A stretch of 64,000 nucleotides of DNA, taken from positions 124,001 to 188,000 of the forward strand of contig CAJYIW010000024.1 in the NCBI GenBank assembly GCA_913775095.1, in the 5' to 3' direction. Every line of letters starts with the position of its first letter. The first letter of the stretch is position 1. The stretch comes from an uncultured Siphonobacter sp. GTDB taxonomy: Bacteria; Bacteroidota; Bacteroidia; Cytophagales; Spirosomataceae. Under the pieces are notes generated by a model. That model saw nothing but the letters and a program-made list of their open reading frames with translations. It was not told the origin of the DNA and did not search any database. Shown piece by piece: positions 1 to 64,000 of the stretch. The position numbers were made by a program, and so were the translations under genes.

Positions 1-473
1 GCCGGACGTAACTCCGGATTTTTCACCAGATCCCCCTGCGTACCGAGGGGCAGAAACCCGACTTTTACGTTCATGGCTTTCATCGTATCGATGCAGTCCT
101 GCACCATTCGTTCGTAGGTTGCCCGCGTAGCAAAACTTTGGGCGTAGAATCCGCTCATGGCAAGCGAACAGATTTCCAGATTCAGTTCTTTGGCTTTATC
201 CAGAAATTGCTGACGGATTTCGGGTTTGGCTAACTGACTGTCGAAGGTCTCACGGTTACCCAGTCCGCCCATGTCTACTTCCAGTCCGTCGGCTCCAATT
301 TCTTTGGTTAATTGAAACGCACTCAGCTTCTGCCGTTTGAGAATCATCAGATCCACTACGGCAATTTTATAGGCCTGTTTATCCTTCGCAAACACCTCAA
401 AAGGCGAGCTATATAATGCAGCCGACAGAAATACCGACTGACCCAGAAACTGACGACGATTGATGTTTTTCAT
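1..473 (-). CDS. Sugar phosphate isomerase/epimerase, TIM-barrel type (3' end cut by window edge)
   Basis: About 157 residues are visible, from an ATG at 473 to the left window edge, with no stop. The N-terminus reads MKNINRRQFLGQS, a twin-arginine-like signal (RRQFLG) followed by a short hydrophobic stretch, so export is likely. The mature part (KIAVVDLMILKR, then EIGADGLEVDMGG) has the beta-strand and Gly-Leu-Glu pattern of the xylose-isomerase-like TIM barrel (AP_endonuc_2 family). Secreted members are common in Bacteroidota sugar clusters, where most are uncharacterised. It is the last visible gene of the Region A series, 93 nt after the esterase, with a palindrome between. The substrate cannot be named. 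Confidence 0.75.
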   Translation of the reverse strand, partial: MKNINRRQFLGQSVFLSAALYSSPFEVFAKDKQAYKIAVVDLMILKRQKLSAFQLTKEIGADGLEVDMGGLGNRETFDSQLAKPEIRQQFLDKAKELNLEICSLAMSGFYAQSFATRATYERMVQDCIDTMKAMNVKVGFLPLGTQGDLVKNPELRP

Positions 474-509
474 AGAATTCCTATTACTTTTTTGATTATC
501 CGAAGAATT

Positions 510-543
510 ACCTTCCCGAAAGTTTTAAAACTTTCGGGAAGGT
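510..543. repeat. Palindromic intergenic element, copy 1
   Basis: A 34-nt perfect palindrome with arms ACCTTCCCGAAAGTTTT and its complement, located 24 nt past the stop of the minus-strand esterase. A near-identical copy lies at 9138-9167, also just after a minus-strand stop. There is no T-tract, so it looks more like a repeat-derived mRNA 3'-end hairpin than a classical terminator. Confidence 0.75.
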
Positions 544-566
544 GTCAGGTCGTATGACTCCACTGA

Positions 567-1943
567 TTAATGAATCATTTTCTCCAGTTCCTCAAAGCTC
601 CGAATCGCGTTTTCTGGCAGGTTTTCGCCTTTTTCTCCGAACACATACATCGCCGGATATTTTTCTACGGTGCACTTGGATTCATCAAACTGACCGGAAG
701 CATTCTGCCCTTTTTTCGCATCCAGTTTAAACTGTTCAACTAAGAACTGATACAAAGCCAACCGTTTATTAATGCCGTAATCGTGGCCTTCCTGCGATAA
801 ATGCACGTTTTTGATGACGGCTGCTGAGCCGTAAAAGCCATAGGTCCGTTGCAGAAAAGGAAACTCCTGCTCGGGGACGTATTGGGTCCAGTCTTTGCCG
901 TCGGAGATGACCAGTTGCGGGCGGGGAGCTGCCATGGCGGCCATCTCTACATTGTTGGTTCCGTGACCACACAAATGCACGCCCATCCCACTCTCGCAGG
1001 GGCAACCGCCGCTGTGGTACGAAGAAGTCATGACTACCGGAACGCTTAGATCTATACGATCATCCAGAGCCGTCAGCAGCATCGTCTGGCTTCCGCCCCC
1101 CGAACCACCCGTTACAGCCACGCGATGGGGGTCAGCGTTTTTCTGGGTTAACAGCCAGTCGAGAATCCGCATGCCGTTTACAATCTGGATGGTATTGGCC
1201 AGACTCCGGCGGTGATCCGCCGACTGAAATTGTAGCAGGGATTCTCCCCAGGCAAACAGATCGTAGCTAAAAGCCATGGCTCCCATCCGGGCCTGCATGG
1301 CACAACGCAACTGCGAGTCCTTCCGGTAGCGACCATCGCCAAAGTGCCCGTCGGGATTAAGGATGACGGGCATCAATCCTTTAGTATTCGTGGGTTTATA
1401 CAATGATCCACACACGTACACGCCGGGTAAGGTTTCAATGGCTACATTTTCCACCGTATAACCATCAAACGTGCGTTTGTTGGTAAGGATCGGCTGACTA
1501 TTCGGCGAGGCCGGAAGCTGATCGATTTTCAGCGTTTTCCGCATGCAGGCTTTAAGTTCGGCTTTTCGTTTTTCCCAGCTGGCCTGATCCGTATACAACG
1601 AAGCCAGGTAATCCAGCTGCTGCTTGCCTTCTTTGGGTGTTTTCAGGTGATACTGAAAGGCCTGGAGCTTGTATTTATGATCGCCTTCTTTGGTGAACGT
1701 GATGTCCTGCGAAGCAAAGATATTCGACATCGTTTGCTCCACGTCAGGACGGAAACGCCATTCGGCATAGGTAATCTGACGATCTTTTACCAGCTCTTCG
1801 GGATATCGGATCTTTACGGAATACTGCGTTTCAATTTCCTGAATGATGTCTTTCAGGGGCTTTTTAAACGCATCATCCGAGTTTTGGGCGAATGCCTGCG
1901 AGCCCATCAACAATGAAAGAGCGATCTGGACCAGTGGTTTCAT
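567..1943 (-). CDS. Secreted alpha/beta-hydrolase (acetyl xylan esterase-like) with STN-like N-terminal domain
   Basis: 458 residues. I chose the ATG at 1943 because it opens directly onto a signal peptide (MKPLVQIALSLLMGSQAFAQ); a longer in-frame start at 2048 would overlap the sialidase-like gene. Residues about 27-93 (PLKDIIQEIETQYSVKIRY onward) look like an STN (secretin/TonB short N-terminal) module, normally found on TonB receptors and secretins. Residues 150-410 are an alpha/beta hydrolase with nucleophile elbow GGSGGGS (Ser281), a DGKDW loop near 350 and a probable catalytic His387 in EGHDYG. The likely role is deacetylation of a plant polysaccharide or its fragments in the periplasm. 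It follows the sialidase-like gene by 35 nt. The esterase fold is secure; the substrate is not. Confidence 0.8.
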   Translation of the reverse strand: MKPLVQIALSLLMGSQAFAQNSDDAFKKPLKDIIQEIETQYSVKIRYPEELVKDRQITYAEWRFRPDVEQTMSNIFASQDITFTKEGDHKYKLQAFQYHLKTPKEGKQQLDYLASLYTDQASWEKRKAELKACMRKTLKIDQLPASPNSQPILTNKRTFDGYTVENVAIETLPGVYVCGSLYKPTNTKGLMPVILNPDGHFGDGRYRKDSQLRCAMQARMGAMAFSYDLFAWGESLLQFQSADHRRSLANTIQIVNGMRILDWLLTQKNADPHRVAVTGGSGGGSQTMLLTALDDRIDLSVPVVMTSSYHSGGCPCESGMGVHLCGHGTNNVEMAAMAAPRPQLVISDGKDWTQYVPEQEFPFLQRTYGFYGSAAVIKNVHLSQEGHDYGINKRLALYQFLVEQFKLDAKKGQNASGQFDESKCTVEKYPAMYVFGEKGENLPENAIRSFEELEKMIH

Positions 1944-1978
1944 AGGCTTAAAGGAGATAGTTTCAACCATCGGGCGAA

Positions 1979-3130
1979 TTAACCGTCCGTTCGGTCTTTC
2001 GTTATTTCGGCATTCTGAGGCGGCGTATATCCTTTTCTGGCTGGCCACACTCCATCTTTAATCGGCACCAGTTTCACCTTTTTCGGGTCAATGACCGCAT
2101 GATTGATTTTCTTGCGTCTCCAGGTGTACACGACGTGCAGCAGGCCATCCGAGGTCTGAATGATCGAAGGGTACGAATACTGACTGATGGGGGAATCTTC
2201 TACAATTACAGCCGCCGACCAGTTTTTCCCATCTTCGGAAATCGAAAGATTCAGTGGGGTCCGTGGACCTTTCGCCAGATCACCGGGAGGCAATACGTGG
2301 TTATAAATCAGGGCTTGCCGACCGTCTTTCATCGTGACGGCGTCGGTACCTGAGTTGTTATTGGGCAAATTGGTTTTCGTCAGCGGTGACCAGGTTTCCC
2401 CATTGTCGGTGGACCATGCTTCGAGCAGAGCCCGGTTCCGGCTGCGGGCCAGAATCTGTAGTTTCCCGTCTCCGTGTTTGAGGATGCTGGGCTGAATTCC
2501 ATTCAGCGTTTTACCGTCGTTGATCGGCCCCACTTTCCGCCAGGTCTTACCGAAATCAGACGTTACTTCGAAGTGAATTTTCCAGCCATCGCCTTCGGTA
2601 CTGGTCGGGCAAAACAGGTTACCATTTTCGAGTAATACGGGTTTGTTTTTCACAGGTCCAATGTAGCCATCGGGTAATTTCCTCGCTTCAGACCAGGTGA
2701 TTCCTCCGTCGGAAGACGTTTTCATCCAGCCCTGCCACTTGCTCGGACTCGGACCAATTTTGTAGAACAAGAGTAACTCTCCGTTCGGAACCTGAAACAA
2801 GACGGGATTCCACGTGGGATACCGGAGCGTATCGTTGACGATGCCGTTGGCTACGTTTTGGGGAGTCGTCCATTGACCCTTTTCCAGACGGCTCACGTAA
2901 ATACACACGTCGGGATTCCGTTCTTTCGTACCGCCAAACCAGGACGTCACGAGCCCTTTCGGGGTTTCTGCAATGGTAGCCGAATGACTTTCCGGAAACG
3001 GTGCCGTTTCAAAAACGGATTCGTGTTTCACTAATCCTTTCTGCCACTTTTCTACCTGGGCTTCCACCAGCTGCGTCATCAATAATCCGCTGGCGACCAG
3101 TATGCATTTTCTCAGATGAATCATTTTCAT
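1979..3130 (-). CDS. Secreted sialidase-fold (BNR/Asp-box) glycosidase
   Basis: 383 residues with an N-terminal signal ending near VEAQ. Four Asp-box motifs are visible: SSDGGITW (139-146), TSDFGKTW (190-197), STDNGETW (240-247) and SEDGKNW (298-304), spaced as in a six-bladed beta-propeller. The WFGGTKERNPDVCIYVS segment (64-80) is typical of the BNR_2 'exo-alpha-sialidase family' proteins found in Bacteroidota pectin clusters. True sialic acid is unlikely as substrate in this plant-glycan context. An exo-acting role on an acidic sugar (for example a 2-keto-3-deoxy sugar of RG-II) is possible but only inferred. Confidence 0.75.
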   Translation of the reverse strand: MKMIHLRKCILVASGLLMTQLVEAQVEKWQKGLVKHESVFETAPFPESHSATIAETPKGLVTSWFGGTKERNPDVCIYVSRLEKGQWTTPQNVANGIVNDTLRYPTWNPVLFQVPNGELLLFYKIGPSPSKWQGWMKTSSDGGITWSEARKLPDGYIGPVKNKPVLLENGNLFCPTSTEGDGWKIHFEVTSDFGKTWRKVGPINDGKTLNGIQPSILKHGDGKLQILARSRNRALLEAWSTDNGETWSPLTKTNLPNNNSGTDAVTMKDGRQALIYNHVLPPGDLAKGPRTPLNLSISEDGKNWSAAVIVEDSPISQYSYPSIIQTSDGLLHVVYTWRRKKINHAVIDPKKVKLVPIKDGVWPARKGYTPPQNAEITKDRTDG

Positions 3131-3184
3131 AATGATCGTTATTCTTTTAATTCATTCCCGGGGAATGCTTGTTCAGTCTTTTCT

Positions 3185-3301
3185 TTCCTTTCCCGGGTTG
3201 CACCCGGGGCTACTTCAGGTTTAACCCCTCCGGGGTTTGGGCGAATTACAGCACCCCGGAGGGTTTGAATGATCAATAACCCAGGCTTGTACCCTGGGAA
3301 G
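3185..3301. repeat. Mosaic of GC-rich inverted repeats between GH78 and the sialidase-like gene
   Basis: The 197-nt gap (3131-3327) holds a series of short hairpins: CCCGGGTTGCACCCGGGG, AACCCCTCCGGGGTTT paired with a distal ACCCCGGAGGGTTT, and CCCAGG...CCTGGG. A shorter related block occurs at 43314-43364. A 61-codon open frame spans the region but is only a by-product of the repeats. Confidence 0.6.
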
Positions 3302-3327
3302 CAATTCCAGTCAACTGTTTCCATCCA

Positions 3328-6078
3328 TCAATTCCCCGCCGTAAACTGATACGAACCGGAACCCACCTCCACTACTACACGGTCTCCTTCCGTTTTCAGA
3401 AATTTTACGCCTTCAGCGGAAGCTATTTTTTTCCCATTTTCCCGAATGGCATCTACGGATTGGGCGGGTATGTACACCAGGGCTTTCGTATTGGCAGGCA
3501 CCTGTATGTTCCAGTTCATTTGCGTTTTCTGTTTTTTCCAGTGCGACAGAATCGTTCCGTATCGGGATTGATACGAGGCCTTTACTTCCGTTAGTCCTTC
3601 CGGAAAATCGGGTTTCATTTCTATCGTTTTGAAGCCGGGCGAAGCCGCCTTGATTCCGACAATGTGCTCGTAATACCAGATCAGCAAATCACCCAATAAC
3701 ATGACGTGATTGGCGGAATTCATCTCCGGATTGGCCGTATTGCCATTCCACAGCTCCCAAATGGTCGTGGCTCCGCTTTCCACCATATAACCCCAGCTGG
3801 GATAATCGCGGTTGGTGGCCAGCGTGTACGACAGATCCGGCCGACCGTTTTCAGCCAGTCCCCGCATCAGCCACTGCGTACCGATCACGCCCGTGCTGAT
3901 GTGTGATTTTTGTTCGTTGACGATCTTGTTGACGATGCTGGAAAACACCTGTTTCTTCTGGCCTTCCGGAACGATTCCGTACATGAGCGGGAGCAAATTG
4001 GCCGTCACCGTATTGTTTCCGTATTGACCCGTTGACGTATGCAGAAACTTCTGATTAAACGCTTGTTTCATCGCCTGGGCCTGAGTTTGATACGCTTTGA
4101 CATCTTCTGATTTCTCCAGAAGATGGGCGAAATTTTGCATCAACTCCAGCAAGCCGATGTACGTAGCCGAAGCCAGCAATACGCCGTCCGTATTCAAGGC
4201 CGGATCTTTCGCGTGAATCAGTTCTTTCGACTCCGGCGGCACACACCAGTCGCCGTATTTATCCTTGATCACCAGCCCGTCTTTCGTATACTGAGCGACC
4301 ATGTATTCCATCCATTTTTTCATGGACGGATAATGCTTCCGGATGGATTCCGTATCACCAAACTGCTTGTAGAGCATGTTCGCCACCATCAGATACGTAC
4401 CTGGCCAGGTAACGTTATCGCTGTAATACCGCCAGAACACCGGAGCCACGTCGGGAATACTTCCATCCGCTTTCTGAGCCTGCTGAATATCGTCCAGCCA
4501 CTTGGCGTACAGGCGACTGTTATCAAACAGAAAGCTCTCGCCGTAGGCCCCCGTACTGCGATCACCCAGCCAGGGCTGGCGTTCGTTGCGTTGCGGACAA
4601 TCCACGGGCATGCCTTTGTAATTACTGCGGATGCCCCAATACGCATTTTTGAAAATCTGATTGAGCGTCGTGTTCGAAGACGTAAACGTGCCAATGGTGG
4701 GAATGTCGTCGTAGACCACCCGTCCTTCAAAGTTTTCCAGTTTCGGCACGCCCGGGAAACCCGTTACTTCCACATAGCGGAAGCCGTGGTAGACGAACGT
4801 AGGCTCCCAGGTTTCCGTAGTACCACCTTTGAGCGTATACACGTCCGTCACTTTGGCGTCCCGCAGGTTTCGTACGAAGAGTTCTCCGTTATCCTGCAGG
4901 ATTTCGGCAAAACGAAACTTCACCTGATCGCCCTTTTTTCCTTTGACTCGCATCCGAACCCAACCAGCCATGTTCTGACCAAAATCCAGAAGGTAGACGC
5001 CCGCTTTCAGGGGTTTGATGGATACGGGTTTAATCGTTTCCATCACCTTCATGTTCTCGTTCATCTGGGCTTCGTAGACCCCGCCGGGTTCCTGCACAAA
5101 TTCAGCTTTCAGCCATTTCTGATCGTCAAAACCCGCCGTATGCCAGCCCGGCATTTCTTTGGTGGCATCGTATTCTTCGCCGTCGTACTCGTTGTTGGTA
5201 CGGATCGGACCATCGGCCGTGCCTTTCCAGGAATCGTCCGTATGGATTGATTCGGTCGAACCATCCATATAGGTAATGTTCAGGTTCAGCAGCAATTTCG
5301 GATAGCCAAACGTTTTGATTTTGTAGGGTTTATACGCCTGACGCATTGTATAATAACGGCCGTTTCCCAGCACCGTGCCGATGGCATTCGGTCCCGATTT
5401 CAGCAGGTTCGTTACGTCAAATGTGTTGTATTTCACGCCCTGCGTATAATCCGTCGGAGCGGGAGCCAGCACCTGATCGCCCACTTTCTGACCGTTCAGG
5501 TATAGTTCGTATAAACCTAAACCGATGATGTATACGGTGGCTTTTCTGACTTCTTTTTTGGGTGAAAACTCCTTCCGGAAATACCGGGCCGACAAGCGGG
5601 AAAACTGCTTTTCCGTATCCCAGGGGAACGAACGGTCGAATCCAATCCAGCGACCTTTCCAGTCGGTATAATACAGTTGGCCCATGCTCCAGTGCTGCGT
5701 TTCACTCCAGTCGCTTTCGCCCTGATTGGTCCATATTTTTACTTTCCAGAATGCCTGCATCCGGCTTTTCAAAGCCTTGCCCTGATACGGATTCTGAATG
5801 CTTCGATCCGAAGAAACGTTTCCCGAATCCCAGAGATCGCCTTCGTCGGCTCTCAGTTTTTCTTCGCTGGAAGCCACCAGAATCTGATAAGCCGTTTGCT
5901 GGAGATTTCGTTTATTGCCCCCTAACTCCCAGCTCAGACGGGGCTGTCTGGCATCAATGCCTTCGGGGTTCGTCAGACCCTCCGCCCGCAGGTTACTAAT
6001 CCGCACAGGTGTCTCTTTCGGTTCGAAAGCGAACAAAAAAAAGGAAATCAACCCGAGGAACAAGTGATACGATTTCAT
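3328..6078 (-). CDS. Alpha-L-rhamnosidase, GH78 (Bac_rhamnosidase)
   Basis: 916 residues, full length for the family, with a signal-like N-terminus (MKSYHLFLGLISFFLFAF). Order of domains: an N-terminal beta-sandwich that opens with PVRISNLRAEGLTNPEGI and contains PRLSWEL (about 25-130); the rhamnosidase N-domain with LYELYLNGQKVGD (190-201) and a carbohydrate-binding part (160-350); the concanavalin-like domain with LLDFGQNMAGWVR (363-375); and the (alpha/alpha)6 catalytic barrel from about 460. The barrel carries the GH78 hallmark DCPQRNERQPWLGDR (493-507). It removes terminal alpha-L-rhamnose from plant glycans, probably in the periplasm. It lies 225 nt after the GH2 gene, separated by a tandem hairpin repeat. 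Confidence 0.93.
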   Translation of the reverse strand: MKSYHLFLGLISFFLFAFEPKETPVRISNLRAEGLTNPEGIDARQPRLSWELGGNKRNLQQTAYQILVASSEEKLRADEGDLWDSGNVSSDRSIQNPYQGKALKSRMQAFWKVKIWTNQGESDWSETQHWSMGQLYYTDWKGRWIGFDRSFPWDTEKQFSRLSARYFRKEFSPKKEVRKATVYIIGLGLYELYLNGQKVGDQVLAPAPTDYTQGVKYNTFDVTNLLKSGPNAIGTVLGNGRYYTMRQAYKPYKIKTFGYPKLLLNLNITYMDGSTESIHTDDSWKGTADGPIRTNNEYDGEEYDATKEMPGWHTAGFDDQKWLKAEFVQEPGGVYEAQMNENMKVMETIKPVSIKPLKAGVYLLDFGQNMAGWVRMRVKGKKGDQVKFRFAEILQDNGELFVRNLRDAKVTDVYTLKGGTTETWEPTFVYHGFRYVEVTGFPGVPKLENFEGRVVYDDIPTIGTFTSSNTTLNQIFKNAYWGIRSNYKGMPVDCPQRNERQPWLGDRSTGAYGESFLFDNSRLYAKWLDDIQQAQKADGSIPDVAPVFWRYYSDNVTWPGTYLMVANMLYKQFGDTESIRKHYPSMKKWMEYMVAQYTKDGLVIKDKYGDWCVPPESKELIHAKDPALNTDGVLLASATYIGLLELMQNFAHLLEKSEDVKAYQTQAQAMKQAFNQKFLHTSTGQYGNNTVTANLLPLMYGIVPEGQKKQVFSSIVNKIVNEQKSHISTGVIGTQWLMRGLAENGRPDLSYTLATNRDYPSWGYMVESGATTIWELWNGNTANPEMNSANHVMLLGDLLIWYYEHIVGIKAASPGFKTIEMKPDFPEGLTEVKASYQSRYGTILSHWKKQKTQMNWNIQVPANTKALVYIPAQSVDAIRENGKKIASAEGVKFLKTEGDRVVVEVGSGSYQFTAGN

Positions 6079-6124
6079 GTCTATAAACTTAATAAATCAG
6101 GAAGCAGAGGTTGCCTGTTTTAAC

Positions 6125-6298
6125 CTTTCGCTACCAGCTTTTTTGCTGGCGGCCCCGCTTACTTTCCTTCCAGCCCTTGTTGCCAGCGAAAAAGCTGGCA
6201 ACGGCTTAGGAATTTCGCTGCCAGCTTTTTTACTGGCAGCCCGCTTGCTTTACTTCCAGCTCCTGTTGCCAGCAGAAAAGCTGGCTACGGCTTAGGAG
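6125..6298. repeat. Two tandem copies of an 86-88-bp hairpin repeat
   Basis: Unit 1 spans 6125-6212 and unit 2 spans 6213-6298, about 85% alike. Each opens with CGCT.CCAGCTTTTTT.CTGGC and closes with TTGCCAGC..AAAAGCTGGC, then CGGCTTAGGA, so each contains two hairpins. A related single copy occurs at 10593-10622, inside the SGNH esterase reading frame. The units fill most of the gap between GH2 (stop 6304) and GH78 (start 6078). Confidence 0.8.
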
Positions 6299-6303
6299 TT
6301 AAG

Positions 6304-9087
6304 TTACTTGTTCGAAAAATCAAAGTAAACCGTCAGCACTTTCGCCCGTATCGGTTCTTTTTCATAGTCGTAATAAATGTGTTTCATCCCCATCGGTCCC
6401 GTCGTTTCGGGCTTCTGGGTTTTCGTACCAATGCCTGAAATGCCCTGCATGAACGATAGATCGCCCGTGGGGAATGTCATTTGAACGTTGTTGTATTCGT
6501 CGACGATGGGTTTGGGAGTAAATAACCGGAAGAATACGTCTTCGTCGGGCGTCACCACCGTCAGCGGTTGTCCGGAAGTCAGCAACTGCATCCAATACAG
6601 GTTCGAGTGGTATCCTTTGAATTCGGGATAGGTCAGCGGAGGTTCTCCGGTTGATGCATTGTTGTATTCTTTTTCCCAGACACCCATCTGATTTCCTTTC
6701 ATCCGGTTTTTCCAGACGCGATACGGACCGCTCCCCAGCCAGCGAACCGATTTTGCCTGATCTTCGGGGAAGCTGAAGTTGACCCCTACCAGATTGGTAA
6801 AATACGCCCCGGGGAAATAGTTGATTTTCATCTGCACCCAGCCGGATGGATAAATCGTCCATTGCAGGGTGTTGTAACTCTTTTTGCGATCAAACGTCGA
6901 CTCAATAATCAGGTTCTTTCCTTCCATCCGGTGTTTGAAATCCTGGAAGTTGTTCACGCATTCCTGCAATACGGGACCGTTGGTCAGCGGGATGGTTCCT
7001 TTCGCATTCTTAATCTGTTGAATATGTCCCGTCCGCTTATGGATGCTCAGCTGCATACCGTTGGCTGATACCGTATACAAGGAATCTGTTTCTTTCAATT
7101 GTACGGCTCCAGTCCCATCCGTTTTCACCAGAGAAGAAGCGATTTTCTCCGGTAATGCAATCGGGAAGCTCCAGGTGAAGAGTTCTTTTTTCTGAGGATC
7201 GAAGGCCGTGATGTACAGGAAATCAAAAGTTTTCCAGTTGGCAGGAAGATTCGCTTTGATGGTTCCTTTTTCCAGCGGTTTCAGGGCAGGCGTAGATACG
7301 GTAAACGTTTGTTCCGTTCCTTTCGTCGTACCGAAAGCGGTTTTTACCAGTTTCCCAGTAAATGAACACTGATTCGTATTAATGAAATGGTATCGGTTCT
7401 CGATGGTGAAGGTTCCGTCGAAGCCTTCTGCGATTTCCCGGCGTTCGATTTTGATGGGCGACCAGACCTGTTTGATCGTAAAGAAGCTGCCCTCTTTTTC
7501 CCGGTACGAACCCACAATGCCGTCGGCGGCGTGGTTACCGTCGGTATCCAGAATACCCTTTTTATCGGTACGGATGACGCCGTTATCGGCATAATCCCAG
7601 AGGAAACCGCCGGCCGACAAGGGGTTTTGCCACATGGCTTCCCAGTAATCTTCAATGCCCGCCCCGTGGCCACCGTCGTACATGCCATGCAAAAATTCCG
7701 TCGGCATGACAATCTGGTGCCCTAAATCGTAACTACCAATTCCGTAATTATACTCCCGGTAATGCTGCGTATCAAAACCGCCGAACACTTCCCAGGCGTG
7801 GATCACGGGGCGTTTCTGAAGGTCTTCTTTCGCAAAAAGGGGATCTAACTCGTAGTTATGGCCGCCCTCGTTTCCGTTGATCCAGAAAATAACCGAGGGG
7901 TGATTCACGTCGTGCGTGATCAGTTCTTTCACCAGTTTGGTGCCGGTCGGCGTATCGTAGTTGCCGTGCCAGCCCGCCAGTTCATCAAACACAAACAATC
8001 CGAGGGAATCACAGACGTCCAGGAAATGATCATCCGGCGGATAGTGTGACATCCGTACGGCGTTCATGTTCATTTCCTTCATCAGGTTCACGTCCAGCAC
8101 ACTTATTTTTTTGCTCGTCGTGCGACCGGAAGTCGGCCAGAAGGAATGCCGGTTGACTCCTTTAAACTTTACTTTCGTCCCATTGACGTACACTCCATCG
8201 CGTTGGCGAACTTCGACGGTGCGGAAACCAAATTTCTCCTGAATCGTATGGATTACTTTTCCATTCTGCACCAGACTTACTTCTACCTGATAACGATTGG
8301 GCGTTTCGGAAGTCCAAAGGGATGGATTCGCTACTTTCGTTTGAATCGATACCGTATTTTGATTTTGTGGCACTTTTACGCGGAAGGGCTGACCTATTTT
8401 CTGACCCTTCATCGTATAAATCTGAGCCTTAATTTCGCTGGCTTTCGTCAATCCGCTTACGCTTACATCCGCCTGGAACGAACCCGTGGCCTGAGCGTTC
8501 AGAGCCAGGTGCTCGATGTGTTCCGCCGGAAGGATTTCCAGCCAGACGGGACGAAAAATGCCGCCAAAAATCCAGAAATCGCCTTTGCGTTCGGCAGCGT
8601 TTACCGACGCATTTGCGGAATGTTTCGAGACCGTTACTTCGAGCAGGTTATCGGATCCCGGTTTGAGTTTATCGGTAATGTCGTATTTGAACGCATAATA
8701 GGAGCCTTCGTGTTTCGGTCCGGCAGACTGGCCGTTGACTTTCACTTCGGTATCGGTCATTACCCCTTCAAAAACCAGGTTAATTTTCTTGTTTTTCCAG
8801 GAAGCCGGAGCTTTAAAAGTGTGCTTATACAAGCCCTGTTCCCGGCCTTTCGAGCTGTCCCGGTTAAAGCCATAGTTATACTTGCCAAAGCCCTGTAACT
8901 CCCAGTTGGATGGTACGGGGATGGTCGTCCATTTGCCGGAATTCTGGCCTGCGGTACAGTAAAACTGCCAGTCAACGGTCTGATCGTTTCCGGTGCCCGA
9001 CAGGTACTGTTTCTGCGTTTGCTGAGCCTGAGCCGCAAGAAGAGTCCAGAAGAATACAAGAAAGAGTATGGTACTGTTACTTTTCAT
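6304..9087 (-). CDS. Glycoside hydrolase family 2 (beta-galactosidase-like)
   Basis: 927 residues with a signal peptide ending at AAQAQ. The GH2 layout is clear: jelly-roll sugar-binding domain (about 30-185, with the SNWELQGFGKYNYGF motif at 60-74), immunoglobulin-like domain (190-295), and TIM barrel from FKGVNRHSFWP (308-318). The acid/base Glu407 sits in WINGNEGG (402-409), and a candidate nucleophile is Glu464 in MPTEFLHG. A C-terminal beta-galactosidase small-chain-like domain follows. Given its neighbours it may release beta-galactose, alpha-L-arabinopyranose or beta-glucuronate; GH2 specificities are mixed. The gene is preceded by the second copy of the CCCGAAAGTTT palindrome. Confidence 0.92.
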   Translation of the reverse strand: MKSNSTILFLVFFWTLLAAQAQQTQKQYLSGTGNDQTVDWQFYCTAGQNSGKWTTIPVPSNWELQGFGKYNYGFNRDSSKGREQGLYKHTFKAPASWKNKKINLVFEGVMTDTEVKVNGQSAGPKHEGSYYAFKYDITDKLKPGSDNLLEVTVSKHSANASVNAAERKGDFWIFGGIFRPVWLEILPAEHIEHLALNAQATGSFQADVSVSGLTKASEIKAQIYTMKGQKIGQPFRVKVPQNQNTVSIQTKVANPSLWTSETPNRYQVEVSLVQNGKVIHTIQEKFGFRTVEVRQRDGVYVNGTKVKFKGVNRHSFWPTSGRTTSKKISVLDVNLMKEMNMNAVRMSHYPPDDHFLDVCDSLGLFVFDELAGWHGNYDTPTGTKLVKELITHDVNHPSVIFWINGNEGGHNYELDPLFAKEDLQKRPVIHAWEVFGGFDTQHYREYNYGIGSYDLGHQIVMPTEFLHGMYDGGHGAGIEDYWEAMWQNPLSAGGFLWDYADNGVIRTDKKGILDTDGNHAADGIVGSYREKEGSFFTIKQVWSPIKIERREIAEGFDGTFTIENRYHFINTNQCSFTGKLVKTAFGTTKGTEQTFTVSTPALKPLEKGTIKANLPANWKTFDFLYITAFDPQKKELFTWSFPIALPEKIASSLVKTDGTGAVQLKETDSLYTVSANGMQLSIHKRTGHIQQIKNAKGTIPLTNGPVLQECVNNFQDFKHRMEGKNLIIESTFDRKKSYNTLQWTIYPSGWVQMKINYFPGAYFTNLVGVNFSFPEDQAKSVRWLGSGPYRVWKNRMKGNQMGVWEKEYNNASTGEPPLTYPEFKGYHSNLYWMQLLTSGQPLTVVTPDEDVFFRLFTPKPIVDEYNNVQMTFPTGDLSFMQGISGIGTKTQKPETTGPMGMKHIYYDYEKEPIRAKVLTVYFDFSNK

Positions 9088-9137
9088 AGGTTATTTAAAA
9101 GACGCCGGAGCGTTTTTAGAGACGTTTTTATTTTCAG

Positions 9138-9167
9138 CTTCCCGAAAGTTTTGAACTTTCGGGAAGG
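9138..9167. repeat. Palindromic intergenic element, copy 2
   Basis: CTTCCCGAAAGTTTT followed by its inverse arm, nearly identical to the element at 510-543. It lies 12 nt past the stop of the minus-strand SGNH esterase, so both copies occupy the same position relative to a gene end. Confidence 0.75.
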
Positions 9168-9179
9168 TAATAATCGGAT

Positions 9180-10655
9180 TTACTTTCCCGTTCGAAAGGG
9201 TCTGGCGGGCAAGCCTTCTGTATTGAATAAATTCGGTTGTGATCGTTCGTACCAGCCGAAACGAACCGCCTGCGGATTGGTAATTCGGGGCGATGAAACA
9301 AGGACGGAGTTACCTTTGATTTCCGCCTGAGCCGGAACAAAAACCTGATCTTCGCCAGCAATTTCAAAGTCGCGTAAAGGCTTTCCATCCTGACTTACCA
9401 AACCCGACCGGGCATGATCGAAGTAGAGCCGAAGCGTGGCTTTTTTTGATTTCATTTTCTGAAAAACGGGACCAGAATCTTCGTTCTTTTTTCCGTAGGT
9501 CTGATTCAAAGCTATCAAAGCCAGCCTCCGGCCAATTTCCCATTTATACGTCGGATGAATGTCCGGAATGCTATCCGCCAGATCCGTCGTGACGATCATG
9601 CCGGTATTCGGAATTTGCAGGGCATTGGCCTGAGCTTCTCGGAATTCGGGGAGAAATTCTTTAGTTAATGGAAGCTTATTTCCTTTGGATTCGCTGTAGG
9701 TATGCGGAGCGAGCTGAACGTAGTAGAAAGGCATTTTTGTACCGCCAAAGGCATCTCGCCAGCTGGTAATCAGTGTATTCATTTTTCGGGTGTACGCCAG
9801 CGTTTCTTTCAGAAAGCAGTTACTTTCGCCCTGATACCACAAAAACCCACGCAGGCTGAGCGGGGCTAAAGGCTTAATCATGGTTTCGTAAAACTTGCCG
9901 GGATCACCTTCTATTTTCTGATTCCTGAACTGTTCATCCTGCTGAAAGGCTGCTTCCGAAATCCAGGGTTCGATGCGGCTGCCCGGTACGGCTGAAGCAA
10001 TCACGCCGATCGGCACGCCAAGTTCCTGTTGCAGTTTTTTCGCGAAAAAATACGCCGGAGCCGAAAACGAACGCAGGGCCGAATCCTGAGCAATGCTCCA
10101 GCCGGCGTGACTGGGTTCGGGTTGATCCAGCGTTTTACGGTTTACCAGAAAAATACGGATGTCGGGATTATGAGCCCGCTCCAGCTCGTGCACCGGATCG
10201 GCCCATTCGCCCACCTGTTTCCAGGGTTTCGTTTTTTCACTTTTCCGCATGGTAAATTCCATGTTCGACTGACCCGAACACAGCCACACCTCCCCCACCA
10301 GAATATCATTCAATACAATGGTATTGGTGGCCTGAATGGTTAACTCGGCAGGAACGTTTGAGGCTTTCAGCGGTTTCAGGGTTACTTTCCAGTGGCCTGA
10401 TCCATCCGCGTTTACCCTCTGGCTCTGCTCTTTAAAGCGAACGGTTACTTCTTCCCCCGGTGTGGCCGTGCCCCAAATGAGTAAAGGCTTTTCCCGCTGT
10501 ACTACCATTCCATGGCCTAGAATGCGGGGAAGAGTAACTTCGGCTTTAACCAAAGCATTAGCCAGAATCAGACTTAAGACAAGCAGGATCCTGATGCCAG
10601 CGATAAAGCTGGCATCGGCTTTACTTGATACTATTTGGTTACTCTGATGATGCAT
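9180..10655 (-). CDS. Sialate O-acetylesterase-type SGNH esterase, N-terminus altered by a repeat
   Basis: 491 residues from the only plausible ATG (10655). SGNH block I is GEVWLCSGQSNMEF (121-134), with nucleophile Ser130; a late DIHP motif fits the Asp/His of block V. The family (DUF303/SASA) removes O-acetyl groups from sialate or from pectin-type sugars; the pectin role fits here. The first about 22 residues are odd: KADASFIAGIRIL is encoded by an intergenic hairpin repeat (GCCAGCTTTATCGCTGGC) that reads straight into the hydrophobic signal segment (LLVLSLILANALVKA). The gene lies 39 nt after the beta-propeller gene. Confidence 0.85.
   Translation of the reverse strand: MHHQSNQIVSSKADASFIAGIRILLVLSLILANALVKAEVTLPRILGHGMVVQREKPLLIWGTATPGEEVTVRFKEQSQRVNADGSGHWKVTLKPLKASNVPAELTIQATNTIVLNDILVGEVWLCSGQSNMEFTMRKSEKTKPWKQVGEWADPVHELERAHNPDIRIFLVNRKTLDQPEPSHAGWSIAQDSALRSFSAPAYFFAKKLQQELGVPIGVIASAVPGSRIEPWISEAAFQQDEQFRNQKIEGDPGKFYETMIKPLAPLSLRGFLWYQGESNCFLKETLAYTRKMNTLITSWRDAFGGTKMPFYYVQLAPHTYSESKGNKLPLTKEFLPEFREAQANALQIPNTGMIVTTDLADSIPDIHPTYKWEIGRRLALIALNQTYGKKNEDSGPVFQKMKSKKATLRLYFDHARSGLVSQDGKPLRDFEIAGEDQVFVPAQAEIKGNSVLVSSPRITNPQAVRFGWYERSQPNLFNTEGLPARPFRTGK
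10593..10622. repeat. Hairpin repeat copy inside the 5' coding region of the SGNH esterase
   Basis: GATGCCAGCGATAAAGCTGG followed by CATCGGCTT matches the closing hairpin of the tandem units at 6125-6298. A half copy (AAGCTGGCATCGGCTTA) follows at 10680-10696, overlapping the stop codon of the beta-propeller gene. Confidence 0.7.
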
Positions 10656-10694
10656 TTTTATTACTATGTCTATACTTCATAAGCTGGCATCGGC

Positions 10695-12515
10695 TTATTT
10701 AACCTGAAAAGACCTGATTTCGTAAGCGGCCTCCGGGTCCATTTTTCCTGCCTCGAGCAAGTCGTAATGCTGATCCGTTGGCGTGTCGGCGTTGGGAAAT
10801 CTTCGGACTACTCCCGTACGGAACAGTACTTTCTTGAAGTACGGAACCGGAGCAAAAAACAGCTTCAGGCCTTTGTTCACGCCGTTCACCCAAACGGTAT
10901 ACATCCGTTTGTTACAATCCATTTCCAGCTTAATCGTGTAAGCCTTTCCGGCTTCGTACCTGATTACCCCCGCTTCCCGATACCCTACTTTGGCTTTTAG
11001 TGAACTGTCGGCATCGAAAATCAGGCGGGCGGCGGCCTGCCCGTTGGGTCCCTGAAGTTCAATGTGCAATACCCCGTGATTATTCTGGCGGGGAACTATC
11101 GTAAATTCAATCACGGGCTTACGTGATTCGGCAATCACCCGTTCTGCTGTGGCGTAATCAAAATGATCTTTATCTTTTAATACCAGTGCTTTCTTCCCAT
11201 CACTGCCCTTTTCTATTTGCACGGGAGCCAGCACCGGACTGTAGATGTTCCAGTACTTCAGCTCTTCTCCGGCGGGTAAGTCCGCGAAAACTTCCTGCAC
11301 CGGGCCTTTTACCTCAGCCGTAATGGGCACCGGAACTTTCGCTACCCAGAGGTCTTCTTTGTTCATGCTGTAAGTCAGCCACATGTTCCCGTCCGGAGGT
11401 GTGCCGTTGCCTTCTTCGATCCCACGAACGTACTGCGGACCGTAGGATTTGTAGTTCCCGCCGTAACGCATGGCCGTAATCTCGCCGGTTATCAGCCAGA
11501 GGTTTTTATAATCGAGCCCGTTATGACTGGTAGAAATGGCTAAAGGCCAGCGAAATTCTGACGGGTTATAAACCGTGGCAAACTTGCCATCCGACGTTTT
11601 CTGTCCCCAGATTTTAGCGTTACTGTTCACAAAACCCGGAGCCCGCAGAGGGTTATATTCCCAGGTTTTCCCGTTGTCTTTGCTGACGGAGGTCAGGGCG
11701 TGTTTCCACAGCCCCACGGTTTTTCCGTCCGGCAGATGATAATAACTAAACGCCTTGGCTTCTTTTTTGAGCGGAATCAGCGGGTCATTCCGGTCCGCTT
11801 CCTCGACCCATTGCTGCATCATCAGCGGCGTATTCAATAATTCAGTACAGGCTTCCACGAAGCCTTTGTCTTTACTAGCGGAATAGAGTGGATACGTATT
11901 TTTGTCAAGCTTCCAGGAAGCATTCGGACGAATGAAGTAAATCGGGCCGTAGGTGCCGTCGGCATACACCTCCCGCACCACACGGCCAATGCCCTGCCCG
12001 TCATTCGGATCATCTTTGGCATCCATGGCAATGCCGTAATACGCCAGCGTCAGCAACCGTTTGTTTTGGGCTACGAAAAATCCCATCCGCTGGTGCATCA
12101 CGGCGTACAGATCTTTCGCCACGCCGGGCTGATTTTTCTTGGAAAACCCATCCGGAATTTTGTAGGGCGGAAAAATAACCGCTGGCTTCGACCAGTGGTA
12201 GCCGTCTTTGGACGTCAGCAGTAAGGTCTGACCCGGCGGGATGTGCTCTCCCACCGGATCGCTTAAGTATTGAAGGTAAAACGTATGATTCCAGTACGCC
12301 AGCATCGGGGCGTGATTGTACGTCCAGTTGTTTTCGGGGTTATCCCGATTGGCCCGGAATGTCTGAATGTTATGTACACCGACGGCCGAATTGAGTTGCC
12401 CGTGATGGTAATCGACATTCGACAGCGTGTTTCCCACGTAGCGAACCGTGTCCTGAGCCTGAACGCTCATACCACCCATTAATGCCAATAAAGCCGTGAA
12501 ACGAAGGCTTTTCAT
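10695..12515 (-). CDS. Secreted beta-propeller protein, probable glycosidase of unassigned family
   Basis: 606 residues with a clean signal peptide (ending SVQAQ). Propeller-like blades are suggested by repeated strand/turn units such as LLTSKDGYHWSKP (about 100), SVSKDNGKTWEYNP (about 276), AISTSHNGLDYKNLW (about 328) and NMWLTYSMNKEDLWVAKVPVP (about 379), as in sialidase- or GH43-type folds. The last about 170 residues (PVIEFTIVPRQNNHGVLHIE onward) look like a concanavalin/LamG-type sandwich. I do not recognise the family with certainty. Its start codon overlaps the stop of the GH43-like gene by 4 nt (ATGA), so the two are translationally coupled. Confidence 0.7.
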   Translation of the reverse strand: MKSLRFTALLALMGGMSVQAQDTVRYVGNTLSNVDYHHGQLNSAVGVHNIQTFRANRDNPENNWTYNHAPMLAYWNHTFYLQYLSDPVGEHIPPGQTLLLTSKDGYHWSKPAVIFPPYKIPDGFSKKNQPGVAKDLYAVMHQRMGFFVAQNKRLLTLAYYGIAMDAKDDPNDGQGIGRVVREVYADGTYGPIYFIRPNASWKLDKNTYPLYSASKDKGFVEACTELLNTPLMMQQWVEEADRNDPLIPLKKEAKAFSYYHLPDGKTVGLWKHALTSVSKDNGKTWEYNPLRAPGFVNSNAKIWGQKTSDGKFATVYNPSEFRWPLAISTSHNGLDYKNLWLITGEITAMRYGGNYKSYGPQYVRGIEEGNGTPPDGNMWLTYSMNKEDLWVAKVPVPITAEVKGPVQEVFADLPAGEELKYWNIYSPVLAPVQIEKGSDGKKALVLKDKDHFDYATAERVIAESRKPVIEFTIVPRQNNHGVLHIELQGPNGQAAARLIFDADSSLKAKVGYREAGVIRYEAGKAYTIKLEMDCNKRMYTVWVNGVNKGLKLFFAPVPYFKKVLFRTGVVRRFPNADTPTDQHYDLLEAGKMDPEAAYEIRSFQVK

Positions 12516-13408
12516 TGCTGCAATCCTTTCAATATTTTTCGATTTACTTTCAGAATTGTCCCGTGCTTGTGTCCCTCCGGAACGCTCACGTCTGCTTTAG
12601 TAAAACTTTTGAAGTCTTTCGTCTGAACGGCTTCGTAGGTTTTCGTGCGATAGGAATCGAAGTAAATCAACCAGTTATCTTTTACTTTCACTACTGAGGG
12701 ACCTTCCGTAAACGGTTCGGTAAAGGCTTGGGAAACGTCGGTATAAGGTCCGGTGGCCCGTTTGCCAAAGGCGACTTTAAGATTCCGGTTCGGACGGGTA
12801 TTATCCTTCAGAACGAGCACATAGTCTTCTTTTTTACGCTTCACGATAACCGCATCAATCACACTAAAGGCCGGATCCAGGAAAAGCTGCGTCGGCGAGA
12901 AGGTTTTAAAATCGTAGGTCGTGGTGTAATACATCCGGTGGTTATTATCCTCGTCCTCCACCCCTCTCGCAAAGCGATGCGGAATGGTCGAGGCCCAGAT
13001 GATGACAAACTGACCCGTTTCATCGTCCATGAATACCTCCGGGGCCCAAACGTTTACGGTGGCCGCTTCGTGCTCCATGACGGGTAGAAATCGTTGTTCC
13101 GACCAGTGAATGAGATCTTTGGAACTGGCATAGCCGAAGCCTTTATCACCCTTCCAGCTACAGGTCCAGACCAGGTGAAACGTACCGTCTTTTCCCTGCA
13201 CCATCGACGGATCCCGCATGACTTTCTGCGTACCAATTTCGGGCTTCAGCAGGACTTTATTCAGGTCGTTCCAGTGATAGCCGTCCTTGCTGTACAGCAT
13301 CCGTAAACCTTCATTGGCCGGTTCGTGAAAAGAGGTGAACAGATACGTATCTTTTGCACAGGAACCCAGGCATAACGAAAGTCCGGCATAAAGAGCTAGC
13401 TTCCTCAT
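12512..13408 (-). CDS. GH43-like five-bladed propeller lipoprotein
   Basis: 298 residues. The N-terminus has a lipobox (LCLGSC, Cys17), so the protein is lipid-anchored. MRDPSMVQ (64-71) and VNVWAPEVFMD (118-128) are the classic GH43/clan F Asp-Pro and WAPE segments. GH43 proteins are mostly alpha-L-arabinofuranosidases, beta-xylosidases or galactan exo-enzymes; arabinose removal fits the cluster. The ATG overlaps the stop of the GH140 gene by 4 nt, and its own stop overlaps the next start by 4 nt, giving a tightly coupled three-gene block. Activity is not proven, because many short GH43-like proteins are unassigned. Confidence 0.75.
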   Translation of the reverse strand: MRKLALYAGLSLCLGSCAKDTYLFTSFHEPANEGLRMLYSKDGYHWNDLNKVLLKPEIGTQKVMRDPSMVQGKDGTFHLVWTCSWKGDKGFGYASSKDLIHWSEQRFLPVMEHEAATVNVWAPEVFMDDETGQFVIIWASTIPHRFARGVEDEDNNHRMYYTTTYDFKTFSPTQLFLDPAFSVIDAVIVKRKKEDYVLVLKDNTRPNRNLKVAFGKRATGPYTDVSQAFTEPFTEGPSVVKVKDNWLIYFDSYRTKTYEAVQTKDFKSFTKADVSVPEGHKHGTILKVNRKILKGLQQ

Positions 13409-14808
13409 AATTTATCAATGACCAGCACCCAGTCGTTTCCGTCCTTCGGCTCTCCCGGCGGGTTGAATTCCTGCACGCCCTGATTGCTTACCTCACCGAT
13501 TTCCGTCGTTTTTCCATCTCTTGGGCTATACCAGGAAGCCTTGACTTTCTCGCCCGGAATTGTACCCATGTTGAGTTTGAAGTTCCGGCCCGTGTAGGTG
13601 TACACCAGAACATAATCGTTGCCGCGACTGGCCGTGAGGTAATTGTATTTTTCCCCCTGATCGGCTACGAGCGACTGATCAGGGACACGGTCAAAGTAAG
13701 ATTTGGACAGTAACAGATTTTTCAGATGCACCATCTGCCCCGCCCCTTCGACGTTGATGGCTTTATCCCAGGTTAATTTCGGACCATAGGAGCTGCCCGA
13801 CGTATCATCCGTGCGGTGCATTTGCATAACTTCGTTATCACCGTAGGTGTATCCAAAGGCTCCGGCCAGTACCGACCAGTACCCATAGCGACGCACATCC
13901 GCCGCCGTCCAGCGGGGTTGAGTTACGTCGTGTAAGCCGTGCGGAATGCCCTCGTAGGAAGGTTCGCCATCAATGACGGGTTTGACGGGTTTCAGGGCAT
14001 AATCGGCCTGAATGAAACGCCAGTTATCTTCGCCATAGTGATACTTATCGTTTCTGGACGTATCCTGAGCGTAGTTCCGGTGACCGGACTGCACCATGTT
14101 GAAGTCCATCCATTTTTCGGCGTGGAACCAGTCGGAAGAGGTGTATCGGCCACGAGGGTGATACGTAATGAGGTGGTTGGGATCTTTCTCGCGAAGGGTC
14201 TGACCAATGGCCTGCCATACCTCCAGTCCGTCGCTGCCCTTGATGTCACCGCCGTTTAACCAGATGATGTTTTTACGGTCTTTATACCGATTGGCGAGGA
14301 ATTCGGCGAAGAGTTTTGCATCCTCGGGTTTTACTTTTCCTGACTTCACATTCGATCCCCAGATCGGAACCAGAGCCATGTAGATTCCTTTTTCAGCCGC
14401 TTTGTCTACGACGTAATCCACATGATTCCAAAAATCGTATTCTTCGGGTTTATCGGGATTGTCCCCGTTTTCTACCCGCGTCGTAGCGACGTTTTTATTG
14501 ACCAGTGCCGAATCGCCGTAGACGTTTTTAGCCCCCAGTGTGTGCAACACCATCACCTGAATGACGTTGAAGCCTTTTTTCCGACGGTCTTCCAGATACG
14601 TATCGGCCTCTTCACGAGTGAGTTTTGTAAATAATAACCAGCCGGTATCGCCGAGCCAGAAAAACGGCTCATTCTCTGCTTTCGTAGCCAGAAACCGACC
14701 GTTTTCGGATACTTTTAACAGACTCAGTTCTTTGGGTTTTTCTTCTTTTTGCTGACAGGCCCAGCAGGCCGCCACCACGCTCAGAAAGAGCCCTATTTTT
14801 TTAGTCAT
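13405..14808 (-). CDS. Apiosidase-like glycoside hydrolase (DUF4038, GH140 type), lipoprotein
   Basis: 467 residues with a lipobox-like N-terminus (VVAACWAC, Cys18). The DUF4038 barrel starts at NGRFLATKAENEPFFWLGDT (36-55) and includes KGFNVIQVMVLH (78-89) and NIIWLNGGDIKG (180-191). Asp188 in NGGD and Glu282 in VIDGEPSYEG sit in the positions expected for the catalytic Asp/Glu pair. A C-terminal beta-sandwich (about 395-467) matches the putative collagen-binding domain seen with DUF4038. GH140 enzymes hydrolyse the D-apiose link that ties RG-II side chains to the galacturonan backbone. Family membership is good; apiose specificity is inferred but strengthened by the pathway genes at 21953-31909. 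Confidence 0.8.
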   Translation of the reverse strand: MTKKIGLFLSVVAACWACQQKEEKPKELSLLKVSENGRFLATKAENEPFFWLGDTGWLLFTKLTREEADTYLEDRRKKGFNVIQVMVLHTLGAKNVYGDSALVNKNVATTRVENGDNPDKPEEYDFWNHVDYVVDKAAEKGIYMALVPIWGSNVKSGKVKPEDAKLFAEFLANRYKDRKNIIWLNGGDIKGSDGLEVWQAIGQTLREKDPNHLITYHPRGRYTSSDWFHAEKWMDFNMVQSGHRNYAQDTSRNDKYHYGEDNWRFIQADYALKPVKPVIDGEPSYEGIPHGLHDVTQPRWTAADVRRYGYWSVLAGAFGYTYGDNEVMQMHRTDDTSGSSYGPKLTWDKAINVEGAGQMVHLKNLLLSKSYFDRVPDQSLVADQGEKYNYLTASRGNDYVLVYTYTGRNFKLNMGTIPGEKVKASWYSPRDGKTTEIGEVSNQGVQEFNPPGEPKDGNDWVLVIDKL

Positions 14809-15141
14809 GGACTAAGGTTTTTAAATCAGTAAATGGTTTAGAGCCTGATCATTTCCCGTTTTTACCGGGCAGTCATCTTAGTAGAGACGCCAACTATCTG
14901 GGTCTCCCTTACACAAGATTTTGGCCCTAAACGGAGCGTCAGGGCCATTTTTCAAACGTAGAGCAGGAAAGACATTCGTACGTTATGATAACTTATCATA
15001 GTTCTGTACGATACTGTCCTGGGAGGGCGTCACCGAAGCAGCCGATGGGTTGAAATTTTTTAGAAGTTTTTTACTGAAACTGCTCCCAGTGTTCGGTCAA
15101 AGAACGCCCCTGGAACGATAGATGAGGCTTTTTAGTGACCC

Positions 15142-15254
15142 CTCCTGTCATCCCAAGTGAAACGAGGGACCTTACCGGACGCTTCCATTACTCGCCAGCA
15201 GGAAAGTATAACCCAAGCCTAAGTAAGGTCTCTCCCTACGGTCGAGATGACAGG
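15142..15254. repeat. 113-bp MITE-like repeat, copy 1
   Basis: Begins CTCCTGTCATCCC and ends GATGACAGG, so the termini are inverted. Inner inverted segments GACCTTAC and GTAAGGTC are also present. The CTGTCATCC...GATGACAG ends resemble a repeat class common between genes in Bacteroidota genomes. Confidence 0.8.
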
Positions 15255-15292
15255 TAAGCGGACTGATTCATGTACCAATCTGACCCAAGCTA

Positions 15293-15405
15293 CTCCTGTC
15301 TTCCTGAGTGAAACGAGGGACCTTACCGGACGCTTCCACTACTCCCCAGCAGGAAAGTACCTCCCAAGCCTAAGTAAGGTCTCTCCCTACGGTCGGGATG
15401 ACAGG
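15293..15405. repeat. 113-bp MITE-like repeat, copy 2
   Basis: A second copy of the 15142-15254 element in the same orientation, same length and with few differences, 38 nt further on. No open frame or transposase is inside, so any movement would need a protein supplied from elsewhere. Confidence 0.8.
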
Positions 15406-15452
15406 GATGTAGCTTTAACTTAGCCATGCTAACTTCCCGAAGGCTTTGCCGT

Positions 15453-15472
15453 GGCTGGTGTCTCCACCAGCC
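15453..15472. repeat. GGCTGGTG hairpin after SusD
   Basis: A perfect 8-bp stem (GGCTGGTG/CACCAGCC) with a 4-nt loop, starting 12 nt past the SusD stop. The same hairpin occurs at 31011-31030 in the other orientation, and a looser version occurs inside the tandem repeat at 54962-55360. Confidence 0.65.
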
Positions 15473-15483
15473 ACCAGCCTATA

Positions 15484-16935
15484 TCAATTATACCCCGGAT
15501 TCTGCGTGATGACAGAATTTTGCTGGAGCACCGTCAAAGGTATCGGAGCGATCAGTCGTTGCTGGGTAGCGGCTTTACCTTTGGCCGTCAGGACGGGAAT
15601 GGCCCGGCTCGTCCGTTTGAGGTCAAACCAGCGGTGAAACTCCAGAGCCAGCTCCACCCGTCGCTCGTGTTCCAGAGCCAGAGGTACGGAATTGTATCGG
15701 GCGGGATAATTCGCCGTACCGTACGCGGGTAAGCCTACCCGGGCACGCACCTGATTCAGGTACGTCGGGTCATCCGTAGCTTCCGTTAGTAATAACAGGG
15801 CATCGGCGTACCTCAGAACCACAAAATTACTGATTCCCAACACCTTACCCGTAGTTACGGGCGTAGTTTTGTCATTCCATTTTTTAGGAAACCGAACGGC
15901 CTGAAACACCCCTTTGGCATCGACATACCCGGTATCAATACTGGCCGTTCGGCGAGGGTCGCCCGATTCGAATTCATTCCACAAGTCATTGGTTACCTGA
16001 TTAATGCCACCGCCAATGTAACCCGTGTAACTCACCGCCGGGAAGAAGGTCTGGTAGTATTCGCTGAACGGCGTCGTGGGTGACCCACCCAGAAACTGAA
16101 TCTCAAAAATGGATTCGCTGGTATTTTTGTTCGCATTCGACCAGAGTGAGGCGTATGACGAAACGAGCGAATATTGTTTGCTGTCCACCACTTCTTTCAG
16201 TACGCGGGCGGCGTTTGTTTTGTCTCCCTGAGCCAGATACACTTTGCCCAACAGCGTCTTGGCCGCTCCCTGCGTGGGTTTTCCTTTGGCCGTGGCCGAA
16301 GCCAGGGGGAGGTTATCCGCCGCGTATTGCAAGTCCGTCAGAATCTGTTTGTACACATCCGCCTGAGCCGTGCGGGCATAGGTATAGCTTTCCGCCGCCG
16401 TAATGGGCGTCAGCACCAGTGGAATATCGCCCCAGGTTTGCACCATGTTGAAGTAATACAGGCCCCGCAGAAACTGCATCTGAGCCCGGATAGACTTCTT
16501 GTAATCCTCATCCAGCGTGGCTCCTTCCAGTTTCTGAATGACGATATTCACGTTATACAGAGCCGAGTAATACGTTTGCCAGAAGGTGTAGTTGATCGTA
16601 TTGGAGGAATTGATGCTGTAATCCCGATAGGCCCATTTATCGGCCTGAATCCCGGCTACCGCATTCAGCGTTACGTTATCCGACTGAATTTCTCCCGCGT
16701 AGGAAACCGGGCCTTCCGGACCATACACGGAGTACAGCGTGGCCATGGCGGCATTGGCGGCCAGATCAAAATCAGCGGTGGTTCGGTAAAAATTTTCGGA
16801 GTTGGCATTGGAAATGGGAGCCAGATCCAGAAAGGAACTCTTACAGCCCGTCGTCAGGGTAAGCATACCGGCGGTGACGAGGATTGCTTTCAGGCCGTTT
16901 ACTACTCGATTATTTATTGTCTTTTTCATCGTCAA
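15484..16935 (-). CDS. SusD/RagB family outer-membrane glycan-binding lipoprotein (PUL 1)
   Basis: 483 residues with lipobox LTTGC (Cys31). The SusD N-terminal helical region starts with SSFLDLAPISNANSENFYRT, and the TPR-like pattern RAQMQFLRGLYYFNMVQTWGDIPLVL (about 148-173) is a family hallmark. The C-terminal region ends with ELALEFHRWFDLKRT and IPLTVLQQNSVITQNPGYN, as in nearly all SusD proteins. It binds oligosaccharide at the cell surface and forms the lid of its SusC partner, encoded 7 nt upstream. It fixes Region A as a polysaccharide utilisation locus. Confidence 0.96.
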   Translation of the reverse strand: MTMKKTINNRVVNGLKAILVTAGMLTLTTGCKSSFLDLAPISNANSENFYRTTADFDLAANAAMATLYSVYGPEGPVSYAGEIQSDNVTLNAVAGIQADKWAYRDYSINSSNTINYTFWQTYYSALYNVNIVIQKLEGATLDEDYKKSIRAQMQFLRGLYYFNMVQTWGDIPLVLTPITAAESYTYARTAQADVYKQILTDLQYAADNLPLASATAKGKPTQGAAKTLLGKVYLAQGDKTNAARVLKEVVDSKQYSLVSSYASLWSNANKNTSESIFEIQFLGGSPTTPFSEYYQTFFPAVSYTGYIGGGINQVTNDLWNEFESGDPRRTASIDTGYVDAKGVFQAVRFPKKWNDKTTPVTTGKVLGISNFVVLRYADALLLLTEATDDPTYLNQVRARVGLPAYGTANYPARYNSVPLALEHERRVELALEFHRWFDLKRTSRAIPVLTAKGKAATQQRLIAPIPLTVLQQNSVITQNPGYN

Positions 16936-16942
16936 TCAAGGA

Positions 16943-19900
16943 TTAGAAGTCAGCTCTGATACCAAACGTGATCACCCGGGGCAATGGATACGATCCATAA
17001 TCGACCCCAATCATGGAACCGGAAGGGAAGCTGTTGTTACCCGTGCTGCCAATGGTTCCGGTTTCAGTGCTGATGGAGTTGTAGTTCGTCGGGCGGTACG
17101 TCGTGTTTTCAGGATCAATGTTGCGATACTTGCTGAAGAGGAATACGTTTTCCGCATTCACGTACACGCGAGCCGAACGAACGGGCGTCTTTTGCAGCAG
17201 GCTCGTGGGTAAGGCATAGGATACCCGAATGTTTTTCACCCGCAGGAACGACGCATCTTCTACCCAGTAACTGGAGAATTTTTCCTGTAAGCCTTTGGGC
17301 GAAACCGTGGGTTTAAAGTGCTTGCCATCACCCGGATCGCTCTCGGATCTCCAGTAGTTAGTCAGGTCTTCGTAGAAATTCCGGCCGGCATTCCAGATGC
17401 CCAGGTAACGAATGTTCTGGTTCACAATTTCGCCGCCGTAGGAACCCTGCAACAGGAACGACAGATCGAAGCCTTTGTAACTGAAGGTGTTCGTCATGCC
17501 GGCAATAAAATCGGGCTGGTAGTTCCCAATCGTGGTCTGATCGTCGGTCGTGATTCTGCCGTCACCGTTCACGTCGCGAATGCGGGGATCGCCCGGCGTG
17601 GTGCTGGCATCGTGGGCGTAGGCATCGATTTCAGCCTGATTTTTGAAAACGCCGTCAAAGACATAACCGTAGAAATTCGAGATCGGCTGACCAATTTCCG
17701 TTTTCACGTTTACCACGTATTCCGTGTAGATGATGGGAGCTCCCGAAGGCCCGAGTTTCAGTACTTTGTTGCGGTTGAGCGAGAAGTTCAAATCCGTCGT
17801 CCAGCTGAAGTTACCTACGACGTTTTTCGAGTTAATGGCCAGTTCAAAACCCCGGTTCCGCATTTGCCCGATGTTGGTTAACTGCGAAGAGAACCCGGTA
17901 ATGTCGGGTACGGGCAGGTTCAGCAACATGTCTTTCGTTACCGTGTTGTAATAATCCGCCGTGATGTTCAGTCGGTTGTTAAACAGACCCAAATCAATAC
18001 CGATGTCAAACTGGTTGTTTTTCTCCCAGCGTAAATCCGGGTTCGCAATGTTCGTGTTCCGCAACCCATTGGCAATGGCCCCATTCGAAACATAGTTACT
18101 GCTGCCGAGTAAACTCACCGCCCCGTAATTCGGAATCTGGTTGTTACCCGTCATCCCGTAACTGGCCCGCAATTTCAGGTTACTGATGGCCTTCACGTCA
18201 TTGAGAAAGGCTTCATCCGAAACCAGCCAGCCCGCCGAAACCGAAGGGAAGGTTCCCCAGCGGCTGTTCCGGCCAAAGCGTGAACTGGCATCCCGGCGAA
18301 CGGCCGCCGTCAGGAAGTATTTGTTCTTGAAGTTATAGTTGGCCCGAGCCAGATACGACAGCATCGACCATTCGGAGGCAATCGTACTACCCGCCGAAAC
18401 GGTACCAGCATTCAGGGTTTCGACCAGATCGTTCGGGAAATTATTGGCTCCTACCGTGGCGTACTCGTCCCGTTGCTTCTGAGCGGTGTACCCCACCAGA
18501 GCCGTCAGTTTATGATCGCCAAACTGCTTGTCGTAATTCAGGGTGTTTTCACTCAGCCAGTTCAGTGAATAGGTAGAGAAGTTTGTGGCCGCCGCATCCA
18601 GTACGGATGAATAGCCAAAGCCCTGCTTCGCGACGCGGTAACTGTCCCCGCGGTTATTGAAGAGGTTGGCATTGATACTCGTCCGGAATTTCAGATCGTC
18701 GAGGATGTTGAATTCCAGATACGCCGTTCCGAGGGTATTAAACGATCGGTTTTTCTTGTGATAAAAGCGGGTTAACGAATACGGATGCCAGAGCACCAGA
18801 TCGTTGAAAGGCACAAATTTGTTCCAGACGGAATTGGGGTCCAGCGGGCCGAGGTTACCGTTTTCGTTGTATTTGGGATAAATCGGCGTGCTCTGCAAAC
18901 CCAGACTGATGACGTCACTCTTGCCCTGCGTCCCTTCGGTCCGGTCCGTGATGCCCGTGATACCGAGGTTCGCTCCAATCGTCAGTCGTTTGGAAACGGC
19001 ACTTTTAATATTCGAACGAATCGTCAGCCGCTTGTAATAGTTGTTATCCAGCACGGCATCCTGATCCAGGTAAGCCGTGGAGAACAGGAACTGCGTTTTG
19101 TCCGTTCCGCCCGAAACCGACACCTGAGCGTTCCGTAAGGGAGCTTCGCGGTACATGACGTCCTGCCAGTTGGTACCGTTGCCAAACATCTGGCGATTGT
19201 TGATGAAATCATCCGGAATGCGGTACGAAGCCGTCCGGGCTGAGTTAGGATCGGTTGCTTTCCCTCCGTTGGCAACCCAGCCGTTGTTCTTGGCCGCTAC
19301 GTAATAATCAATGTATTGCTGGGCATTCATCAATTTGATCTGTTTCGCCACTTTCTGAATGCCGTATTCGAAGGTCGCACTAACCGTGGTTTTGCCCGCC
19401 TGACCCTGCTTGGTCGTCACCAGAATCACCCCGCTGGATCCCCGTGAACCGTAAATGGCCGCCGAGGAAGCATCTTTCAGTACTTCTACCGATTCAATGT
19501 CCTGCGGGTTAATCATGTTGAGATTGAAGTTTTCCAGCGGAACGCCGTCCACCACAAACAGCGGGTTGGTTCCGGCCGTGATGGAGTTCACGCCCCGAAT
19601 CCGGATGATGGGCGAAAGACCGGGAGCTCCCTGAGCCTGGGTAATGTTTACACCCGGCATTTTACCCGCCAGCGACTGCGTCACGTTACTGAACGAACGG
19701 TCTTTGTACTGATCGTACCCGATGGACGTGACCGCTCCGGTTACGGCCCGTTTGCTTTGGGTACCATATCCAACCACGACCACTTCATCCAGAGCCTTGT
19801 TATCGGCCGTCAGACTCACGTTCAGTTCGGTCTGATTACCCAGGGCCACTTCTTTGGTCTGGTAGCCTACGTAACTGAAAATCAGCACGGGGTTTTCACC

Positions 19901-20092
19901 TGTAACTTCCATCTGAAACGTTCCGCTGGTGTTGGTGGTGGTGCCACGTTGCGTTCCCTTCAGCAGGATACTCACGCCGGGTAGCAGCTCGCTTTCGCTG
20001 GCTCCGGTCACCTTACCGCTTACCTGTCGGGTTTGAGCCTGGGCCGTCAGTAGCCCCAGCACTCCCATTAGTACCCATAAAATCTGCTTCAT
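16943..20092 (-). CDS. SusC/RagA family TonB-dependent outer-membrane transporter (PUL 1)
   Basis: 1049 residues. Signal peptide (to TAQAQ), then a carboxypeptidase-regulatory-like domain (RQVSGKVTGASESELLPGVSIL, about 22-95), the SusC TonB-box region DEVVVVGYGTQSKRAVTGAV, a plug domain with VDGVPLENFN and ESVEVLKDASSAAIYGSRGSSGVILVTTK, and a C-terminal beta-barrel ending in a terminal aromatic (FGIRADF). It imports glycan fragments across the outer membrane using TonB energy. It is the first gene of its transcription unit: a strong terminator (20262-20308) separates it from the preceding catabolic operon. Confidence 0.97.
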   Translation of the reverse strand: MKQILWVLMGVLGLLTAQAQTRQVSGKVTGASESELLPGVSILLKGTQRGTTTNTSGTFQMEVTGENPVLIFSYVGYQTKEVALGNQTELNVSLTADNKALDEVVVVGYGTQSKRAVTGAVTSIGYDQYKDRSFSNVTQSLAGKMPGVNITQAQGAPGLSPIIRIRGVNSITAGTNPLFVVDGVPLENFNLNMINPQDIESVEVLKDASSAAIYGSRGSSGVILVTTKQGQAGKTTVSATFEYGIQKVAKQIKLMNAQQYIDYYVAAKNNGWVANGGKATDPNSARTASYRIPDDFINNRQMFGNGTNWQDVMYREAPLRNAQVSVSGGTDKTQFLFSTAYLDQDAVLDNNYYKRLTIRSNIKSAVSKRLTIGANLGITGITDRTEGTQGKSDVISLGLQSTPIYPKYNENGNLGPLDPNSVWNKFVPFNDLVLWHPYSLTRFYHKKNRSFNTLGTAYLEFNILDDLKFRTSINANLFNNRGDSYRVAKQGFGYSSVLDAAATNFSTYSLNWLSENTLNYDKQFGDHKLTALVGYTAQKQRDEYATVGANNFPNDLVETLNAGTVSAGSTIASEWSMLSYLARANYNFKNKYFLTAAVRRDASSRFGRNSRWGTFPSVSAGWLVSDEAFLNDVKAISNLKLRASYGMTGNNQIPNYGAVSLLGSSNYVSNGAIANGLRNTNIANPDLRWEKNNQFDIGIDLGLFNNRLNITADYYNTVTKDMLLNLPVPDITGFSSQLTNIGQMRNRGFELAINSKNVVGNFSWTTDLNFSLNRNKVLKLGPSGAPIIYTEYVVNVKTEIGQPISNFYGYVFDGVFKNQAEIDAYAHDASTTPGDPRIRDVNGDGRITTDDQTTIGNYQPDFIAGMTNTFSYKGFDLSFLLQGSYGGEIVNQNIRYLGIWNAGRNFYEDLTNYWRSESDPGDGKHFKPTVSPKGLQEKFSSYWVEDASFLRVKNIRVSYALPTSLLQKTPVRSARVYVNAENVFLFSKYRNIDPENTTYRPTNYNSISTETGTIGSTGNNSFPSGSMIGVDYGSYPLPRVITFGIRADF

Positions 20093-20261
20093 AGTAAAGT
20101 ATCAAGTTAAGAATGAGGTAAAAATATTTCGAAAAGATTCGATTAATTTTCTTTTATTTTCTTTTCAACGAATGTACGGGCAAATAATCTTCAATTCAAA
20201 ATATCTAATTCAAAAAATTGTATATTTTTTTATAAAAAAATTACTAAAAAGATGATAAAAG
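20093..20261 (-). promoter_or_regulatory. AT-rich leader/promoter region of susC (PUL 1)
   Basis: This strongly AT-rich stretch between the terminator and the susC start is the only upstream DNA available for PUL 1 transcription. I searched for the Bacteroidota -7 box TAnnTTTG on the minus strand and found no exact match, so the promoter is placed by context only. Confidence 0.35.
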
Positions 20262-20308
20262 AAAAATTTCGTAACCAGAGCTACCGCCCCTCCGGTTACG
20301 AAATTTTT
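20262..20308 (-). terminator. Rho-independent terminator of the catabolic operon
   Basis: Perfect 15-bp stem (AAAAATTTCGTAACC at 20262-20276, its complement at 20294-20308) with a 17-nt loop. Read on the minus strand it ends in a T-rich run (TTTTTCTTTTATC). It lies 30 nt past the stop of the DUF5060/DUF4038 hydrolase and insulates the operon from susC. Confidence 0.88.
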
Positions 20309-20338
20309 CCTAAGGGTTGGTACAGTACTGGAACGGCC

Positions 20339-21901
20339 CTATTTCGCGGCTATTTCGGTGATTCGTAGGGCCAGATAAGGTTTCAGCGGCAGCCGTATTT
20401 TCTTTCGTTTGGTATCGAAGATCCGGTAGGCCTCGGGCTTATCGATCACAAACGTTTCGCTCAGGGGCGTTATCGTCATATCCCAGGTATCAATCAGTTC
20501 TACCTGAAAGGATTTACCAGCAGCCGGGCCGCTTTTCTTCGGCAGACTGAATTCCCATTCCGGCTGAATGCTTTTACCCAGATAGATCAGGTAATGAGAG
20601 GAATCAGCAACTGCCGTCTGGTGATCTTTCCAGGGATCTGCCAGTTCGTAAGGCCTGGGAGCAGCCTCGACCAGTTTGCGTAAAAAGGCAATTCGGGCCG
20701 GACTGGTGCCTTTCAGCGGCCCGCCTTTCGCCCAGAAAATCACTTGATTCGGGTCCATATAGGTTTCGCCGTGCGTGATGTAGGTTCCGGCCATAATGCC
20801 CTGCCAGAAAGCGTGCGTCATTTCTTCGCCGCTCAACTGACCCCACCGCTGGGGTACATTGCCTTCGTAACACACTTCGTCATACACTACCGGCTTGTTA
20901 TATACGTCACGCAGTAAGACGGCTCGTCCTGCTTCTTCAATCACTGAACCATTCTGGATACTAACGTGCGTAAATTCGGGTTTCCAGTAATCGTAATAGA
21001 CGCTTCCGTTGTGAATGGAGCATAAATGGCGATACGGGTCGTTGGCAACAACGGCTTTCGAGTAGGTATCCCACACCCCGCGGGTTTTGGTTTTGATGTA
21101 ATCGAATTCATTCGCCAGAGACCACCAGACATTCTGAAAAGACGACAGCCGGGCCGTCAGATATTCGATGTACCGGAGGTCGTTCTCAGTACCCATGCTG
21201 TCAAACCCCCAGTGGCCTTTGTCGTAGGGATGAAAAATGATCAGATCGGCTTCGATCCCCAGAGCAGCCAGGTCATCGACTCGTTTTTCCAGATGCTCAA
21301 AAAAGGCCGGATTAAATCGCGAGAAATCATTTTTTGTCCCTTTCCGCTCATAGGGATAGAACGGAGGCTCGTTGATGACGTGGGCATAAAACTTGGGAAA
21401 CACGCACATCCGGATTTTATTAAACCCGGAATTTTTTAGAGCCGTTAAGGTTTGTTCTTCCAGAGCTTGGGGCTGATGCGTCCAGGCGTAGGCCGTGGTG
21501 CCGAAGGGATGGTACGGTTTGCCGTCGCTGTATTGGAAGTAATAGGTATCCCTGACCCGCACCGGGCCATGATTTTCGTTCGTGGGAGCCTTACAGGTAA
21601 ACTGACCTGATTTTTTTTGCAGAGCCTTCACATTACTTTCTGTGACAAACGTCCATGAGCCGGGTTCCGTTGGCATGAAGCGAACCTTATATAGGCCGTT
21701 TCCGTCGTAAAAGCCCTTGACCTTCACTGACTTCCGTCCATTCGTAAAGGTTGCCTTCAGCCAGACGTCGGTAAAGGGGTTACCCGCCGTGGGCCCCCGC
21801 CAGGACGTTTCAAATCGTTTCCACTGTTCAACGGCGGGTGTCTGGGCCCATGCCGACACCAGGCCCAGCCAGCAGGTCAGGACGAGTAAAAAATTTTTCA
21901 T
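20339..21901 (-). CDS. DUF5060/DUF4038 glycoside hydrolase, secreted
   Basis: 520 residues with a signal peptide ending SAWAQ. Residues 25-110 form the DUF5060 beta-sandwich (WKRFETSWRGPTAGNPFTDV; GLYKVRFMPTEPGSWTF). The DUF4038-type TIM barrel follows (PYHPFGTTAYAWTHQ at 129-143), with candidate acid/base Glu265 in SLANEFD and nucleophile Glu342 in VVYDEVCYEG. The last about 90 residues form a DUF5605-like sandwich. Sitting at the end of the sugar catabolic operon, 51 nt after the kinase, it probably releases the monosaccharide that the operon consumes. The exact linkage is unknown. Confidence 0.82.
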   Translation of the reverse strand: MKNFLLVLTCWLGLVSAWAQTPAVEQWKRFETSWRGPTAGNPFTDVWLKATFTNGRKSVKVKGFYDGNGLYKVRFMPTEPGSWTFVTESNVKALQKKSGQFTCKAPTNENHGPVRVRDTYYFQYSDGKPYHPFGTTAYAWTHQPQALEEQTLTALKNSGFNKIRMCVFPKFYAHVINEPPFYPYERKGTKNDFSRFNPAFFEHLEKRVDDLAALGIEADLIIFHPYDKGHWGFDSMGTENDLRYIEYLTARLSSFQNVWWSLANEFDYIKTKTRGVWDTYSKAVVANDPYRHLCSIHNGSVYYDYWKPEFTHVSIQNGSVIEEAGRAVLLRDVYNKPVVYDEVCYEGNVPQRWGQLSGEEMTHAFWQGIMAGTYITHGETYMDPNQVIFWAKGGPLKGTSPARIAFLRKLVEAAPRPYELADPWKDHQTAVADSSHYLIYLGKSIQPEWEFSLPKKSGPAAGKSFQVELIDTWDMTITPLSETFVIDKPEAYRIFDTKRKKIRLPLKPYLALRITEIAAK

Positions 21902-21952
21902 TCGTTCGGAAGTAAAGGAAGGGGTATTACCCGGAATGTTCCGGTCAGTCTG

Positions 21953-23467
21953 TTACTGAGTAATCAATTCCTGCACGGGAGTGCCGATGGCCCTTTGCCA
22001 GCCGGCGTAATCCCGGTGGACCTGAGCAGAACCGGCGTCGGACTTAATTATTGATTTACTGGTATGCAGTAATTTCAGTTCTTCAATATCCTGAAATATA
22101 CCCGCTTTCAAACCCGCCAGATACGCCGCTCCCAGGGCCGATACTTCGGGAAAGGTCGGCGAGGCCACGGGCTTGTCGAGCAGGTTAGCTAAGAACTGAA
22201 GGACGAACTGATTGGACGTCAGGCCGCCATCCACCATTAACTCTTTCAGGGCAATACCGGTATCCTCTTCCATGGCCAGAATGACATCCTTGATCTGATA
22301 AGGAATGGATTCCAGAGCCGCCCGGACCAGGTGGTTTTTATTACAGTCGAAGGTCAGGCCCGAAATGGAAGCCTTACGGTTCATGTCCCAGTGCGGGGCC
22401 CCGAGGCCGCTGAAAGCCGGAACCAGGTAGACGCCATTATTATCCGCCACCGAGCGGGCCATGGCCTCGGTTTGCCGGCTGTCTTCCAGCATGCCGAGCT
22501 GATTTTTCAGCCATTCGATCGTGGCTCCGCAGGTCACAATGACGCCTTCCAGAGCGTATTCCGTTCGGTCTTCGGTACTCCAGCAAAGAGTCGTCATCAT
22601 GCCTTTCCGGGAACGTTTGGGTTCTTTTCCAATATTCATCAGAATGGACGATCCGGTGCCCATCGTGGCTTTTGCCAGACCCGGCTCAAAGCAGCCCTCC
22701 CCAAAAGCTGCCGCGTGGGAATCTCCGATCAAGGCCGTAATAGCGATGGGCTGGGATAATAAACCGCCGAAATTCGTTTTTCCGAAATACGAAGAAGAAG
22801 CTTTGACTTCGGGTAGCCGGAGGTTTTCCAGACGAAATTCTTCCAGTAACTCCTGGTCCCACTCAAGCGTGGAAAGGTTGAAAAACAGCGTTCGGGAAGC
22901 GTTGGTATGGTCCGTATAATAACTCTGGCCCTGGGTCAGCTGATGGAGTAACCAGGTATCTACCGTTCCGAAATACGCTTCCCCGCGTTGAATGGCCACC
23001 TGCACTTCCGGCTGGTTTTCGTAGAGCCAGATGAGCTTCGTTCCTGAAAAATAGGGATCAATAATCAACCCGGTTTTTGACTGAATTGTATCCTGTAGTC
23101 CATTACTGATGAGTCGGTTACAAATACCAACCGAGCGTTTGCACTGCCAGACAATGGCGTTATACAGCGGTTCGCCCTGCTGATCCCAGAGGATAAAGGT
23201 TTCCCGCTGATTCGAAATGCCGCAGGTTTCAATGGCTTCGAGCCGACCGCCTTTTTGCTGAAAATCCGTCAGACATTTCTGAACTGAGGCCAGCACATTG
23301 GCGTAAATTTCCTTCGGGTTTTGCTCGACGCCTCCGCCTTCGGAATAATAGGTTTTCAGAGCTTCTGTTCCGCGGGCTACGGCTTCGCCTTTCTGGTTGA
23401 AGAGAATGCTTTTGGTGCCGCTCGTGCCCTGATCGACGGCCAGAATGTAACGATCCGTATCAGTCAT
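21953..23467 (-). CDS. FGGY-family carbohydrate kinase (candidate D-apulose kinase)
   Basis: 504 residues, normal for FGGY kinases. The phosphate-binding motif is AVDQGTSGTKSILF (10-23), and the C-terminal FGGY domain has ELMVDGGLTSNQFVLQFLANLL with the adenosine-binding GG. It resembles glycerol kinase overall (GISNQRET, WQCKR) but has GTSGTKS instead of the usual GTTSSR. Context argues against glycerol: it follows an RbsABC-type transporter (start overlaps the permease stop by 8 nt) and shares the operon with an isomerase and a split transketolase. I infer that it phosphorylates the ketose made by the isomerase, best guess D-apulose. Confidence 0.85.
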   Translation of the reverse strand: MTDTDRYILAVDQGTSGTKSILFNQKGEAVARGTEALKTYYSEGGGVEQNPKEIYANVLASVQKCLTDFQQKGGRLEAIETCGISNQRETFILWDQQGEPLYNAIVWQCKRSVGICNRLISNGLQDTIQSKTGLIIDPYFSGTKLIWLYENQPEVQVAIQRGEAYFGTVDTWLLHQLTQGQSYYTDHTNASRTLFFNLSTLEWDQELLEEFRLENLRLPEVKASSSYFGKTNFGGLLSQPIAITALIGDSHAAAFGEGCFEPGLAKATMGTGSSILMNIGKEPKRSRKGMMTTLCWSTEDRTEYALEGVIVTCGATIEWLKNQLGMLEDSRQTEAMARSVADNNGVYLVPAFSGLGAPHWDMNRKASISGLTFDCNKNHLVRAALESIPYQIKDVILAMEEDTGIALKELMVDGGLTSNQFVLQFLANLLDKPVASPTFPEVSALGAAYLAGLKAGIFQDIEELKLLHTSKSIIKSDAGSAQVHRDYAGWQRAIGTPVQELITQ

Positions 23468-24473
23468 TTTTCGAATTCGATTTATCGATGATTACTGCCA
23501 GTAGAATCACCATTCCTTTCACCACCTGCTGCCAGAAGGGTGACACGTCGAGCAGTACCAGTCCGTTATTCAATACGCCAATGATGACCGCTCCCTGCAC
23601 CGTTCCCAGGATACTGCCGCGACCGCCGGAGAGCGACGTGCCCCCAATGACCACTGCCGCGATGGAATCGAGTTCGTAACTAATCCCCGCGTTGGGCTGG
23701 GCCGAATCGAGCCGGGAGGTGACTAATAACCCGCCCAGAGCAGCCAGTCCCCCGGCAATGGTATACACCAGAATTTTGACGTAATTCACTTTGATCCCCG
23801 ACAAGCGGGAAGCACTTTCATTCCCGCCAATGGCGTAGATGTAGCGGCCCAGCCGGGTTTTGCTCGTCATTACTACGGCAAAGACTACTACGATTAAGGA
23901 CACCCAGACGGGAACGGGAATGCCTAAAAACCAGCCCGTACCGAGGTAAAGGAAGGTATCACCCAGGCCACTGATCGGAAATCCTTTGGTCCACAACATC
24001 GTCAGGCCACGGGCGATGGTTAACATGGATAAGGTAGCGACGAAGGGCGGAACGTTGAAGCGGGTAATGATCCAGCCGTTGAAACTGCCTAATAAGGCTC
24101 CAACCAGTAACCCGACTACGACGGCTCCCAGAATGGTGAACCCGATGTAGGTATTCTGAGCGGGCCATTCGATGCCGTTTTTGAGTAAGCCCGCCGTGAT
24201 GGCTCCGCACAGGGCCAGGACCGATCCGACCGACAGATCAATTCCGGCGGTTAAGACCACCAGTGTCATGCCGACGGACAGGCAGATGTTGACGGAAATC
24301 TGCCGCAGGACGTTCCAGCCGTTGGCCACGGTCAGGAATTTGTCGGAAACCAGACTGATCGCGACGCACAGAATAAGGAGGGCGATGAGCGACTGAAATT
24401 TTACCCAGTACGATTGCCCCAGCGGCACCAGACGCGGCTCGGTTCGTTGATTGACAGAAGCTTCTTTGATCAT
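23460..24473 (-). CDS. RbsC-like sugar ABC transporter permease
   Basis: 337 residues, strongly hydrophobic, about 8-10 membrane spans. The family signature GMTLVVLTAGIDLSVGSVLAL lies at about 68-88, and the second conserved block LDSIAAVVIGGTSLSGGRGSILGT lies near the C-terminus, as in ribose/galactose-type permeases (BPD_transp_2). It forms the inner-membrane channel for the sugar bound by the lipoprotein at 26678-27637. Start ATG at 24473, 55 nt after the ATPase gene; its stop overlaps the kinase start by 8 nt. Confidence 0.94.
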   Translation of the reverse strand: MIKEASVNQRTEPRLVPLGQSYWVKFQSLIALLILCVAISLVSDKFLTVANGWNVLRQISVNICLSVGMTLVVLTAGIDLSVGSVLALCGAITAGLLKNGIEWPAQNTYIGFTILGAVVVGLLVGALLGSFNGWIITRFNVPPFVATLSMLTIARGLTMLWTKGFPISGLGDTFLYLGTGWFLGIPVPVWVSLIVVVFAVVMTSKTRLGRYIYAIGGNESASRLSGIKVNYVKILVYTIAGGLAALGGLLVTSRLDSAQPNAGISYELDSIAAVVIGGTSLSGGRGSILGTVQGAVIIGVLNNGLVLLDVSPFWQQVVKGMVILLAVIIDKSNSKND

Positions 24474-24528
24474 AGTTCTCAGAGGTTGGCGGAGTGATTA
24501 GCCCGCCCATTTGAAAAGGCCAGACGCG

Positions 24529-26025
24529 TTATACCGATGGCGGAATGGCCGCTTTTAATAGTTCGTCTTCCGTGACATCGCAGGCCGGGAATTCGGCCGT
24601 GAGTTTTCCTTCGGCCAGCACCAGAATCCGATCCGACAGAGCCAGAATTTCAGGAATTTCGGAGGAAACGACGACAATGCCCAGCCCTTCGGCAGCCAGT
24701 TGCAGGATGAGTTTATAGATTTCGCTCTTGGCGTGAATGTCAATGCCCCGCGTGGGTTCGTCGAGCAACAACAGCTGAGGTTTGGTAGCCAGCCACTTGC
24801 CCAGTACGATTTTCTGCTGGTTCCCGCCACTCAGGTTTTTCGCTTTCTGCTGAGCGGAAGAGGTTTTGATATTCAGCTCTTTAATGTAATGTTTGGCCAG
24901 AGCCTGTTCGGACTGATCATCGAGCAGACCGTAACTTTCGAGGGCTTCCAGCGTGGTCAGGCTCATGTTGGCTGCAATGTCCATGCCTAATACCAATCCG
25001 TTTTTCTTACGGTCTTCGGGGACCAGAGCCATGCCGATCCGAATGGCATCGGAAGGGGTTTTGATACTGACAGGTTCATCATTCATCGACAGCTGGCCCC
25101 GAACGTTACCGTTGTGTAAACCAAAAATGGCCTCCAGTAACTCCGTGCGTCCGGCTCCCATTAAACCGAAGATTCCAACGACTTCACCCTTCCCTACTTC
25201 AAACGAAATATTGTCCAGGACGGTAGCCCGGCCCTTTAGCAGTGAAATTCCTTCGACTTGTAACAGTTTTCTGAAACAAGTATCCGTACAAATCCGGCGA
25301 TTCACCTGCACCTCACGACCGACCATTTTCCGGATGAACAGATCGTGGGTCATGTCCTGCATATCCCCGGAATCGACCGTTTGGCCATCGCGTAATACCA
25401 CGAAGCGATCCGCCATGCGGAATAATTCAGCCAGCTTGTGCGAGATATACGCCACGGCTTTGTTGGCCCGCCGCAAGTCTTCAATGACCGAAAACAGCAC
25501 CTCTACTTCCCGGTCGCTGATGGCCGAGGTGGGTTCATCCATGATGATGACTTCCGAATCCCAGAGTAAAGCTTTGGCGATCTCGACGATTTGCTGCTGC
25601 CCGACTTTCAGCTCCGAAATGAGCGTATCGGGACTGACCTTCAGTTGCAGGCGTTCCAGTAGCTCGCTGGTTCGCTTTTTCATTTTAGCCTGATCAAGCA
25701 AGCCCAGAGAATTGGTTAACTCCCGTCCCAGAAATATATTTTCCGTAATACTCAAATACGGAATCAGATTGAGTTCCTGATGAATGATGGAAATGCCCGC
25801 CTCCTGAGCTTCCTTCGGGTTGGCAAACCGAACCGTCTCGCCTTTCCAGATCAGCTCTCCTTCGTAATCCTGATACACCCCCGAGAGCACATTCATCAGC
25901 GTGGATTTCCCCGCTCCGTTTTCGCCCACAATGGCCGTTACCTGCCCCAGCGGCAGGCTCAGATTGACCTGATTCAGGGCCGTAACTCCGGCAAATCGCT
26001 TGGTTATGTTTTGAGCTATGAACAC
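24529..26025 (-). CDS. RbsA-like sugar ABC transporter ATPase (two nucleotide-binding domains)
   Basis: 498 residues, duplicated ABC cassette. Domain 1: Walker A GENGAGKST (34-42), signature region LKVGQQQIVEIAKAL, Walker B VIIMDEPTSA. Domain 2: degenerate Walker A GLMGAGRTE, intact signature NLSGGNQQKIVLGKWL, Walker B LLLLDEPTRGID. The degenerate second P-loop is normal for RbsA, MglA and AraG proteins. It powers import together with the RbsC-like permease 55 nt downstream and is preceded by the DUF2291 gene at a 31-nt distance. Confidence 0.95.
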   Translation of the reverse strand: MFIAQNITKRFAGVTALNQVNLSLPLGQVTAIVGENGAGKSTLMNVLSGVYQDYEGELIWKGETVRFANPKEAQEAGISIIHQELNLIPYLSITENIFLGRELTNSLGLLDQAKMKKRTSELLERLQLKVSPDTLISELKVGQQQIVEIAKALLWDSEVIIMDEPTSAISDREVEVLFSVIEDLRRANKAVAYISHKLAELFRMADRFVVLRDGQTVDSGDMQDMTHDLFIRKMVGREVQVNRRICTDTCFRKLLQVEGISLLKGRATVLDNISFEVGKGEVVGIFGLMGAGRTELLEAIFGLHNGNVRGQLSMNDEPVSIKTPSDAIRIGMALVPEDRKKNGLVLGMDIAANMSLTTLEALESYGLLDDQSEQALAKHYIKELNIKTSSAQQKAKNLSGGNQQKIVLGKWLATKPQLLLLDEPTRGIDIHAKSEIYKLILQLAAEGLGIVVVSSEIPEILALSDRILVLAEGKLTAEFPACDVTEDELLKAAIPPSV

Positions 26026-26056
26026 GAGAGAAGGAATTTTGACGATGGGAAAACAC

Positions 26057-26674
26057 TTACTTCAGCACGCGTAAGGCAATGGGCATTACCTCTACTGAAT
26101 GAAGATCCGGGAACTTCTGGTTCAGCTCGATCGCTCCGGCAAACTCTACGGTATCTCCTTTTTTTACTGCTTTCCGAAACGCAGGAACTACCTCCGTGCG
26201 AATGATCTTATTCAGCTCCGCCGAAACGTTATTCAGGTCCATCGTATTTGAAAATTCGCTCAGATTAATCTGACCGGAGGCATCCCGCACGGCGTTCCCG
26301 AAGACGTATTCCGTCGCAATCCGAACGGTGTCCGATCCTACCTGAATGGCAACGCTGGTTTCGTTCACCTCCCGAACCACGCCCTTTCCCTTGCTGAGAA
26401 AATACTTAATGTTCCCCAGGCCCAGCGAATGGCCGTATTCCTGAAAGGTCTTCTCTTTTTGCTGCTGAAGGTGCGTGAGCAACTGTTCGGTATTCGTCGC
26501 TTTTGCCAGGGCAGGCGTCAGTTTGTGCTGCCAGAAGGTTCGGGCAAAACCGGAAGCATCAAACCCTTTAGAAGCCGTCTGTACCTCATCCAGTTTTTTG
26601 ATATACAGGGAGTTATACCCCAGGATTCCGAACGTCAGGAGGGCCAGCAAAAGCCGAATGATTTTCTTTTTCAT
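26057..26674 (-). CDS. DUF2291 protein associated with sugar ABC transporters
   Basis: 205 residues. An N-terminal membrane segment (IIRLLLALLTFGILGYNSLYI) has no lipobox Cys, so it is likely a membrane-anchored periplasmic protein. Residues 28-205 match the DUF2291 pattern (FDASGFARTFWQHKLTPAL near 38; EYGHSLGLGNIKYFLSKGKGVV near 80; DLNNVSAELNKIIRTEVVPAF near 145). DUF2291 genes recur inside rbsABC-like operons for pentoses and polyols; their function is unknown. It follows the binding protein by 3 nt. Confidence 0.82.
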   Translation of the reverse strand: MKKKIIRLLLALLTFGILGYNSLYIKKLDEVQTASKGFDASGFARTFWQHKLTPALAKATNTEQLLTHLQQQKEKTFQEYGHSLGLGNIKYFLSKGKGVVREVNETSVAIQVGSDTVRIATEYVFGNAVRDASGQINLSEFSNTMDLNNVSAELNKIIRTEVVPAFRKAVKKGDTVEFAGAIELNQKFPDLHSVEVMPIALRVLK

Positions 26675-26677
26675 GGC

Positions 26678-27637
26678 TTAGTCCTGTTTACCGTAAGCTC
26701 CGTAATGGCTTACGTTTTTCTGATTCACCAGCTCAACTGCCACGGGCATTTTCCTGGGAAATTCCCGACGGCCTTTAAAGTATTCATCCGCAAACTGAGC
26801 GGCAGTATAGGCCATGACTTCGGGATACTGCATGCCCGTCGCCAGAATTTTCTGATGCTGAATGGATTCGACGACGTCCTGGGCTCCGTCGAAGCCAAAA
26901 ACCTTGATTTGATCGGCCTTTCCCGAAGCTACCAAAGCCTGATAGGCCCCCATCGCCATGGCATCGTTACCGCAAAAAACCGCGTCAATATCGGGGTGAG
27001 CCTGTAGCATGGATTCCAGCACTTCCATGGCCTTATTCCGATCAAAATCAGCACTTTGCTGGGCCACCATTTTCAGATTCGGGTAATAATCCACGACGCT
27101 GTGAAAGCCTTTGGAACGCATCCAGGTGTTATTATCACCCACGAGTCCGAGAATCTCTACGTATTTACCTTTTTTGTGCAGGATATCCACGAAGTAACGG
27201 GCAATGGAAACGCAGCCCGAGTAACTGTCCGAGAGAATTTGAGACGTAGCTCCGTCCGTGGTATTCACCTCCCGGTCCATGCAAAAGACGGGGACTTCCG
27301 CGGCCTTTGCTTTGTTCACATTTACCACCGAACCATCGGCATCCGTCGGGTTGAACAGGATGGCATCGAAGCCCGAAGCAATGGCATTTTCGAAATGATC
27401 GGTTTCCAGAGCGGTATTATTCTGAGAATCGAAGATCTTGGATTCGTAACCTAATTCCTTCGCCCTGGCCGCCGCCCGATCCGCCAGAAACACGAACCAG
27501 GGATTGTTCAGCGTCGAAACGACAATGGCTATTTTTCGGCCTTCATCCGTTTTTTGTCTGGTTTTACAGCCAAATAGTGCTATTAAAAAAACAGACAAAA
27601 AAAGAAAGCTCTTCAGCTTTTTCCTGTACATCATCAA
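26678..27637 (-). CDS. RbsB-like periplasmic sugar-binding lipoprotein
   Basis: 319 residues with lipobox LFGC (Cys24), so tethered to a membrane. Typical type-I periplasmic binding fold: KIAIVVSTLNNPWFVFLADRA (35-55), a GFDAILFNPTDADG hinge (about 90-103), VFCMDREVNT, and DAVFCGNDAMAMGAYQAL (about 218-235). The VSTLNNPWF and NPTDADG segments are those of ribose-class binding proteins. It captures the monosaccharide for the RbsA/RbsC pair; the ligand is inferred to be apiose or a related branched or short sugar from the neighbouring enzymes. Confidence 0.92.
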   Translation of the reverse strand: MMMYRKKLKSFLFLSVFLIALFGCKTRQKTDEGRKIAIVVSTLNNPWFVFLADRAAARAKELGYESKIFDSQNNTALETDHFENAIASGFDAILFNPTDADGSVVNVNKAKAAEVPVFCMDREVNTTDGATSQILSDSYSGCVSIARYFVDILHKKGKYVEILGLVGDNNTWMRSKGFHSVVDYYPNLKMVAQQSADFDRNKAMEVLESMLQAHPDIDAVFCGNDAMAMGAYQALVASGKADQIKVFGFDGAQDVVESIQHQKILATGMQYPEVMAYTAAQFADEYFKGRREFPRKMPVAVELVNQKNVSHYGAYGKQD

Positions 27638-27676
27638 TAGCTTTTTAGAGGTTAAATGAACGGGTTACTGAAATCG

Positions 27677-28636
27677 TTACCGATGTAACAACGTCAACGC
27701 AGCTTCCGAAATGCCGCGATCCGTGAGGCCATAATGACTGAAAATTTCAGCCTGTGAACCGGTTACCGTGTACTCGTCCGGAATACCCATAATCCGGAAC
27801 GGAACCTGTCGCTGGTTTTGCAGTAAGAAAGACGCACAAGCCTCCCCCAGCCCCCCATTCACGCTGTGTTCTTCGACCGTAATCATCGGCATACCACTAC
27901 CGGCAATTTCATCTAACAGACTTGTATCCAGCGGCTTAATCGTATGCATGCTCACAACTGTTACCTTCAACTGATGTTCTCGTTCCAGAATTTCTGCGGC
28001 CTGTAGAGCGGGATATACCGTTTCGCCCGTGGCAATAATGGCGAGGTCCTTCCCTTCCCGAATGACTCGTCCTTTACCGAATTCAAAGGGTGTGGAACTG
28101 TCAAGTAAAGGCATTGGCTTTTTACCAAACCGCAGGTACACCGGCTGTTCCAGCAAGGCCGCCTGACGGATGGCTTCTTCGGTTTCGTAGCTGTCCGCCG
28201 GAGCGACCACGATGAGGTTGTGAATGGCCCGCAGAACCGCAAAGTCGTGCAGGCTGTGGTGCGTGGAACCCAAGGCTCCGTAACTGACTCCGGCACTGAT
28301 GCCAATGAGATTCACGGGATTATCCGAATAAGCTACGTCGTTCTTGATCTGTTCGAGGGCCCGGGCGGTCAGAAAACAGGCCGGAGAAACGGCGAATACT
28401 TTCTTACCCGTCGACGCCAGTCCGGCGGCTACGCCCACCAGGTTTTGTTCGGCAATGCCCACTTCGACGATTTGTTGCGGGAATTTCAGTCCAAAAGGCA
28501 CCAGTTTCCCCGATCCCCGCGAATCACTCGTCACTACTACAATGTCTTTATCTGTCTCAGCCAGTTGCTGTAAGGTTCCCGAAAAAACGTCCAGGTTGGC
28601 TTTCGTGTCCGTGAGTACCGAAATCGTTTCTAACAT
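27677..28636 (-). CDS. Transketolase C-terminal subunit (pyrimidine and C-terminal domains)
   Basis: 319 residues covering the second half of a transketolase. The thiamine-pyrimidine domain carries VEVGIAEQNLVGVAAGLAS, whose Glu activates the cofactor, and the SYGALGSTHHSLHDFAVLRA loop; the last third is the C-terminal transketolase domain (MPMITVEEHSVNGGLGEA). It works as a heteromer with the N-terminal subunit encoded 31 nt upstream. Split transketolases occur in specialised sugar pathways, including apulose-4-phosphate transketolase. The housekeeping role is less likely because the gene is inside a sugar import and kinase operon. Confidence 0.92.
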   Translation of the reverse strand: MLETISVLTDTKANLDVFSGTLQQLAETDKDIVVVTSDSRGSGKLVPFGLKFPQQIVEVGIAEQNLVGVAAGLASTGKKVFAVSPACFLTARALEQIKNDVAYSDNPVNLIGISAGVSYGALGSTHHSLHDFAVLRAIHNLIVVAPADSYETEEAIRQAALLEQPVYLRFGKKPMPLLDSSTPFEFGKGRVIREGKDLAIIATGETVYPALQAAEILEREHQLKVTVVSMHTIKPLDTSLLDEIAGSGMPMITVEEHSVNGGLGEACASFLLQNQRQVPFRIMGIPDEYTVTGSQAEIFSHYGLTDRGISEAALTLLHR

Positions 28637-28667
28637 AGTTCTGTTTCAGGTTAGTGTCTTGTCATCA

Positions 28668-29504
28668 TCAGGCACTCAACGCGGCCAAAGCCTGTTTCAG
28701 CTCCTCTACCGCCGTCGAATATTGCTCCTGACTGGGTACGCCGTGGTGCCATTTCAGCTGATTTTCCATGTAACTCACGCCTTTTCCCTTCACGGTGTGA
28801 GCAATCACCAGACTGGGTTTACCGGGCTGAAAAGGTACCTGATCGAAGGTATGTTTCAACTGCTCCAGATCGTGCCCATCCACGTGCCGCACTTCCCAGC
28901 CAAAGGCTTCAAATTTCCGGTCGAGCGGATCGGTATTCATTACGTCCGAGGTAGAACCCGTAATTTGCAGGGAGTTTTTGTCGATAATCGCACAGAGGTT
29001 ATCGAGTTTATAATGAGCCGCCGACAGAGCCGCCTCCCAGTTGGAACCTTCGGGTAATTCGCCGTCGCCCAGCAGCGTAAACACGCGGTATTTTTTATCG
29101 TCCATCTTCGCGGCCAGTGCCGCCCCCACACTCAGGGAAAGTCCGTGACCGAGGCCGCCCGTGTTCTGCTCTACGCCCGCTACCTTCCGGGTCGGGTGAC
29201 CGATGTAATGCGACTGATACTGACACAGCGTTTCCAGATCGCTTTCCGGGAAAAACCCCTGATCGGCCAATACCACAAACAGAGCCTCGACGGTGTGTCC
29301 TTTACTCTGAATGTACCGATCCCGGTCGGGCGACTGAAAAGTATCCGGGCTCACCTGTAAGGTATGGTTGTATAACACATTCAGAATGTCGATGCAGGAT
29401 AAACTCCCGCCGGTATGGCCGGCTCTGGCATTGACAATGTACTTTAAGATCTTCTGGCGGTATTCTACCGATTTACGCTTGAGTACTTGAATATCAGTCA
29501 TCAT
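28668..29504 (-). CDS. Transketolase N-terminal subunit (thiamine diphosphate-binding)
   Basis: 278 residues, the first half of transketolase. Landmarks are ARAGHTGGSLSCIDILNVLYN (27-47), RDRYIQSKGH, and the diphosphate/Mg-binding motif GDGELPEGSNWEAALSAAHYKLDNL ending with IIDKN, as in all GDG...N cofactor sites. It sits 41 nt after the isomerase gene and 31 nt before its partner. Together the subunits would transfer a two-carbon ketol unit; in the inferred pathway the donor is apulose 4-phosphate and the by-product dihydroxyacetone phosphate. Confidence 0.92.
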   Translation of the reverse strand: MMTDIQVLKRKSVEYRQKILKYIVNARAGHTGGSLSCIDILNVLYNHTLQVSPDTFQSPDRDRYIQSKGHTVEALFVVLADQGFFPESDLETLCQYQSHYIGHPTRKVAGVEQNTGGLGHGLSLSVGAALAAKMDDKKYRVFTLLGDGELPEGSNWEAALSAAHYKLDNLCAIIDKNSLQITGSTSDVMNTDPLDRKFEAFGWEVRHVDGHDLEQLKHTFDQVPFQPGKPSLVIAHTVKGKGVSYMENQLKWHHGVPSQEQYSTAVEELKQALAALSA

Positions 29505-29545
29505 TCTTCGTCATTAGTCGTTTTAGGTATCGGTTGAAGTTTCTG

Positions 29546-30955
29546 TTATTCTTCGCCAAAATGCAGTACGTCCCAACCCATGTAGTTACCCAGTCCTTCT
29601 TTCAGTACGGCAGCCGTTCGGGACGCGTTCATCACGACGTGGTGCTCGAATCCGTTCTGGCAGATGTACCGCATGAGTTTCTGTAAATCAGGAATTTCGG
29701 CGACGGCCCGGTTGCCAAACGTGCGAAGCTCATCATCCGTTAACCGACCTTCCCCGACGTAGGCTTTAATGATTCCCCTGCTGTCGTCGGTACTGATCCG
29801 ACCGTAGGTTAAGGGCATCGCTGGCGTGCGGCCATCGAGGGCTCCGTAGGTATTGTGTTCCCCCACGGTAGTGCCCAGAATCGGAGCCGTACTGATCTCT
29901 ATATCCGGCAGAAATGATTTTGCCCAGTTGCCACAGTGGAATAACACGCATTTGTTATCGTCCTGGGCGTAGTTGTTATTCCAGTCCACCAGAGCACTCG
30001 GCGAGCCCGAAGCCAGTTGTAAGGCATACATACTCAGCGTTCCGGTTACGTCTACTTCGCAGCCACTCGGCATCATGTTCTCGCTCATGATACTCATGCT
30101 CGTACAGACGTTGCAGCCGTAGTTCTGCTGAACGGAAGTCCAGCACTGAATCGCCGTGGCATCCAGTTCGTTAGCCGCCACAAAGTCAGCCAATACCACA
30201 TCCAGTTTGGCCATTTGCACCAGAGCTTCCTCGGGCGTTCGGCCTATTTTGGCGTAAGAAGTGATTTTATCGATTCGCTCCCTGACCGAAGCATCGTGTT
30301 TCGTTAATTTATTGGCATTGCCCAGAATCTCGGAGAGATCGACTGTTACGACGGAAATCCCGTTGCGTTGCAGGATTTTTTCACTATAACGAACCGTATT
30401 AAATCCGCCGGGACGGGCCCCAATCGCTCCGATTCTTACCTTGCGTAAGCCTTTGACGACCCGACAAACGCCCACAAAATCAAGCAGATCCTTCTGAAAG
30501 CTGGGATCAGTGGGACGTACCACGTGCTTAGTCGTCAGCGTGTATTTAATACCAAACTGATAGAGATTATTACAGGCGGAAATCTTGCCGCACCAGGCAT
30601 CCCGGCGACGGGCCAGATCCAGTTTATCCAGATCGTCGGGATAGGCCTGAATCAATACCGGGACATTCAGGTTGGCGAGCTTCAGCGTTTCGGCAATGCC
30701 GCGTTCGTCACCGAAGTTGGGTAATACTACCAGTACGCCCATGATTTCGTCCGCGTGTTTCTTGAATAAATCCGCACACCGACGGGCTTCCTGAAACGTT
30801 TCGACACCGCCTAACTTGGTTTCTTCCGTAGTTAATAAGATCGGATTGATATGCAACTGCTTCAGTACTTCCAGAATCTCAACTCGGGCATCGGCCACCA
30901 GTGAATCAGGGAAAAAATCACGGTTACCAATGATGACTCCTAAGGTATAGTTCAT
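29546..30955 (-). CDS. L-fucose/L-arabinose isomerase-family protein (candidate D-apiose isomerase)
   Basis: 469 residues, cytosolic (no signal). The fold is that of the FucI/AraA group: an N-terminal Rossmann-like half (YTLGVIIGNRDFFPD; GVLVVLPNFGDERGIAETL) and a C-terminal half with metal-site-like segments (NVCTSMSIMSENMMPSGCEVDVTG near 283-306; KCVLFHCGNWAKSF near 334-347). It is first in the catabolic operon, directly after the DeoR gene. FucI itself is about 590 residues, so this belongs to the shorter uncharacterised branch. The proposed reaction is aldose-ketose isomerisation, best guess D-apiose to D-apulose; the substrate is inferred from kinase and transketolase neighbours. Confidence 0.8.
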   Translation of the reverse strand: MNYTLGVIIGNRDFFPDSLVADARVEILEVLKQLHINPILLTTEETKLGGVETFQEARRCADLFKKHADEIMGVLVVLPNFGDERGIAETLKLANLNVPVLIQAYPDDLDKLDLARRRDAWCGKISACNNLYQFGIKYTLTTKHVVRPTDPSFQKDLLDFVGVCRVVKGLRKVRIGAIGARPGGFNTVRYSEKILQRNGISVVTVDLSEILGNANKLTKHDASVRERIDKITSYAKIGRTPEEALVQMAKLDVVLADFVAANELDATAIQCWTSVQQNYGCNVCTSMSIMSENMMPSGCEVDVTGTLSMYALQLASGSPSALVDWNNNYAQDDNKCVLFHCGNWAKSFLPDIEISTAPILGTTVGEHNTYGALDGRTPAMPLTYGRISTDDSRGIIKAYVGEGRLTDDELRTFGNRAVAEIPDLQKLMRYICQNGFEHHVVMNASRTAAVLKEGLGNYMGWDVLHFGEE

Positions 30956-31010
30956 GCTACGTTGTTAGTAAAATACGTTCGAGGTAAAACGTTACTGGCT
31001 TCCTAGTGGT

Positions 31011-31030
31011 GGCTGGTGAGGACACCAGCC
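31011..31030. repeat. GGCTGGTG hairpin between deoR and the isomerase gene
   Basis: 8-bp stem with a 4-nt loop (AGGA), opposite in orientation to the copy at 15453-15472. A second hairpin, CCGAACGC/GCGTTCGG, lies at 31095-31118 nearer the deoR stop. Neither has a T-tract on the minus strand, so read-through from deoR into the operon stays possible. Confidence 0.6.
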
Positions 31031-31147
31031 ACGGCTGTTGGGCAGTGAGGTAAACTGTGGCTTTCTCCGTTTGGAAAGCACAATATTCTCCTTCCCGAAC
31101 GCCCGTGACAGCGTTCGGTTTATGATAAATCCATACTATTCAGGGAC

Positions 31148-31909
31148 TTAAGCGATGATCAGTTCAATCTCATTGTCATGAAACACCTGCTTGTGTTTTT
31201 CTTCGATTCCATCGTCGGTAATGATGTAATCAATGAGCGACAAGGCTCCCAGACTGGCGAAGGCACTCTTGCCTATTTTCGTGGAATCGGCGACCAGATA
31301 CGTGGTATCGGCCGCGTCAATCATAGCTTTTTTCACCACCAGATCGCTGATACTCGGATACGTTAACCCGGATTTCAGCGAAATGCCCGCCGTGGCCAAA
31401 AACAGTTTTTGTACGTTCAGACCCTTGAAAAAATCGGCTGCTTTCTGCCCGGTTAAGGATAAGGTCGGCGGTTTGAATTCCCCGCCCGTCATAATGACTT
31501 CGATCCCCGGTTCGGCTCCCAGCATCAGGGCGATATTCAGAGCATTGGTAATGACCGTCAGGTTCTTAATGCCTTTCAGCTGCTTGGCAATTTCAGTGGT
31601 GGTCGATCCCGAATCCAGGATGATGGTATCGCCACTTTCGATGTACTCCAAGCATTTTCGTCCGATCAGTTCTTTCTTGTCAATGTGTTCCTGATTGCCG
31701 AGTGAAAAGGTACGCACCTGATTTTCGACGTTTTTCAGAAAAGCTCCGCCGTGTTCTCGAATTACTAATCCGTCTTTTTCGAGTTTCTCCAGATCCTGCC
31801 GGATCGTTACTTCGGTTACCTTGAAAAGTTTCGACAGATCAATGACTTTGGCCGAGCCATCTTCTTTCAGTAATTCAAGTATTTTATCTCTTCGTTGATT
31901 GGCCAGCAT
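31148..31909 (-). CDS. DeoR/GlpR-family transcriptional regulator
   Basis: 253 residues, standard length. The winged HTH is RRDKILELLKEDGSAKVIDLS then FKVTEVTIRQDLEKLEKDGL (6-50), followed by REHGGAF; the sugar-phosphate sensor domain carries the DSGSTTTEIAKQL motif and ends with VFHDNEIELIIA. These repressors usually sense a phosphorylated sugar intermediate, which would fit the kinase product of the operon. It lies directly upstream of the catabolic operon, same strand, 192 nt away. Its own leader has a 10-bp inverted repeat (31924-32004). Confidence 0.93.
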   Translation of the reverse strand: MLANQRRDKILELLKEDGSAKVIDLSKLFKVTEVTIRQDLEKLEKDGLVIREHGGAFLKNVENQVRTFSLGNQEHIDKKELIGRKCLEYIESGDTIILDSGSTTTEIAKQLKGIKNLTVITNALNIALMLGAEPGIEVIMTGGEFKPPTLSLTGQKAADFFKGLNVQKLFLATAGISLKSGLTYPSISDLVVKKAMIDAADTTYLVADSTKIGKSAFASLGALSLIDYIITDDGIEEKHKQVFHDNEIELIIA

Positions 31910-31923
31910 ATCGGTTGAAATGT

Positions 31924-32004
31924 TACAGGTTTTACTAGTGGCCGACTACACTCAAAAATTAGCCAGCACTCGAAAGATACAAACATAAGATTTCAAAACC
32001 TGTA
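31924..32004. promoter_or_regulatory. Inverted repeat flanking a putative deoR promoter
   Basis: TACAGGTTTT (31924-31933) and its exact complement AAAACCTGTA (31995-32004) flank CAAACATA (31980-31987), which on the minus strand reads TATGTTTG and fits the Bacteroidota -7 box TAnnTTTG. No -33 TTTG is seen at the expected distance. The arrangement could be an autoregulatory operator. Confidence 0.4.
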
Positions 32005-32192
32005 TCCGGCGTTCATAACGCATTCCCAACTCAATTATGGCTTAAAGATAAATACAATGAAAACAAAAACAAATCCAAAAGGAAAAATTAAACAAAATAT
32101 CGAAGAAAAACGAAATATGATTCATTCGTACGATCCCAGGCATTGAATAGAATCCCGGAACCTCTGTACAAATCACTCGACCCGTATTCAGA

Positions 32193-35100
32193 TCAATACT
32201 GAAGCCAGATGACTTCCCCCGCTCTGGAAGGGATCACCTCGCCAGCTACTTTCGTTTGGTTACGAATGGCTCCTGTTTTCGAATCAATAATCGAAACGGT
32301 GGCAGCTTTGGCCGCAGGCAGGGAAACTTTTCCGTCCGAAGTAGCATAGATGATGTACCCTTTTGCCGGATTTCCTAACGCGTATTGATTCGCTGGTTTT
32401 CCGGGTAACTCTACTACACTCATCTGACCGGCCGCTTTCAAAAATTCCTTACTCACGAAAGGAAGATTCGGTAACGAACCGCCCGCCAGAAACACCGCCC
32501 AGCCCATGCCTTCGAACCCATCGGCGGCATAGGTTACGGCCTTCGCCGGGTAGTTCTGACGGTATTCCCTGACTGCCCGATACACTTGTTCGAAAGAGCT
32601 ACGTTTGGGCTTCAGCAAACGGGCGTGCTGGCGGGGAGCCAGATTTTGTCCACCCTCGGGAGCATACGCCGAACCGTCGGCCTGATAATGCCAGTATTTA
32701 ATGTCAATCACGTCAACGGCGTCGGCTCGTTTCGAATCTTTCAGCAACGCATCCTGTACGTCTTTGGTCGTGCTCAGGCCAATCAATACGGGTCTTCCCG
32801 TTTCTTTTTCCCACTCCTTAATGGTATCAATCCAGAACTGGACGAAGGACAGCGGGCCCGTATATTCAGCCCCAATGAGCTGAATCACGCCTGAATTACC
32901 CGTGAAATTTTCCAGACTTTTTCGGATATACGCCCGGTGTAGTTTCCGGCGAACGGGATGTGACACGTCATAGAACTGTTCAGCCATAAAAATCCGTTTG
33001 TCACCCGCGTAAGGCACGGGTTCGGGGAAACCCGTCTGGTTGATGTTATTGGCCGGACGCCAGGGAAAGTCCGCGTAATGGGCTCCGGCTTCGATGATGT
33101 TATGCTGAAAATACTGCTCATGAATCAGGACTAAACCCTTCTGATCCGCCAGATCGGCGAATTGCTTCAGCCGATTCCAGTACCAGTGGTTATACTTCGT
33201 CAGGTCGTATTTGCTCAGCCCATCCCAGGCCGTCTGTTGTCCGCTTCGGGCGAAGGGTAACTCGTAAAAAGGTCCCCAAACGTCACCATCCATGCGGCGA
33301 ATCCGTTCGTGATCGTCCCGGCGGCGGTCGTACCAGAGGCCATAATTGTGATCCAGGGCCACGATATTCTGGCTTTTCATGGAGTCGGTAACGGCCTGTA
33401 AATCATCCGTCCAGCCCGTTCCCCTGCGGCCCGGAACGAAACGGGTAAGGTGCGGTTTGGCTTTGGGGGCTCCGTACACCCGGGCATTCCCATTCCACCA
33501 GGGAACTTCCTGCCGACGCCCGGTTACCAGTTCATTTCCCCGAACCAACAGGCCTTCCTTTACCTGCATTACCCCGGCTTTGGCGGGAATTTTCGGCGTG
33601 GTAATGCCGATTTGATCAATGCTCTGAGCCTGATTTTGAATTGATATAGTCCGTTTCTGAGCCGCCGAAGCGATGAAGTCGGATAAGGTTTCGGCGGGTT
33701 GACCAGCGGCCCTGGTAAGCTCCATCGCTACCTCCACTTTCGGACTACTCGAGGCTTCCGTCGGAACGGCCATGATCTGATTTTCGTAACCTAAGCCCAG
33801 CCGATCTTTACGCTGGGCGTAATACAGGCTTCGCGGATTGATATGTTCGTTGGACTGATCCCAGTACCCATTTCCCTGAAACTGAGCCCAGGTGCCAAAG
33901 GCCCAGTTCTGAGCCGTTGCGGGCTGCTCGCACTGCACCAGTGCCGCCGAGCACTGCCAGAACACACTATTCGCCGTATTATACCCCGCTCCCTGTCCAT
34001 CCTGACCCAGATTCCCGAATCGGAGAGCATGGCCATCGCTGTTGACGATGTCGAACAGAACACCCGAAGCCCAGCTGTCTACTCCCCCGCTGAAACTGTG
34101 GGGTACGTGAGCCTCGCACTGCACAAAGGCATTCGGCCCGGCGGCACAAAAGCCAACGGCGAAGTCATGGTACCCGTACTCGGAATAGAGTCGCTGAAAT
34201 AAGGTTTGCTGGCCTTTGGTATAAAACGTATAACGACGTTCGCCGCCAATCTCGGAGATGGGCTCCAGCGAACGGCAGTCTTCCACGGTAATGCGGCGGC
34301 CCGTTTCCTGAATGTTCACGGCGGAACCCGCCAGATGAACAAAATCAACCTGCCGAACCCAGGCATCTTCACTATTCTCCAGGGTAACGCCGCCCCAGCG
34401 GTGGTCTTCATCCTTCGGATTTTTCAGATCGTAGGTCGATTCAATCCGCAGATTTTCAAGGCCCGACTGGCGGATTTTTCCTTTCCACTCCACTCGCGTA
34501 ATGGTTCCGCCGCCGTAGGTTTCGTCGAGGGCAGTCGTCAGCGGAGCGTCGAGGGTAAGTTCATTACCCTGGACAGCGGTTACTTTCCGGTACCAGAACA
34601 GATCCCGCTGACCGGGTTTCCAGCCGAGGGTGGTTACGCCGCCGCCAAAATGGTCCGTTCCCAGAGTCTGAATCCATTCCTGGGTGGAAGGTCGCTGGAT
34701 GCGTACTTCGTCGCCGACTTTATAATTTCCATCCACGTGAATTTTAAAGGCGTTTACGGGAACATAGCCATCCGTAATTCGGGTCGGTTTTTCTACTTGA
34801 ATATCCCCTCTTCCGGCAATCAGGAGCACATCCTCCCGACTGAAGCCCGCTCCCAGCAGGGTGGTGGCCTGAATGCCACTTCCCCGCAATACTACGCCGG
34901 AAGCCCTGATGTTCAGCGTTCCCAGGATTTCAAATACGCCCTTTTCCAGTAATACGGCTCCTCGAAATCCGTCTTTATCCAGAGGTAAAGCCGAGACATA
35001 GTCAAGGGCCGACTGAATGCGGAGCGTGGCATCGCCCTTTTTCGCCGGAACGCGAACTTTGACCGGAACTAGCGGAATAGCTTCTTCGGCCGCCTTGTAG

Positions 35101-35279
35101 CCCGCGTACGAAAAATCGGGAACGCGGTTGCCCCGTTCATCCGGCGTGTAGGATAACTGCTGTTTTTCGTTCAGCCACACGGGCGGCTGTTTTTTCACGG
35201 GCTTCTTACCCTGAGCCCAGGCACCCGGGTAACTCAAAAGAAGACAAACAATCGAAACAACTAAGGCTGGAATACGCAC
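32193..35279 (-). CDS. Large secreted two-domain protein: right-handed beta-helix plus DUF6298-type barrel
   Basis: 1028 residues, GTG start at 35279 directly before a signal peptide (ending PGAWAQ). Residues about 75-500 form a pectate-lyase-superfamily beta-helix: ATLRIQSALDYVSALP, GAVLLEKGVFEI, VVLRGSGIQATTLL, and successive ladder turns such as WGGVTLENSEDAWVRQVDF. Residues about 590-960 look like a TIM-barrel enzyme (NIVALDHNYGLWYDRRRDDHERIRR; LVLIHEQYFQHNIIEAG; VIQLIGAEYTGPLSF), the pattern I associate with DUF6298. A short C-terminal beta-domain follows. It probably acts on pectin; both activities are unproven. A 12-bp hairpin lies 13 nt upstream of the start. Confidence 0.7.
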   Translation of the reverse strand: MRIPALVVSIVCLLLSYPGAWAQGKKPVKKQPPVWLNEKQQLSYTPDERGNRVPDFSYAGYKAAEEAIPLVPVKVRVPAKKGDATLRIQSALDYVSALPLDKDGFRGAVLLEKGVFEILGTLNIRASGVVLRGSGIQATTLLGAGFSREDVLLIAGRGDIQVEKPTRITDGYVPVNAFKIHVDGNYKVGDEVRIQRPSTQEWIQTLGTDHFGGGVTTLGWKPGQRDLFWYRKVTAVQGNELTLDAPLTTALDETYGGGTITRVEWKGKIRQSGLENLRIESTYDLKNPKDEDHRWGGVTLENSEDAWVRQVDFVHLAGSAVNIQETGRRITVEDCRSLEPISEIGGERRYTFYTKGQQTLFQRLYSEYGYHDFAVGFCAAGPNAFVQCEAHVPHSFSGGVDSWASGVLFDIVNSDGHALRFGNLGQDGQGAGYNTANSVFWQCSAALVQCEQPATAQNWAFGTWAQFQGNGYWDQSNEHINPRSLYYAQRKDRLGLGYENQIMAVPTEASSSPKVEVAMELTRAAGQPAETLSDFIASAAQKRTISIQNQAQSIDQIGITTPKIPAKAGVMQVKEGLLVRGNELVTGRRQEVPWWNGNARVYGAPKAKPHLTRFVPGRRGTGWTDDLQAVTDSMKSQNIVALDHNYGLWYDRRRDDHERIRRMDGDVWGPFYELPFARSGQQTAWDGLSKYDLTKYNHWYWNRLKQFADLADQKGLVLIHEQYFQHNIIEAGAHYADFPWRPANNINQTGFPEPVPYAGDKRIFMAEQFYDVSHPVRRKLHRAYIRKSLENFTGNSGVIQLIGAEYTGPLSFVQFWIDTIKEWEKETGRPVLIGLSTTKDVQDALLKDSKRADAVDVIDIKYWHYQADGSAYAPEGGQNLAPRQHARLLKPKRSSFEQVYRAVREYRQNYPAKAVTYAADGFEGMGWAVFLAGGSLPNLPFVSKEFLKAAGQMSVVELPGKPANQYALGNPAKGYIIYATSDGKVSLPAAKAATVSIIDSKTGAIRNQTKVAGEVIPSRAGEVIWLQY

Positions 35280-35292
35280 GGCTTAAAGGAGA

Positions 35293-35330
35293 TTACCTGA
35301 CGATCAACGGAAGGGTTAATCGTCAGGTAA
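35293..35330. promoter_or_regulatory. Leader hairpin upstream of the beta-helix/DUF6298 gene
   Basis: Perfect 12-bp stem (TTACCTGACGAT at 35293-35304, its complement at 35319-35330) with a 14-nt loop, 13 nt before the GTG start. There is no following T-tract in the sense direction, so it may affect translation or mRNA stability rather than terminate. Confidence 0.45.
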
Positions 35331-35518
35331 GTTCAGTAAAAAGAATAATAAATGGTCAGCTTTTAAGAAACGTGGGTTGGAGAAACACGCTCTTCCGGGG
35401 TATTCTTACTTCCTGAATCATCTAAGTATCAGGCCTTTTCAGACAAGAACAGACTATATGCTTTTTACTTCATCTTCATCAGGCTTTGTATGATTTTACC
35501 AGCTCGATAAAATAAGGT

Positions 35519-35542
35519 CGGTAAAAGATTTCTCTTTTACCG
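35519..35542 (-). terminator. Candidate terminator after the PL1 gene
   Basis: Perfect 10-bp stem CGGTAAAAGA/TCTTTTACCG with a TTTC loop, 30 nt past the PL1 stop and followed on the minus strand by ACCTTATTTTATC. The stem is weak in GC and the T-run is interrupted. Confidence 0.5.
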
Positions 35543-35572
35543 ACAGCAGGTACTGGCGGATTAGTAAATCGA

Positions 35573-37201
35573 TCAGGGTTTCACCGAAGAAACGGAAACC
35601 AGACTATTCAGGTAGTTTTCAATGTTGGTGTACCCGTCTTTTTTCCTGGTTTTTGTCGCATCGGAAGCATCCTTCGGATTCAGGCCGTTCTTCTTTTCCC
35701 ATTCATCAGGGATGCCGTCTTTGTCGGAATCTACGTAGGGCGTTCCTTTGTATTCGGGATATCCTCCCACCTGACTGATGTCGGTGATGATGCCCTGTTT
35801 GTACGAATCAATGGGTAAACGACGGTGCTTGAACTGCGTTTCGGGTACCTTAACGCCTTCCGTATACGTAATCTTCCCGGTCTTCACCTGCTGCACAATT
35901 CGCGTATCCACGGGATCGCGTTTGGGTAAGGTAGCCCCCGCGTTCGTTAATACATACTCATACGCTTTAGTCGTGGGCAGAATCGTCAACTCGGGCATGG
36001 GCAGGGGTGCATTCCATTTCATGTCCGCTGTGTACTTACCCGTGTTGGGCAAATCTTCGACCTGAACGCCGCCGTTCCAGTTATCTTTCGTTACGGCTTC
36101 GTTGCCTTCCATGATGTTGCCATTCACGTAGGCACGACCAAAGACCAGGTGGTCCAGTTTACTACGACCCGCTTCCGGTTTCACGAGGCGGTGACCCACC
36201 GGTGAATCTTTCGGCGTTAACGGGCCGGGTTTATAGTAGTTATTGATGATGTTGTACATCGCCCGGTAATCCCCACCGTCCACCGAACGGTGTACCCAGT
36301 TGAAAACTACGTTATTCACGAAATTGAAGATCCCGTACCAGCCAATGGACGGATTTCGTCCGGCATTATCCGCCCAGAGGTTCCGCATGAAGGTACAGTT
36401 TTCTCCGCCCAGGGTGCTTCCAAAGGCGTGATTCCAGGTATCGAGAGCTTCCGAGAAAATGGAATTCTGAATGGTAATATTAACCGTGGGTAACTTCTGC
36501 TCAATGGCTCCCGTGCTGTCATTATACATGTGCCGGTACATCGACATGTTTTCATCCAGACCCCAGCTGGCCGATACGTGATCGATCATGATGTTACCGA
36601 TGGGGTTCCCACCAATGGAATCGTCCCGGCGGCCCACGTTGGTTTCTCCGCGGCGGAATCGCATGTATCGAACGACCACGTCGTGTGTATTAATCCATAC
36701 CGATTCACCCGCTACGCAGACGCCATCGCCCGGAGCTGATTGCCCGGCAATGGTCACGTAAGGAGCCCGGATAATCAGGGGCGTTTTCAGTTTGATAATG
36801 CCGGCTACGTTAAAGACAATCGTACGGGCCCCGCCCTGCTCGCAGGCTTCGCGAAGGGTTCCCGGGCCGCTGTCTTCCAGACTGGTAACGACGATTACTT
36901 TGCCGCCGCGACCACCGAAGGAATACGCTCCGCCCCCTTCCGCTCCGGGGAATGCCGGAATCGGGGCCTGGGGTAAATCGTACGGGCGGCCCGCCCAGGG
37001 AATATAAGGCTTGCCTTCACGGGCTTCTTTCAAAATTGTTGGATAGGCCTTTTGCCAGGCCAGGTCTGACTGGCGGCGGGCCTCTTTCATCATTTCATCG
37101 CTGGCTTTTTCCACATCCGCAGGAACCTTTGGATACTGAGCAAAGACGCTCGCTGAACTCAACACAGCAGCTAGTAATACAGGAATGAGGTTTTTCTTCA
37201 T
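35573..37201 (-). CDS. Pectate lyase, PL1 family, with C-terminal calcium-binding repeat
   Basis: 542 residues from the ATG at 37201, which starts the signal peptide (MKKNLIPVLLAAVLSSASVFAQ); an in-frame ATG three codons earlier is also possible. The PL1 beta-helix begins at IPAFPGAEGGGAYSFGGRGG (83-102), then TSLEDSGPGTLREAC, and RRDDSIGGNPIGNIMIDHVS holds the conserved strand with calcium-binding Asp residues. Near the C-terminus DSDKDGIPDEWEKKNGLNP is a thrombospondin-3-like calcium loop, common on secreted Bacteroidota polysaccharidases. It cleaves the galacturonan backbone by beta-elimination. Confidence 0.92.
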   Translation of the reverse strand: MKKNLIPVLLAAVLSSASVFAQYPKVPADVEKASDEMMKEARRQSDLAWQKAYPTILKEAREGKPYIPWAGRPYDLPQAPIPAFPGAEGGGAYSFGGRGGKVIVVTSLEDSGPGTLREACEQGGARTIVFNVAGIIKLKTPLIIRAPYVTIAGQSAPGDGVCVAGESVWINTHDVVVRYMRFRRGETNVGRRDDSIGGNPIGNIMIDHVSASWGLDENMSMYRHMYNDSTGAIEQKLPTVNITIQNSIFSEALDTWNHAFGSTLGGENCTFMRNLWADNAGRNPSIGWYGIFNFVNNVVFNWVHRSVDGGDYRAMYNIINNYYKPGPLTPKDSPVGHRLVKPEAGRSKLDHLVFGRAYVNGNIMEGNEAVTKDNWNGGVQVEDLPNTGKYTADMKWNAPLPMPELTILPTTKAYEYVLTNAGATLPKRDPVDTRIVQQVKTGKITYTEGVKVPETQFKHRRLPIDSYKQGIITDISQVGGYPEYKGTPYVDSDKDGIPDEWEKKNGLNPKDASDATKTRKKDGYTNIENYLNSLVSVSSVKP

Positions 37202-37210
37202 TGGGTACAT

Positions 37211-37834
37211 GAAATAAATTCAGATAAATCATGGTTCTTTCCGGGTAGAAAGAGTTGGTTTTTCATACTAAAGAAAGAGGCTGGTTGAAGACTGAACCCC
37301 ATTGCAAACTCAAAATAAGGCTATTAAACCCCGACATATCTATATTATTTTTTCGAGCTATTGTAGCATCTTAGCAGGCCAAAAAGCTTTACCCCATAAA
37401 TTCAGGGTAATATCTCTTAATGACGTCCTTACTAATTGGGCCTTCCAGGTTTTGGAGAAAAAAGGGGTCTCTCGGAAAAGACATACCGATGAGACGCATA
37501 GTAGCCCTGATTGGCTACAGTAAAGAGAAGAAAGATAATTCGGAAGTATCCGGCAGGTGGGTTAAACGTAATATGCTTTACTTCAATCAAAATCAGGTTA
37601 TTCCGTACCGACACAACTCCCCGCAGGGAGCCGTTAAACTATAGTTATACGATTCACAATCATTCGACTACGCTACCCTACGCCGGCACGTAGTATATCC
37701 AGGTTCCGCCGCAAACTTTTCCTTATCCGATCCCCCCGGATGTTGTTTTGAGAATTGATAGTTTAAAGCGTTATTTTTCGAATAATTAAGCAGTAAGTTG
37801 AGTATATGCTATCTACTTAATGAATGCATCCATT
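37211..37834. other. 624-nt gap with no recognised gene
   Basis: Short open frames occur on both strands (for example 37302-37523 and 37432-37614), but none resembles a known protein or has a convincing start. One small hairpin (GTAGCC/GGCTAC, 37501-37516) is present. I see no IS ends, tRNA or promoter box here. Confidence 0.5.
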
Positions 37835-38527
37835 TCATTTTTTACCAAATCTAACGATATCATATCCTACTGAAAAGGTTATGGTCCGTGTTTTTCGATT
37901 AAAGGAATAAGCCTTGCCTTCAAAGATAACCGGGTTATTTAATGAACTAAATGGAAAGTCATAATCTAACCCGAAATTGAATCGCTTCAGGTGAAGATTA
38001 ATACCCATGATTCCTCCAGCGTAGTACTTCTTCTGCGAATCAAAAACGTTATCACTAATATGGAATCGTCCTTTATCTGTATGATAGAAACTTCGTCTTT
38101 CAGACGATAAAAAGGTATTCATAATACCCGCATTTACGCTAAGAAAAGAAGTTAAGAAATAACCTACTTTAAGGGGTACATCAAAACGCTTTAGATCATT
38201 TGCCAGATTCACGCCCCCGATGCCCTGGTAATAACTCCATTCGGGATTTTCCCGATCAATGTTATCAAAATAGGCCAGAAAACGGTACGTACTGTATCTG
38301 AATTCGGGTTGCACGTAGAATCGATTAAACTGCCATCTTCCGTACACCTGAACCATCGCTTAAGTACGGGTATTATAAGAATCAATTTCGAAACCGCCTA
38401 CTCTATTTAATAAAGACGTTTCTTCCGTATTGGCCAGCGATCCCTTTAATCCTAAAGATAATACGCTCTGGGCCTGAGTATAAGTACTGGCAAACAGAAT
38501 ACTAAAGAATAATAAAACTCGTTTCAT
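37835..38527 (-). pseudogene. Outer-membrane beta-barrel (PorT-like) gene interrupted by one in-frame stop
   Basis: The frame opens at ATG 38527 with a good signal peptide (MKRVLLFFSILFASTYTQAQ), runs through SVLSLGLKGSLANTEE to NTRT, hits TAA at 38360-38362, and continues in the same frame (AMVQVYGRWQFNRFYVQPEF) to the stop at 37835. Without the TAA it would be a 230-codon protein. The downstream part has alternating strand patterns of an eight-stranded barrel and ends in a typical SVGYDIVRFGKK barrel strand. The downstream ATG alone (38356) would give a protein without a signal. A single base change explains the break; it may be a recent pseudogene or a sequencing error. Confidence 0.75.
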
Positions 38528-38704
38528 TGATTAAAATTTATTTCATGAAAAATATTCTACCAACTCTGATAAATGAATCATTCCGTTAATTAACTGGCAA
38601 ATTATCAGATTTTTTCAGATTATCAATTTTATAAAATTTAACAACTAATCATTCTTTATTTTCCACTTGAGTCCTGATTTAATTCACATCTGTTATCAGA
38701 CATA

Positions 38705-38738
38705 AAAAAGCTCCGCAACAGTAGTTACGGAGCTTTTT
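38705..38738 (-). terminator. Rho-independent terminator of the GH20 gene
   Basis: Stem AAAAAGCTCCG (38705-38715) with its complement (38728-38738) and a 12-nt loop, 17 nt past the GH20 stop; on the minus strand the hairpin closes with a T6 run. Confidence 0.88.
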
Positions 38739-38754
38739 ATGTTTTTACAAATGA

Positions 38755-40995
38755 TTACTGCTGTACAAACCAGCTATCAGGTACGTCCTTCGGTTCTGAC
38801 CCGTTCAGGCTGTATTTGAGCTTGAGGGTGAAACCGCCGCCGCCTTCAATGAAATCGGCTTCGAAGGGATGGGCTCCTTTACTCAGGGCTACCTGCCCGC
38901 TTTTCTCAATAGGAAAATGGTTACCGTCGTTATCCACCACCATTCGATCCGCGATGCGAAGAATACCACCGTCGTCGCAGGTATAGAAGAAGCTGTACAC
39001 GCCCGTTTCAGGAACGTTGATCAGGCCCCGGAACTGAATCCCAAAACTGGGGGCCGTTACCGTTTTCGGCACTTCTACGTTACGGACCGTAAAGGTGCTG
39101 TCGGCCGTCTCTTTCTTCATAAGCGTCGTCATTTTGAAGAATTTTTTATAGAGACTTCCCTTTAAACCCGCCCTGGGGTTACTTACCGAAACGGGTTTGG
39201 CGTACGCCTGCTGCTGGTAGTGCAGGGTGTAGATATCTCCGCGTAAGCCGGTCGAGGTAAAGGCCGCCAGCTTGATGGTTTGCGGTTTAGTGATGATCAG
39301 ACCTTTGCCCAGCTCAGGAGACGTTTTCACGGGTAAGGAGCCGTCGGTGGTGTAACGAATAACGTAACTCTCCAGCGGTTTTTTGATGGATAAGGTCGCT
39401 TTATCGACGAATACGTTCGCTTCCGTAAAACCCGTCAGATCGGGCAGTCGGTAGTGAATGTTTCGTTTTTCCATCATGGGATAGTGCTGTAACAAACGTT
39501 GCTGAAAGGAGTCGAAGTTTTTCTTATTCGTCCAGACCACTTCCGAAAGGGCCGTCATGCGGGGCATATAAAGGTATTCAGCCCGGCTTTCGGTGGGCAC
39601 GTATTCCGTCCAGAGGTTAGCCTGGGCTCCCAGAAAAAGCTTCTTCTGGTGGGCAGGAATTCCTTCCGGCACGACTTCCAACTGATACACGTTCGATACC
39701 GACTGAATGCCCGGAGGGCTGTCGAAATACAGCGTACTGACGGGCGTCATGATGATTTCGTTGCCGTTTTTAGCGGCTTCATACGGAGCATTTTTCACCC
39801 AGGAACGCCAGTACATCAGCGTAGCGGAAGCGTCGATGCCGCCTTCCAGCATTTCGTCCCAGCCGATGAGTTTTTTACCTTTGGACGTAAAGAATTTCTG
39901 CATGCGGTGGATGAAGTAACTCTGCAGCTCCTCCACGTTTTTGATGCCTTCTTTCTTCATCAGTTCCTTACAAACCTCGGCATTAGCCCAGGTTGTTTTC
40001 TCTACTTCATCCGCTCCAAGGTGTACGTATTGGCTGGGAAATAGCTCAAAGACTTCGTTGAACACGTTTTCAGCGAATTCGTAGGTCTGTTCGTTACAGG
40101 GACAGATGGGCGTTGAAAAGGTTTTTCCCCAGCTGGCATCGGTCGTGCAGCTCAGGTACGGGTACTGCTTGATGGCCGCCATCATGTGACCGGGCATGTC
40201 AATTTCCGGAATCACCTCAATGGAACGCTCCGCTGCGTAGGCTACGATTTCCTTAATCTGCTCCTGCGTATAATAGCCACCGTAAACCTGCTTTCCGTCT
40301 TTCATTTTCAGGAAACGCGGATCAATAATAAAGTCCGGATTGTCTTTGGATTTGGCAATGCAGGAAGAATCCTGATTGTTGAGGGTCCGCCAGGCTCCTT
40401 CCTGCGTCAGCAGGGGGTATTTTTTGATCTCAATCCGCCAGCCCTGATCGTCGGTTAGGTGCCAGTGAAATTTATTGAACTTATAAAAAGCCAGCTGGTC
40501 GATGTATTTTTTGATGAAATCTACCGTAAAGAAGTGCCGGGACACATCCAGGTGCATGCCCCGCCAGGCATACGCCGGCTGATCTTTGATGGTTACCGAA
40601 GGAATTTTCTTCGTTCCGCTGGCCGGGACCAACTGATGCAGGGTCTGAATACCCCGATTGATGCCCGCGGGTGTTTTACCCAGCAACGTAATCGTCGACG
40701 CACTGACTTCCAGCGAATATGCTTCGTCGTTCCCGAGTGAAGAATCGAATCCTATGACAATTCGGTTACCTGAGCCGGCGGCGTTACCCCGAATGCCCAG
40801 CATCGACTTCAGCTGCTTTACCTGAGAACTCAACGGAGCATCGGCCGGAACAATCAGGCTGGTAGCCGACGTCACTTCAAAGACCCCGGTTCCGGGCTGA
40901 AGTGAGGCGGGGTATGGAATAATCGGATAAGGATTGGTTTGAGCGTAAGTCAGCCCGCCAAAGAGCAGACTGGCCAGCACCAGCATTTTTTTCAT
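38755..40995 (-). CDS. Beta-N-acetylhexosaminidase, GH20, with C-terminal PA14-like domain
   Basis: 746 residues with a signal peptide ending LTYAQ. The N-terminal GH20b-like domain (20-140) precedes the catalytic barrel: YAWRGMHLDVSRHFF (142-156), FHWHLTDDQGWRIEI (176-190), and the catalytic pair Asp329-Glu330 in HLGADEVEKTTW. A chitobiase C-terminal segment (about 530-600) and a PA14-like sandwich (IQFRGLINVPETGVYSFFYTCDDGGILRI, split here as RGLINVPETG and FYTCDDGG) follow. It removes terminal GlcNAc or GalNAc from glycans. It has its own terminator and is likely transcribed alone. Confidence 0.94.
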   Translation of the reverse strand: MKKMLVLASLLFGGLTYAQTNPYPIIPYPASLQPGTGVFEVTSATSLIVPADAPLSSQVKQLKSMLGIRGNAAGSGNRIVIGFDSSLGNDEAYSLEVSASTITLLGKTPAGINRGIQTLHQLVPASGTKKIPSVTIKDQPAYAWRGMHLDVSRHFFTVDFIKKYIDQLAFYKFNKFHWHLTDDQGWRIEIKKYPLLTQEGAWRTLNNQDSSCIAKSKDNPDFIIDPRFLKMKDGKQVYGGYYTQEQIKEIVAYAAERSIEVIPEIDMPGHMMAAIKQYPYLSCTTDASWGKTFSTPICPCNEQTYEFAENVFNEVFELFPSQYVHLGADEVEKTTWANAEVCKELMKKEGIKNVEELQSYFIHRMQKFFTSKGKKLIGWDEMLEGGIDASATLMYWRSWVKNAPYEAAKNGNEIIMTPVSTLYFDSPPGIQSVSNVYQLEVVPEGIPAHQKKLFLGAQANLWTEYVPTESRAEYLYMPRMTALSEVVWTNKKNFDSFQQRLLQHYPMMEKRNIHYRLPDLTGFTEANVFVDKATLSIKKPLESYVIRYTTDGSLPVKTSPELGKGLIITKPQTIKLAAFTSTGLRGDIYTLHYQQQAYAKPVSVSNPRAGLKGSLYKKFFKMTTLMKKETADSTFTVRNVEVPKTVTAPSFGIQFRGLINVPETGVYSFFYTCDDGGILRIADRMVVDNDGNHFPIEKSGQVALSKGAHPFEADFIEGGGGFTLKLKYSLNGSEPKDVPDSWFVQQ

Positions 40996-41129
40996 TGCAA
41001 TTGTTTAATGGTAAAACACAACCCGGCCAGGGGGGATTATGGTAGAGGAAGATCGAAACCCGAGCTTTATACTCAATTCCTCTTTACACAACGCAAAGAA
41101 AAGGCTTCTGTGGCAGGAAATGAAGCTAA

Positions 41130-41792
41130 TTATCTATGACTGGTAACACCCACCTGTTCGCAAAACTCCAGGACCGGACATCTGGAGCACCGCGGCATAG
41201 GACCCGTACAGATGTGTTTTCCGAAAGGCATGAGTAATCGGTTGATATCAATCCACTGGCTTTGAGGAACTTTATTTTCCAGTACTTTCAGCGTCTTTTC
41301 GGGGGTAGTTGTCTTGACAAAGCCCCAGCGATTGACCACGCGATGCACATGAACGTCCACGCTGATGGCGGGTACTCCCGTGGCAACGCCCAGAGCCAGA
41401 TTGGCACATTTGGGGCCTACTCCTTTCAGAGCAGTTAGCTGATCGTAATCAGCGGGTAACTTCCCACCATACTGAGTGACAGCGATTTGAGCGATGGCCC
41501 GCATGGTTTCAGCCTTTTGTCCGGGGTATTGACTTCCCACCAGCATTTCGGCCAGTTCTTCGAAGGGAATAGCCAGTAACTGCTCCGGCGTGCGAGCCCG
41601 GTTGAAGAGTTTTAACGAAAGCGGAATCGTTGTCTCGTCGAGCGTACGGATGGAAATCAGGCAGGAAATCAGCTGTTCAAACAAGGTATTATAGCCTCGT
41701 TCGGCCAGTTCAAACATGGCCGCTTTGGGATAAGGAGCAATGGCTTTTTCAATGCGGGGCAGCATTTCGTTCAGATCAAAGGCACGTTTCAT
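41130..41792 (-). CDS. nth: Endonuclease III, DNA glycosylase/AP lyase
   Basis: 220 residues, normal length. The helix-hairpin-helix ALKGVGPKCANLAL contains the catalytic Lys128, and Asp146 is in SVDVHVHRVVNRWGF. The C-terminal iron-sulphur cluster is complete: Cys195, Cys202, Cys205 and Cys211 in the C-X6-C-X2-C-X5-C pattern. It removes oxidised pyrimidines in base excision repair. It is a housekeeping gene embedded among glycan genes; it follows the DUF2264 gene by 163 nt, with a GTAGAGACG-type repeat between. Confidence 0.95.
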   Translation of the reverse strand: MKRAFDLNEMLPRIEKAIAPYPKAAMFELAERGYNTLFEQLISCLISIRTLDETTIPLSLKLFNRARTPEQLLAIPFEELAEMLVGSQYPGQKAETMRAIAQIAVTQYGGKLPADYDQLTALKGVGPKCANLALGVATGVPAISVDVHVHRVVNRWGFVKTTTPEKTLKVLENKVPQSQWIDINRLLMPFGKHICTGPMPRCSRCPVLEFCEQVGVTSHR

Positions 41793-41851
41793 AGGGTGGC
41801 TCGTTTTTGATCTACATTGAAAAACCTTTGCCAGCTATTGCATTTCATTTC

Positions 41852-41953
41852 GTAGAGACGCCGATTGATCGACGTCTTCGCCGGGGAATGGTAGTCATTG
41901 GAAGGTAATAACAACCGCCTCTACCCAGACGCGATGAATCGACGTCTCTACGG
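41852..41953. repeat. GTAGAGACG-type inverted repeat element
   Basis: Starts CGTAGAGACGCCGATTGATC and ends ATGAATCGACGTCTCTACGG, so the two ends are inverted; the middle has GGAATGG...GGAAGGTAATAA. The same modules recur at 54820-55380, and a short piece (GTAGAGACGC) is at 14881. Confidence 0.7.
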
Positions 41954-41955
41954 AA

Positions 41956-43188
41956 TCAGGCGTGAAGGGCGTGATCTGTTGGCAGATTTTCGCCTTTTTC
42001 CCAAATGCGGCGACTCGTCCAGTCGGTCGCCGGACTGGCCCAGAATGGATCGCTTGCCGGTAAGCCCAGGGGTAACAAGGCCGTGGCCGTCAGATACAGA
42101 CTTCCGGTAGAAATATACCCTTCACCCAAATCGGGCTGATGTCCGTTCAGGCCGATGTACAACCAGCCTTTGGGATCGTAATTTTTGGGGTTATCGAGGG
42201 TTTTATGCAAAACAGCCGTCAAAGCACCCCGCACCTGAGCGGGAGCCACTTCCTGGGGTAACTGCTTCAGAAAAGCGGTATTAGCCAGGTGATGGAAAGC
42301 TCCGGCCCGGTAACAAATGGAGCGGCCAATGACGGGAAAAGTGCCGTCCGTAGCAATCAGTCGTTCCTGAATGGCGGCGTAACGGGGAGCAATTTTGTCC
42401 ATCCGCTTTTTCAGGAAATCGTAACTTTTATCGGGTAAGGTCCGCAGAATATCGACCATGAAGGGCTGGATTACATAACTGTTGTAATAATCCCAGTGAA
42501 AGTCCGGACCGTCGCCGAAAATGCCGTCACCCTTATACCATTGCTCGTGCTGCCGCAGGGCGTAATCGAGCCGCATTTTGTCGTACTCTTCCCCAATCGA
42601 GGCAAAAAATGCTTCAATCATGGCACTAAACAACAGCCAGTTACTAAAATACGGCTGAATGTTCCGGGTTTGCCGGAAGGCCGTCAGCACCTGTGTTTTA
42701 ACTTCCGACGGTAACGTCTGATATAATTTCGGGCAACGAATGAAGCCCTGAGCCAGAAAGGCCGCATCCACCAGCGGCTGTCCGCCTTTGGTGTAGTTCA
42801 GGTAATCTTTCGCTTTGGGGTTTACGGCATTAGCCAGCCCTTTCTGAGCCAGGGAAAAATACTTTTGCCGCAAGGGTTTTTCTTCTTCTGAATCCAGTGC
42901 CAGCCAGGGCCCGATGCCCGCCAGTAATCGACCGACGGCCTCCAGATAGGAATAATTTTTACGATCGGCTTCCTGACCGGGCTTCGACTCTACGGGCATT
43001 CGAGCCTTCAGCTGATCTTCCGCCAGAGCCGTCAGGACGGGTTCTGCCAGTTTTTGCAGGATGGTTACCCAGTAGGCCCGATCAGCAGCGGGGGCTGTCT
43101 GGACAGGACCAGCTGCCGTTGCTAAGGGATGAAGTGTACTAACTAATCCTGCCCCACCCAACTGGCGAAGAAAAAATCGACGAAGCAT
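41956..43188 (-). CDS. DUF2264 family exported protein
   Basis: 410 residues. The N-terminus MLRRFFLRQLGGAGLVSTLHP is a twin-arginine-like export signal. The body is helical and matches DUF2264: GRLLAGIGPWLAL (86-98), YFSNWLLFSAMIEAF (about 179-193), DGPDFHWDYYNSYVIQPFM (about 225-243) and IGLNGHQPDLGEGYISTGSLYL near the C-terminus. The fold is an (alpha/alpha)6 toroid like those of unsaturated-uronate hydrolases, and related proteins occur in pectin and arabinogalactan clusters, so exo-action on an acidic oligosaccharide is plausible. No catalytic residues can be assigned by eye. Confidence 0.78.
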   Translation of the reverse strand: MLRRFFLRQLGGAGLVSTLHPLATAAGPVQTAPAADRAYWVTILQKLAEPVLTALAEDQLKARMPVESKPGQEADRKNYSYLEAVGRLLAGIGPWLALDSEEEKPLRQKYFSLAQKGLANAVNPKAKDYLNYTKGGQPLVDAAFLAQGFIRCPKLYQTLPSEVKTQVLTAFRQTRNIQPYFSNWLLFSAMIEAFFASIGEEYDKMRLDYALRQHEQWYKGDGIFGDGPDFHWDYYNSYVIQPFMVDILRTLPDKSYDFLKKRMDKIAPRYAAIQERLIATDGTFPVIGRSICYRAGAFHHLANTAFLKQLPQEVAPAQVRGALTAVLHKTLDNPKNYDPKGWLYIGLNGHQPDLGEGYISTGSLYLTATALLPLGLPASDPFWASPATDWTSRRIWEKGENLPTDHALHA

Positions 43189-43313
43189 GCGTTAATGATT
43201 TGGAGTTCCGGGCTTTGCCAGAGGTATGTATTTATGGTAAGACTATTCGTTGCTCGGTTAACCCTAAACCATTGCCTGGAGTTAGGTTCGGTGGACTCAT
43301 TGCAGGTTCCTAT

Positions 43314-43364
43314 TCCCGGGGTTATCATCCGGAGCTATGCCTGTTGAACCCCTGCGGGGTTGTC
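43314..43364. repeat. GC-rich hairpin repeat related to the block at 3185-3301
   Basis: TCCCGGGGTTATCATCCGGA followed by GCTA and GTTGAACCCCTGCGGGGTTG. The same succession (CCCGGG half-palindrome, GGGCTA, then an AACCCC..GGGGTT hairpin) occurs upstream of the sialidase-like gene. The rest of the 43189-43418 gap shows nothing. Confidence 0.55.
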
Positions 43365-43418
43365 TAGAGAAAATTCATGCATTTGAATAGTTCTGAATGA
43401 TCCTTCCGGATAACCTGG

Positions 43419-44036
43419 TTACTTTCTATGGTATTTCCAGTTTCTGCTCTTCCCTTCCGCAATCCATTCGAGAGCCTGATCCATTCGTCTGAGGCGGGTC
43501 GATTCCGTTTTGGCTTCTTCAAACCACTGGATGTATTCCTTCTGGCAGGCGTAAGTGAAGTGCTGGAAATGATTCAGAGCCAATTCATTCTTTTTGAGTT
43601 CTTCCTGAAAATACGGCGGCAGTACCAGTGGTTTCTGCTCCGCAGACCGGTTTACCGTATGTTTCACGCCCTGTTCCAGGAGTTGCATGGCCTGTTTCAG
43701 GTAAGAGGTCAGGACCTCATCCGATGGCAACTCTTCCAGGGACTTCAGTTTTCCCAGCTGCCCCCTTCCATTCGGCTCATCCGCCGGGGAGAGAATTCCC
43801 GCGGGGTCTTCCATTTTAGCAGACAGCCAAAACACGAAAGAAGCGTGTTTTTTGAACGCTGCCATCAGACAGAGGGTACCCGCTTGATACCCAAAATGAG
43901 GAGTGCCCCATTTGATCGTTTCTTCTACCTCTGGGCAGACGTCGTGAATCAGCTCCCGTAAATGACCGAGAATGGGTCTGGCAAATTCAGCCGCAGTATC
44001 AATGTACAGGTCTACGCGAATATCCGTTTTTCCCAT
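43419..44036 (-). CDS. YdeI/OmdA-like protein with DUF1801 domain
   Basis: 205 residues from the ATG at 44036 (MGKTDIRVDLYI), the usual start of the family; an ATG eight codons earlier also exists. Residues 1-120 are DUF1801-like (EVEETIKWGTPHFGYQAGTLCLMAAFKKHASF). The C-terminal part (LPPYFQEELKKNELALNHFQ; KEYIQWFEEAKTESTRLRR) is the YdeI/OmpD-associated (Bacteriocin-protection) module. Function is unknown; a stress or envelope role is reported for distant relatives. No signal peptide. Not obviously linked to glycan use. Confidence 0.85.
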   Translation of the reverse strand: MGKTDIRVDLYIDTAAEFARPILGHLRELIHDVCPEVEETIKWGTPHFGYQAGTLCLMAAFKKHASFVFWLSAKMEDPAGILSPADEPNGRGQLGKLKSLEELPSDEVLTSYLKQAMQLLEQGVKHTVNRSAEQKPLVLPPYFQEELKKNELALNHFQHFTYACQKEYIQWFEEAKTESTRLRRMDQALEWIAEGKSRNWKYHRK

Positions 44037-44148
44037 TTGAGTTTGGAGTTTATGAATCACCGAATTACGCGGTGGTCCATTTCAACATGACCTAACTTGA
44101 AAGGTATATCTCAACAACCATTAACTAAAAACCAACAACTAAAAAGAG

Positions 44149-46983
44149 CTATTCGCCTTTCAGAATCTGAACCGGACCCAGTAAGCCTCCATCCAGTAAC
44201 TCCCACTCGGGGCGAATCATGATGTTAGTTTGGGTGAATCGCTGGCTTTGCGGTTTGCCGCGGTCGCCGACGAGTCGGTTTCGCCAGGAGTTGGTGACGT
44301 CGATTTCCAGCCTATTATTCTTCGCCCGCAGATAACCCTTCACTGAAACCCGATACGGCGGACACCAGAGTACGCCCAGGTCTTTGCCATTCAGCCGCAC
44401 GTGAGCCACGCCTACGTCCTGTACCTCACCCAGATCCAGGTAAGGATTCGCAGGCGTTGGACTGTCAAATGTGATTCGATACGTGGCTTTACCTGAGTAA
44501 TACTTAATGCCTTCTTCGGGACGTTTCGACCAGCTCGTCAGGGTTTTGAATTCGGCTTTTTCCGGCCCACCCCATTTAGGATTGAAACTGACATTCCAGG
44601 TTCCTTCGATGGCTTTAATCGGCTGATAGCTAATGAAATTCGGAACCGCACTACCCTGTTTGTTTTCGGGAATCGACGTGCGGAATAAGACAATCCAGGA
44701 GCCGTTGGGCGTAAACTCCAGCGGTATCATCGTTTTTCCGTTTTCCTGACGGAAATTCTGAATCGGACGAATTTCACCCGTAACCGCATTCCAGAGTTCG
44801 GGCTGTTTACCAGTGATGCGGAATTCGACTTCGGCTTTCTGAGCTTCTTTCTGCTGACTCGACACGAGATACCAGTCTGCCTTACCCCACTGGTAATGAA
44901 TATAATCCAGTTTTTTGTCAGCGGAAAAATCGGGCTGTACGCCATCGCTTTGTAAGACTTCGCGGGCCGTTTTTCCCCAGATCATCCGGCCTTTGCCGAA
45001 GGTATGCTGACCCGATGGATTCGATGCCGTTCCCCATAACTCATCCGCCATTTTTTTAACTTCGGTTTCACTGGCAGGGTATTCTTCCAGACTGACCGTG
45101 TGCGTGGTTTTCGGGCCGATTACCGTCGCTCCATTTTTCACTAACTCGTGAATTTTACGTAAAGCTTTGAGCGATAACACGCCATGATCGGGAAGTACCA
45201 GTACGCGGTAATGCTGGCCGTGATCGAAGGTTACCTGACCGTCTTTCACGGATAAAGCCAGCAATCGATCTTCGTTCGTTAAATCGTAATCGTAACCGGG
45301 TAATACTTTCGCCGGATCATCCTCTTTCAGTCGACCAATATTCGGCACGTGATCGCCGTAGTAATACAGGACATCACCCACAAAACGGCTGTTCTGAGCC
45401 AGGTACTGAATCCGGCTGAGGTATTTCACGAACGCTCCCGACTCATTCCACCAGGTTACGTTCGGATTGAAGTGCGTTCCGGCAAAATATTCCTGACCGG
45501 GCAGACCCATTTCGCGGGGCGAACACGTGAAGGTGTGCAGGAAAATCAGGTTCAGTCCCGAGCAGAATTCATGATCCGCACTGGGTTTCATGGAAGACCA
45601 GATTACGTCATTCCAGTGCGGGCCAATGGTCGTGAACGACTCGGCTCCTACCAGTGGCACATTATAAATGTGAGCCGCACTGGCGGCCTGTTTCACAAAA
45701 AAGCGACGTTCGGGCGTGGGACGGTGCGGCGAGGGGGCCCAGAATTCACTCATCATCAGCGAGCTGTGTCCGTAATTTTTCAGTCCGTCAAACGGTCCCG
45801 CGTGCGGCCCGGCGGATTCGGGCTGAATGCCCATGCCAAAGGCCTGGGCCCGTTTGGCAAATAAACCATAATGATGTTCGGAAATACAATCGCTCACCGT
45901 TTTGCGGAAATCCGCCAGAAAGCGGGTGGTTACTTCGCGGTTCTCCACGATTTTTCCCGCCAGAATCGGCAGATAAGGTGTAAGGTCATAACCCCGGAAT
46001 TTTTTGAATTCGGCCGCGAAATCTTCCGTCCAGTTGATGCCGCCCAGTTCCCAGCTATCGGTCTGGAGATACTTGACGGTCTTGCCCGCGGCCGGACCAA
46101 TTTCTTTCAGCATGGGTTCGACGTGCGTATCCCAGTAGCGATTGAAATGCTTTTCGCTCATGTGATCCAGCACGCGGCCTTTCCATTGGCCGCTCGACGT
46201 GGAAACTTCCGCACCGGAAGGCGTATATCCCAGCCGGATGATCGTCCACTCACCTGTCGGAGCATCCCATTCCAGGATCCCATTTTTGACGTTTGCCGTT
46301 AACGTGATAACGTTTTTCAGCGTCGCATCCTCTTCACCGGGAACGGAAGGTTCATCGGTTAACAAGGGACGCGTATCAGGAATATTCGACCAGCCCGCTT
46401 CTTCCGAAGCATTTTTGAATTTGAAATCCCGGATGGGCTTGCGGTTGGTATTCGCTTTGGCGGGGTAAGCCATCACCGAAATTTCGCGGTAATAGCCATC
46501 CCTGATTTTCGGCATGGGTAACTCCTGACGAATCCGGCCGGGGCCTTTGACTTTCGTTTCCGACCAGGTCAGGTGCTTGGTGGCTTCCTCGGGTGTTATG
46601 TCGGGACCGCCCAGGTTCCAGCCGCTCTGGATGCTCAGACTCAGGGTTAAGCCCAGCCGACTGGCTTCTTTGACGGCATGCCGGTACAATTCCCGCCAGG
46701 CGGGCGTTCCGAACATCGGGCCTTCGGGAACATCGGCGTTATCCCGCTGATTCTGACCACCAGCATCGAACAAACAGGCTCCACTGAAACCCTTGGCTTT
46801 CATTTCTTCCAGATCGCGGGTAATGGCTTCTTTGGTGACGTTGCCATTCAGCCACCACCACCAGCAGCGGATGCCATAGGTCTGGGAAGGATTTTTGAAT
46901 TGCTTGTCGGAAGGCCCGGAATCGGGTTTGAAACTGAGTGCAGTGAGAAGAATGAAAGCGTAGAGGGTCAGACGGTTAATCAT
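44149..46983 (-). CDS. Alpha-L-rhamnosidase, GH106
   Basis: 944 residues with a hydrophobic signal (LTLYAFILLTALSF). GH106 features: KNPSQTYGIRCWWWWLNGNVT (30-50), the ITRDLEEMKAKGFSGACLFDAGG segment (54-76), LGLTLSLSIQSGWNLGGPDITPEEA, and the barrel region LKNYGHSSLMMSEFWAPSPHRPTP. The last about 130 residues are a galactose-binding-like sandwich (DLGEVQDVGVAHVRLNGKDLGVLW). It releases terminal L-rhamnose and is the enzyme partner of the SusC/SusD pair just upstream, so PUL 2 targets a rhamnose-bearing glycan such as RG-I or RG-II. A hairpin (47005-47057) lies between susD and this gene. Confidence 0.92.
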   Translation of the reverse strand: MINRLTLYAFILLTALSFKPDSGPSDKQFKNPSQTYGIRCWWWWLNGNVTKEAITRDLEEMKAKGFSGACLFDAGGQNQRDNADVPEGPMFGTPAWRELYRHAVKEASRLGLTLSLSIQSGWNLGGPDITPEEATKHLTWSETKVKGPGRIRQELPMPKIRDGYYREISVMAYPAKANTNRKPIRDFKFKNASEEAGWSNIPDTRPLLTDEPSVPGEEDATLKNVITLTANVKNGILEWDAPTGEWTIIRLGYTPSGAEVSTSSGQWKGRVLDHMSEKHFNRYWDTHVEPMLKEIGPAAGKTVKYLQTDSWELGGINWTEDFAAEFKKFRGYDLTPYLPILAGKIVENREVTTRFLADFRKTVSDCISEHHYGLFAKRAQAFGMGIQPESAGPHAGPFDGLKNYGHSSLMMSEFWAPSPHRPTPERRFFVKQAASAAHIYNVPLVGAESFTTIGPHWNDVIWSSMKPSADHEFCSGLNLIFLHTFTCSPREMGLPGQEYFAGTHFNPNVTWWNESGAFVKYLSRIQYLAQNSRFVGDVLYYYGDHVPNIGRLKEDDPAKVLPGYDYDLTNEDRLLALSVKDGQVTFDHGQHYRVLVLPDHGVLSLKALRKIHELVKNGATVIGPKTTHTVSLEEYPASETEVKKMADELWGTASNPSGQHTFGKGRMIWGKTAREVLQSDGVQPDFSADKKLDYIHYQWGKADWYLVSSQQKEAQKAEVEFRITGKQPELWNAVTGEIRPIQNFRQENGKTMIPLEFTPNGSWIVLFRTSIPENKQGSAVPNFISYQPIKAIEGTWNVSFNPKWGGPEKAEFKTLTSWSKRPEEGIKYYSGKATYRITFDSPTPANPYLDLGEVQDVGVAHVRLNGKDLGVLWCPPYRVSVKGYLRAKNNRLEIDVTNSWRNRLVGDRGKPQSQRFTQTNIMIRPEWELLDGGLLGPVQILKGE

Positions 46984-47004
46984 TTCGAAGTAAAGGAATA
47001 AACA

Positions 47005-47057
47005 GAGAAGAGACGAAAGATAACAGGTACGTACCGTATCATCTAACGTCTCTTCTC
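47005..47057. promoter_or_regulatory. Long-loop hairpin between susD and GH106
   Basis: Perfect 11-bp stem GAGAAGAGACG (47005-47015) and its complement (47047-47057) with a 31-nt loop in the 99-nt gap. There is no T-tract on the downstream side, so it may be an mRNA processing or stability element in the operon. Confidence 0.45.
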
Positions 47058-47082
47058 AAAAACCATCCTGCTTCATCCTTAC

Positions 47083-48735
47083 CTAATAGCCTTCATTCTG
47101 CCGGAAATCGCCTTTATTGGTAACGGCGTCCAGCTCGCTCTGCGGAATGGGCCGAAGGACGTGGAAGTTCTGAATGTAGGGGGCCGCGTCGGGATTATAC
47201 TTCCGCACGCGTTCGACGAGCTTGCCCGTCCGCTTGAGGTCAAACCAGCGAAATTGCTCGCCAGCCAGTTCACGAGCTCTTTCGTCCAGAATAAAATCCA
47301 GCGTTACTTCAGCAGCCGTCACCTGCATCTGTGATTGCCGACCGGGCAGGGCCGCCCGCGTGCGAACCTGATTGAGGTAATAAGCCGCGGAATCGGCCCG
47401 GCCTAATTTCAGCTGGGCCTCGGCTGCCAGTAGGTACACTTCCGAAAACCGCATGAGGCAGGCATCGCGGGAACTCTGGGTTTCCGTTTCAGAAGCCCGG
47501 GTGGGGTCATCAAATTTTCTCAGGGATACGTAATGGAACCGATCTTTCGGGGTTCCATTGGTCTGATAAACATCGTTTACGTCATAAATCCGGTAATTTC
47601 TGGACTGACGAAAGGCAGCGGATACGGCATTTTTAGAAACAAAGACGGCGGTATCACCCACATTCATTCCCGCCGGACGGCGGCTGGCATCGGGTTCGTT
47701 CGAGAACCAGGCCGACTTGAACGAAGCATTATACCGGGCATCATTCTGCTCGTTGAACAGATTCAGCAGAAACAAGGTCGGCATGTATCGCACGTTAGGG
47801 AATCCATTCGCTACATCGCGTCGCATGCCGGGCAGAGTGTTGTATTCCATCAGGTACAGCGTATGACTGACATTACTGCCCGCATTAAAAGCCAGGTTGG
47901 TGGAATAATTCACCGCCCACATGACTTCCGAATTTCGCTGATTACTCATGTTCCATAACTCCGCATAATTCGTCAGCAGGCGATAGCTGTATCCCCGCAA
48001 TACTTTCGTGGCGTAGTTGCTGGCCTCACGGTTGTTGCCACGGGTCAGGTGAATTTTGGCTAAGAAGGCCTCTGCCACGGGGCGGGTAACCCGGCCGTAA
48101 TCCGTCGTCGTGACCGGAACGGTAGTCACGGCAAATTGCAGGTCGGCTAAAATCTGTTCGTACACTTGGTCTACTGAAGCACGCGTGGCGGTGGTCACAA
48201 TGCCGTCCGTTGGTTCCAGATTCAGCGGCACCGGGCCGAAACTTTCCACCAGATGCCAGTAGTGCCAGGCCCGCAGAAAACGGGTTTCACCCTCCAGTTC
48301 GGCCAGCCGGACCGGCGTTACACCCGCATCCGGTAAATATTTCAGCACGGAGTTCGCCAGGTTAATGGCTGCGTAATTCTGCTGCCACATCCGGCTTCTT
48401 ACCCAGGGGTTATCGGCAATCAGCCCCTGATAATTCATCAGCGACGGCTGGGGAAAATTGCCGTTACTACCCGTATTACCATTGTTGACGGCGTTGGTCC
48501 AGAGATCGGAACCCATCTCCAGCAGACCGTGCCCTTCTTCTTTACCGTAAAAAAATCGGTTGTAGGTATAGACCCCGTTCACCCCAGCTTCGATGCCTTC
48601 GGGAGTCGTAAACAAATTTTCGGCAGTCGAGCCGCCGGGATTATATTCCCTCAATTGCGACTGACAGGAGAACAGCAGGCTCATCAGCCCCGCCATTGCC
48701 CAGACACTTGTATAATTTTTCATTCGCGTGTTCAT
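47083..48735 (-). CDS. SusD/RagB family outer-membrane lipoprotein (PUL 2)
   Basis: 550 residues with lipobox LLFSC (Cys24). Family landmarks: GGSTAENLFTTPEGIEAGVNGVYTY near the start, ETRFLRAWHYWHLVESFGPVPLNL (about 150-173), and the C-terminal LDFILDERARELAGEQFRWFDLKRTG and VLRPIPQSELD. It starts 1 nt after the SusC stop; the ATG five codons further in (MKNYTS) could be the real start. It binds the oligosaccharide at the surface for its SusC partner. Confidence 0.95.
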   Translation of the reverse strand: MNTRMKNYTSVWAMAGLMSLLFSCQSQLREYNPGGSTAENLFTTPEGIEAGVNGVYTYNRFFYGKEEGHGLLEMGSDLWTNAVNNGNTGSNGNFPQPSLMNYQGLIADNPWVRSRMWQQNYAAINLANSVLKYLPDAGVTPVRLAELEGETRFLRAWHYWHLVESFGPVPLNLEPTDGIVTTATRASVDQVYEQILADLQFAVTTVPVTTTDYGRVTRPVAEAFLAKIHLTRGNNREASNYATKVLRGYSYRLLTNYAELWNMSNQRNSEVMWAVNYSTNLAFNAGSNVSHTLYLMEYNTLPGMRRDVANGFPNVRYMPTLFLLNLFNEQNDARYNASFKSAWFSNEPDASRRPAGMNVGDTAVFVSKNAVSAAFRQSRNYRIYDVNDVYQTNGTPKDRFHYVSLRKFDDPTRASETETQSSRDACLMRFSEVYLLAAEAQLKLGRADSAAYYLNQVRTRAALPGRQSQMQVTAAEVTLDFILDERARELAGEQFRWFDLKRTGKLVERVRKYNPDAAPYIQNFHVLRPIPQSELDAVTNKGDFRQNEGY

Positions 48736-48736
48736 T

Positions 48737-51700
48737 CTAAAATCCGAGGTTAATACCCATCACATACAGGCGGTTCAGCGGACGGTCAATTACGCCCTCG
48801 CCTTCGGGATCGAAGTCTTTCAGGTTACTGAGCGTGTAAAGGTTTTTACCGGAAACGTATAGCCGCAGGTTATCCACTTTGATCCGCTGCATCCAGGTTT
48901 TCGGAAAGGTGTACCCCAGCGTCACATTCCGGATTTTGGCAAAGGAAGCTTCCCGTTCCGTCAGCGTGGTTACGTAGGCCGAACTCCGCGTGGCGTTGGG
49001 CCGGGGGTATTCGTTGGTGGGATTCTCGGGCGTCCAGTAATCCACGCGAGCTCCGTTTTCGCTGCCGCTCCGCACGTATTTGGCGTAGTAATCCGAGCTG
49101 ATCCACTGACCGACGCGGGCGATGATTAATACGTTCAGGTCAAAGCCTTTGTAACGTAAATCGTTGGTTAACCCGCCCGTCCACTTCGGTACCCGGGAAC
49201 CAATAATCGTCCGGTCCTGCCCGTCGATCTTCCCGTCATTGTTCAAATCCGCGATTTTGATATCGCCGGGAATGGCATTATACCGGGCCGCTTCCGACTC
49301 TTCGCCCGTTTGCCAGATGCCCAGTTTGCGGTAATCGTAATAAATCTGAGCGGGTTGTCCCTGAATCAGCGAACTCCGGTAATCATCGGCGATGACGTTG
49401 CCATTGGGCAGGAACTCAATGGTTTCGCGGTTACGGGCAAAAGTGAAATTCGTCGACCAGCTAAAGCCATTCCGATTGATGTTCTGCGTCTGAATCCCGA
49501 TTTCCAGCCCCCGGTTGCGGGTCTTGCCAATGTTCCGGTTTACGGTGGTTACGCCCGTCGACAGCGGTAAGGTATAGGGAAAAATCAGGTCGTTGGTCCG
49601 AGCGTCGTAGTAATCAAAACTTCCGGTGATGCGGTTATTGAACAGACCAAAATCCAGCCCGAAATCGGTCGTAGTCGTTAACTCCCAGCGTAAGGCACTG
49701 TTGCCAATGGTAGGCGTAATGGTGTAGGCGTTGGCTGCATTGCCGTCGTTGTAGGAAAACGGCGTCGTTGTCAGGGAGTTCTGGGTCGCGTAAGCGTTAA
49801 TTACGTCATTCCCGGAAACGCCGTGACTGGCCCGCAATTTCAGATCGGTCAGGAAGGTCAGGCTTTTCATGAAATTTTCGTCAATGATCCGCCAGCCCAG
49901 ACCCACTGAAGGGAAGAAAGCCCATTTGTTCCCTTCGCCCAGTTTGGAAGAGCCATCGTTCCGGCCCGTTACGGTTAACAGATACTTCCCTTTAAAGCTG
50001 TAATTCACCCGGCCCGTAAATGAAATCAGCTTGTTTTCGCTGAACCCGCTGCCGTAAAAAGGGTTCTGGTTGGCAGCAGTCAGGTTATAAAAAAACTGAC
50101 TGGGAATGAGCTGATTATTACCTCCGGCATAACTCGACGTATTAGTAAAGGACAGGTAACTCGCTACCCCCGTCACCGTCAGCGAATGATCCTGAATTTC
50201 CTTTTTGTAGGTCAGTACGTTTTCCCAGCTCAGGTTGCGGCTCTGGTTATTCGTGATCGACGCCTGCGAGTTGGCTCCCCGTCCATCAATGGTGTTCCGA
50301 GCGTAAAAACTCCCGGCTTCCGAAGTCGAGAAAATGGCCCCGAAGGTAGACCGCAGGGTCAGATCCTTGAAAGGAGACAGTTCCACGTAAGCCGACACCG
50401 TTCCGCGGTTGGTTTTGGTGTTGCGTTTATAGGCTCCCGGCTGTTCGTCGGCCAGCGGGTTAATGACGGTTCCGCCCAACGGAAACGGGATGAAATTCCC
50501 TTCGGCATCGTAGGGCGAACCCAGCGGTAAAATCCGTGAAGCCGTAGCCAGCGGATCCCGCCGGATATCGTTGTTGATATAGGCCAGCTGCGACTGTATA
50601 CCGACCTTCACCCAGTCATTGATGGTTTGATCGATGTTCAGACGCGTGGAATACCGTTTGTATTCATCCAGCTTCAGTAAGCCTTTTTCCTGAAAATACC
50701 CACCGGAAAAATAAACCTTCGTCTTTTCCGAACCGCCGGTTATCCCGATCTGGTGATCCTGCTGAAAACCCTGATTCAGTAACTGGTCGGGCCAGTTCGT
50801 AAAATCCCGGTTCTGGATGGCCTGCAACTGATTGGCATTAAAGATTCGGGAATCATCCGCCGGACTCGTCCAGCTACCCGTCGCCCGGAAGGCTTCCCGG
50901 CGGAAGGCCACGTATTCATCGCCGTTCATAAACTCTCCGTAACCCGCCACGTTCGAAATTCCGGCGTAGGAATTCAGGCTCAGTTTCGCCCGGTTACTCG
51001 AACCGCGTTTGGTAGTAATGATGATTACCCCATTCGCTCCGCGTGACCCGTAAATAGCGGTGGAGGAAGCATCTTTCAGGACTTCTACCGATTCTATATC
51101 GTTGGGATTTACATCCGCTGCACTCACACCCTGCACGCCATCCACGATGTACAGCACGTTGTTGGAGTTGCCCGGATTGGCGATGGAACGGTTCCCCCGC
51201 AGACGGATGGAAGCTCCCTGCCCGGCGTAGCCATTGGCCCGGGTAATGTCCGCTCCGGGTATTTTCCCCTGCAGGGCCTCCACGGGCGTAGTGACCGGAA
51301 CATTGATAATATCCTGGCCTTTGACCGACACAATCGAGCCGGTTAGATCGCGTTTGCGTTGGGTGCCGTAGCCTACGACGATGACCTCATCCAGGCTTTT
51401 CGTGTCGGCTTTCAGGACGATGTTAAAGGAAGTCTGGTTGGCAATGTCTACTTCGGTAGGCAGGTAACCCACGGAAGTAATGACCAGCGTTCCACTGGTT
51501 TCGGGAACAACGAGGGTAAACTTTCCCTCGTTATCGGTGGTCGTACCAATCGAAGGGTTGCTTTTTAATCGCACGGTTGCTCCGGGAACCGCCCCCCCTT
51601 TCTCCTCGGATACAATTCCGGTAAGGGTGGCCTTAGGACTGGTTGGCTGACGTTCCTGCGGCCAGGAATTCGTCCGGGCGATGAATAGGTTTTGAGCAGA

Positions 51701-51760
51701 GGCAGGCCTGAGCCAGCTGCCCACCAGCAGAGCCAGTGCGGGCAGTAATGTTTTTTTCAT
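48737..51760 (-). CDS. SusC/RagA family TonB-dependent outer-membrane transporter (PUL 2)
   Basis: 1007 residues with a signal peptide (to RPASAQ). The carboxypeptidase-like domain starts at KATLTGIVSEEKGGAVPGATV (about 44-64), then the SLDEVIVVGYGTQRKRDLTGSI region, the plug (YIVDGVQGVSAADVNPNDIE; VEVLKDASSTAIYGSRGANG) and a barrel ending MGINLGF. It imports the rhamnose-containing oligosaccharides handled by the GH106 enzyme. Its sequence is clearly different from the PUL 1 SusC, arguing for a separate substrate. Confidence 0.97.
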   Translation of the reverse strand: MKKTLLPALALLVGSWLRPASAQNLFIARTNSWPQERQPTSPKATLTGIVSEEKGGAVPGATVRLKSNPSIGTTTDNEGKFTLVVPETSGTLVITSVGYLPTEVDIANQTSFNIVLKADTKSLDEVIVVGYGTQRKRDLTGSIVSVKGQDIINVPVTTPVEALQGKIPGADITRANGYAGQGASIRLRGNRSIANPGNSNNVLYIVDGVQGVSAADVNPNDIESVEVLKDASSTAIYGSRGANGVIIITTKRGSSNRAKLSLNSYAGISNVAGYGEFMNGDEYVAFRREAFRATGSWTSPADDSRIFNANQLQAIQNRDFTNWPDQLLNQGFQQDHQIGITGGSEKTKVYFSGGYFQEKGLLKLDEYKRYSTRLNIDQTINDWVKVGIQSQLAYINNDIRRDPLATASRILPLGSPYDAEGNFIPFPLGGTVINPLADEQPGAYKRNTKTNRGTVSAYVELSPFKDLTLRSTFGAIFSTSEAGSFYARNTIDGRGANSQASITNNQSRNLSWENVLTYKKEIQDHSLTVTGVASYLSFTNTSSYAGGNNQLIPSQFFYNLTAANQNPFYGSGFSENKLISFTGRVNYSFKGKYLLTVTGRNDGSSKLGEGNKWAFFPSVGLGWRIIDENFMKSLTFLTDLKLRASHGVSGNDVINAYATQNSLTTTPFSYNDGNAANAYTITPTIGNSALRWELTTTTDFGLDFGLFNNRITGSFDYYDARTNDLIFPYTLPLSTGVTTVNRNIGKTRNRGLEIGIQTQNINRNGFSWSTNFTFARNRETIEFLPNGNVIADDYRSSLIQGQPAQIYYDYRKLGIWQTGEESEAARYNAIPGDIKIADLNNDGKIDGQDRTIIGSRVPKWTGGLTNDLRYKGFDLNVLIIARVGQWISSDYYAKYVRSGSENGARVDYWTPENPTNEYPRPNATRSSAYVTTLTEREASFAKIRNVTLGYTFPKTWMQRIKVDNLRLYVSGKNLYTLSNLKDFDPEGEGVIDRPLNRLYVMGINLGF

Positions 51761-52069
51761 CGTTTCAACAGGTTTAAAAGACTATTTAAAAACGTGTAGA
51801 GCTACGTTTTTGAAAATCAGAAATCCGCAGTGCAGGTAGTTTCGGGTACTGAAAGTTTTGGAGCAAGAAGAATTCCAGCCTGAACCGGCAGAATCCAGTT
51901 TACAAAAATAACCATGACTTGAGGGCCTTCTTCTATATCATGTTCACCAGGCAGTATATCATCTTATCCAGTTTTCAGGGCTTATTCCCTAAAATGAGGG
52001 GTATAAAAGAGAATGAAAAAAGGGTAACAGTCCCTGACTGCTACCCCGCTAAAATTTGACTCTGATGCG
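51761..52069. other. 309-nt gap: susC leader and PepSY gene terminator
   Basis: Upstream of susC the minus strand has TATTTTTG (51903-51910), a fit to the Bacteroidota -7 box but with no clear -33 partner. The right end carries the terminator of the PepSY gene (52015-52046). No gene is seen. Confidence 0.5.
52015..52046 (-). terminator. Rho-independent terminator of the PepSY gene
   Basis: 10-bp stem (GGGTAACAGT at 52022-52031, ACTGCTACCC at 52037-52046, one G-T pair) with a 5-nt loop, followed on the minus strand by T7. It lies 23 nt past the stop. Confidence 0.85.
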
Positions 52070-53239
52070 TTACGAATGCACGGTTGCCGGCTTTGCCGCC
52101 GTTCGACGGACTTTAGGCTGAGATTTCTTTTTATGACGCCGTCCCCACCAGAGAAGGGTTCCGGTGACGGGCAGACTGGCACAGATCAGACTGGCGAAAA
52201 AAGCCAGAATCTTACCGGGCAATCCCCAGATGGCTCCCACATGAATGTCGTAATTCATCCGGCGAAGCAGCTGGGCAACGTTCGCATCAGCATACTTACC
52301 GCTGTAAGGACCAGTAGCGGCAATTTCCCTGCCTGAATGCTGGTCAAAGTAATGATAATCAACCTTATAATAGGTTCCGGCCCGGTAATTAACGTAGGAG
52401 AAAATGGAGCTTACCTTGTCTTCCGGAAAGGAAATATTCAGTCCCTGATGATGGGGGTGTTGTCTGGTATAATCCCGCCAGATTTGGTCCACCCGCCCCA
52501 TGAGGGGCGTCGTGGCCAGAGCCGTCGTGTCGGAAGGCGGAATGATATAGGCATCGGAACCTTTGCCACCGGTGGCGGTGTACAATCCCTGCGAAAACCA
52601 CTGAAATCCCCAGACCAGTCCGGTAATGGCAAAGACCATTCCTAAAGCCATGACGTAAAAACCCAGTACGTTGTGCAGGTCATAGTTTTTGCGTCGCCAG
52701 GCGGCGTTCCATTTGATACTGAAGCGTTGTCTGGCCGCACTTTTGTTTTTGGGCCACCACAGAATCAGGCCCGAGACGCACAACACCAGAAAGATCAGGG
52801 TCGCGGAGGCAACAATGGGCTGACCGATTTTTTCGGGTAACCAGAGGTAATAATGGCCGTGTAAGATCAGGTGGAAAAAATCCTCGTCTTCGTTCCAGAC
52901 GTGCAGGACTTTACCCGTGTACGGATTGATGTAAACGACGTAATAATATTCAGGATCTATGTTATAGAAACCTACTTCAGCACTGCGATTAGGCAAACCG
53001 TACAAAACGCCATCAGCGGCTTTGCCGGGCAGGGCCTTTTCGGCAATGGTTCGTAAGACAGAAGGAGACAACGGCACAGCCTGAGCAGGCTTCTCAACAA
53101 ATCGATACGGCTGCGTTACGGTTTTTATCTCCTGTTCAAAGGCCAGGATGCAGCCTGTGAGAGCCACTACAAAAACCACCAGACCCGAAGCCAGGCCCAG
53201 GTAAAGGTGTATCTGACCGATCCATTTTTTAAAGCTCAT
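52070..53239 (-). CDS. PepSY-associated transmembrane protein (iron-uptake type)
   Basis: 389 residues. MSFKKWIGQIHLYLGLASGLVVF opens the first of four membrane helices (about 8-38, 142-163, 190-213, 345-370); PepSY-type domains lie between. Conserved His residues near helix ends (HLYLG, HGHYYLWL, HNVLGFY, YDIHVGAIWGLPGK) are as in inner-membrane haem-dependent reductases that release iron from imported siderophores. The C-terminus is a Lys/Arg-rich cytoplasmic tail. It has its own terminator and shows no link to the glycan genes. Confidence 0.88.
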   Translation of the reverse strand: MSFKKWIGQIHLYLGLASGLVVFVVALTGCILAFEQEIKTVTQPYRFVEKPAQAVPLSPSVLRTIAEKALPGKAADGVLYGLPNRSAEVGFYNIDPEYYYVVYINPYTGKVLHVWNEDEDFFHLILHGHYYLWLPEKIGQPIVASATLIFLVLCVSGLILWWPKNKSAARQRFSIKWNAAWRRKNYDLHNVLGFYVMALGMVFAITGLVWGFQWFSQGLYTATGGKGSDAYIIPPSDTTALATTPLMGRVDQIWRDYTRQHPHHQGLNISFPEDKVSSIFSYVNYRAGTYYKVDYHYFDQHSGREIAATGPYSGKYADANVAQLLRRMNYDIHVGAIWGLPGKILAFFASLICASLPVTGTLLWWGRRHKKKSQPKVRRTAAKPATVHS

Positions 53240-53503
53240 TGCGTTTCTTCTGATTTGTAAAAATCAGAGCAAATGTATCAATTTTACTTTATTTATAATT
53301 GGTCTAAGAAAGATTTATAATAATATTCTTCTCCTGCCTTACCTCCCCAAAGAGCTGGAGCGTCGCTACCATCCATGTTTTCTCCTGAACCTACAGGCGA
53401 AACAAGCCGGGCATCACCCAACACTAAAAACCAGGCACTACTTATCGTATGGTTTGAGTATTTTTTCCTGATTCGTGTAATTTCCAGCTCAAACTGGCGT
53501 ACA

Positions 53504-54775
53504 ATGACCGAAGATTTTATTCATTACCTCTGGCAATTCCAGAAGTTTGACCGCACTGATTTGCAGACCGAGACGGGAGAAAGACTTCAGGTAGTATGGC
53601 CGGGGCAGGCCCACACCCATGCAGGTCCTGATTTTCAGAATGCTCAGGTGATCATTGATGCGATCAAATGGGCCGGAACGGTAGAAATACACCTTCGTTC
53701 TTCGGACTGGATCAGACACACGCATCAAACCGATGACGCCTACGAAAACGTCATTCTTCACGTGGTCTGGATACACGATCAGGTGATCTTCCGAAAGGAC
53801 GGATCAGCCATACCGACGCTTGCTCTTCAGAATCGCACGGATGACTCCTGGTTGAATCAATACCGCACACTGATTGAAGGCAGGGAAATGCTGGCTTGTG
53901 GAGCTCAGTTTGCGGAGTCCACTGAGCTTAGCCGTCGACTGATGCTCGACCGCACCCTGATTCAACGCTTATCTCTGAAATCAGAAAAAGTACAGCAGAT
54001 ATTGGTACTGACCCGGAACGACTGGGAGGAAACCAGCTGGCAGATGTTGGGTCGCTCCATGGGAGCTTCGCTCAACGCCGATCCGATGGAGTGGCTAACC
54101 CGGCAGGTACCGCTGAAGATTCTCCGCAAGCACCGTGACCAGCCGTTTCAGAAGGAAGCCTTACTGTTTGGGGCGTCCGGCTTACTTCCCGAACAACCCG
54201 TGGATGAATATTCCAGTCAGCTAACAAAGGAAGCTCATTACCTGCTGAAAAAATACCAGATTGCCCCAATCCCGGCCTCAGTCTGGAAGTTTCTGCGATT
54301 ACGTCCCGCCAGTTTTCCAACGGTTCGCATTGCCCAGCTGGCTCAGCTGGCAGCCCAGCCTGCGTCCCTGTTTTCCTATATTCTGACTCATCCCGATCCA
54401 GCGGTCCTTGAAAAGCAGTGGCAGGTAAGCCCCTCCGATTACTGGCAGTCGCATTATACCTTCGGCAAGCCCAGCCCTCAGGGCATTATTCAGGTAGGAA
54501 AGGACACGATTCACCGCATGATTATCAACGCCGTGGTTCCTTTATTAACGGCCTTTAGTCATCACAAAAGCGATTCAGGTTTTCTGGACAGGGCCATTGA
54601 GCTGCTGGAAAGACTCCCCCCCGAAAGAAACTCGATTACCGATACCTGGAAGAAATACGGCCTGACCTGTCAGAATGCCGCTGATTCGCAGGGGGCCCTC
54701 GAATGGATGCAATCCTATTGTACGCCTCGCAAATGCCTTCATTGCAGCATAGGGATGGGAATTTTAAAGGGATGA
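53504..54775 (+). CDS. DUF2851 family protein
   Basis: 423 residues from the ATG at 53504 (MTEDFIHYLWQFQKFD), the normal start of the family; an upstream in-frame ATG (53375) would add 43 residues of unlikely sequence. Typical segments are WPGQAHTHAGPDFQNAQVII, GTVEIHLRSSDWIRHTHQTD and NVILHVVWIHD. DUF2851 is widespread in Bacteroidota and of unknown function. The N-terminal part looks like a small beta-rich fold; the C-terminal third is helical and holds Cys residues near the end (CTPRKCLHCSIG). It is the first plus-strand gene in the window, divergent from the PepSY gene. Confidence 0.88.
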   Translation: MTEDFIHYLWQFQKFDRTDLQTETGERLQVVWPGQAHTHAGPDFQNAQVIIDAIKWAGTVEIHLRSSDWIRHTHQTDDAYENVILHVVWIHDQVIFRKDGSAIPTLALQNRTDDSWLNQYRTLIEGREMLACGAQFAESTELSRRLMLDRTLIQRLSLKSEKVQQILVLTRNDWEETSWQMLGRSMGASLNADPMEWLTRQVPLKILRKHRDQPFQKEALLFGASGLLPEQPVDEYSSQLTKEAHYLLKKYQIAPIPASVWKFLRLRPASFPTVRIAQLAQLAAQPASLFSYILTHPDPAVLEKQWQVSPSDYWQSHYTFGKPSPQGIIQVGKDTIHRMIINAVVPLLTAFSHHKSDSGFLDRAIELLERLPPERNSITDTWKKYGLTCQNAADSQGALEWMQSYCTPRKCLHCSIGMGILKG

Positions 54776-54819
54776 ATTCATTTCTGGCCAGATAATAAAA
54801 ATCATGGAAAGGTAACGCA

Positions 54820-55380
54820 AAACCACCTCTATCCAGACGCCCTCCAGGGACGTTTCTACAAGGGTTTTCCACACGTAGAGACATCGATTCATCGCGTCTC
54901 CGCCGGAGAATGGGAATGGTTGGCAGGTAATAAGAAATCGCCTCTTACCCAGACGTGATGAATCGCGTCTCTACGGAAGAAATGATAAAAAGCTTCGGCC
55001 TGGCTGGTATCTCCACCAACCTCACTATTGGCTGGTGAGGACACCAGCCAGGGCGAGGAGCGTCTCCGCTGGGGAATGGGAATCATAGAAAGGTCCCCAG
55101 AATCGCCTTTTACCCCAGACGCTATCAATCGACGTCTCCAGAGGGGGGTCAAAAACTATTCATCGCGTCTCTACGGAAGAAATGATAAAAAGCTTCGCCC
55201 TGGTTGGTGTCTCCACCAACCTCACTATTGGCTGGTGAGGACATCAGCCAGGGCGAGGAGCGTCTCCGCTGGGGGATGGGAATCATAGAAAGGTCCCCAG
55301 AATCGCCTTTTACCCCAGACGCTATCAATCGACCTCTCCAGAGGGGGGTCAAAACTATTCATCGCGTCTCTGGAAATGAT
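54820..55380. repeat. Intergenic repeat block with two tandem 199/200-bp copies
   Basis: Copy 1 spans 54962-55161 and copy 2 spans 55162-55360, nearly identical. Each starts ATCGCGTCTCTACGG, contains AAGCTTCG, a GGCTGGTG-type hairpin and AATCGCCTTTTACC, and ends GAGGGGGGTCAAAA. Partial units flank both sides (54820-54961 and 55361-55375), built from the same GTAGAGACG modules as 41852-41953. The region fills the gap between DUF2851 and the oxygenase gene; open frames inside are repeat artefacts. Confidence 0.85.
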
Positions 55381-55417
55381 AAAAGGCTATAACTGGAAAT
55401 ACCAGCTATAGCCTTTT
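55381..55417 (-). terminator. Rho-independent terminator of the JmjC/cupin-like gene
   Basis: AAAAGGCTATA (55381-55391) pairs with TATAGCCTTTT (55407-55417), with an inner CTGG/CCAG stem. It is 23 nt past the minus-strand stop, and the stem's outer A/T pairs supply the T-run. Confidence 0.85.
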
Positions 55418-55440
55418 GTATCGTTAATCACTACTAAACT

Positions 55441-56331
55441 TTATACCGTTTCCAGAATGCGGCCTTTTCCTCCATTGGCAATCACAACCTGATTGGCAAA
55501 CTCTTCAGCCTTGCGGGATTTATAATTCCACCAGCGACTACCAAAGTTTTTCTTCATCACGTCATCAAACGTCCGCATGGCCGTTATGTTGAAAATACCT
55601 TCTGCCCGGGTCGAAATCGAGGGATCGAAGGCCCGAACCGCCAGAGCGTAGCCCCCTTCCAGGTAATTCATGTAATGCCACACGCCCGAAGGAATGTATA
55701 ACATGTCGCCGTGCTCCATCACGCAATCGTAACCTTCCAGGTAACGCATGGCGGGGTGTTTTTCGTAATCAGGATTTTCGGGATCCACGTAACTCAGGAT
55801 ACCGTAGGGCATCCGGTAGAGGTGCTTCGAATATTTCTGATCAAAAAGGATAACCCGTTTTTTTCCGTGAAACTGCGTCAGGAATACGTTCGACAGGTCC
55901 ATGTCGTAGTGCAGATACACGATGGAACCGGCTCCGCCGAAGAACATCATCGGGTACTTCTTGAGGAAGCCCTTCATTAAATGCTCGGGGAAGGCAAAAT
56001 CGTTACACAGATCGGGGATGTGATCAAAGATGTTAAATAAAAACATCCGCAGATCCACGGGTCCGGAAGCGATCAAGTCCAGATACTCACCAAATTTCAT
56101 CACCTTATCGGGCTGGTTCAGCTTGGAGTTGGGCGTGGGCTTGGAGTTATCATACAAAGGTACTTCGATATTACCCGCCAGCGTCTTGAAATAATCCAGA
56201 CGCCATTTTTCAAACGCAGGCCATTTTTCCGTGATCCCCCGCAGAATAACCGGGCGGTGGGGCTTCAGGTATTTTTCGCGAAACTCTTCACCAGAGATGT
56301 CCTCAACAATGTCGACAGGCTGCAGCTTCAT
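55441..56331 (-). CDS. JmjC/cupin-like Fe(II)/2-oxoglutarate oxygenase
   Basis: 296 residues, cytosolic. N-terminal EEFREKYLKPHRPVILRGITEKWPAF (15-40) is the usual cupin_8/JmjC opening. The metal triad is present: His141 and Asp143 in VYLHYDMD, and His219 in YIPSGVWHYM; Lys158/Lys159 in HGKKRVILF could bind 2-oxoglutarate. Bacterial homologues hydroxylate proteins or small molecules, with few known substrates. It has its own promoter-like box (56370-56403) and terminator, so it is a single-gene unit. Confidence 0.88.
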   Translation of the reverse strand: MKLQPVDIVEDISGEEFREKYLKPHRPVILRGITEKWPAFEKWRLDYFKTLAGNIEVPLYDNSKPTPNSKLNQPDKVMKFGEYLDLIASGPVDLRMFLFNIFDHIPDLCNDFAFPEHLMKGFLKKYPMMFFGGAGSIVYLHYDMDLSNVFLTQFHGKKRVILFDQKYSKHLYRMPYGILSYVDPENPDYEKHPAMRYLEGYDCVMEHGDMLYIPSGVWHYMNYLEGGYALAVRAFDPSISTRAEGIFNITAMRTFDDVMKKNFGSRWWNYKSRKAEEFANQVVIANGGKGRILETV

Positions 56332-56369
56332 ATTGGTATGACTAAATTGAATTTATCGGATAGAATTGG

Positions 56370-56403
56370 CAAAAGTAACGCATTTTCATTGCATAATTCC
56401 AAT
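56370..56403 (-). promoter_or_regulatory. Candidate Bacteroidota promoter of the JmjC/cupin-like gene
   Basis: On the minus strand TACTTTTG (56377-56370) fits the -7 box TAnnTTTG, and ATTG (56403-56400), one mismatch from the -33 TTTG, lies 22 nt before it. The start codon is 38 nt downstream. Confidence 0.4.
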
Positions 56404-56517
56404 ACGTTTTTTGAAAAGATTGTTCCCTTTGCAAACTAATTTTTTTAAAGACGCTCTTCTGCTGAAAACGTCAATTATAAATTTCCAATTCTGCCCGTTA
56501 TTCATTCAGATCCGTAC

Positions 56518-56727
56518 TTAGTTCCGCATCATATTCACGCCCGTAATCAGAAACACGATACCTACCAGAAAAGGTACGATGGATTCCCACTGCGATACTT
56601 TCCAGCCCAGCGTGGGTTTACCGTCATTCAGAAAAGCGACACAGGCGAAAAGAACGATGATGGTCCCTAAAATCGTAAAAAAAGCCCCAAAAAACCGAGT
56701 CATGGGATTGGGCGTAGAAGGCTGCAT
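56518..56727 (-). CDS. Small two-helix membrane protein
   Basis: 69 residues. Two membrane helices are clear: FFGAFFTILGTIIVLFACVAFL (12-33) and IVPFLVGIVFLITGVNMM (50-67), joined by a short hydrophilic loop with GKPTLGWKVSQWES. The N-terminal MQPSTPNPMT suggests that the second Met (about residue 9) may be the true start. I do not recognise a named family; similar short proteins sit near housekeeping genes in Cytophagales. It lies 45 nt downstream of rsgA on the same strand and may be co-transcribed with it. Confidence 0.7.
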   Translation of the reverse strand: MQPSTPNPMTRFFGAFFTILGTIIVLFACVAFLNDGKPTLGWKVSQWESIVPFLVGIVFLITGVNMMRN

Positions 56728-56772
56728 GGATGTGATGAATTAATGGTTTACTTGACTATTTTCTTGGACAAC

Positions 56773-57702
56773 TTAGCGACGATTGTCATCCCCCTGTAAC
56801 ATGCCGAGGTAACTATGGTAACGGCTCATGGCGATGCTCCCCTCTTCTACGGCGTCGCGTACCGCACAGGCTGGCTCGTTGACGTGTACGCAGTTATGGT
56901 ACTTACATTCATTGAGCAGGTCCCGCATTTCGGGGAAATAATGACTGATTTCCGCCGGAGCCATGTCAATCAGCCCCAGCTCTTTAATTCCCGGCGTATC
57001 AATCAGGTAAGTGCCCGGTTCGAGCTCGAACATTTCGGCGAACGTCGTGGTGTGCACGCCTTTATTGGCAAAGGTGGATACCTCATTGGTGCGTAAGTCC
57101 AGATTGGGGGCAATGGTATTGACCAGCGTTGACTTGCCCACGCCGGAGTGCCCTGAAATCAGCGATACTTTGTCTTTCAGTTTTGCCTTCAGCTCTTCTA
57201 TGCCTTCATTCGTGACGGCGGAAGTACGGAGCGTATCGTAGCCCAGTTCGGCGTACATATCCATGATGGGCTGGTGCTGTTCGCGTCCCGCTTCATCGAA
57301 AATGTCCTGTTTGTTGAAGACAATTAATACCGGAATTCGAAAGGATTCCGCCGAAACCAGAAACCGGTCAATGAAACCCAGGGAGGTTCGGGGAAAATCG
57401 AGGGTAACAATCAAAACGGCCTGATCAAGGTTAGCGGCCAGCAAATGAGCCTGACTCGTTTTATGAACCGAGGCCCGGGCAATGTAATTCTCCCGCTCTT
57501 CGATCTGGTTGATGATGGCCGTATTCTCCGTTTCATTTTCAATGTCCATCCTGACCCGATCTCCCACCGCCAGCGGGTTGGAGGTTTTCAGACCTTTAAT
57601 TTTGAATTTTCCTTTCAGACGAGCCTGCCAGATATGGCCTTCCTCATCCCGTACCTCGTACCAGGAACCCGTGGATCGTATGACTATTCCTTTTTCTGAC
57701 AT
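56773..57702 (-). CDS. rsgA: Ribosome small-subunit-dependent GTPase A
   Basis: 309 residues. OB-fold domain (1-70), then the circularly permuted GTPase: NKQD (G4, 130-133), SGHSGVGKST (G1, 183-192), and DTPG (G3, 235-238). The zinc domain is complete: Cys266, Cys271, His273 and Cys279 in ECKYHNCVHVNEPAC. RsgA checks late assembly of the 30S subunit. The gene is followed by a small membrane protein and preceded by a T/G-rich repeat region abutting waaA. Confidence 0.96.
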   Translation of the reverse strand: MSEKGIVIRSTGSWYEVRDEEGHIWQARLKGKFKIKGLKTSNPLAVGDRVRMDIENETENTAIINQIEERENYIARASVHKTSQAHLLAANLDQAVLIVTLDFPRTSLGFIDRFLVSAESFRIPVLIVFNKQDIFDEAGREQHQPIMDMYAELGYDTLRTSAVTNEGIEELKAKLKDKVSLISGHSGVGKSTLVNTIAPNLDLRTNEVSTFANKGVHTTTFAEMFELEPGTYLIDTPGIKELGLIDMAPAEISHYFPEMRDLLNECKYHNCVHVNEPACAVRDAVEEGSIAMSRYHSYLGMLQGDDNRR

Positions 57703-57734
57703 CTATTTCATGACTATTAAGGGATGAGTTTGTG

Positions 57735-57956
57735 CTAGTTTAATGATGTTTGAGTGTTTGATGAGGTTTGAAAGTTTAGTAATGTTTGAAAGTTTGATAA
57801 TGTTTGAGTGTTTGATGAATAGTTGTCAAACCACTTTCAAACCCGCTCAAACTAATTTCAAACCTACTCAAACCATTTATCAAACCCACTCAAACTAATT
57901 TCAAACCCATTCAAACCATTTATCAAACCCACTCAAACTAATTTCAAACGTTCAAA
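57735..57956. repeat. TTTGA-based tandem and inverted repeat region between rsgA and waaA
   Basis: The right half holds a 43-bp unit starting CTCAAACTAATTTCAAAC at 57846, 57889 and 57932, exact period. The left half (57747-57818) carries the complementary pattern (GTTTGAGTGTTTGATGA, GTTTGAAAGTTTGAT), so the whole region can fold back. The waaA stop codon is part of the last TTTGAACGTTTGA unit. Confidence 0.85.
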
Positions 57957-59209
57957 CTACGCACAATCTGCTCGGTAGGCCCGATTTTGCTGTACACGTA
58001 CGTCTGACTGATTTCAGCTTCGCGACGATACCGCTCCGGTTGCTGCCACAAGTCGGCAAATATCCTGCTAAATTCCGTACCATCCGCTACGGCATGAGCG
58101 GATCCCAGGGCTAATAAATCGTGGGCTTCCTGAAATTTGCGGTATTTGCGGTTCCCAAAGAACAACGGCATGCCCCAGACAGCGGCTTCCACGATGTTAT
58201 GCAGGCCATTTTTATAGGCTCCTCCCACGAACGCGAAATGCCCGTAGCGGTACAAACTCGCCAGCATACCAATGTTATCAATCCACAACAGATCAGCCTG
58301 GGTTACGGATTCAGTTGTAGCCTGCGAATACCGAACGGACGTTAGGGGAAGCTCTTTGCTCCACCGCTCAATCTGTTCACTATCAATTTCATGGGGAGCA
58401 ATAATGAATTTCAGCCTGTGCTTTCCGGCGTACTCCTGAATCAGGGGAATCAGCGTCTTCCAGTCTTCGGGCCAGATGGATCCTCCCACGAATACCCTGG
58501 CCTCGCCGCAAAACGCTTCCACGAGAGGAAAGCTTTTCGCTTCCCGGGCAATCTCGACGACCCGGTCAAAACGGGTATCTCCCGATACACTGGCGTTCGT
58601 AATACCAATGCTTTTGAGTAGTTCAAGCGAGGCTTCGTTTTGTACGAAAAGGTGCGAAAAACATTTCAGGATATTCCGCTGAAACTGGCCGTACGGCTTG
58701 AAAAAAGTCTGATCGGGACGAAAAATGGCGGAGAATAAAATGACGGGAATCTGCCGCTTTTTAAGTTCGGACAAGTGGTAATGCCAGAATTCGTATTTGA
58801 CCCAGAAGGCCATCTCGGGCTGAATGAGGTCAACGAAGCGGCGGGCATTCGCGGCGGTATCGAGCGGCAGGTAACAAATCAGGTCCGCCTGAGCGTAATT
58901 TTTCCGCAATTCGTAGCCCGAAGGCGAAAAGAACGTCAGGACTATTTTCCAGTCGGGGTTCTCTTTTCGAAACGTTTCCAGCACGGGCCGGGCCTGCTCA
59001 AACTCCCCTACCGAGGCACAGTGAAACCAGGCCGTTCGGGGCGAAGGCCGGTAATTTTTCAGCTGATGCCAGAGTTGCTTTCGTCCCTGCACCCACAGGC
59101 GGGCTTTGGGATGAAACCAGGCGGCCAGGCGAAACGCCAGCTGCATTAAATACACGGAAATGGTATAAAAGAAAGAATACAAGGTCTGGAATAAACTTTT
59201 ACGCATCAA
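57944..59209 (-). CDS. waaA: 3-deoxy-D-manno-octulosonic acid (Kdo) transferase
   Basis: 421 residues. N-terminal membrane anchor (SLFQTLYSFFYTISVYLMQLAF) followed by the GT30 glycosyltransferase domain: WFHCASVGEFEQARPVLE (61-78), LTFFSPSGYE, FWVKYEFWHYHL, and C-terminal FVGGSIWPEDW, FIIAPHEID, AFVGGAYKNGLHNIVEAAVWG. It adds Kdo to lipid A precursor on the inner-membrane face. Its last codons run into the TTTGA repeats, which supply the TGA stop. Confidence 0.95.
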   Translation of the reverse strand: MMRKSLFQTLYSFFYTISVYLMQLAFRLAAWFHPKARLWVQGRKQLWHQLKNYRPSPRTAWFHCASVGEFEQARPVLETFRKENPDWKIVLTFFSPSGYELRKNYAQADLICYLPLDTAANARRFVDLIQPEMAFWVKYEFWHYHLSELKKRQIPVILFSAIFRPDQTFFKPYGQFQRNILKCFSHLFVQNEASLELLKSIGITNASVSGDTRFDRVVEIAREAKSFPLVEAFCGEARVFVGGSIWPEDWKTLIPLIQEYAGKHRLKFIIAPHEIDSEQIERWSKELPLTSVRYSQATTESVTQADLLWIDNIGMLASLYRYGHFAFVGGAYKNGLHNIVEAAVWGMPLFFGNRKYRKFQEAHDLLALGSAHAVADGTEFSRIFADLWQQPERYRREAEISQTYVYSKIGPTEQIVRSLNV

Positions 59210-59294
59210 AAATAGAACTTTGTCGGCGTTTTCGAACGTTTGACCTGCAATACACTGTAATCAAAGATACCTTTCATATTCTTACTCTTTACTC

Positions 59295-59624
59295 ATGAAC
59301 TGGCAAGCACTTACTGAACTGGAACAACTGGAGACCATCAAACAGGCGTCTTTCGATCATCCAGTCCTGATTTATAAACACAGCACGACCTGCTCGATTA
59401 GTTCCACGGCTAAGTCCAGACTGGAGCGGCAATGGAACGACAGTCACGGTATTGAAGCCTATTACCTGGACCTGCTGCGACTTCGTCCGCTTTCCAACGC
59501 CATCGCCGAAACCTTTGATGTTGACCACGAATCCCCGCAGGTATTACTGATCCGCGATGGAAAATGCGTGTATAACGAATCGCACTTTGCCATTCAATTC
59601 GACGAAATTCGGGCCCATGCCTGA
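59295..59624 (+). CDS. YtxJ-like monothiol (bacillithiol-associated) protein
   Basis: 109 residues, thioredoxin-like fold. IYKHSTTCSISSTAKSRLE (26-44) carries the single active-site Cys (TCSIS in place of CxxC), and SPQVLLIRDGKCVYNESHFAI (80-100) is the conserved C-terminal strand pair. YtxJ (DUF2847) proteins are tied to bacillithiol redox control, which is known in many Bacteroidota. It is divergent from waaA and ends in its own terminator. Confidence 0.9.
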   Translation: MNWQALTELEQLETIKQASFDHPVLIYKHSTTCSISSTAKSRLERQWNDSHGIEAYYLDLLRLRPLSNAIAETFDVDHESPQVLLIRDGKCVYNESHFAIQFDEIRAHA

Positions 59625-59631
59625 TTTCATT

Positions 59632-59669
59632 ATCCTCCGAAAACACTACTGATCGGAGGATTTTTTTTT
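59632..59669 (+). terminator. Terminator of the YtxJ gene
   Basis: ATCCTCCGA (59632-59640) pairs with TCGGAGGAT (59653-59661), 12-nt loop, then a run of T residues. It lies 8 nt past the stop. Confidence 0.92.
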
Positions 59670-59856
59670 CCTTTTTTCCATTCCGCTTTCTTACGACCCT
59701 GATATCAACCCCTTTTCACCGCTCCAGGCAAGATTGGTTTGATCCCGCAGGAAAGTCCCTTTCTCATTGTTCTCTTTTGAGAATAATACTACTTTTGAGT
59801 CCAAACCCTGACGTTTACCCCACGAGCAGGATCGTCCCATCAATTTCGACCAGTGT

Positions 59857-60732
59857 ATGCAAAGAGTGTATTTAAGTGATTCCGGCCCCAAAGTATCCGA
59901 AGCAATTTATGGCTTCTGGCGTTGGGAAGACCAAGGCAATGAAACCCTCAAAACGATGGAGCAGGTCGTCAACCTGTGTCTGGAGTTAGGCATCAATACG
60001 TTTGATCACGCCGACAGTTACGGTAACTACACCAGCGAAGAATACTTCGGCAAGATCATTCAGCAAAAATCAGTCAAACGCGAAGACCTCGTTCTTTTTA
60101 GTAAGTGCGGCATGCGTCGCTCGACTCGGGGCTTTACCTATTTTGATAATTCGCGTAATTACGTCATCGAAAGCGTTGAAAATTCCCTTCGCCGTCTGAA
60201 AACCGATTACCTCGATATTTTTCTGCTCGATCAGCTGGATCGTTTGAGTAACCCCGAAGAAACGGCCCGCCTGCTGATGGAGCTGGTTAAATCCGGTAAA
60301 ATCAAGCACATTGGGGTGAGCAATTTTACGGTTTTCCAGCATCAGTTACTGGAATCCAATTTGAAACGTCCCATTGTGACGAATCACATCGAACTAAGCC
60401 TTTTCAACACCTCGGCCATCGAAGACGGCCGTCTGGATTTCATCAAGCAACGGTTCAGCAAACCGCTGGTCTGGGCTCCGCTGGCCGGTGGGGAAATTCT
60501 CAACGGAACGGATCACAAATCAGCCGTGCTACGGGCGAAACTGGAAGAAATTGGCCGGAAATACGACGCCAACATCGAACAGGTGGCCGTAGCCTGGTTA
60601 TACCAGCTGGGAACCCTGCCTATCATTGGTTCACTGTCTGAGGCCCGGATTCGCAATGCCGTGAGTGCGTCGTCCATCAAGCTTTCGCAGGAAGACTGGT
60701 ATGAGCTGTATCACACCACGCTGCTGAACTAA
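59857..60732 (+). CDS. Aldo/keto reductase-family protein lacking the catalytic His
   Basis: 291 residues, YdhF-like branch. Three of the four AKR catalytic residues are present: Asp50 and Tyr55 in FDHADSYGNY, Lys83 in LFSKCG. Where the family has a catalytic His (pattern LLIH-x-PD) this protein has IFLLDQLDRLSNPEE, so the His is Asp125 and the following Pro is Leu. NADP-binding segments (IIGSLSEARIRNAV near 255) are intact. The reductase fold is clear; normal carbonyl reduction may be impaired or the role changed. It has its own terminator. Confidence 0.88.
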   Translation: MQRVYLSDSGPKVSEAIYGFWRWEDQGNETLKTMEQVVNLCLELGINTFDHADSYGNYTSEEYFGKIIQQKSVKREDLVLFSKCGMRRSTRGFTYFDNSRNYVIESVENSLRRLKTDYLDIFLLDQLDRLSNPEETARLLMELVKSGKIKHIGVSNFTVFQHQLLESNLKRPIVTNHIELSLFNTSAIEDGRLDFIKQRFSKPLVWAPLAGGEILNGTDHKSAVLRAKLEEIGRKYDANIEQVAVAWLYQLGTLPIIGSLSEARIRNAVSASSIKLSQEDWYELYHTTLLN

Positions 60733-60740
60733 TCCATTCC

Positions 60741-60771
60741 GGTGGCTCAGGGAAACCGGGCCACCTTTTTT
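60741..60771 (+). terminator. Terminator of the aldo/keto reductase gene
   Basis: GGTGGC (60741-60746) pairs with GCCACC (60760-60765) and is followed by T6, 9 nt past the stop. A second T8 run follows at 60780-60787. Confidence 0.8.
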
Positions 60772-60842
60772 ACGCCTGGTTTTTTTTCTCCTTACCCTGC
60801 TATTCAGACTACGAGAGTAGTTAGTCTTCAGCTCCCTTTTGC

Positions 60843-61517
60843 ATGAAACCCTATTCCCTGATTTTATTTGATTATGACGGTACTCTTTGCGATTCCCGCG
60901 AGGCCATTCTAACCACTTTTGAACGTACTTTCAGGTATTATCAGGAACCTGTACCGCCCGCCGAAACCCTGCATCAGGTTGTGAGCCACGGGCTGATTAT
61001 GCCGGAAGCTTTCAGGGTTTTAAAACCCGGATTAACCCCCGAGGAAATTACCGAATGGGTGACTACGTACCGGAATCTTTACGATCAGGACGCCTATCAT
61101 CTGGTTAAGCCTTTTCCCGGGGCTCAGGAGTTATTAGCTCACTTGCAGGAGCGGGGAAAAACCCTGGTTGTGATGAGTAATAAGGGAATCCGTTCCATCG
61201 AAATGTCGCTGGACTATCTGGGCTTTAGTCCTTACCTTACTCTTTCGCTGGGCGATGGCAGCCCCCTGCTGACCGGACTGGACAAGAAGCCAAATCCGAT
61301 TAGTTATACGCAGGTGATTCAGCCCAGATTTGCCCCTATTCCTGCGGCTTCTACGTTAATGATTGGGGATACGACCATGGACATTCAGTATGCGAATAAT
61401 TGCGGAATTGATTCCTGCTGGGCGGCCTACGGATTCGGTTCCGCAGAAGCCATCCGGCCCCTTAAGCCTACGTACGAAGTAAATGTCTTAGTTGAACTGA
61501 AAAAGATTATTGAGTAA
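60843..61517 (+). CDS. HAD-family phosphatase (phosphoglycolate phosphatase-like)
   Basis: 224 residues. Motif I is LILFDYDGTLCDS (6-18) with nucleophile Asp10 and acid/base Asp12; motif II is VVMSNKG (Ser/Asn); motif III/IV region has TLMIGDTTMDIQYANNCG. A helical cap lies between (about 17-90), as in Gph-type enzymes. It hydrolyses a small phosphate ester; the substrate cannot be told. It is the last gene before the CRISPR leader. Confidence 0.88.
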   Translation: MKPYSLILFDYDGTLCDSREAILTTFERTFRYYQEPVPPAETLHQVVSHGLIMPEAFRVLKPGLTPEEITEWVTTYRNLYDQDAYHLVKPFPGAQELLAHLQERGKTLVVMSNKGIRSIEMSLDYLGFSPYLTLSLGDGSPLLTGLDKKPNPISYTQVIQPRFAPIPAASTLMIGDTTMDIQYANNCGIDSCWAAYGFGSAEAIRPLKPTYEVNVLVELKKIIE

Positions 61518-61523
61518 AGGCCC

Positions 61524-61658
61524 AAAGCGTCGATCGATCCCTGCATGGGCTGGGACGTTCCCTGAAGGTAGCCGGATTTTACCAAATAATGCGTTTCCAG
61601 TCCATTAAGGCAGTCGTCGATCTCCCGGTAAAATCCTATCATTACCCATCGACGCTTT
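61524..61658. repeat. 11-bp inverted repeat enclosing a small gene-like fragment
   Basis: AAAGCGTCGAT (61524-61534) and its exact complement (61648-61658). The enclosed minus-strand frame from 61642 begins MIGFYREIDDCLNGLETHYL and continues VKSGYLQG, which faintly resembles the C-terminal half of S23/four-helix-bundle proteins before it runs antisense into the HAD gene. A remnant at best. Confidence 0.35.
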
Positions 61659-61732
61659 TCAAAGCTCCAGACGTCAGCTATAAACCGTTGTTTTTACCAG
61701 AAAAAGCTGTTTTTTGCAGTAAAATCAAACGG
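61659..61732 (+). promoter_or_regulatory. Probable CRISPR leader
   Basis: AT-rich stretch directly before the first repeat. I place the leader on this side because repeats here are perfect, while variants and a truncated repeat cluster at the other end (62722-62933). Confidence 0.5.
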
Positions 61733-62933
61733 GTCTTAATCGTACCTTATTGGAATTGAAATAAAAAGAGGCGGCTAAACGAGTTGAAGCAGATCGAGTC
61801 TTAATCGTACCTTATTGGAATTGAAATATACTCAGCCCGAAGGGTGACCTTCTTTTCAGTAATGTCTTAATCGTACCTTATTGGAATTGAAATAACTTCA
61901 AAACAAACCTTAGTAGCTTAACAGATAACGGTCTTAATCGTACCTTATTGGAATTGAAATATTTCCAAATCTCCTTTGCGGGCGTACCGATACGAAGTCT
62001 TAATCGTACCTTATTGGAATTGAAATAAGGTTTTCGTACCACTCCCAAAGCCACTCCCAGTAGTCTTAATCGTACCTTATTGGAATTGAAATGCAAGTAG
62101 ACCTCTAATGGTAGCACCCTCAGATTTTGTCTTAATCGTACCTTATTGGAATTGAAATATATTGTAGATGGTCGCAGCAAGCCAGGTTACGAAATGTCTT
62201 AATCGTACCTTATTGGAATTGAAATGGCGATTGCCTGTAAAGATGTTGCTGCCTCCCGATAGTCTTAATCGTACCTTATTGGAATTGAAATATAGAAATG
62301 GTCTGCGTTCCGGGAAGTACAGGGAAGTCTTAATCGTACCTTATTGGAATTGAAATATGACCGGCTGTATTTGCAGGAAATGTGCTACGAAGTCTTAATC
62401 GTACCTTATTGGAATTGAAAATAGAGATGCCAAAAAGGCTGAGCTCACATCCCTAAGCGGTCTTAATCGTACCTTATTGGAATTGAAATGGATTCGGACA
62501 TGCTCCGGCTTCTGGATAGTCCTAAGTCTTAATCGTACCTTATTGGAATTGAAATTTCTTTGACTGGAGTTTTGAAACAGGCGAAGAAATGGTCTTAATC
62601 GTACCTTATTGGAATTGAAATAAGATAATTTGGGTTGGTTTTGCTATATACATGACGTCTTAATCGTACCTTATTGGAATTGAAATAGGTCACGGTGCTT
62701 TTTCGCATCGTGACCTTCTGTGTCTTAATTGTACCTTATTGGAATTGAAATCCAGGGAAGCCTGGTTTTTTTGTTCTTCGTCCGCCTGTCTTAATCGTAC
62801 CTTATTGGAATTGAAATAAAGAAATTTATCGGGAATTCCGTACCTCCCAAGTAGTCTTAATCGTACCTTATTGGAATTAAAATCGAAAACACCGCCGAAT
62901 TGTATTGACCCCACAACTTATCTTAATCGTACC
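61733..62933 (+). CRISPR. CRISPR array, 18 full 30-nt repeats plus one truncated, 18 spacers
   Basis: Repeat starts GTCTTAATCGTACC and ends GGAATTGAAAT (30 nt). Repeat starts: 61733, 61798, 61864, 61931, 61997, 62063, 62129, 62196, 62262, 62327, 62392, 62460, 62526, 62592, 62657, 62722, 62788, 62854; a truncated copy (first 14 nt only, first base changed) is at 62920. Spacers are 35-38 nt, all different. Variants: base 30 T to A at 62392, base 9 C to T at 62722, base 26 G to A at 62854. The ATTGAAAT 3' end and spacer length suit type I-B or type III systems. No cas gene is recognisable on either side within the window. Confidence 0.97.
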
Positions 62934-62987
62934 AGGCCTGAAGGCACGCTCGGATTTTCACTTAGGATACGCCCCCGGAATCAGAGC

Positions 62988-64000
62988 TTAATTAATTTCA
63001 TTCTTCTTGACCTCAAACGTATACGTCTGACTTCCGCTCAGGCCGGACGAACTTACCCCCTGCACTACGACGCGGTAATGGCCGGACAAATCGGAAGTGA
63101 AGAATTGCAGCGGCTGCCTGCCTTTCGCCTTCGGCTCCCAGAAGAGTAAGGGACGGAAATCGGCCGTACGGCTTTCGCGTTGGGCAGGCGTATCGTAACG
63201 CGGTGAATAAAACTCCCGACTGGCCTGAACGCCTTCATAGGAAGTCACCAGCCCTTCGGGCTGATACCCCGCTATATCTCCTTTGTAGCTCAGAAAACTA
63301 ACGATTCCGTTGAAAACGGCCGGCCCCAGGGCGTATCGTTTGTTGACAATGTCCAGCCGTTTAATTTTCAGTGGATCAATCGCTAACAATTTATTCAGAT
63401 CAAAGATCGGTACGCCATCGAGCAGCACCATGGGTGGATAGGTAAAGTTGTAATCCGTTCGTCCCACCATTAAAAAGCGGAAACGCCCCTGCGAACGTCG
63501 AACATCTACTTCGGGAACGTATTCCCGCATGACTTCTTCCAGGACCGGGAATCGCGTGTAGGCATCCAGGTAATAGGTCTGGTCGGCCCGTCCGTAAAAA
63601 AAGGCCGTATCCGGAAGAGCTGAGTTCTGATACAGCGGCAGGTACGCATTCCGAACCTGCATATTGATGCTCCGACTCAGCAATGAGCTTTCTTCTTTGG
63701 GATTAACGGAAAAAACGGGCAGACTGCGGGAAGAATACTGATCCGAAAAAGAACTTTCCAGCTCGACCTGATGCAGACTATCGGCCGTCTGTACGACAAT
63801 TTCATTCAGGCCCCTGAAATGACGCATTTCGAAAAATACCCGTCCGTCCGAGTCACTTATGGCGGGATACACCCACAAATCACGCCCCGGAGCATTCATG
63901 TACACCTGAGCTCCTCTCACGGGCTTCCCGTTCGCATCCGTCACTTTTCCCCAGACGATGTGATCTTCGTATTCAGGAATATGTTTGAGGGGATTTTTCC
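62988..64000 (-). CDS. Surface protein with carboxypeptidase-like and TonB-plug-like domains (5' end cut by window edge)
   Basis: At least 336 residues; the frame is open through the right window edge, and the GTG at 63944 is internal (upstream codons read HIPEYEDHIVWGKVTDA). IVWGKVTDANGKPVRGAQVYM is a CarboxypepD_reg-like/bacterial Ig-like domain. Further on, YPPMVLLDGVPIFD with PLKIKRLDIVN and AVFNGIVSFLSYKGD is the plug-domain pattern of SusC-type receptors, but no beta-barrel follows and the protein ends with a short Ig-like strand set. Such plug-bearing, barrel-less envelope proteins are known in Bacteroidota, often with alpha-2-macroglobulin-like regions; their role is unclear. Confidence 0.75.
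   Translation of the reverse strand, partial: KNPLKHIPEYEDHIVWGKVTDANGKPVRGAQVYMNAPGRDLWVYPAISDSDGRVFFEMRHFRGLNEIVVQTADSLHQVELESSFSDQYSSRSLPVFSVNPKEESSLLSRSINMQVRNAYLPLYQNSALPDTAFFYGRADQTYYLDAYTRFPVLEEVMREYVPEVDVRRSQGRFRFLMVGRTDYNFTYPPMVLLDGVPIFDLNKLLAIDPLKIKRLDIVNKRYALGPAVFNGIVSFLSYKGDIAGYQPEGLVTSYEGVQASREFYSPRYDTPAQRESRTADFRPLLFWEPKAKGRQPLQFFTSDLSGHYRVVVQGVSSSGLSGSQTYTFEVKKNEIN

Follow-up and report, generated by a model that had tools for sequence, protein, structure and literature searches.

A predicted locus for D-apiose release, import and catabolism within an RG-II-type PUL of an uncultured Siphonobacter sp.

Genes and features of the locus

The stretch of DNA analysed (64,000 nucleotides from an uncultured Siphonobacter sp.; hereafter, the window) had been given a preliminary description, and profile matches recovered every gene named there, all on the minus strand and in the places assigned to them. 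These genes, their neighbours in the window and a predicted operator are as follows:

31148..31909, minus strand: DeoR-family regulator, predicted local repressor of apiose genes (PF00455/PF08220)
29546..30955, minus strand: predicted D-apiose isomerase (ApsI type)
28668..29504, minus strand: transketolase N-terminal subunit, AptA type (50.6% identity to E. coli SE15 AptA; in a group of 29 isomerase-operon subunits)
27677..28636, minus strand: transketolase C-terminal subunit, AptB type (41.7% identity to E. coli SE15 AptB)
26678..27637, minus strand: RbsB-type binding protein with a lipobox-like N-terminus (PF13407)
26057..26674, minus strand: DUF2291 protein (PF10054; same position in the E. 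coli apiose cluster)
24529..26025, minus strand: RbsA-type ABC ATPase (41% identity to the ATPase of the E. coli SE15 apiose cluster)
23460..24473, minus strand: RbsC-type permease (43% identity to the permease of the E. coli SE15 apiose cluster)
21953..23467, minus strand: predicted D-apulose kinase, a GlpK-like FGGY protein with a Ser/Ser pocket (38.7% identity to AplK; pocket signature)
20339..21901, minus strand: DUF5060-DUF4038-like-DUF5605 glycoside hydrolase, candidate second apiosidase, with a signal-peptide-like N-terminus (PF16586; PF13204, 77 bits; PF18310)
20142..20163, plus strand: predicted operator for DeoR in the SusC promoter, 50-71 nt upstream of the gene (motif match, 24.0 bits)
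16943..20092, minus strand: SusC, TonB-dependent transporter (PF07715, PF00593)
15484..16935, minus strand: SusD (PF14322, PF07980)
13405..14808, minus strand: predicted GH140 apiosidase with a lipobox-like N-terminus (PF13204, 388 bits; PF12904)
12512..13408, minus strand: GH43/GH32-like hydrolase (PF04616), with a 4-nt overlap with the GH140 gene
10695..12515, minus strand: BT_1020-type N-terminal propeller protein, a relative of an RG-II enzyme (PF24067, 399 bits)
9180..10655, minus strand: SASA-type carbohydrate esterase (PF03629)
6304..9087, minus strand: GH2 (PF02836)
3328..6078, minus strand: GH78 alpha-L-rhamnosidase (PF17389)

Positions 13405-31909 had been regarded as a complete apiose locus. 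The genes are indeed there, but the locus reaches well outside this span as an RG-II-type PUL, in which a SusC/SusD pair is co-located with glycan-degrading enzymes. The B. thetaiotaomicron RG-II PULs have in common with the window GH140, a BT_1020-type propeller, GH78, GH106, GH2, GH43-like and GH141-type enzymes and SusCD; the window adds genes for pentose catabolism and an ABC importer for monosaccharides. Apiose, a rare plant sugar found in pectin, serves as the link in the side chains of RG-II.

The catabolic operon and its importer

The apiose cluster of E. coli SE15 has the same set of parts as the operon of the window. D-apiose degradation I, reportedly described by Carter et al. (2018) for Pectobacterium and Escherichia, involves apsI, aplK, aptA/aptB and a ribose-type ABC transporter; enzymes from Phocaeicola vulgatus and Actinobacillus succinogenes have been characterised as well. 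The window shares with this pathway an isomerase, a GlpK-like kinase, a split transketolase and an RbsB-DUF2291-RbsA-RbsC set in one cluster, although the proteins are 33-56% identical and the window adds adjoining hydrolases and SusCD. The regulators also differ, being of the DeoR family in the window and a 'sugar-binding transcriptional regulator' in the E. coli cluster. PMC13001218 reports that cluster-positive Escherichia strains (other than SE15 itself) grow on D-apiose, and that apsI is present in the Pectobacterium cluster but absent from the Escherichia one. Clusters orthologous to that of E. coli in Rahnella, Sodalis and Klebsiella (identities of 78-79% for AptA, 73-77% for AptB and 70-72% for AplK) carry an isomerase in addition, and the window isomerase is 55-56% identical to it. 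By synteny with these enterobacterial clusters, rather than by the sequence of ApsI, the window isomerase is predicted to be of the ApsI type.

The preliminary description had called for a comparison with enzymes of the characterised pathway. In a tree built for the N-terminal transketolase subunit only, 29 operon subunits, among them that of the window and E. coli AptA, split from 15 other transketolases (support 90/73, not starred), an outcome in line with the original proposal. The search for isomerase loci with exact peptide words of the window isomerase, which is biased to near relatives, yielded 79 loci among the matches listed. A transketolase was co-located with the isomerase in 45 of them and none was seen at the other 34, 12 of which had more than 9 kb on both sides; the isomerase family thus need not always signal the transketolase route.

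Taken as a whole, the window kinase resembles glycerol kinase more closely than it does AplK. It scored 576 bits with NF000756 (cut-off 498), and E. coli AplK scored 490-495 bits with the same glycerol kinase models; a separate GlpK (764 bits) is encoded elsewhere in the genome. At the positions that form the glycerol pocket of GlpK, the window kinase has Ser and Ser instead of Gln and Phe, and the protein at 21953-23467 was, for this reason, not identified as a glycerol kinase. The Ser/Ser pocket is present in all 33 distinct operon kinases among the matches listed, and AplK shares it; Gln/Phe was found in seven of seven glycerol kinases. The count of 33 comprises kinases above 250 bits plus those of loci L110 and L111; the duplicate rows L106, L088, L089 and L091 were left out, as were L112, whose row was an incorrect ORF, and L108, L109 and L113. 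The distant FGGY kinases of L103 and L104 fall in neither pocket group, and the sub-threshold kinase neighbours at L045, L063, L066 and L069 lie outside the pocket count. A single clade of the 33 operon kinases was narrowly rejected (p-AU 0.0435), leaving a common clade of the window kinase and AplK unsupported. Pentulose-kinase and ribulokinase models gave at most 74 bits against cut-offs of at least about 409, and a ribulokinase assignment was rejected (TIGR01315, 74 bits against 408.7; NF003154, 64 against 428). In two Desulfobacterota loci (L075 and L079) a window-type kinase and an AptA-type transketolase occur in one operon. The two kinase types thus seem to serve the same transketolase. 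It had been stated at the outset that closest characterised homologues acting on other sugars would refute the apiose reading. The closest solved structures to the window kinase are glycerol kinases, as such an objection would have it, but in its pocket residues and in the genes that accompany it the protein agrees with the kinases of apiose clusters.

The ribose-type ABC importer is accompanied by DUF2291, as in the E. coli SE15 cluster, to whose binding protein the window RbsB is 33% identical. This RbsB-type protein, which is probably lipid-anchored, matched 2fn8 with 347 bits and 5ibq/4ry0 with 202 bits. 2fn8 is the T. maritima protein; 2fn8 and 4ry0 contain ribose, and 5ibq contains apiose. 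Comparison of the RbsB pocket did not distinguish ribose from apiose.

Hydrolases, conserved neighbourhood and a shared motif

The protein encoded at 13405-14808 belongs to GH140: it has the PF13204 plus PF12904 architecture, and the catalytic Asp and Glu (D188 and E282; residues after PMC4032388) are invariant in 13 of 13 sequences. It matched BT_1012 (3kzs/5msy) with 438 bits. The two enzymes are alike in both domains and in the catalytic residues, but that of the window adjoins apiose catabolic genes. The DUF5060/DUF4038 hydrolase that had been placed in the operon is present there, with its signal-peptide-like N-terminus. However, the residues read as its catalytic pair (E265 and E342, invariant in 11 of 11) are Glu-Glu, not Asp-Glu, and a C-terminal DUF5605 replaces PF12904, hence it is not a GH140 enzyme; it matched 4n0r with 575 bits. 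Among the matches listed, the isomerase has DUF5060-type relatives in its vicinity in four phyla, and an apiosidase-like gene (GH140 or DUF5060-type) lay within 10 kb of the isomerase at 20 of the 79 loci, also in four phyla. Sde182-type nucleoside-hydrolase-like proteins are encoded inside the operon in Dyadobacter, and nearby in other Bacteroidota, Acidobacteriota and one spirochaete. We tentatively suggest that the DUF5060-DUF4038-like-DUF5605 enzymes and the Sde182-type proteins might be new apiosidase families marked by apiose operons; the fold of the Sde182-type family would be unrelated and resemble that of nucleoside hydrolases.

In Dyadobacter, the same hydrolases, SusCD, the kinase and the catabolic operon all occur together, and the adjacency of GH140 and the catabolic operon pointed out earlier for the window recurs in at least 10 Dyadobacter loci. 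In a set of 395 Bacteroidia genomes, PF13204 exceeded its cut-off in four of the six with the isomerase and in 26 of the 389 without it (p 3.7e-4); when the window's own genome was set aside, the figure was three of five (p 0.003). A DUF5060 protein was found in three of the 395 genomes and the isomerase in six, the two together only in the genome of the window.

The DeoR regulator is 82-99% identical across the Bacteroidota isomerase loci, with 43-57 of 55-57 HTH residues identical. A motif derived from Dyadobacter DeoR promoters (15 sites, five distinct sequences, picked by a shared word and not from every Dyadobacter locus) had its best match in the window at the SusC promoter (24.0 bits; next separate site, 8.7; chance 0.04), regions with a gene start less than 150 nt from, or past, the locus end being excluded from the scan. 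In two of five relatives, the SusC promoter match beat 100 of 100 shuffles; in the other three it was weaker and was beaten by 3-5 of 100. The window's own DeoR promoter gave a weak match (6.4; 22 of 100 shuffles), and none was found before the GH140, isomerase and kinase genes. Perhaps the genes for release, uptake and catabolism are under one switch.

Proposed pathway and alternative explanations

Taken together, the genes present, their homology and conserved neighbourhood, the active-site residues and the shared motif suggest a substrate, a reaction order, locations and a regulation as follows. GH140, and probably also the DUF5060 enzyme, would free D-apiose outside the inner membrane; SusCD would carry the glycan or oligosaccharide across the outer membrane, and RbsB with RbsAC would take D-apiose across the inner one. 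The isomerase would convert D-apiose to D-apulose, the GlpK-like kinase would yield D-apulose 4-phosphate, and the split transketolase would transfer two carbons to glyceraldehyde 3-phosphate, producing xylulose 5-phosphate and DHAP. DeoR would act as repressor of SusCD as well as of the catabolic operon. Judged from sequence, it is highly probable that the window contains a locus for D-apiose release, import and catabolism within an RG-II-type PUL. That these three functions lie in one stretch, as first proposed, is supported by the match to the E. coli SE15 cluster, the kinase pocket and the Dyadobacter synteny; both SusCD and the Rbs-type ABC importer are present as described, but uptake would be a two-step process.

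The catabolic operon might instead serve apiose while SusCD, GH140 and the rest of the PUL form a separate neighbouring unit. The gaps that precede SusC (246 nt) and GH140 (675 nt), the lack of a motif preceding GH140, and four other Bacteroidia genomes (L121-L124) in which the operon has neither a GH140 nor a DUF5060 gene within some 9 kb would agree with this. It is nevertheless unlikely, given that SusCD lies between kinase and isomerase in all five Dyadobacter/Persicitalea contigs examined, and GH140 in three of them, and that the DeoR motif has its top match in the window at the SusC promoter and beats all shuffles in two relatives. More doubtful still is a D-arabinose/D-ribose operon, in which the isomerase would produce D-ribulose, the kinase D-ribulose 5-phosphate, and an ordinary transketolase would follow. 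PMC3750489 predicts D-arabinose and ribose as substrates of the T. maritima ribose operon. That operon has the same type of binding protein and a LacI-type regulator and, like the window, is described as combining a ribose-type ABC transporter with a transketolase and two enzymes predicted to catabolise sugars; the window binding protein is also closest to the T. maritima ribose-binding protein. D-ribulose 5-phosphate requires no dedicated transketolase, however, yet one is present at 45 of the 79 loci listed; the pentulose-kinase and ribulokinase scores are far below cut-off, and the adjacency of GH140 in Cytophagales would be left unexplained.

The NF000756 score and the nearest solved structures could point to a second glycerol kinase in an operon for another polyol or ketose, but the replacement of both pocket residues, the separate GlpK and the similar scores of AplK make this very improbable. 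A sulfoquinovose transketolase pathway is barely credible: the only NCBIfam match of the isomerase is to NF048012 (sulfoquinovose isomerase, SftI), at 94 bits against a cut-off of 700, and the isomerase encoded in the apiose-type cluster of Klebsiella gives a similarly weak match (114 bits).

No earlier account of such a locus was found in the open-licence literature, where absence does not mean unpublished; the locus is a new combination of known parts plus candidate new apiosidases. If the D-apiose interpretation is true, a residue signature distinguishes apulose kinases and glycerol kinases, two groups that are not cleanly split by annotation models, and the two hydrolase families in or near apiose loci are candidate apiosidases open to assay. 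The locus would then show by what means a member of the Bacteroidota salvages apiose once RG-II has been broken down.

Gene order and surroundings

The preliminary description listed the genes of the locus, and each was found where it had been placed, on the minus strand. Three of them recur below:

13405-14808, minus strand, GH140 protein
20339-21901, minus strand, DUF5060-DUF4038-like-DUF5605 protein (the DUF5060 protein)
29546-30955, minus strand, predicted D-apiose isomerase

The genes follow the order DeoR, isomerase, transketolase N, transketolase C, RbsB, DUF2291, RbsA, RbsC, FGGY kinase and DUF5060 protein, with spacings of -8 to 55 nt from the isomerase onward. SusC, SusD and GH140 come next, preceded by gaps of 246, 7 and 675 nt, respectively. 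Overlaps of 4 nt join GH140 to a GH43-like gene and the latter to a BT_1020-type propeller gene; beyond these are genes for a SASA esterase, GH2 and GH78. GH78, GH106, GH2 and a GH141-type protein are encoded on the same strand outside the left edge of the window. On the upstream side of DeoR are a DUF6298 protein (32193-35279), a protein that had no Pfam match at 0.001 and was interpreted as pectate-lyase-like, together with GH20, DUF2264, GH106 and another SusCD pair. A DUF6298 protein 42% identical to that of the window is also present close to the apiose operon of a Phycisphaerae locus (L079:18570-20523). Inspection by eye of the gap before GH140 (14809-15483) identified two near-identical copies of a ∼110 nt element with inverted ends (CTGTCATC...GACAGG), as well as a hairpin-like repeat that occurs also between DeoR and the isomerase gene. 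The host genome is 5.65 Mb in size; the closest record among the matches listed is a Siphonobacter MAG (isomerase identity 97%).

Comparison with the D-apiose cluster of E. coli

According to PMC13001218, E. coli SE15 carries aplK, aptA and aptB; cluster-positive Escherichia strains and Pectobacterium grow on D-apiose, K-12 does not, and apsI is present in the Pectobacterium but not the Escherichia cluster. The Rahnella, Sodalis and Klebsiella clusters are orthologous to that of SE15 (AplK 70–72%, AptA 78–79%, AptB 73–77%), but have an extra isomerase that SE15 lacks; by synteny, it is a putative ApsI. The window isomerase is 55–56% identical to it, while the transketolase subunits are 50.6% and 41.7% identical to AptA and AptB, and the kinase 38.7% to AplK. 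The SE15 cluster and the window operon also have a four-gene transport set in common. The transketolase-type apiose route proposed in the preliminary description is supported by these matches.

By score the window kinase is GlpK-like (576 bits, cut-off 498), E. coli AplK approaches the same cut-off (490–495 bits), and a separate GlpK is encoded elsewhere in the genome (764 bits). The Gln and Phe of the glycerol pocket of E. coli GlpK are kept in seven of seven glycerol kinases, while all 33 distinct operon kinases, including the window kinase and E. coli AplK, have Ser/Ser at these columns. In a rooted tree the window kinase fell in a grade with kinases from Planctomycetota, Desulfobacterota and a spirochaete; the Enterobacterales and Acidobacteriota operon kinases formed a clade adjoining GlpK, and the kinase of locus L078 stood apart. 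A single clade for all operon kinases was narrowly rejected (p-AU 0.0435); the Ser/Ser signature is therefore either retained or convergent. The operons of Desulfobacterota and of loci L075 and L079 combine a window-type kinase with an AptA-type transketolase, which argues that both kinase types would yield the same predicted product.

Among transketolase N subunits, 29 from isomerase operons, AptA included, grouped apart from 15 other transketolases (support 90/73, not starred). With three further transketolase matches in the genome, the operon copy seems to be reserved for this pathway, as would be needed for a non-standard ketose phosphate. No transketolase was present in the available stretch of 34 of the 79 isomerase loci listed, many of them on short contigs (12 had >9 kb on each side); in such loci the isomerase may serve other routes. 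In Lachnoanaerobaculum (L063:9929-15349), the isomerase and a DUF5060 gene precede an FGGY kinase of another kind and a class II aldolase, and a search for a transketolase there found none; this is perhaps another apiose route. Locus L066 begins with the same isomerase-DUF5060 arrangement.

The RbsB-type protein is nearest to the ribose-binding protein of T. maritima; the binding-pocket residues compared did not settle substrate choice. For the T. maritima operon, PMC3750489 predicts D-arabinose enzymes. Apiose is very probably the substrate of the window operon, well ahead of the other readings.

Hydrolases and their linkage to the operon

The GH140 protein matched the BT_1012 structure with 438 bits and retains the Asp and Glu identified in PMC4032388, which as D188 and E282 were invariant in 13 of 13 sequences. 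The barrel of the DUF5060 protein could be aligned with that of GH140 (97.5% probability); Glu265 and Glu342, instead of Asp-Glu, were invariant in 11 of 11 sequences, and the protein is therefore not assigned to GH140. A second GH140-type gene lies outside the apiose locus in the same genome (G000:C17:66198-67169, locus L001; 418 bits).

An apiosidase-like gene (GH140 or DUF5060-type) was found ≤10 kb from the isomerase in 20 of the 79 loci listed, spanning Bacteroidota, Planctomycetota, Acidobacteriota and Bacillota; 10 of the 20 come from Dyadobacter and amount to roughly a single event. In the Phycisphaerae locus, the order is isomerase, DUF5060 gene, two transketolase genes and kinase. 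Among 395 Bacteroidia genomes, the DUF5060 protein occurred in three and the isomerase in six, the two together in the window's genome alone, which counts against a DUF5060-apiose link. A PF13204 gene over the cut-off was present in four of the six genomes with the isomerase vs 26 of the 389 without it (Fisher p 3.7e-4, kinship ignored), or three of five when the window's own genome was left out (p 0.003, kinship likewise ignored). In five Dyadobacter/Persicitalea genomes, the kinase (65–68% identical to the window's) lies 12–23 kb upstream of the isomerase on one contig (5/5), adjoins a DUF5060 gene in four, and the interval contains SusCD in all five and GH140 in three. Four other Bacteroidia genomes (L121-L124) have the full DeoR-isomerase-transketolase-ABC-kinase operon; no GH140 or DUF5060 gene was found within ∼9 kb of it.

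An Sde182-type nucleoside-hydrolase-like protein (PF07632) was observed in 23 of the 79 loci listed (e.g. L012:13437-14864, which retains a metal-site-like stretch, TDIENEPDD), and also in L122, L124 and L128. In 19 Dyadobacter/Persicitalea loci its gene is part of the operon and separates transketolase C from RbsB; in Botryobacter, one spirochaete and two acidobacteria it is close to the isomerase. The window's genome has none.

DeoR motif and significance of the locus

A DeoR motif was built from 15 Dyadobacter sites upstream of DeoR, the window contributing none, and was found upstream of DeoR in six of six other Bacteroidota loci (equalled by 0/100 shuffles in each). Its top match in the window (20142-20163; 24.0 bits, next separate site 8.7) lies 50–71 nt ahead of SusC. 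Allowing ≤3 mismatches, the window had two overlapping matches (chance 0.04) and the whole genome five at four places (backward control, four). The SusC-upstream site is retained with two mismatches in the close relative L004; at the SusC promoters of relatives, the motif scored above all 100 shuffles in two of five and was equalled by 3–5 of 100 in the other three. The window's own DeoR promoter scored weakly (6.4, matched by 22/100 shuffles), and no motif was found before its GH140, isomerase and kinase genes.

The apiose pathway and GH140 were already known, and the literature searched (open-licence papers only) yielded no earlier description of such a locus. The analysis adds their combination in a single Cytophagales locus, a Ser/Ser signature of the kinases, the predicted link of DeoR to SusCD, and two candidate hydrolase families.
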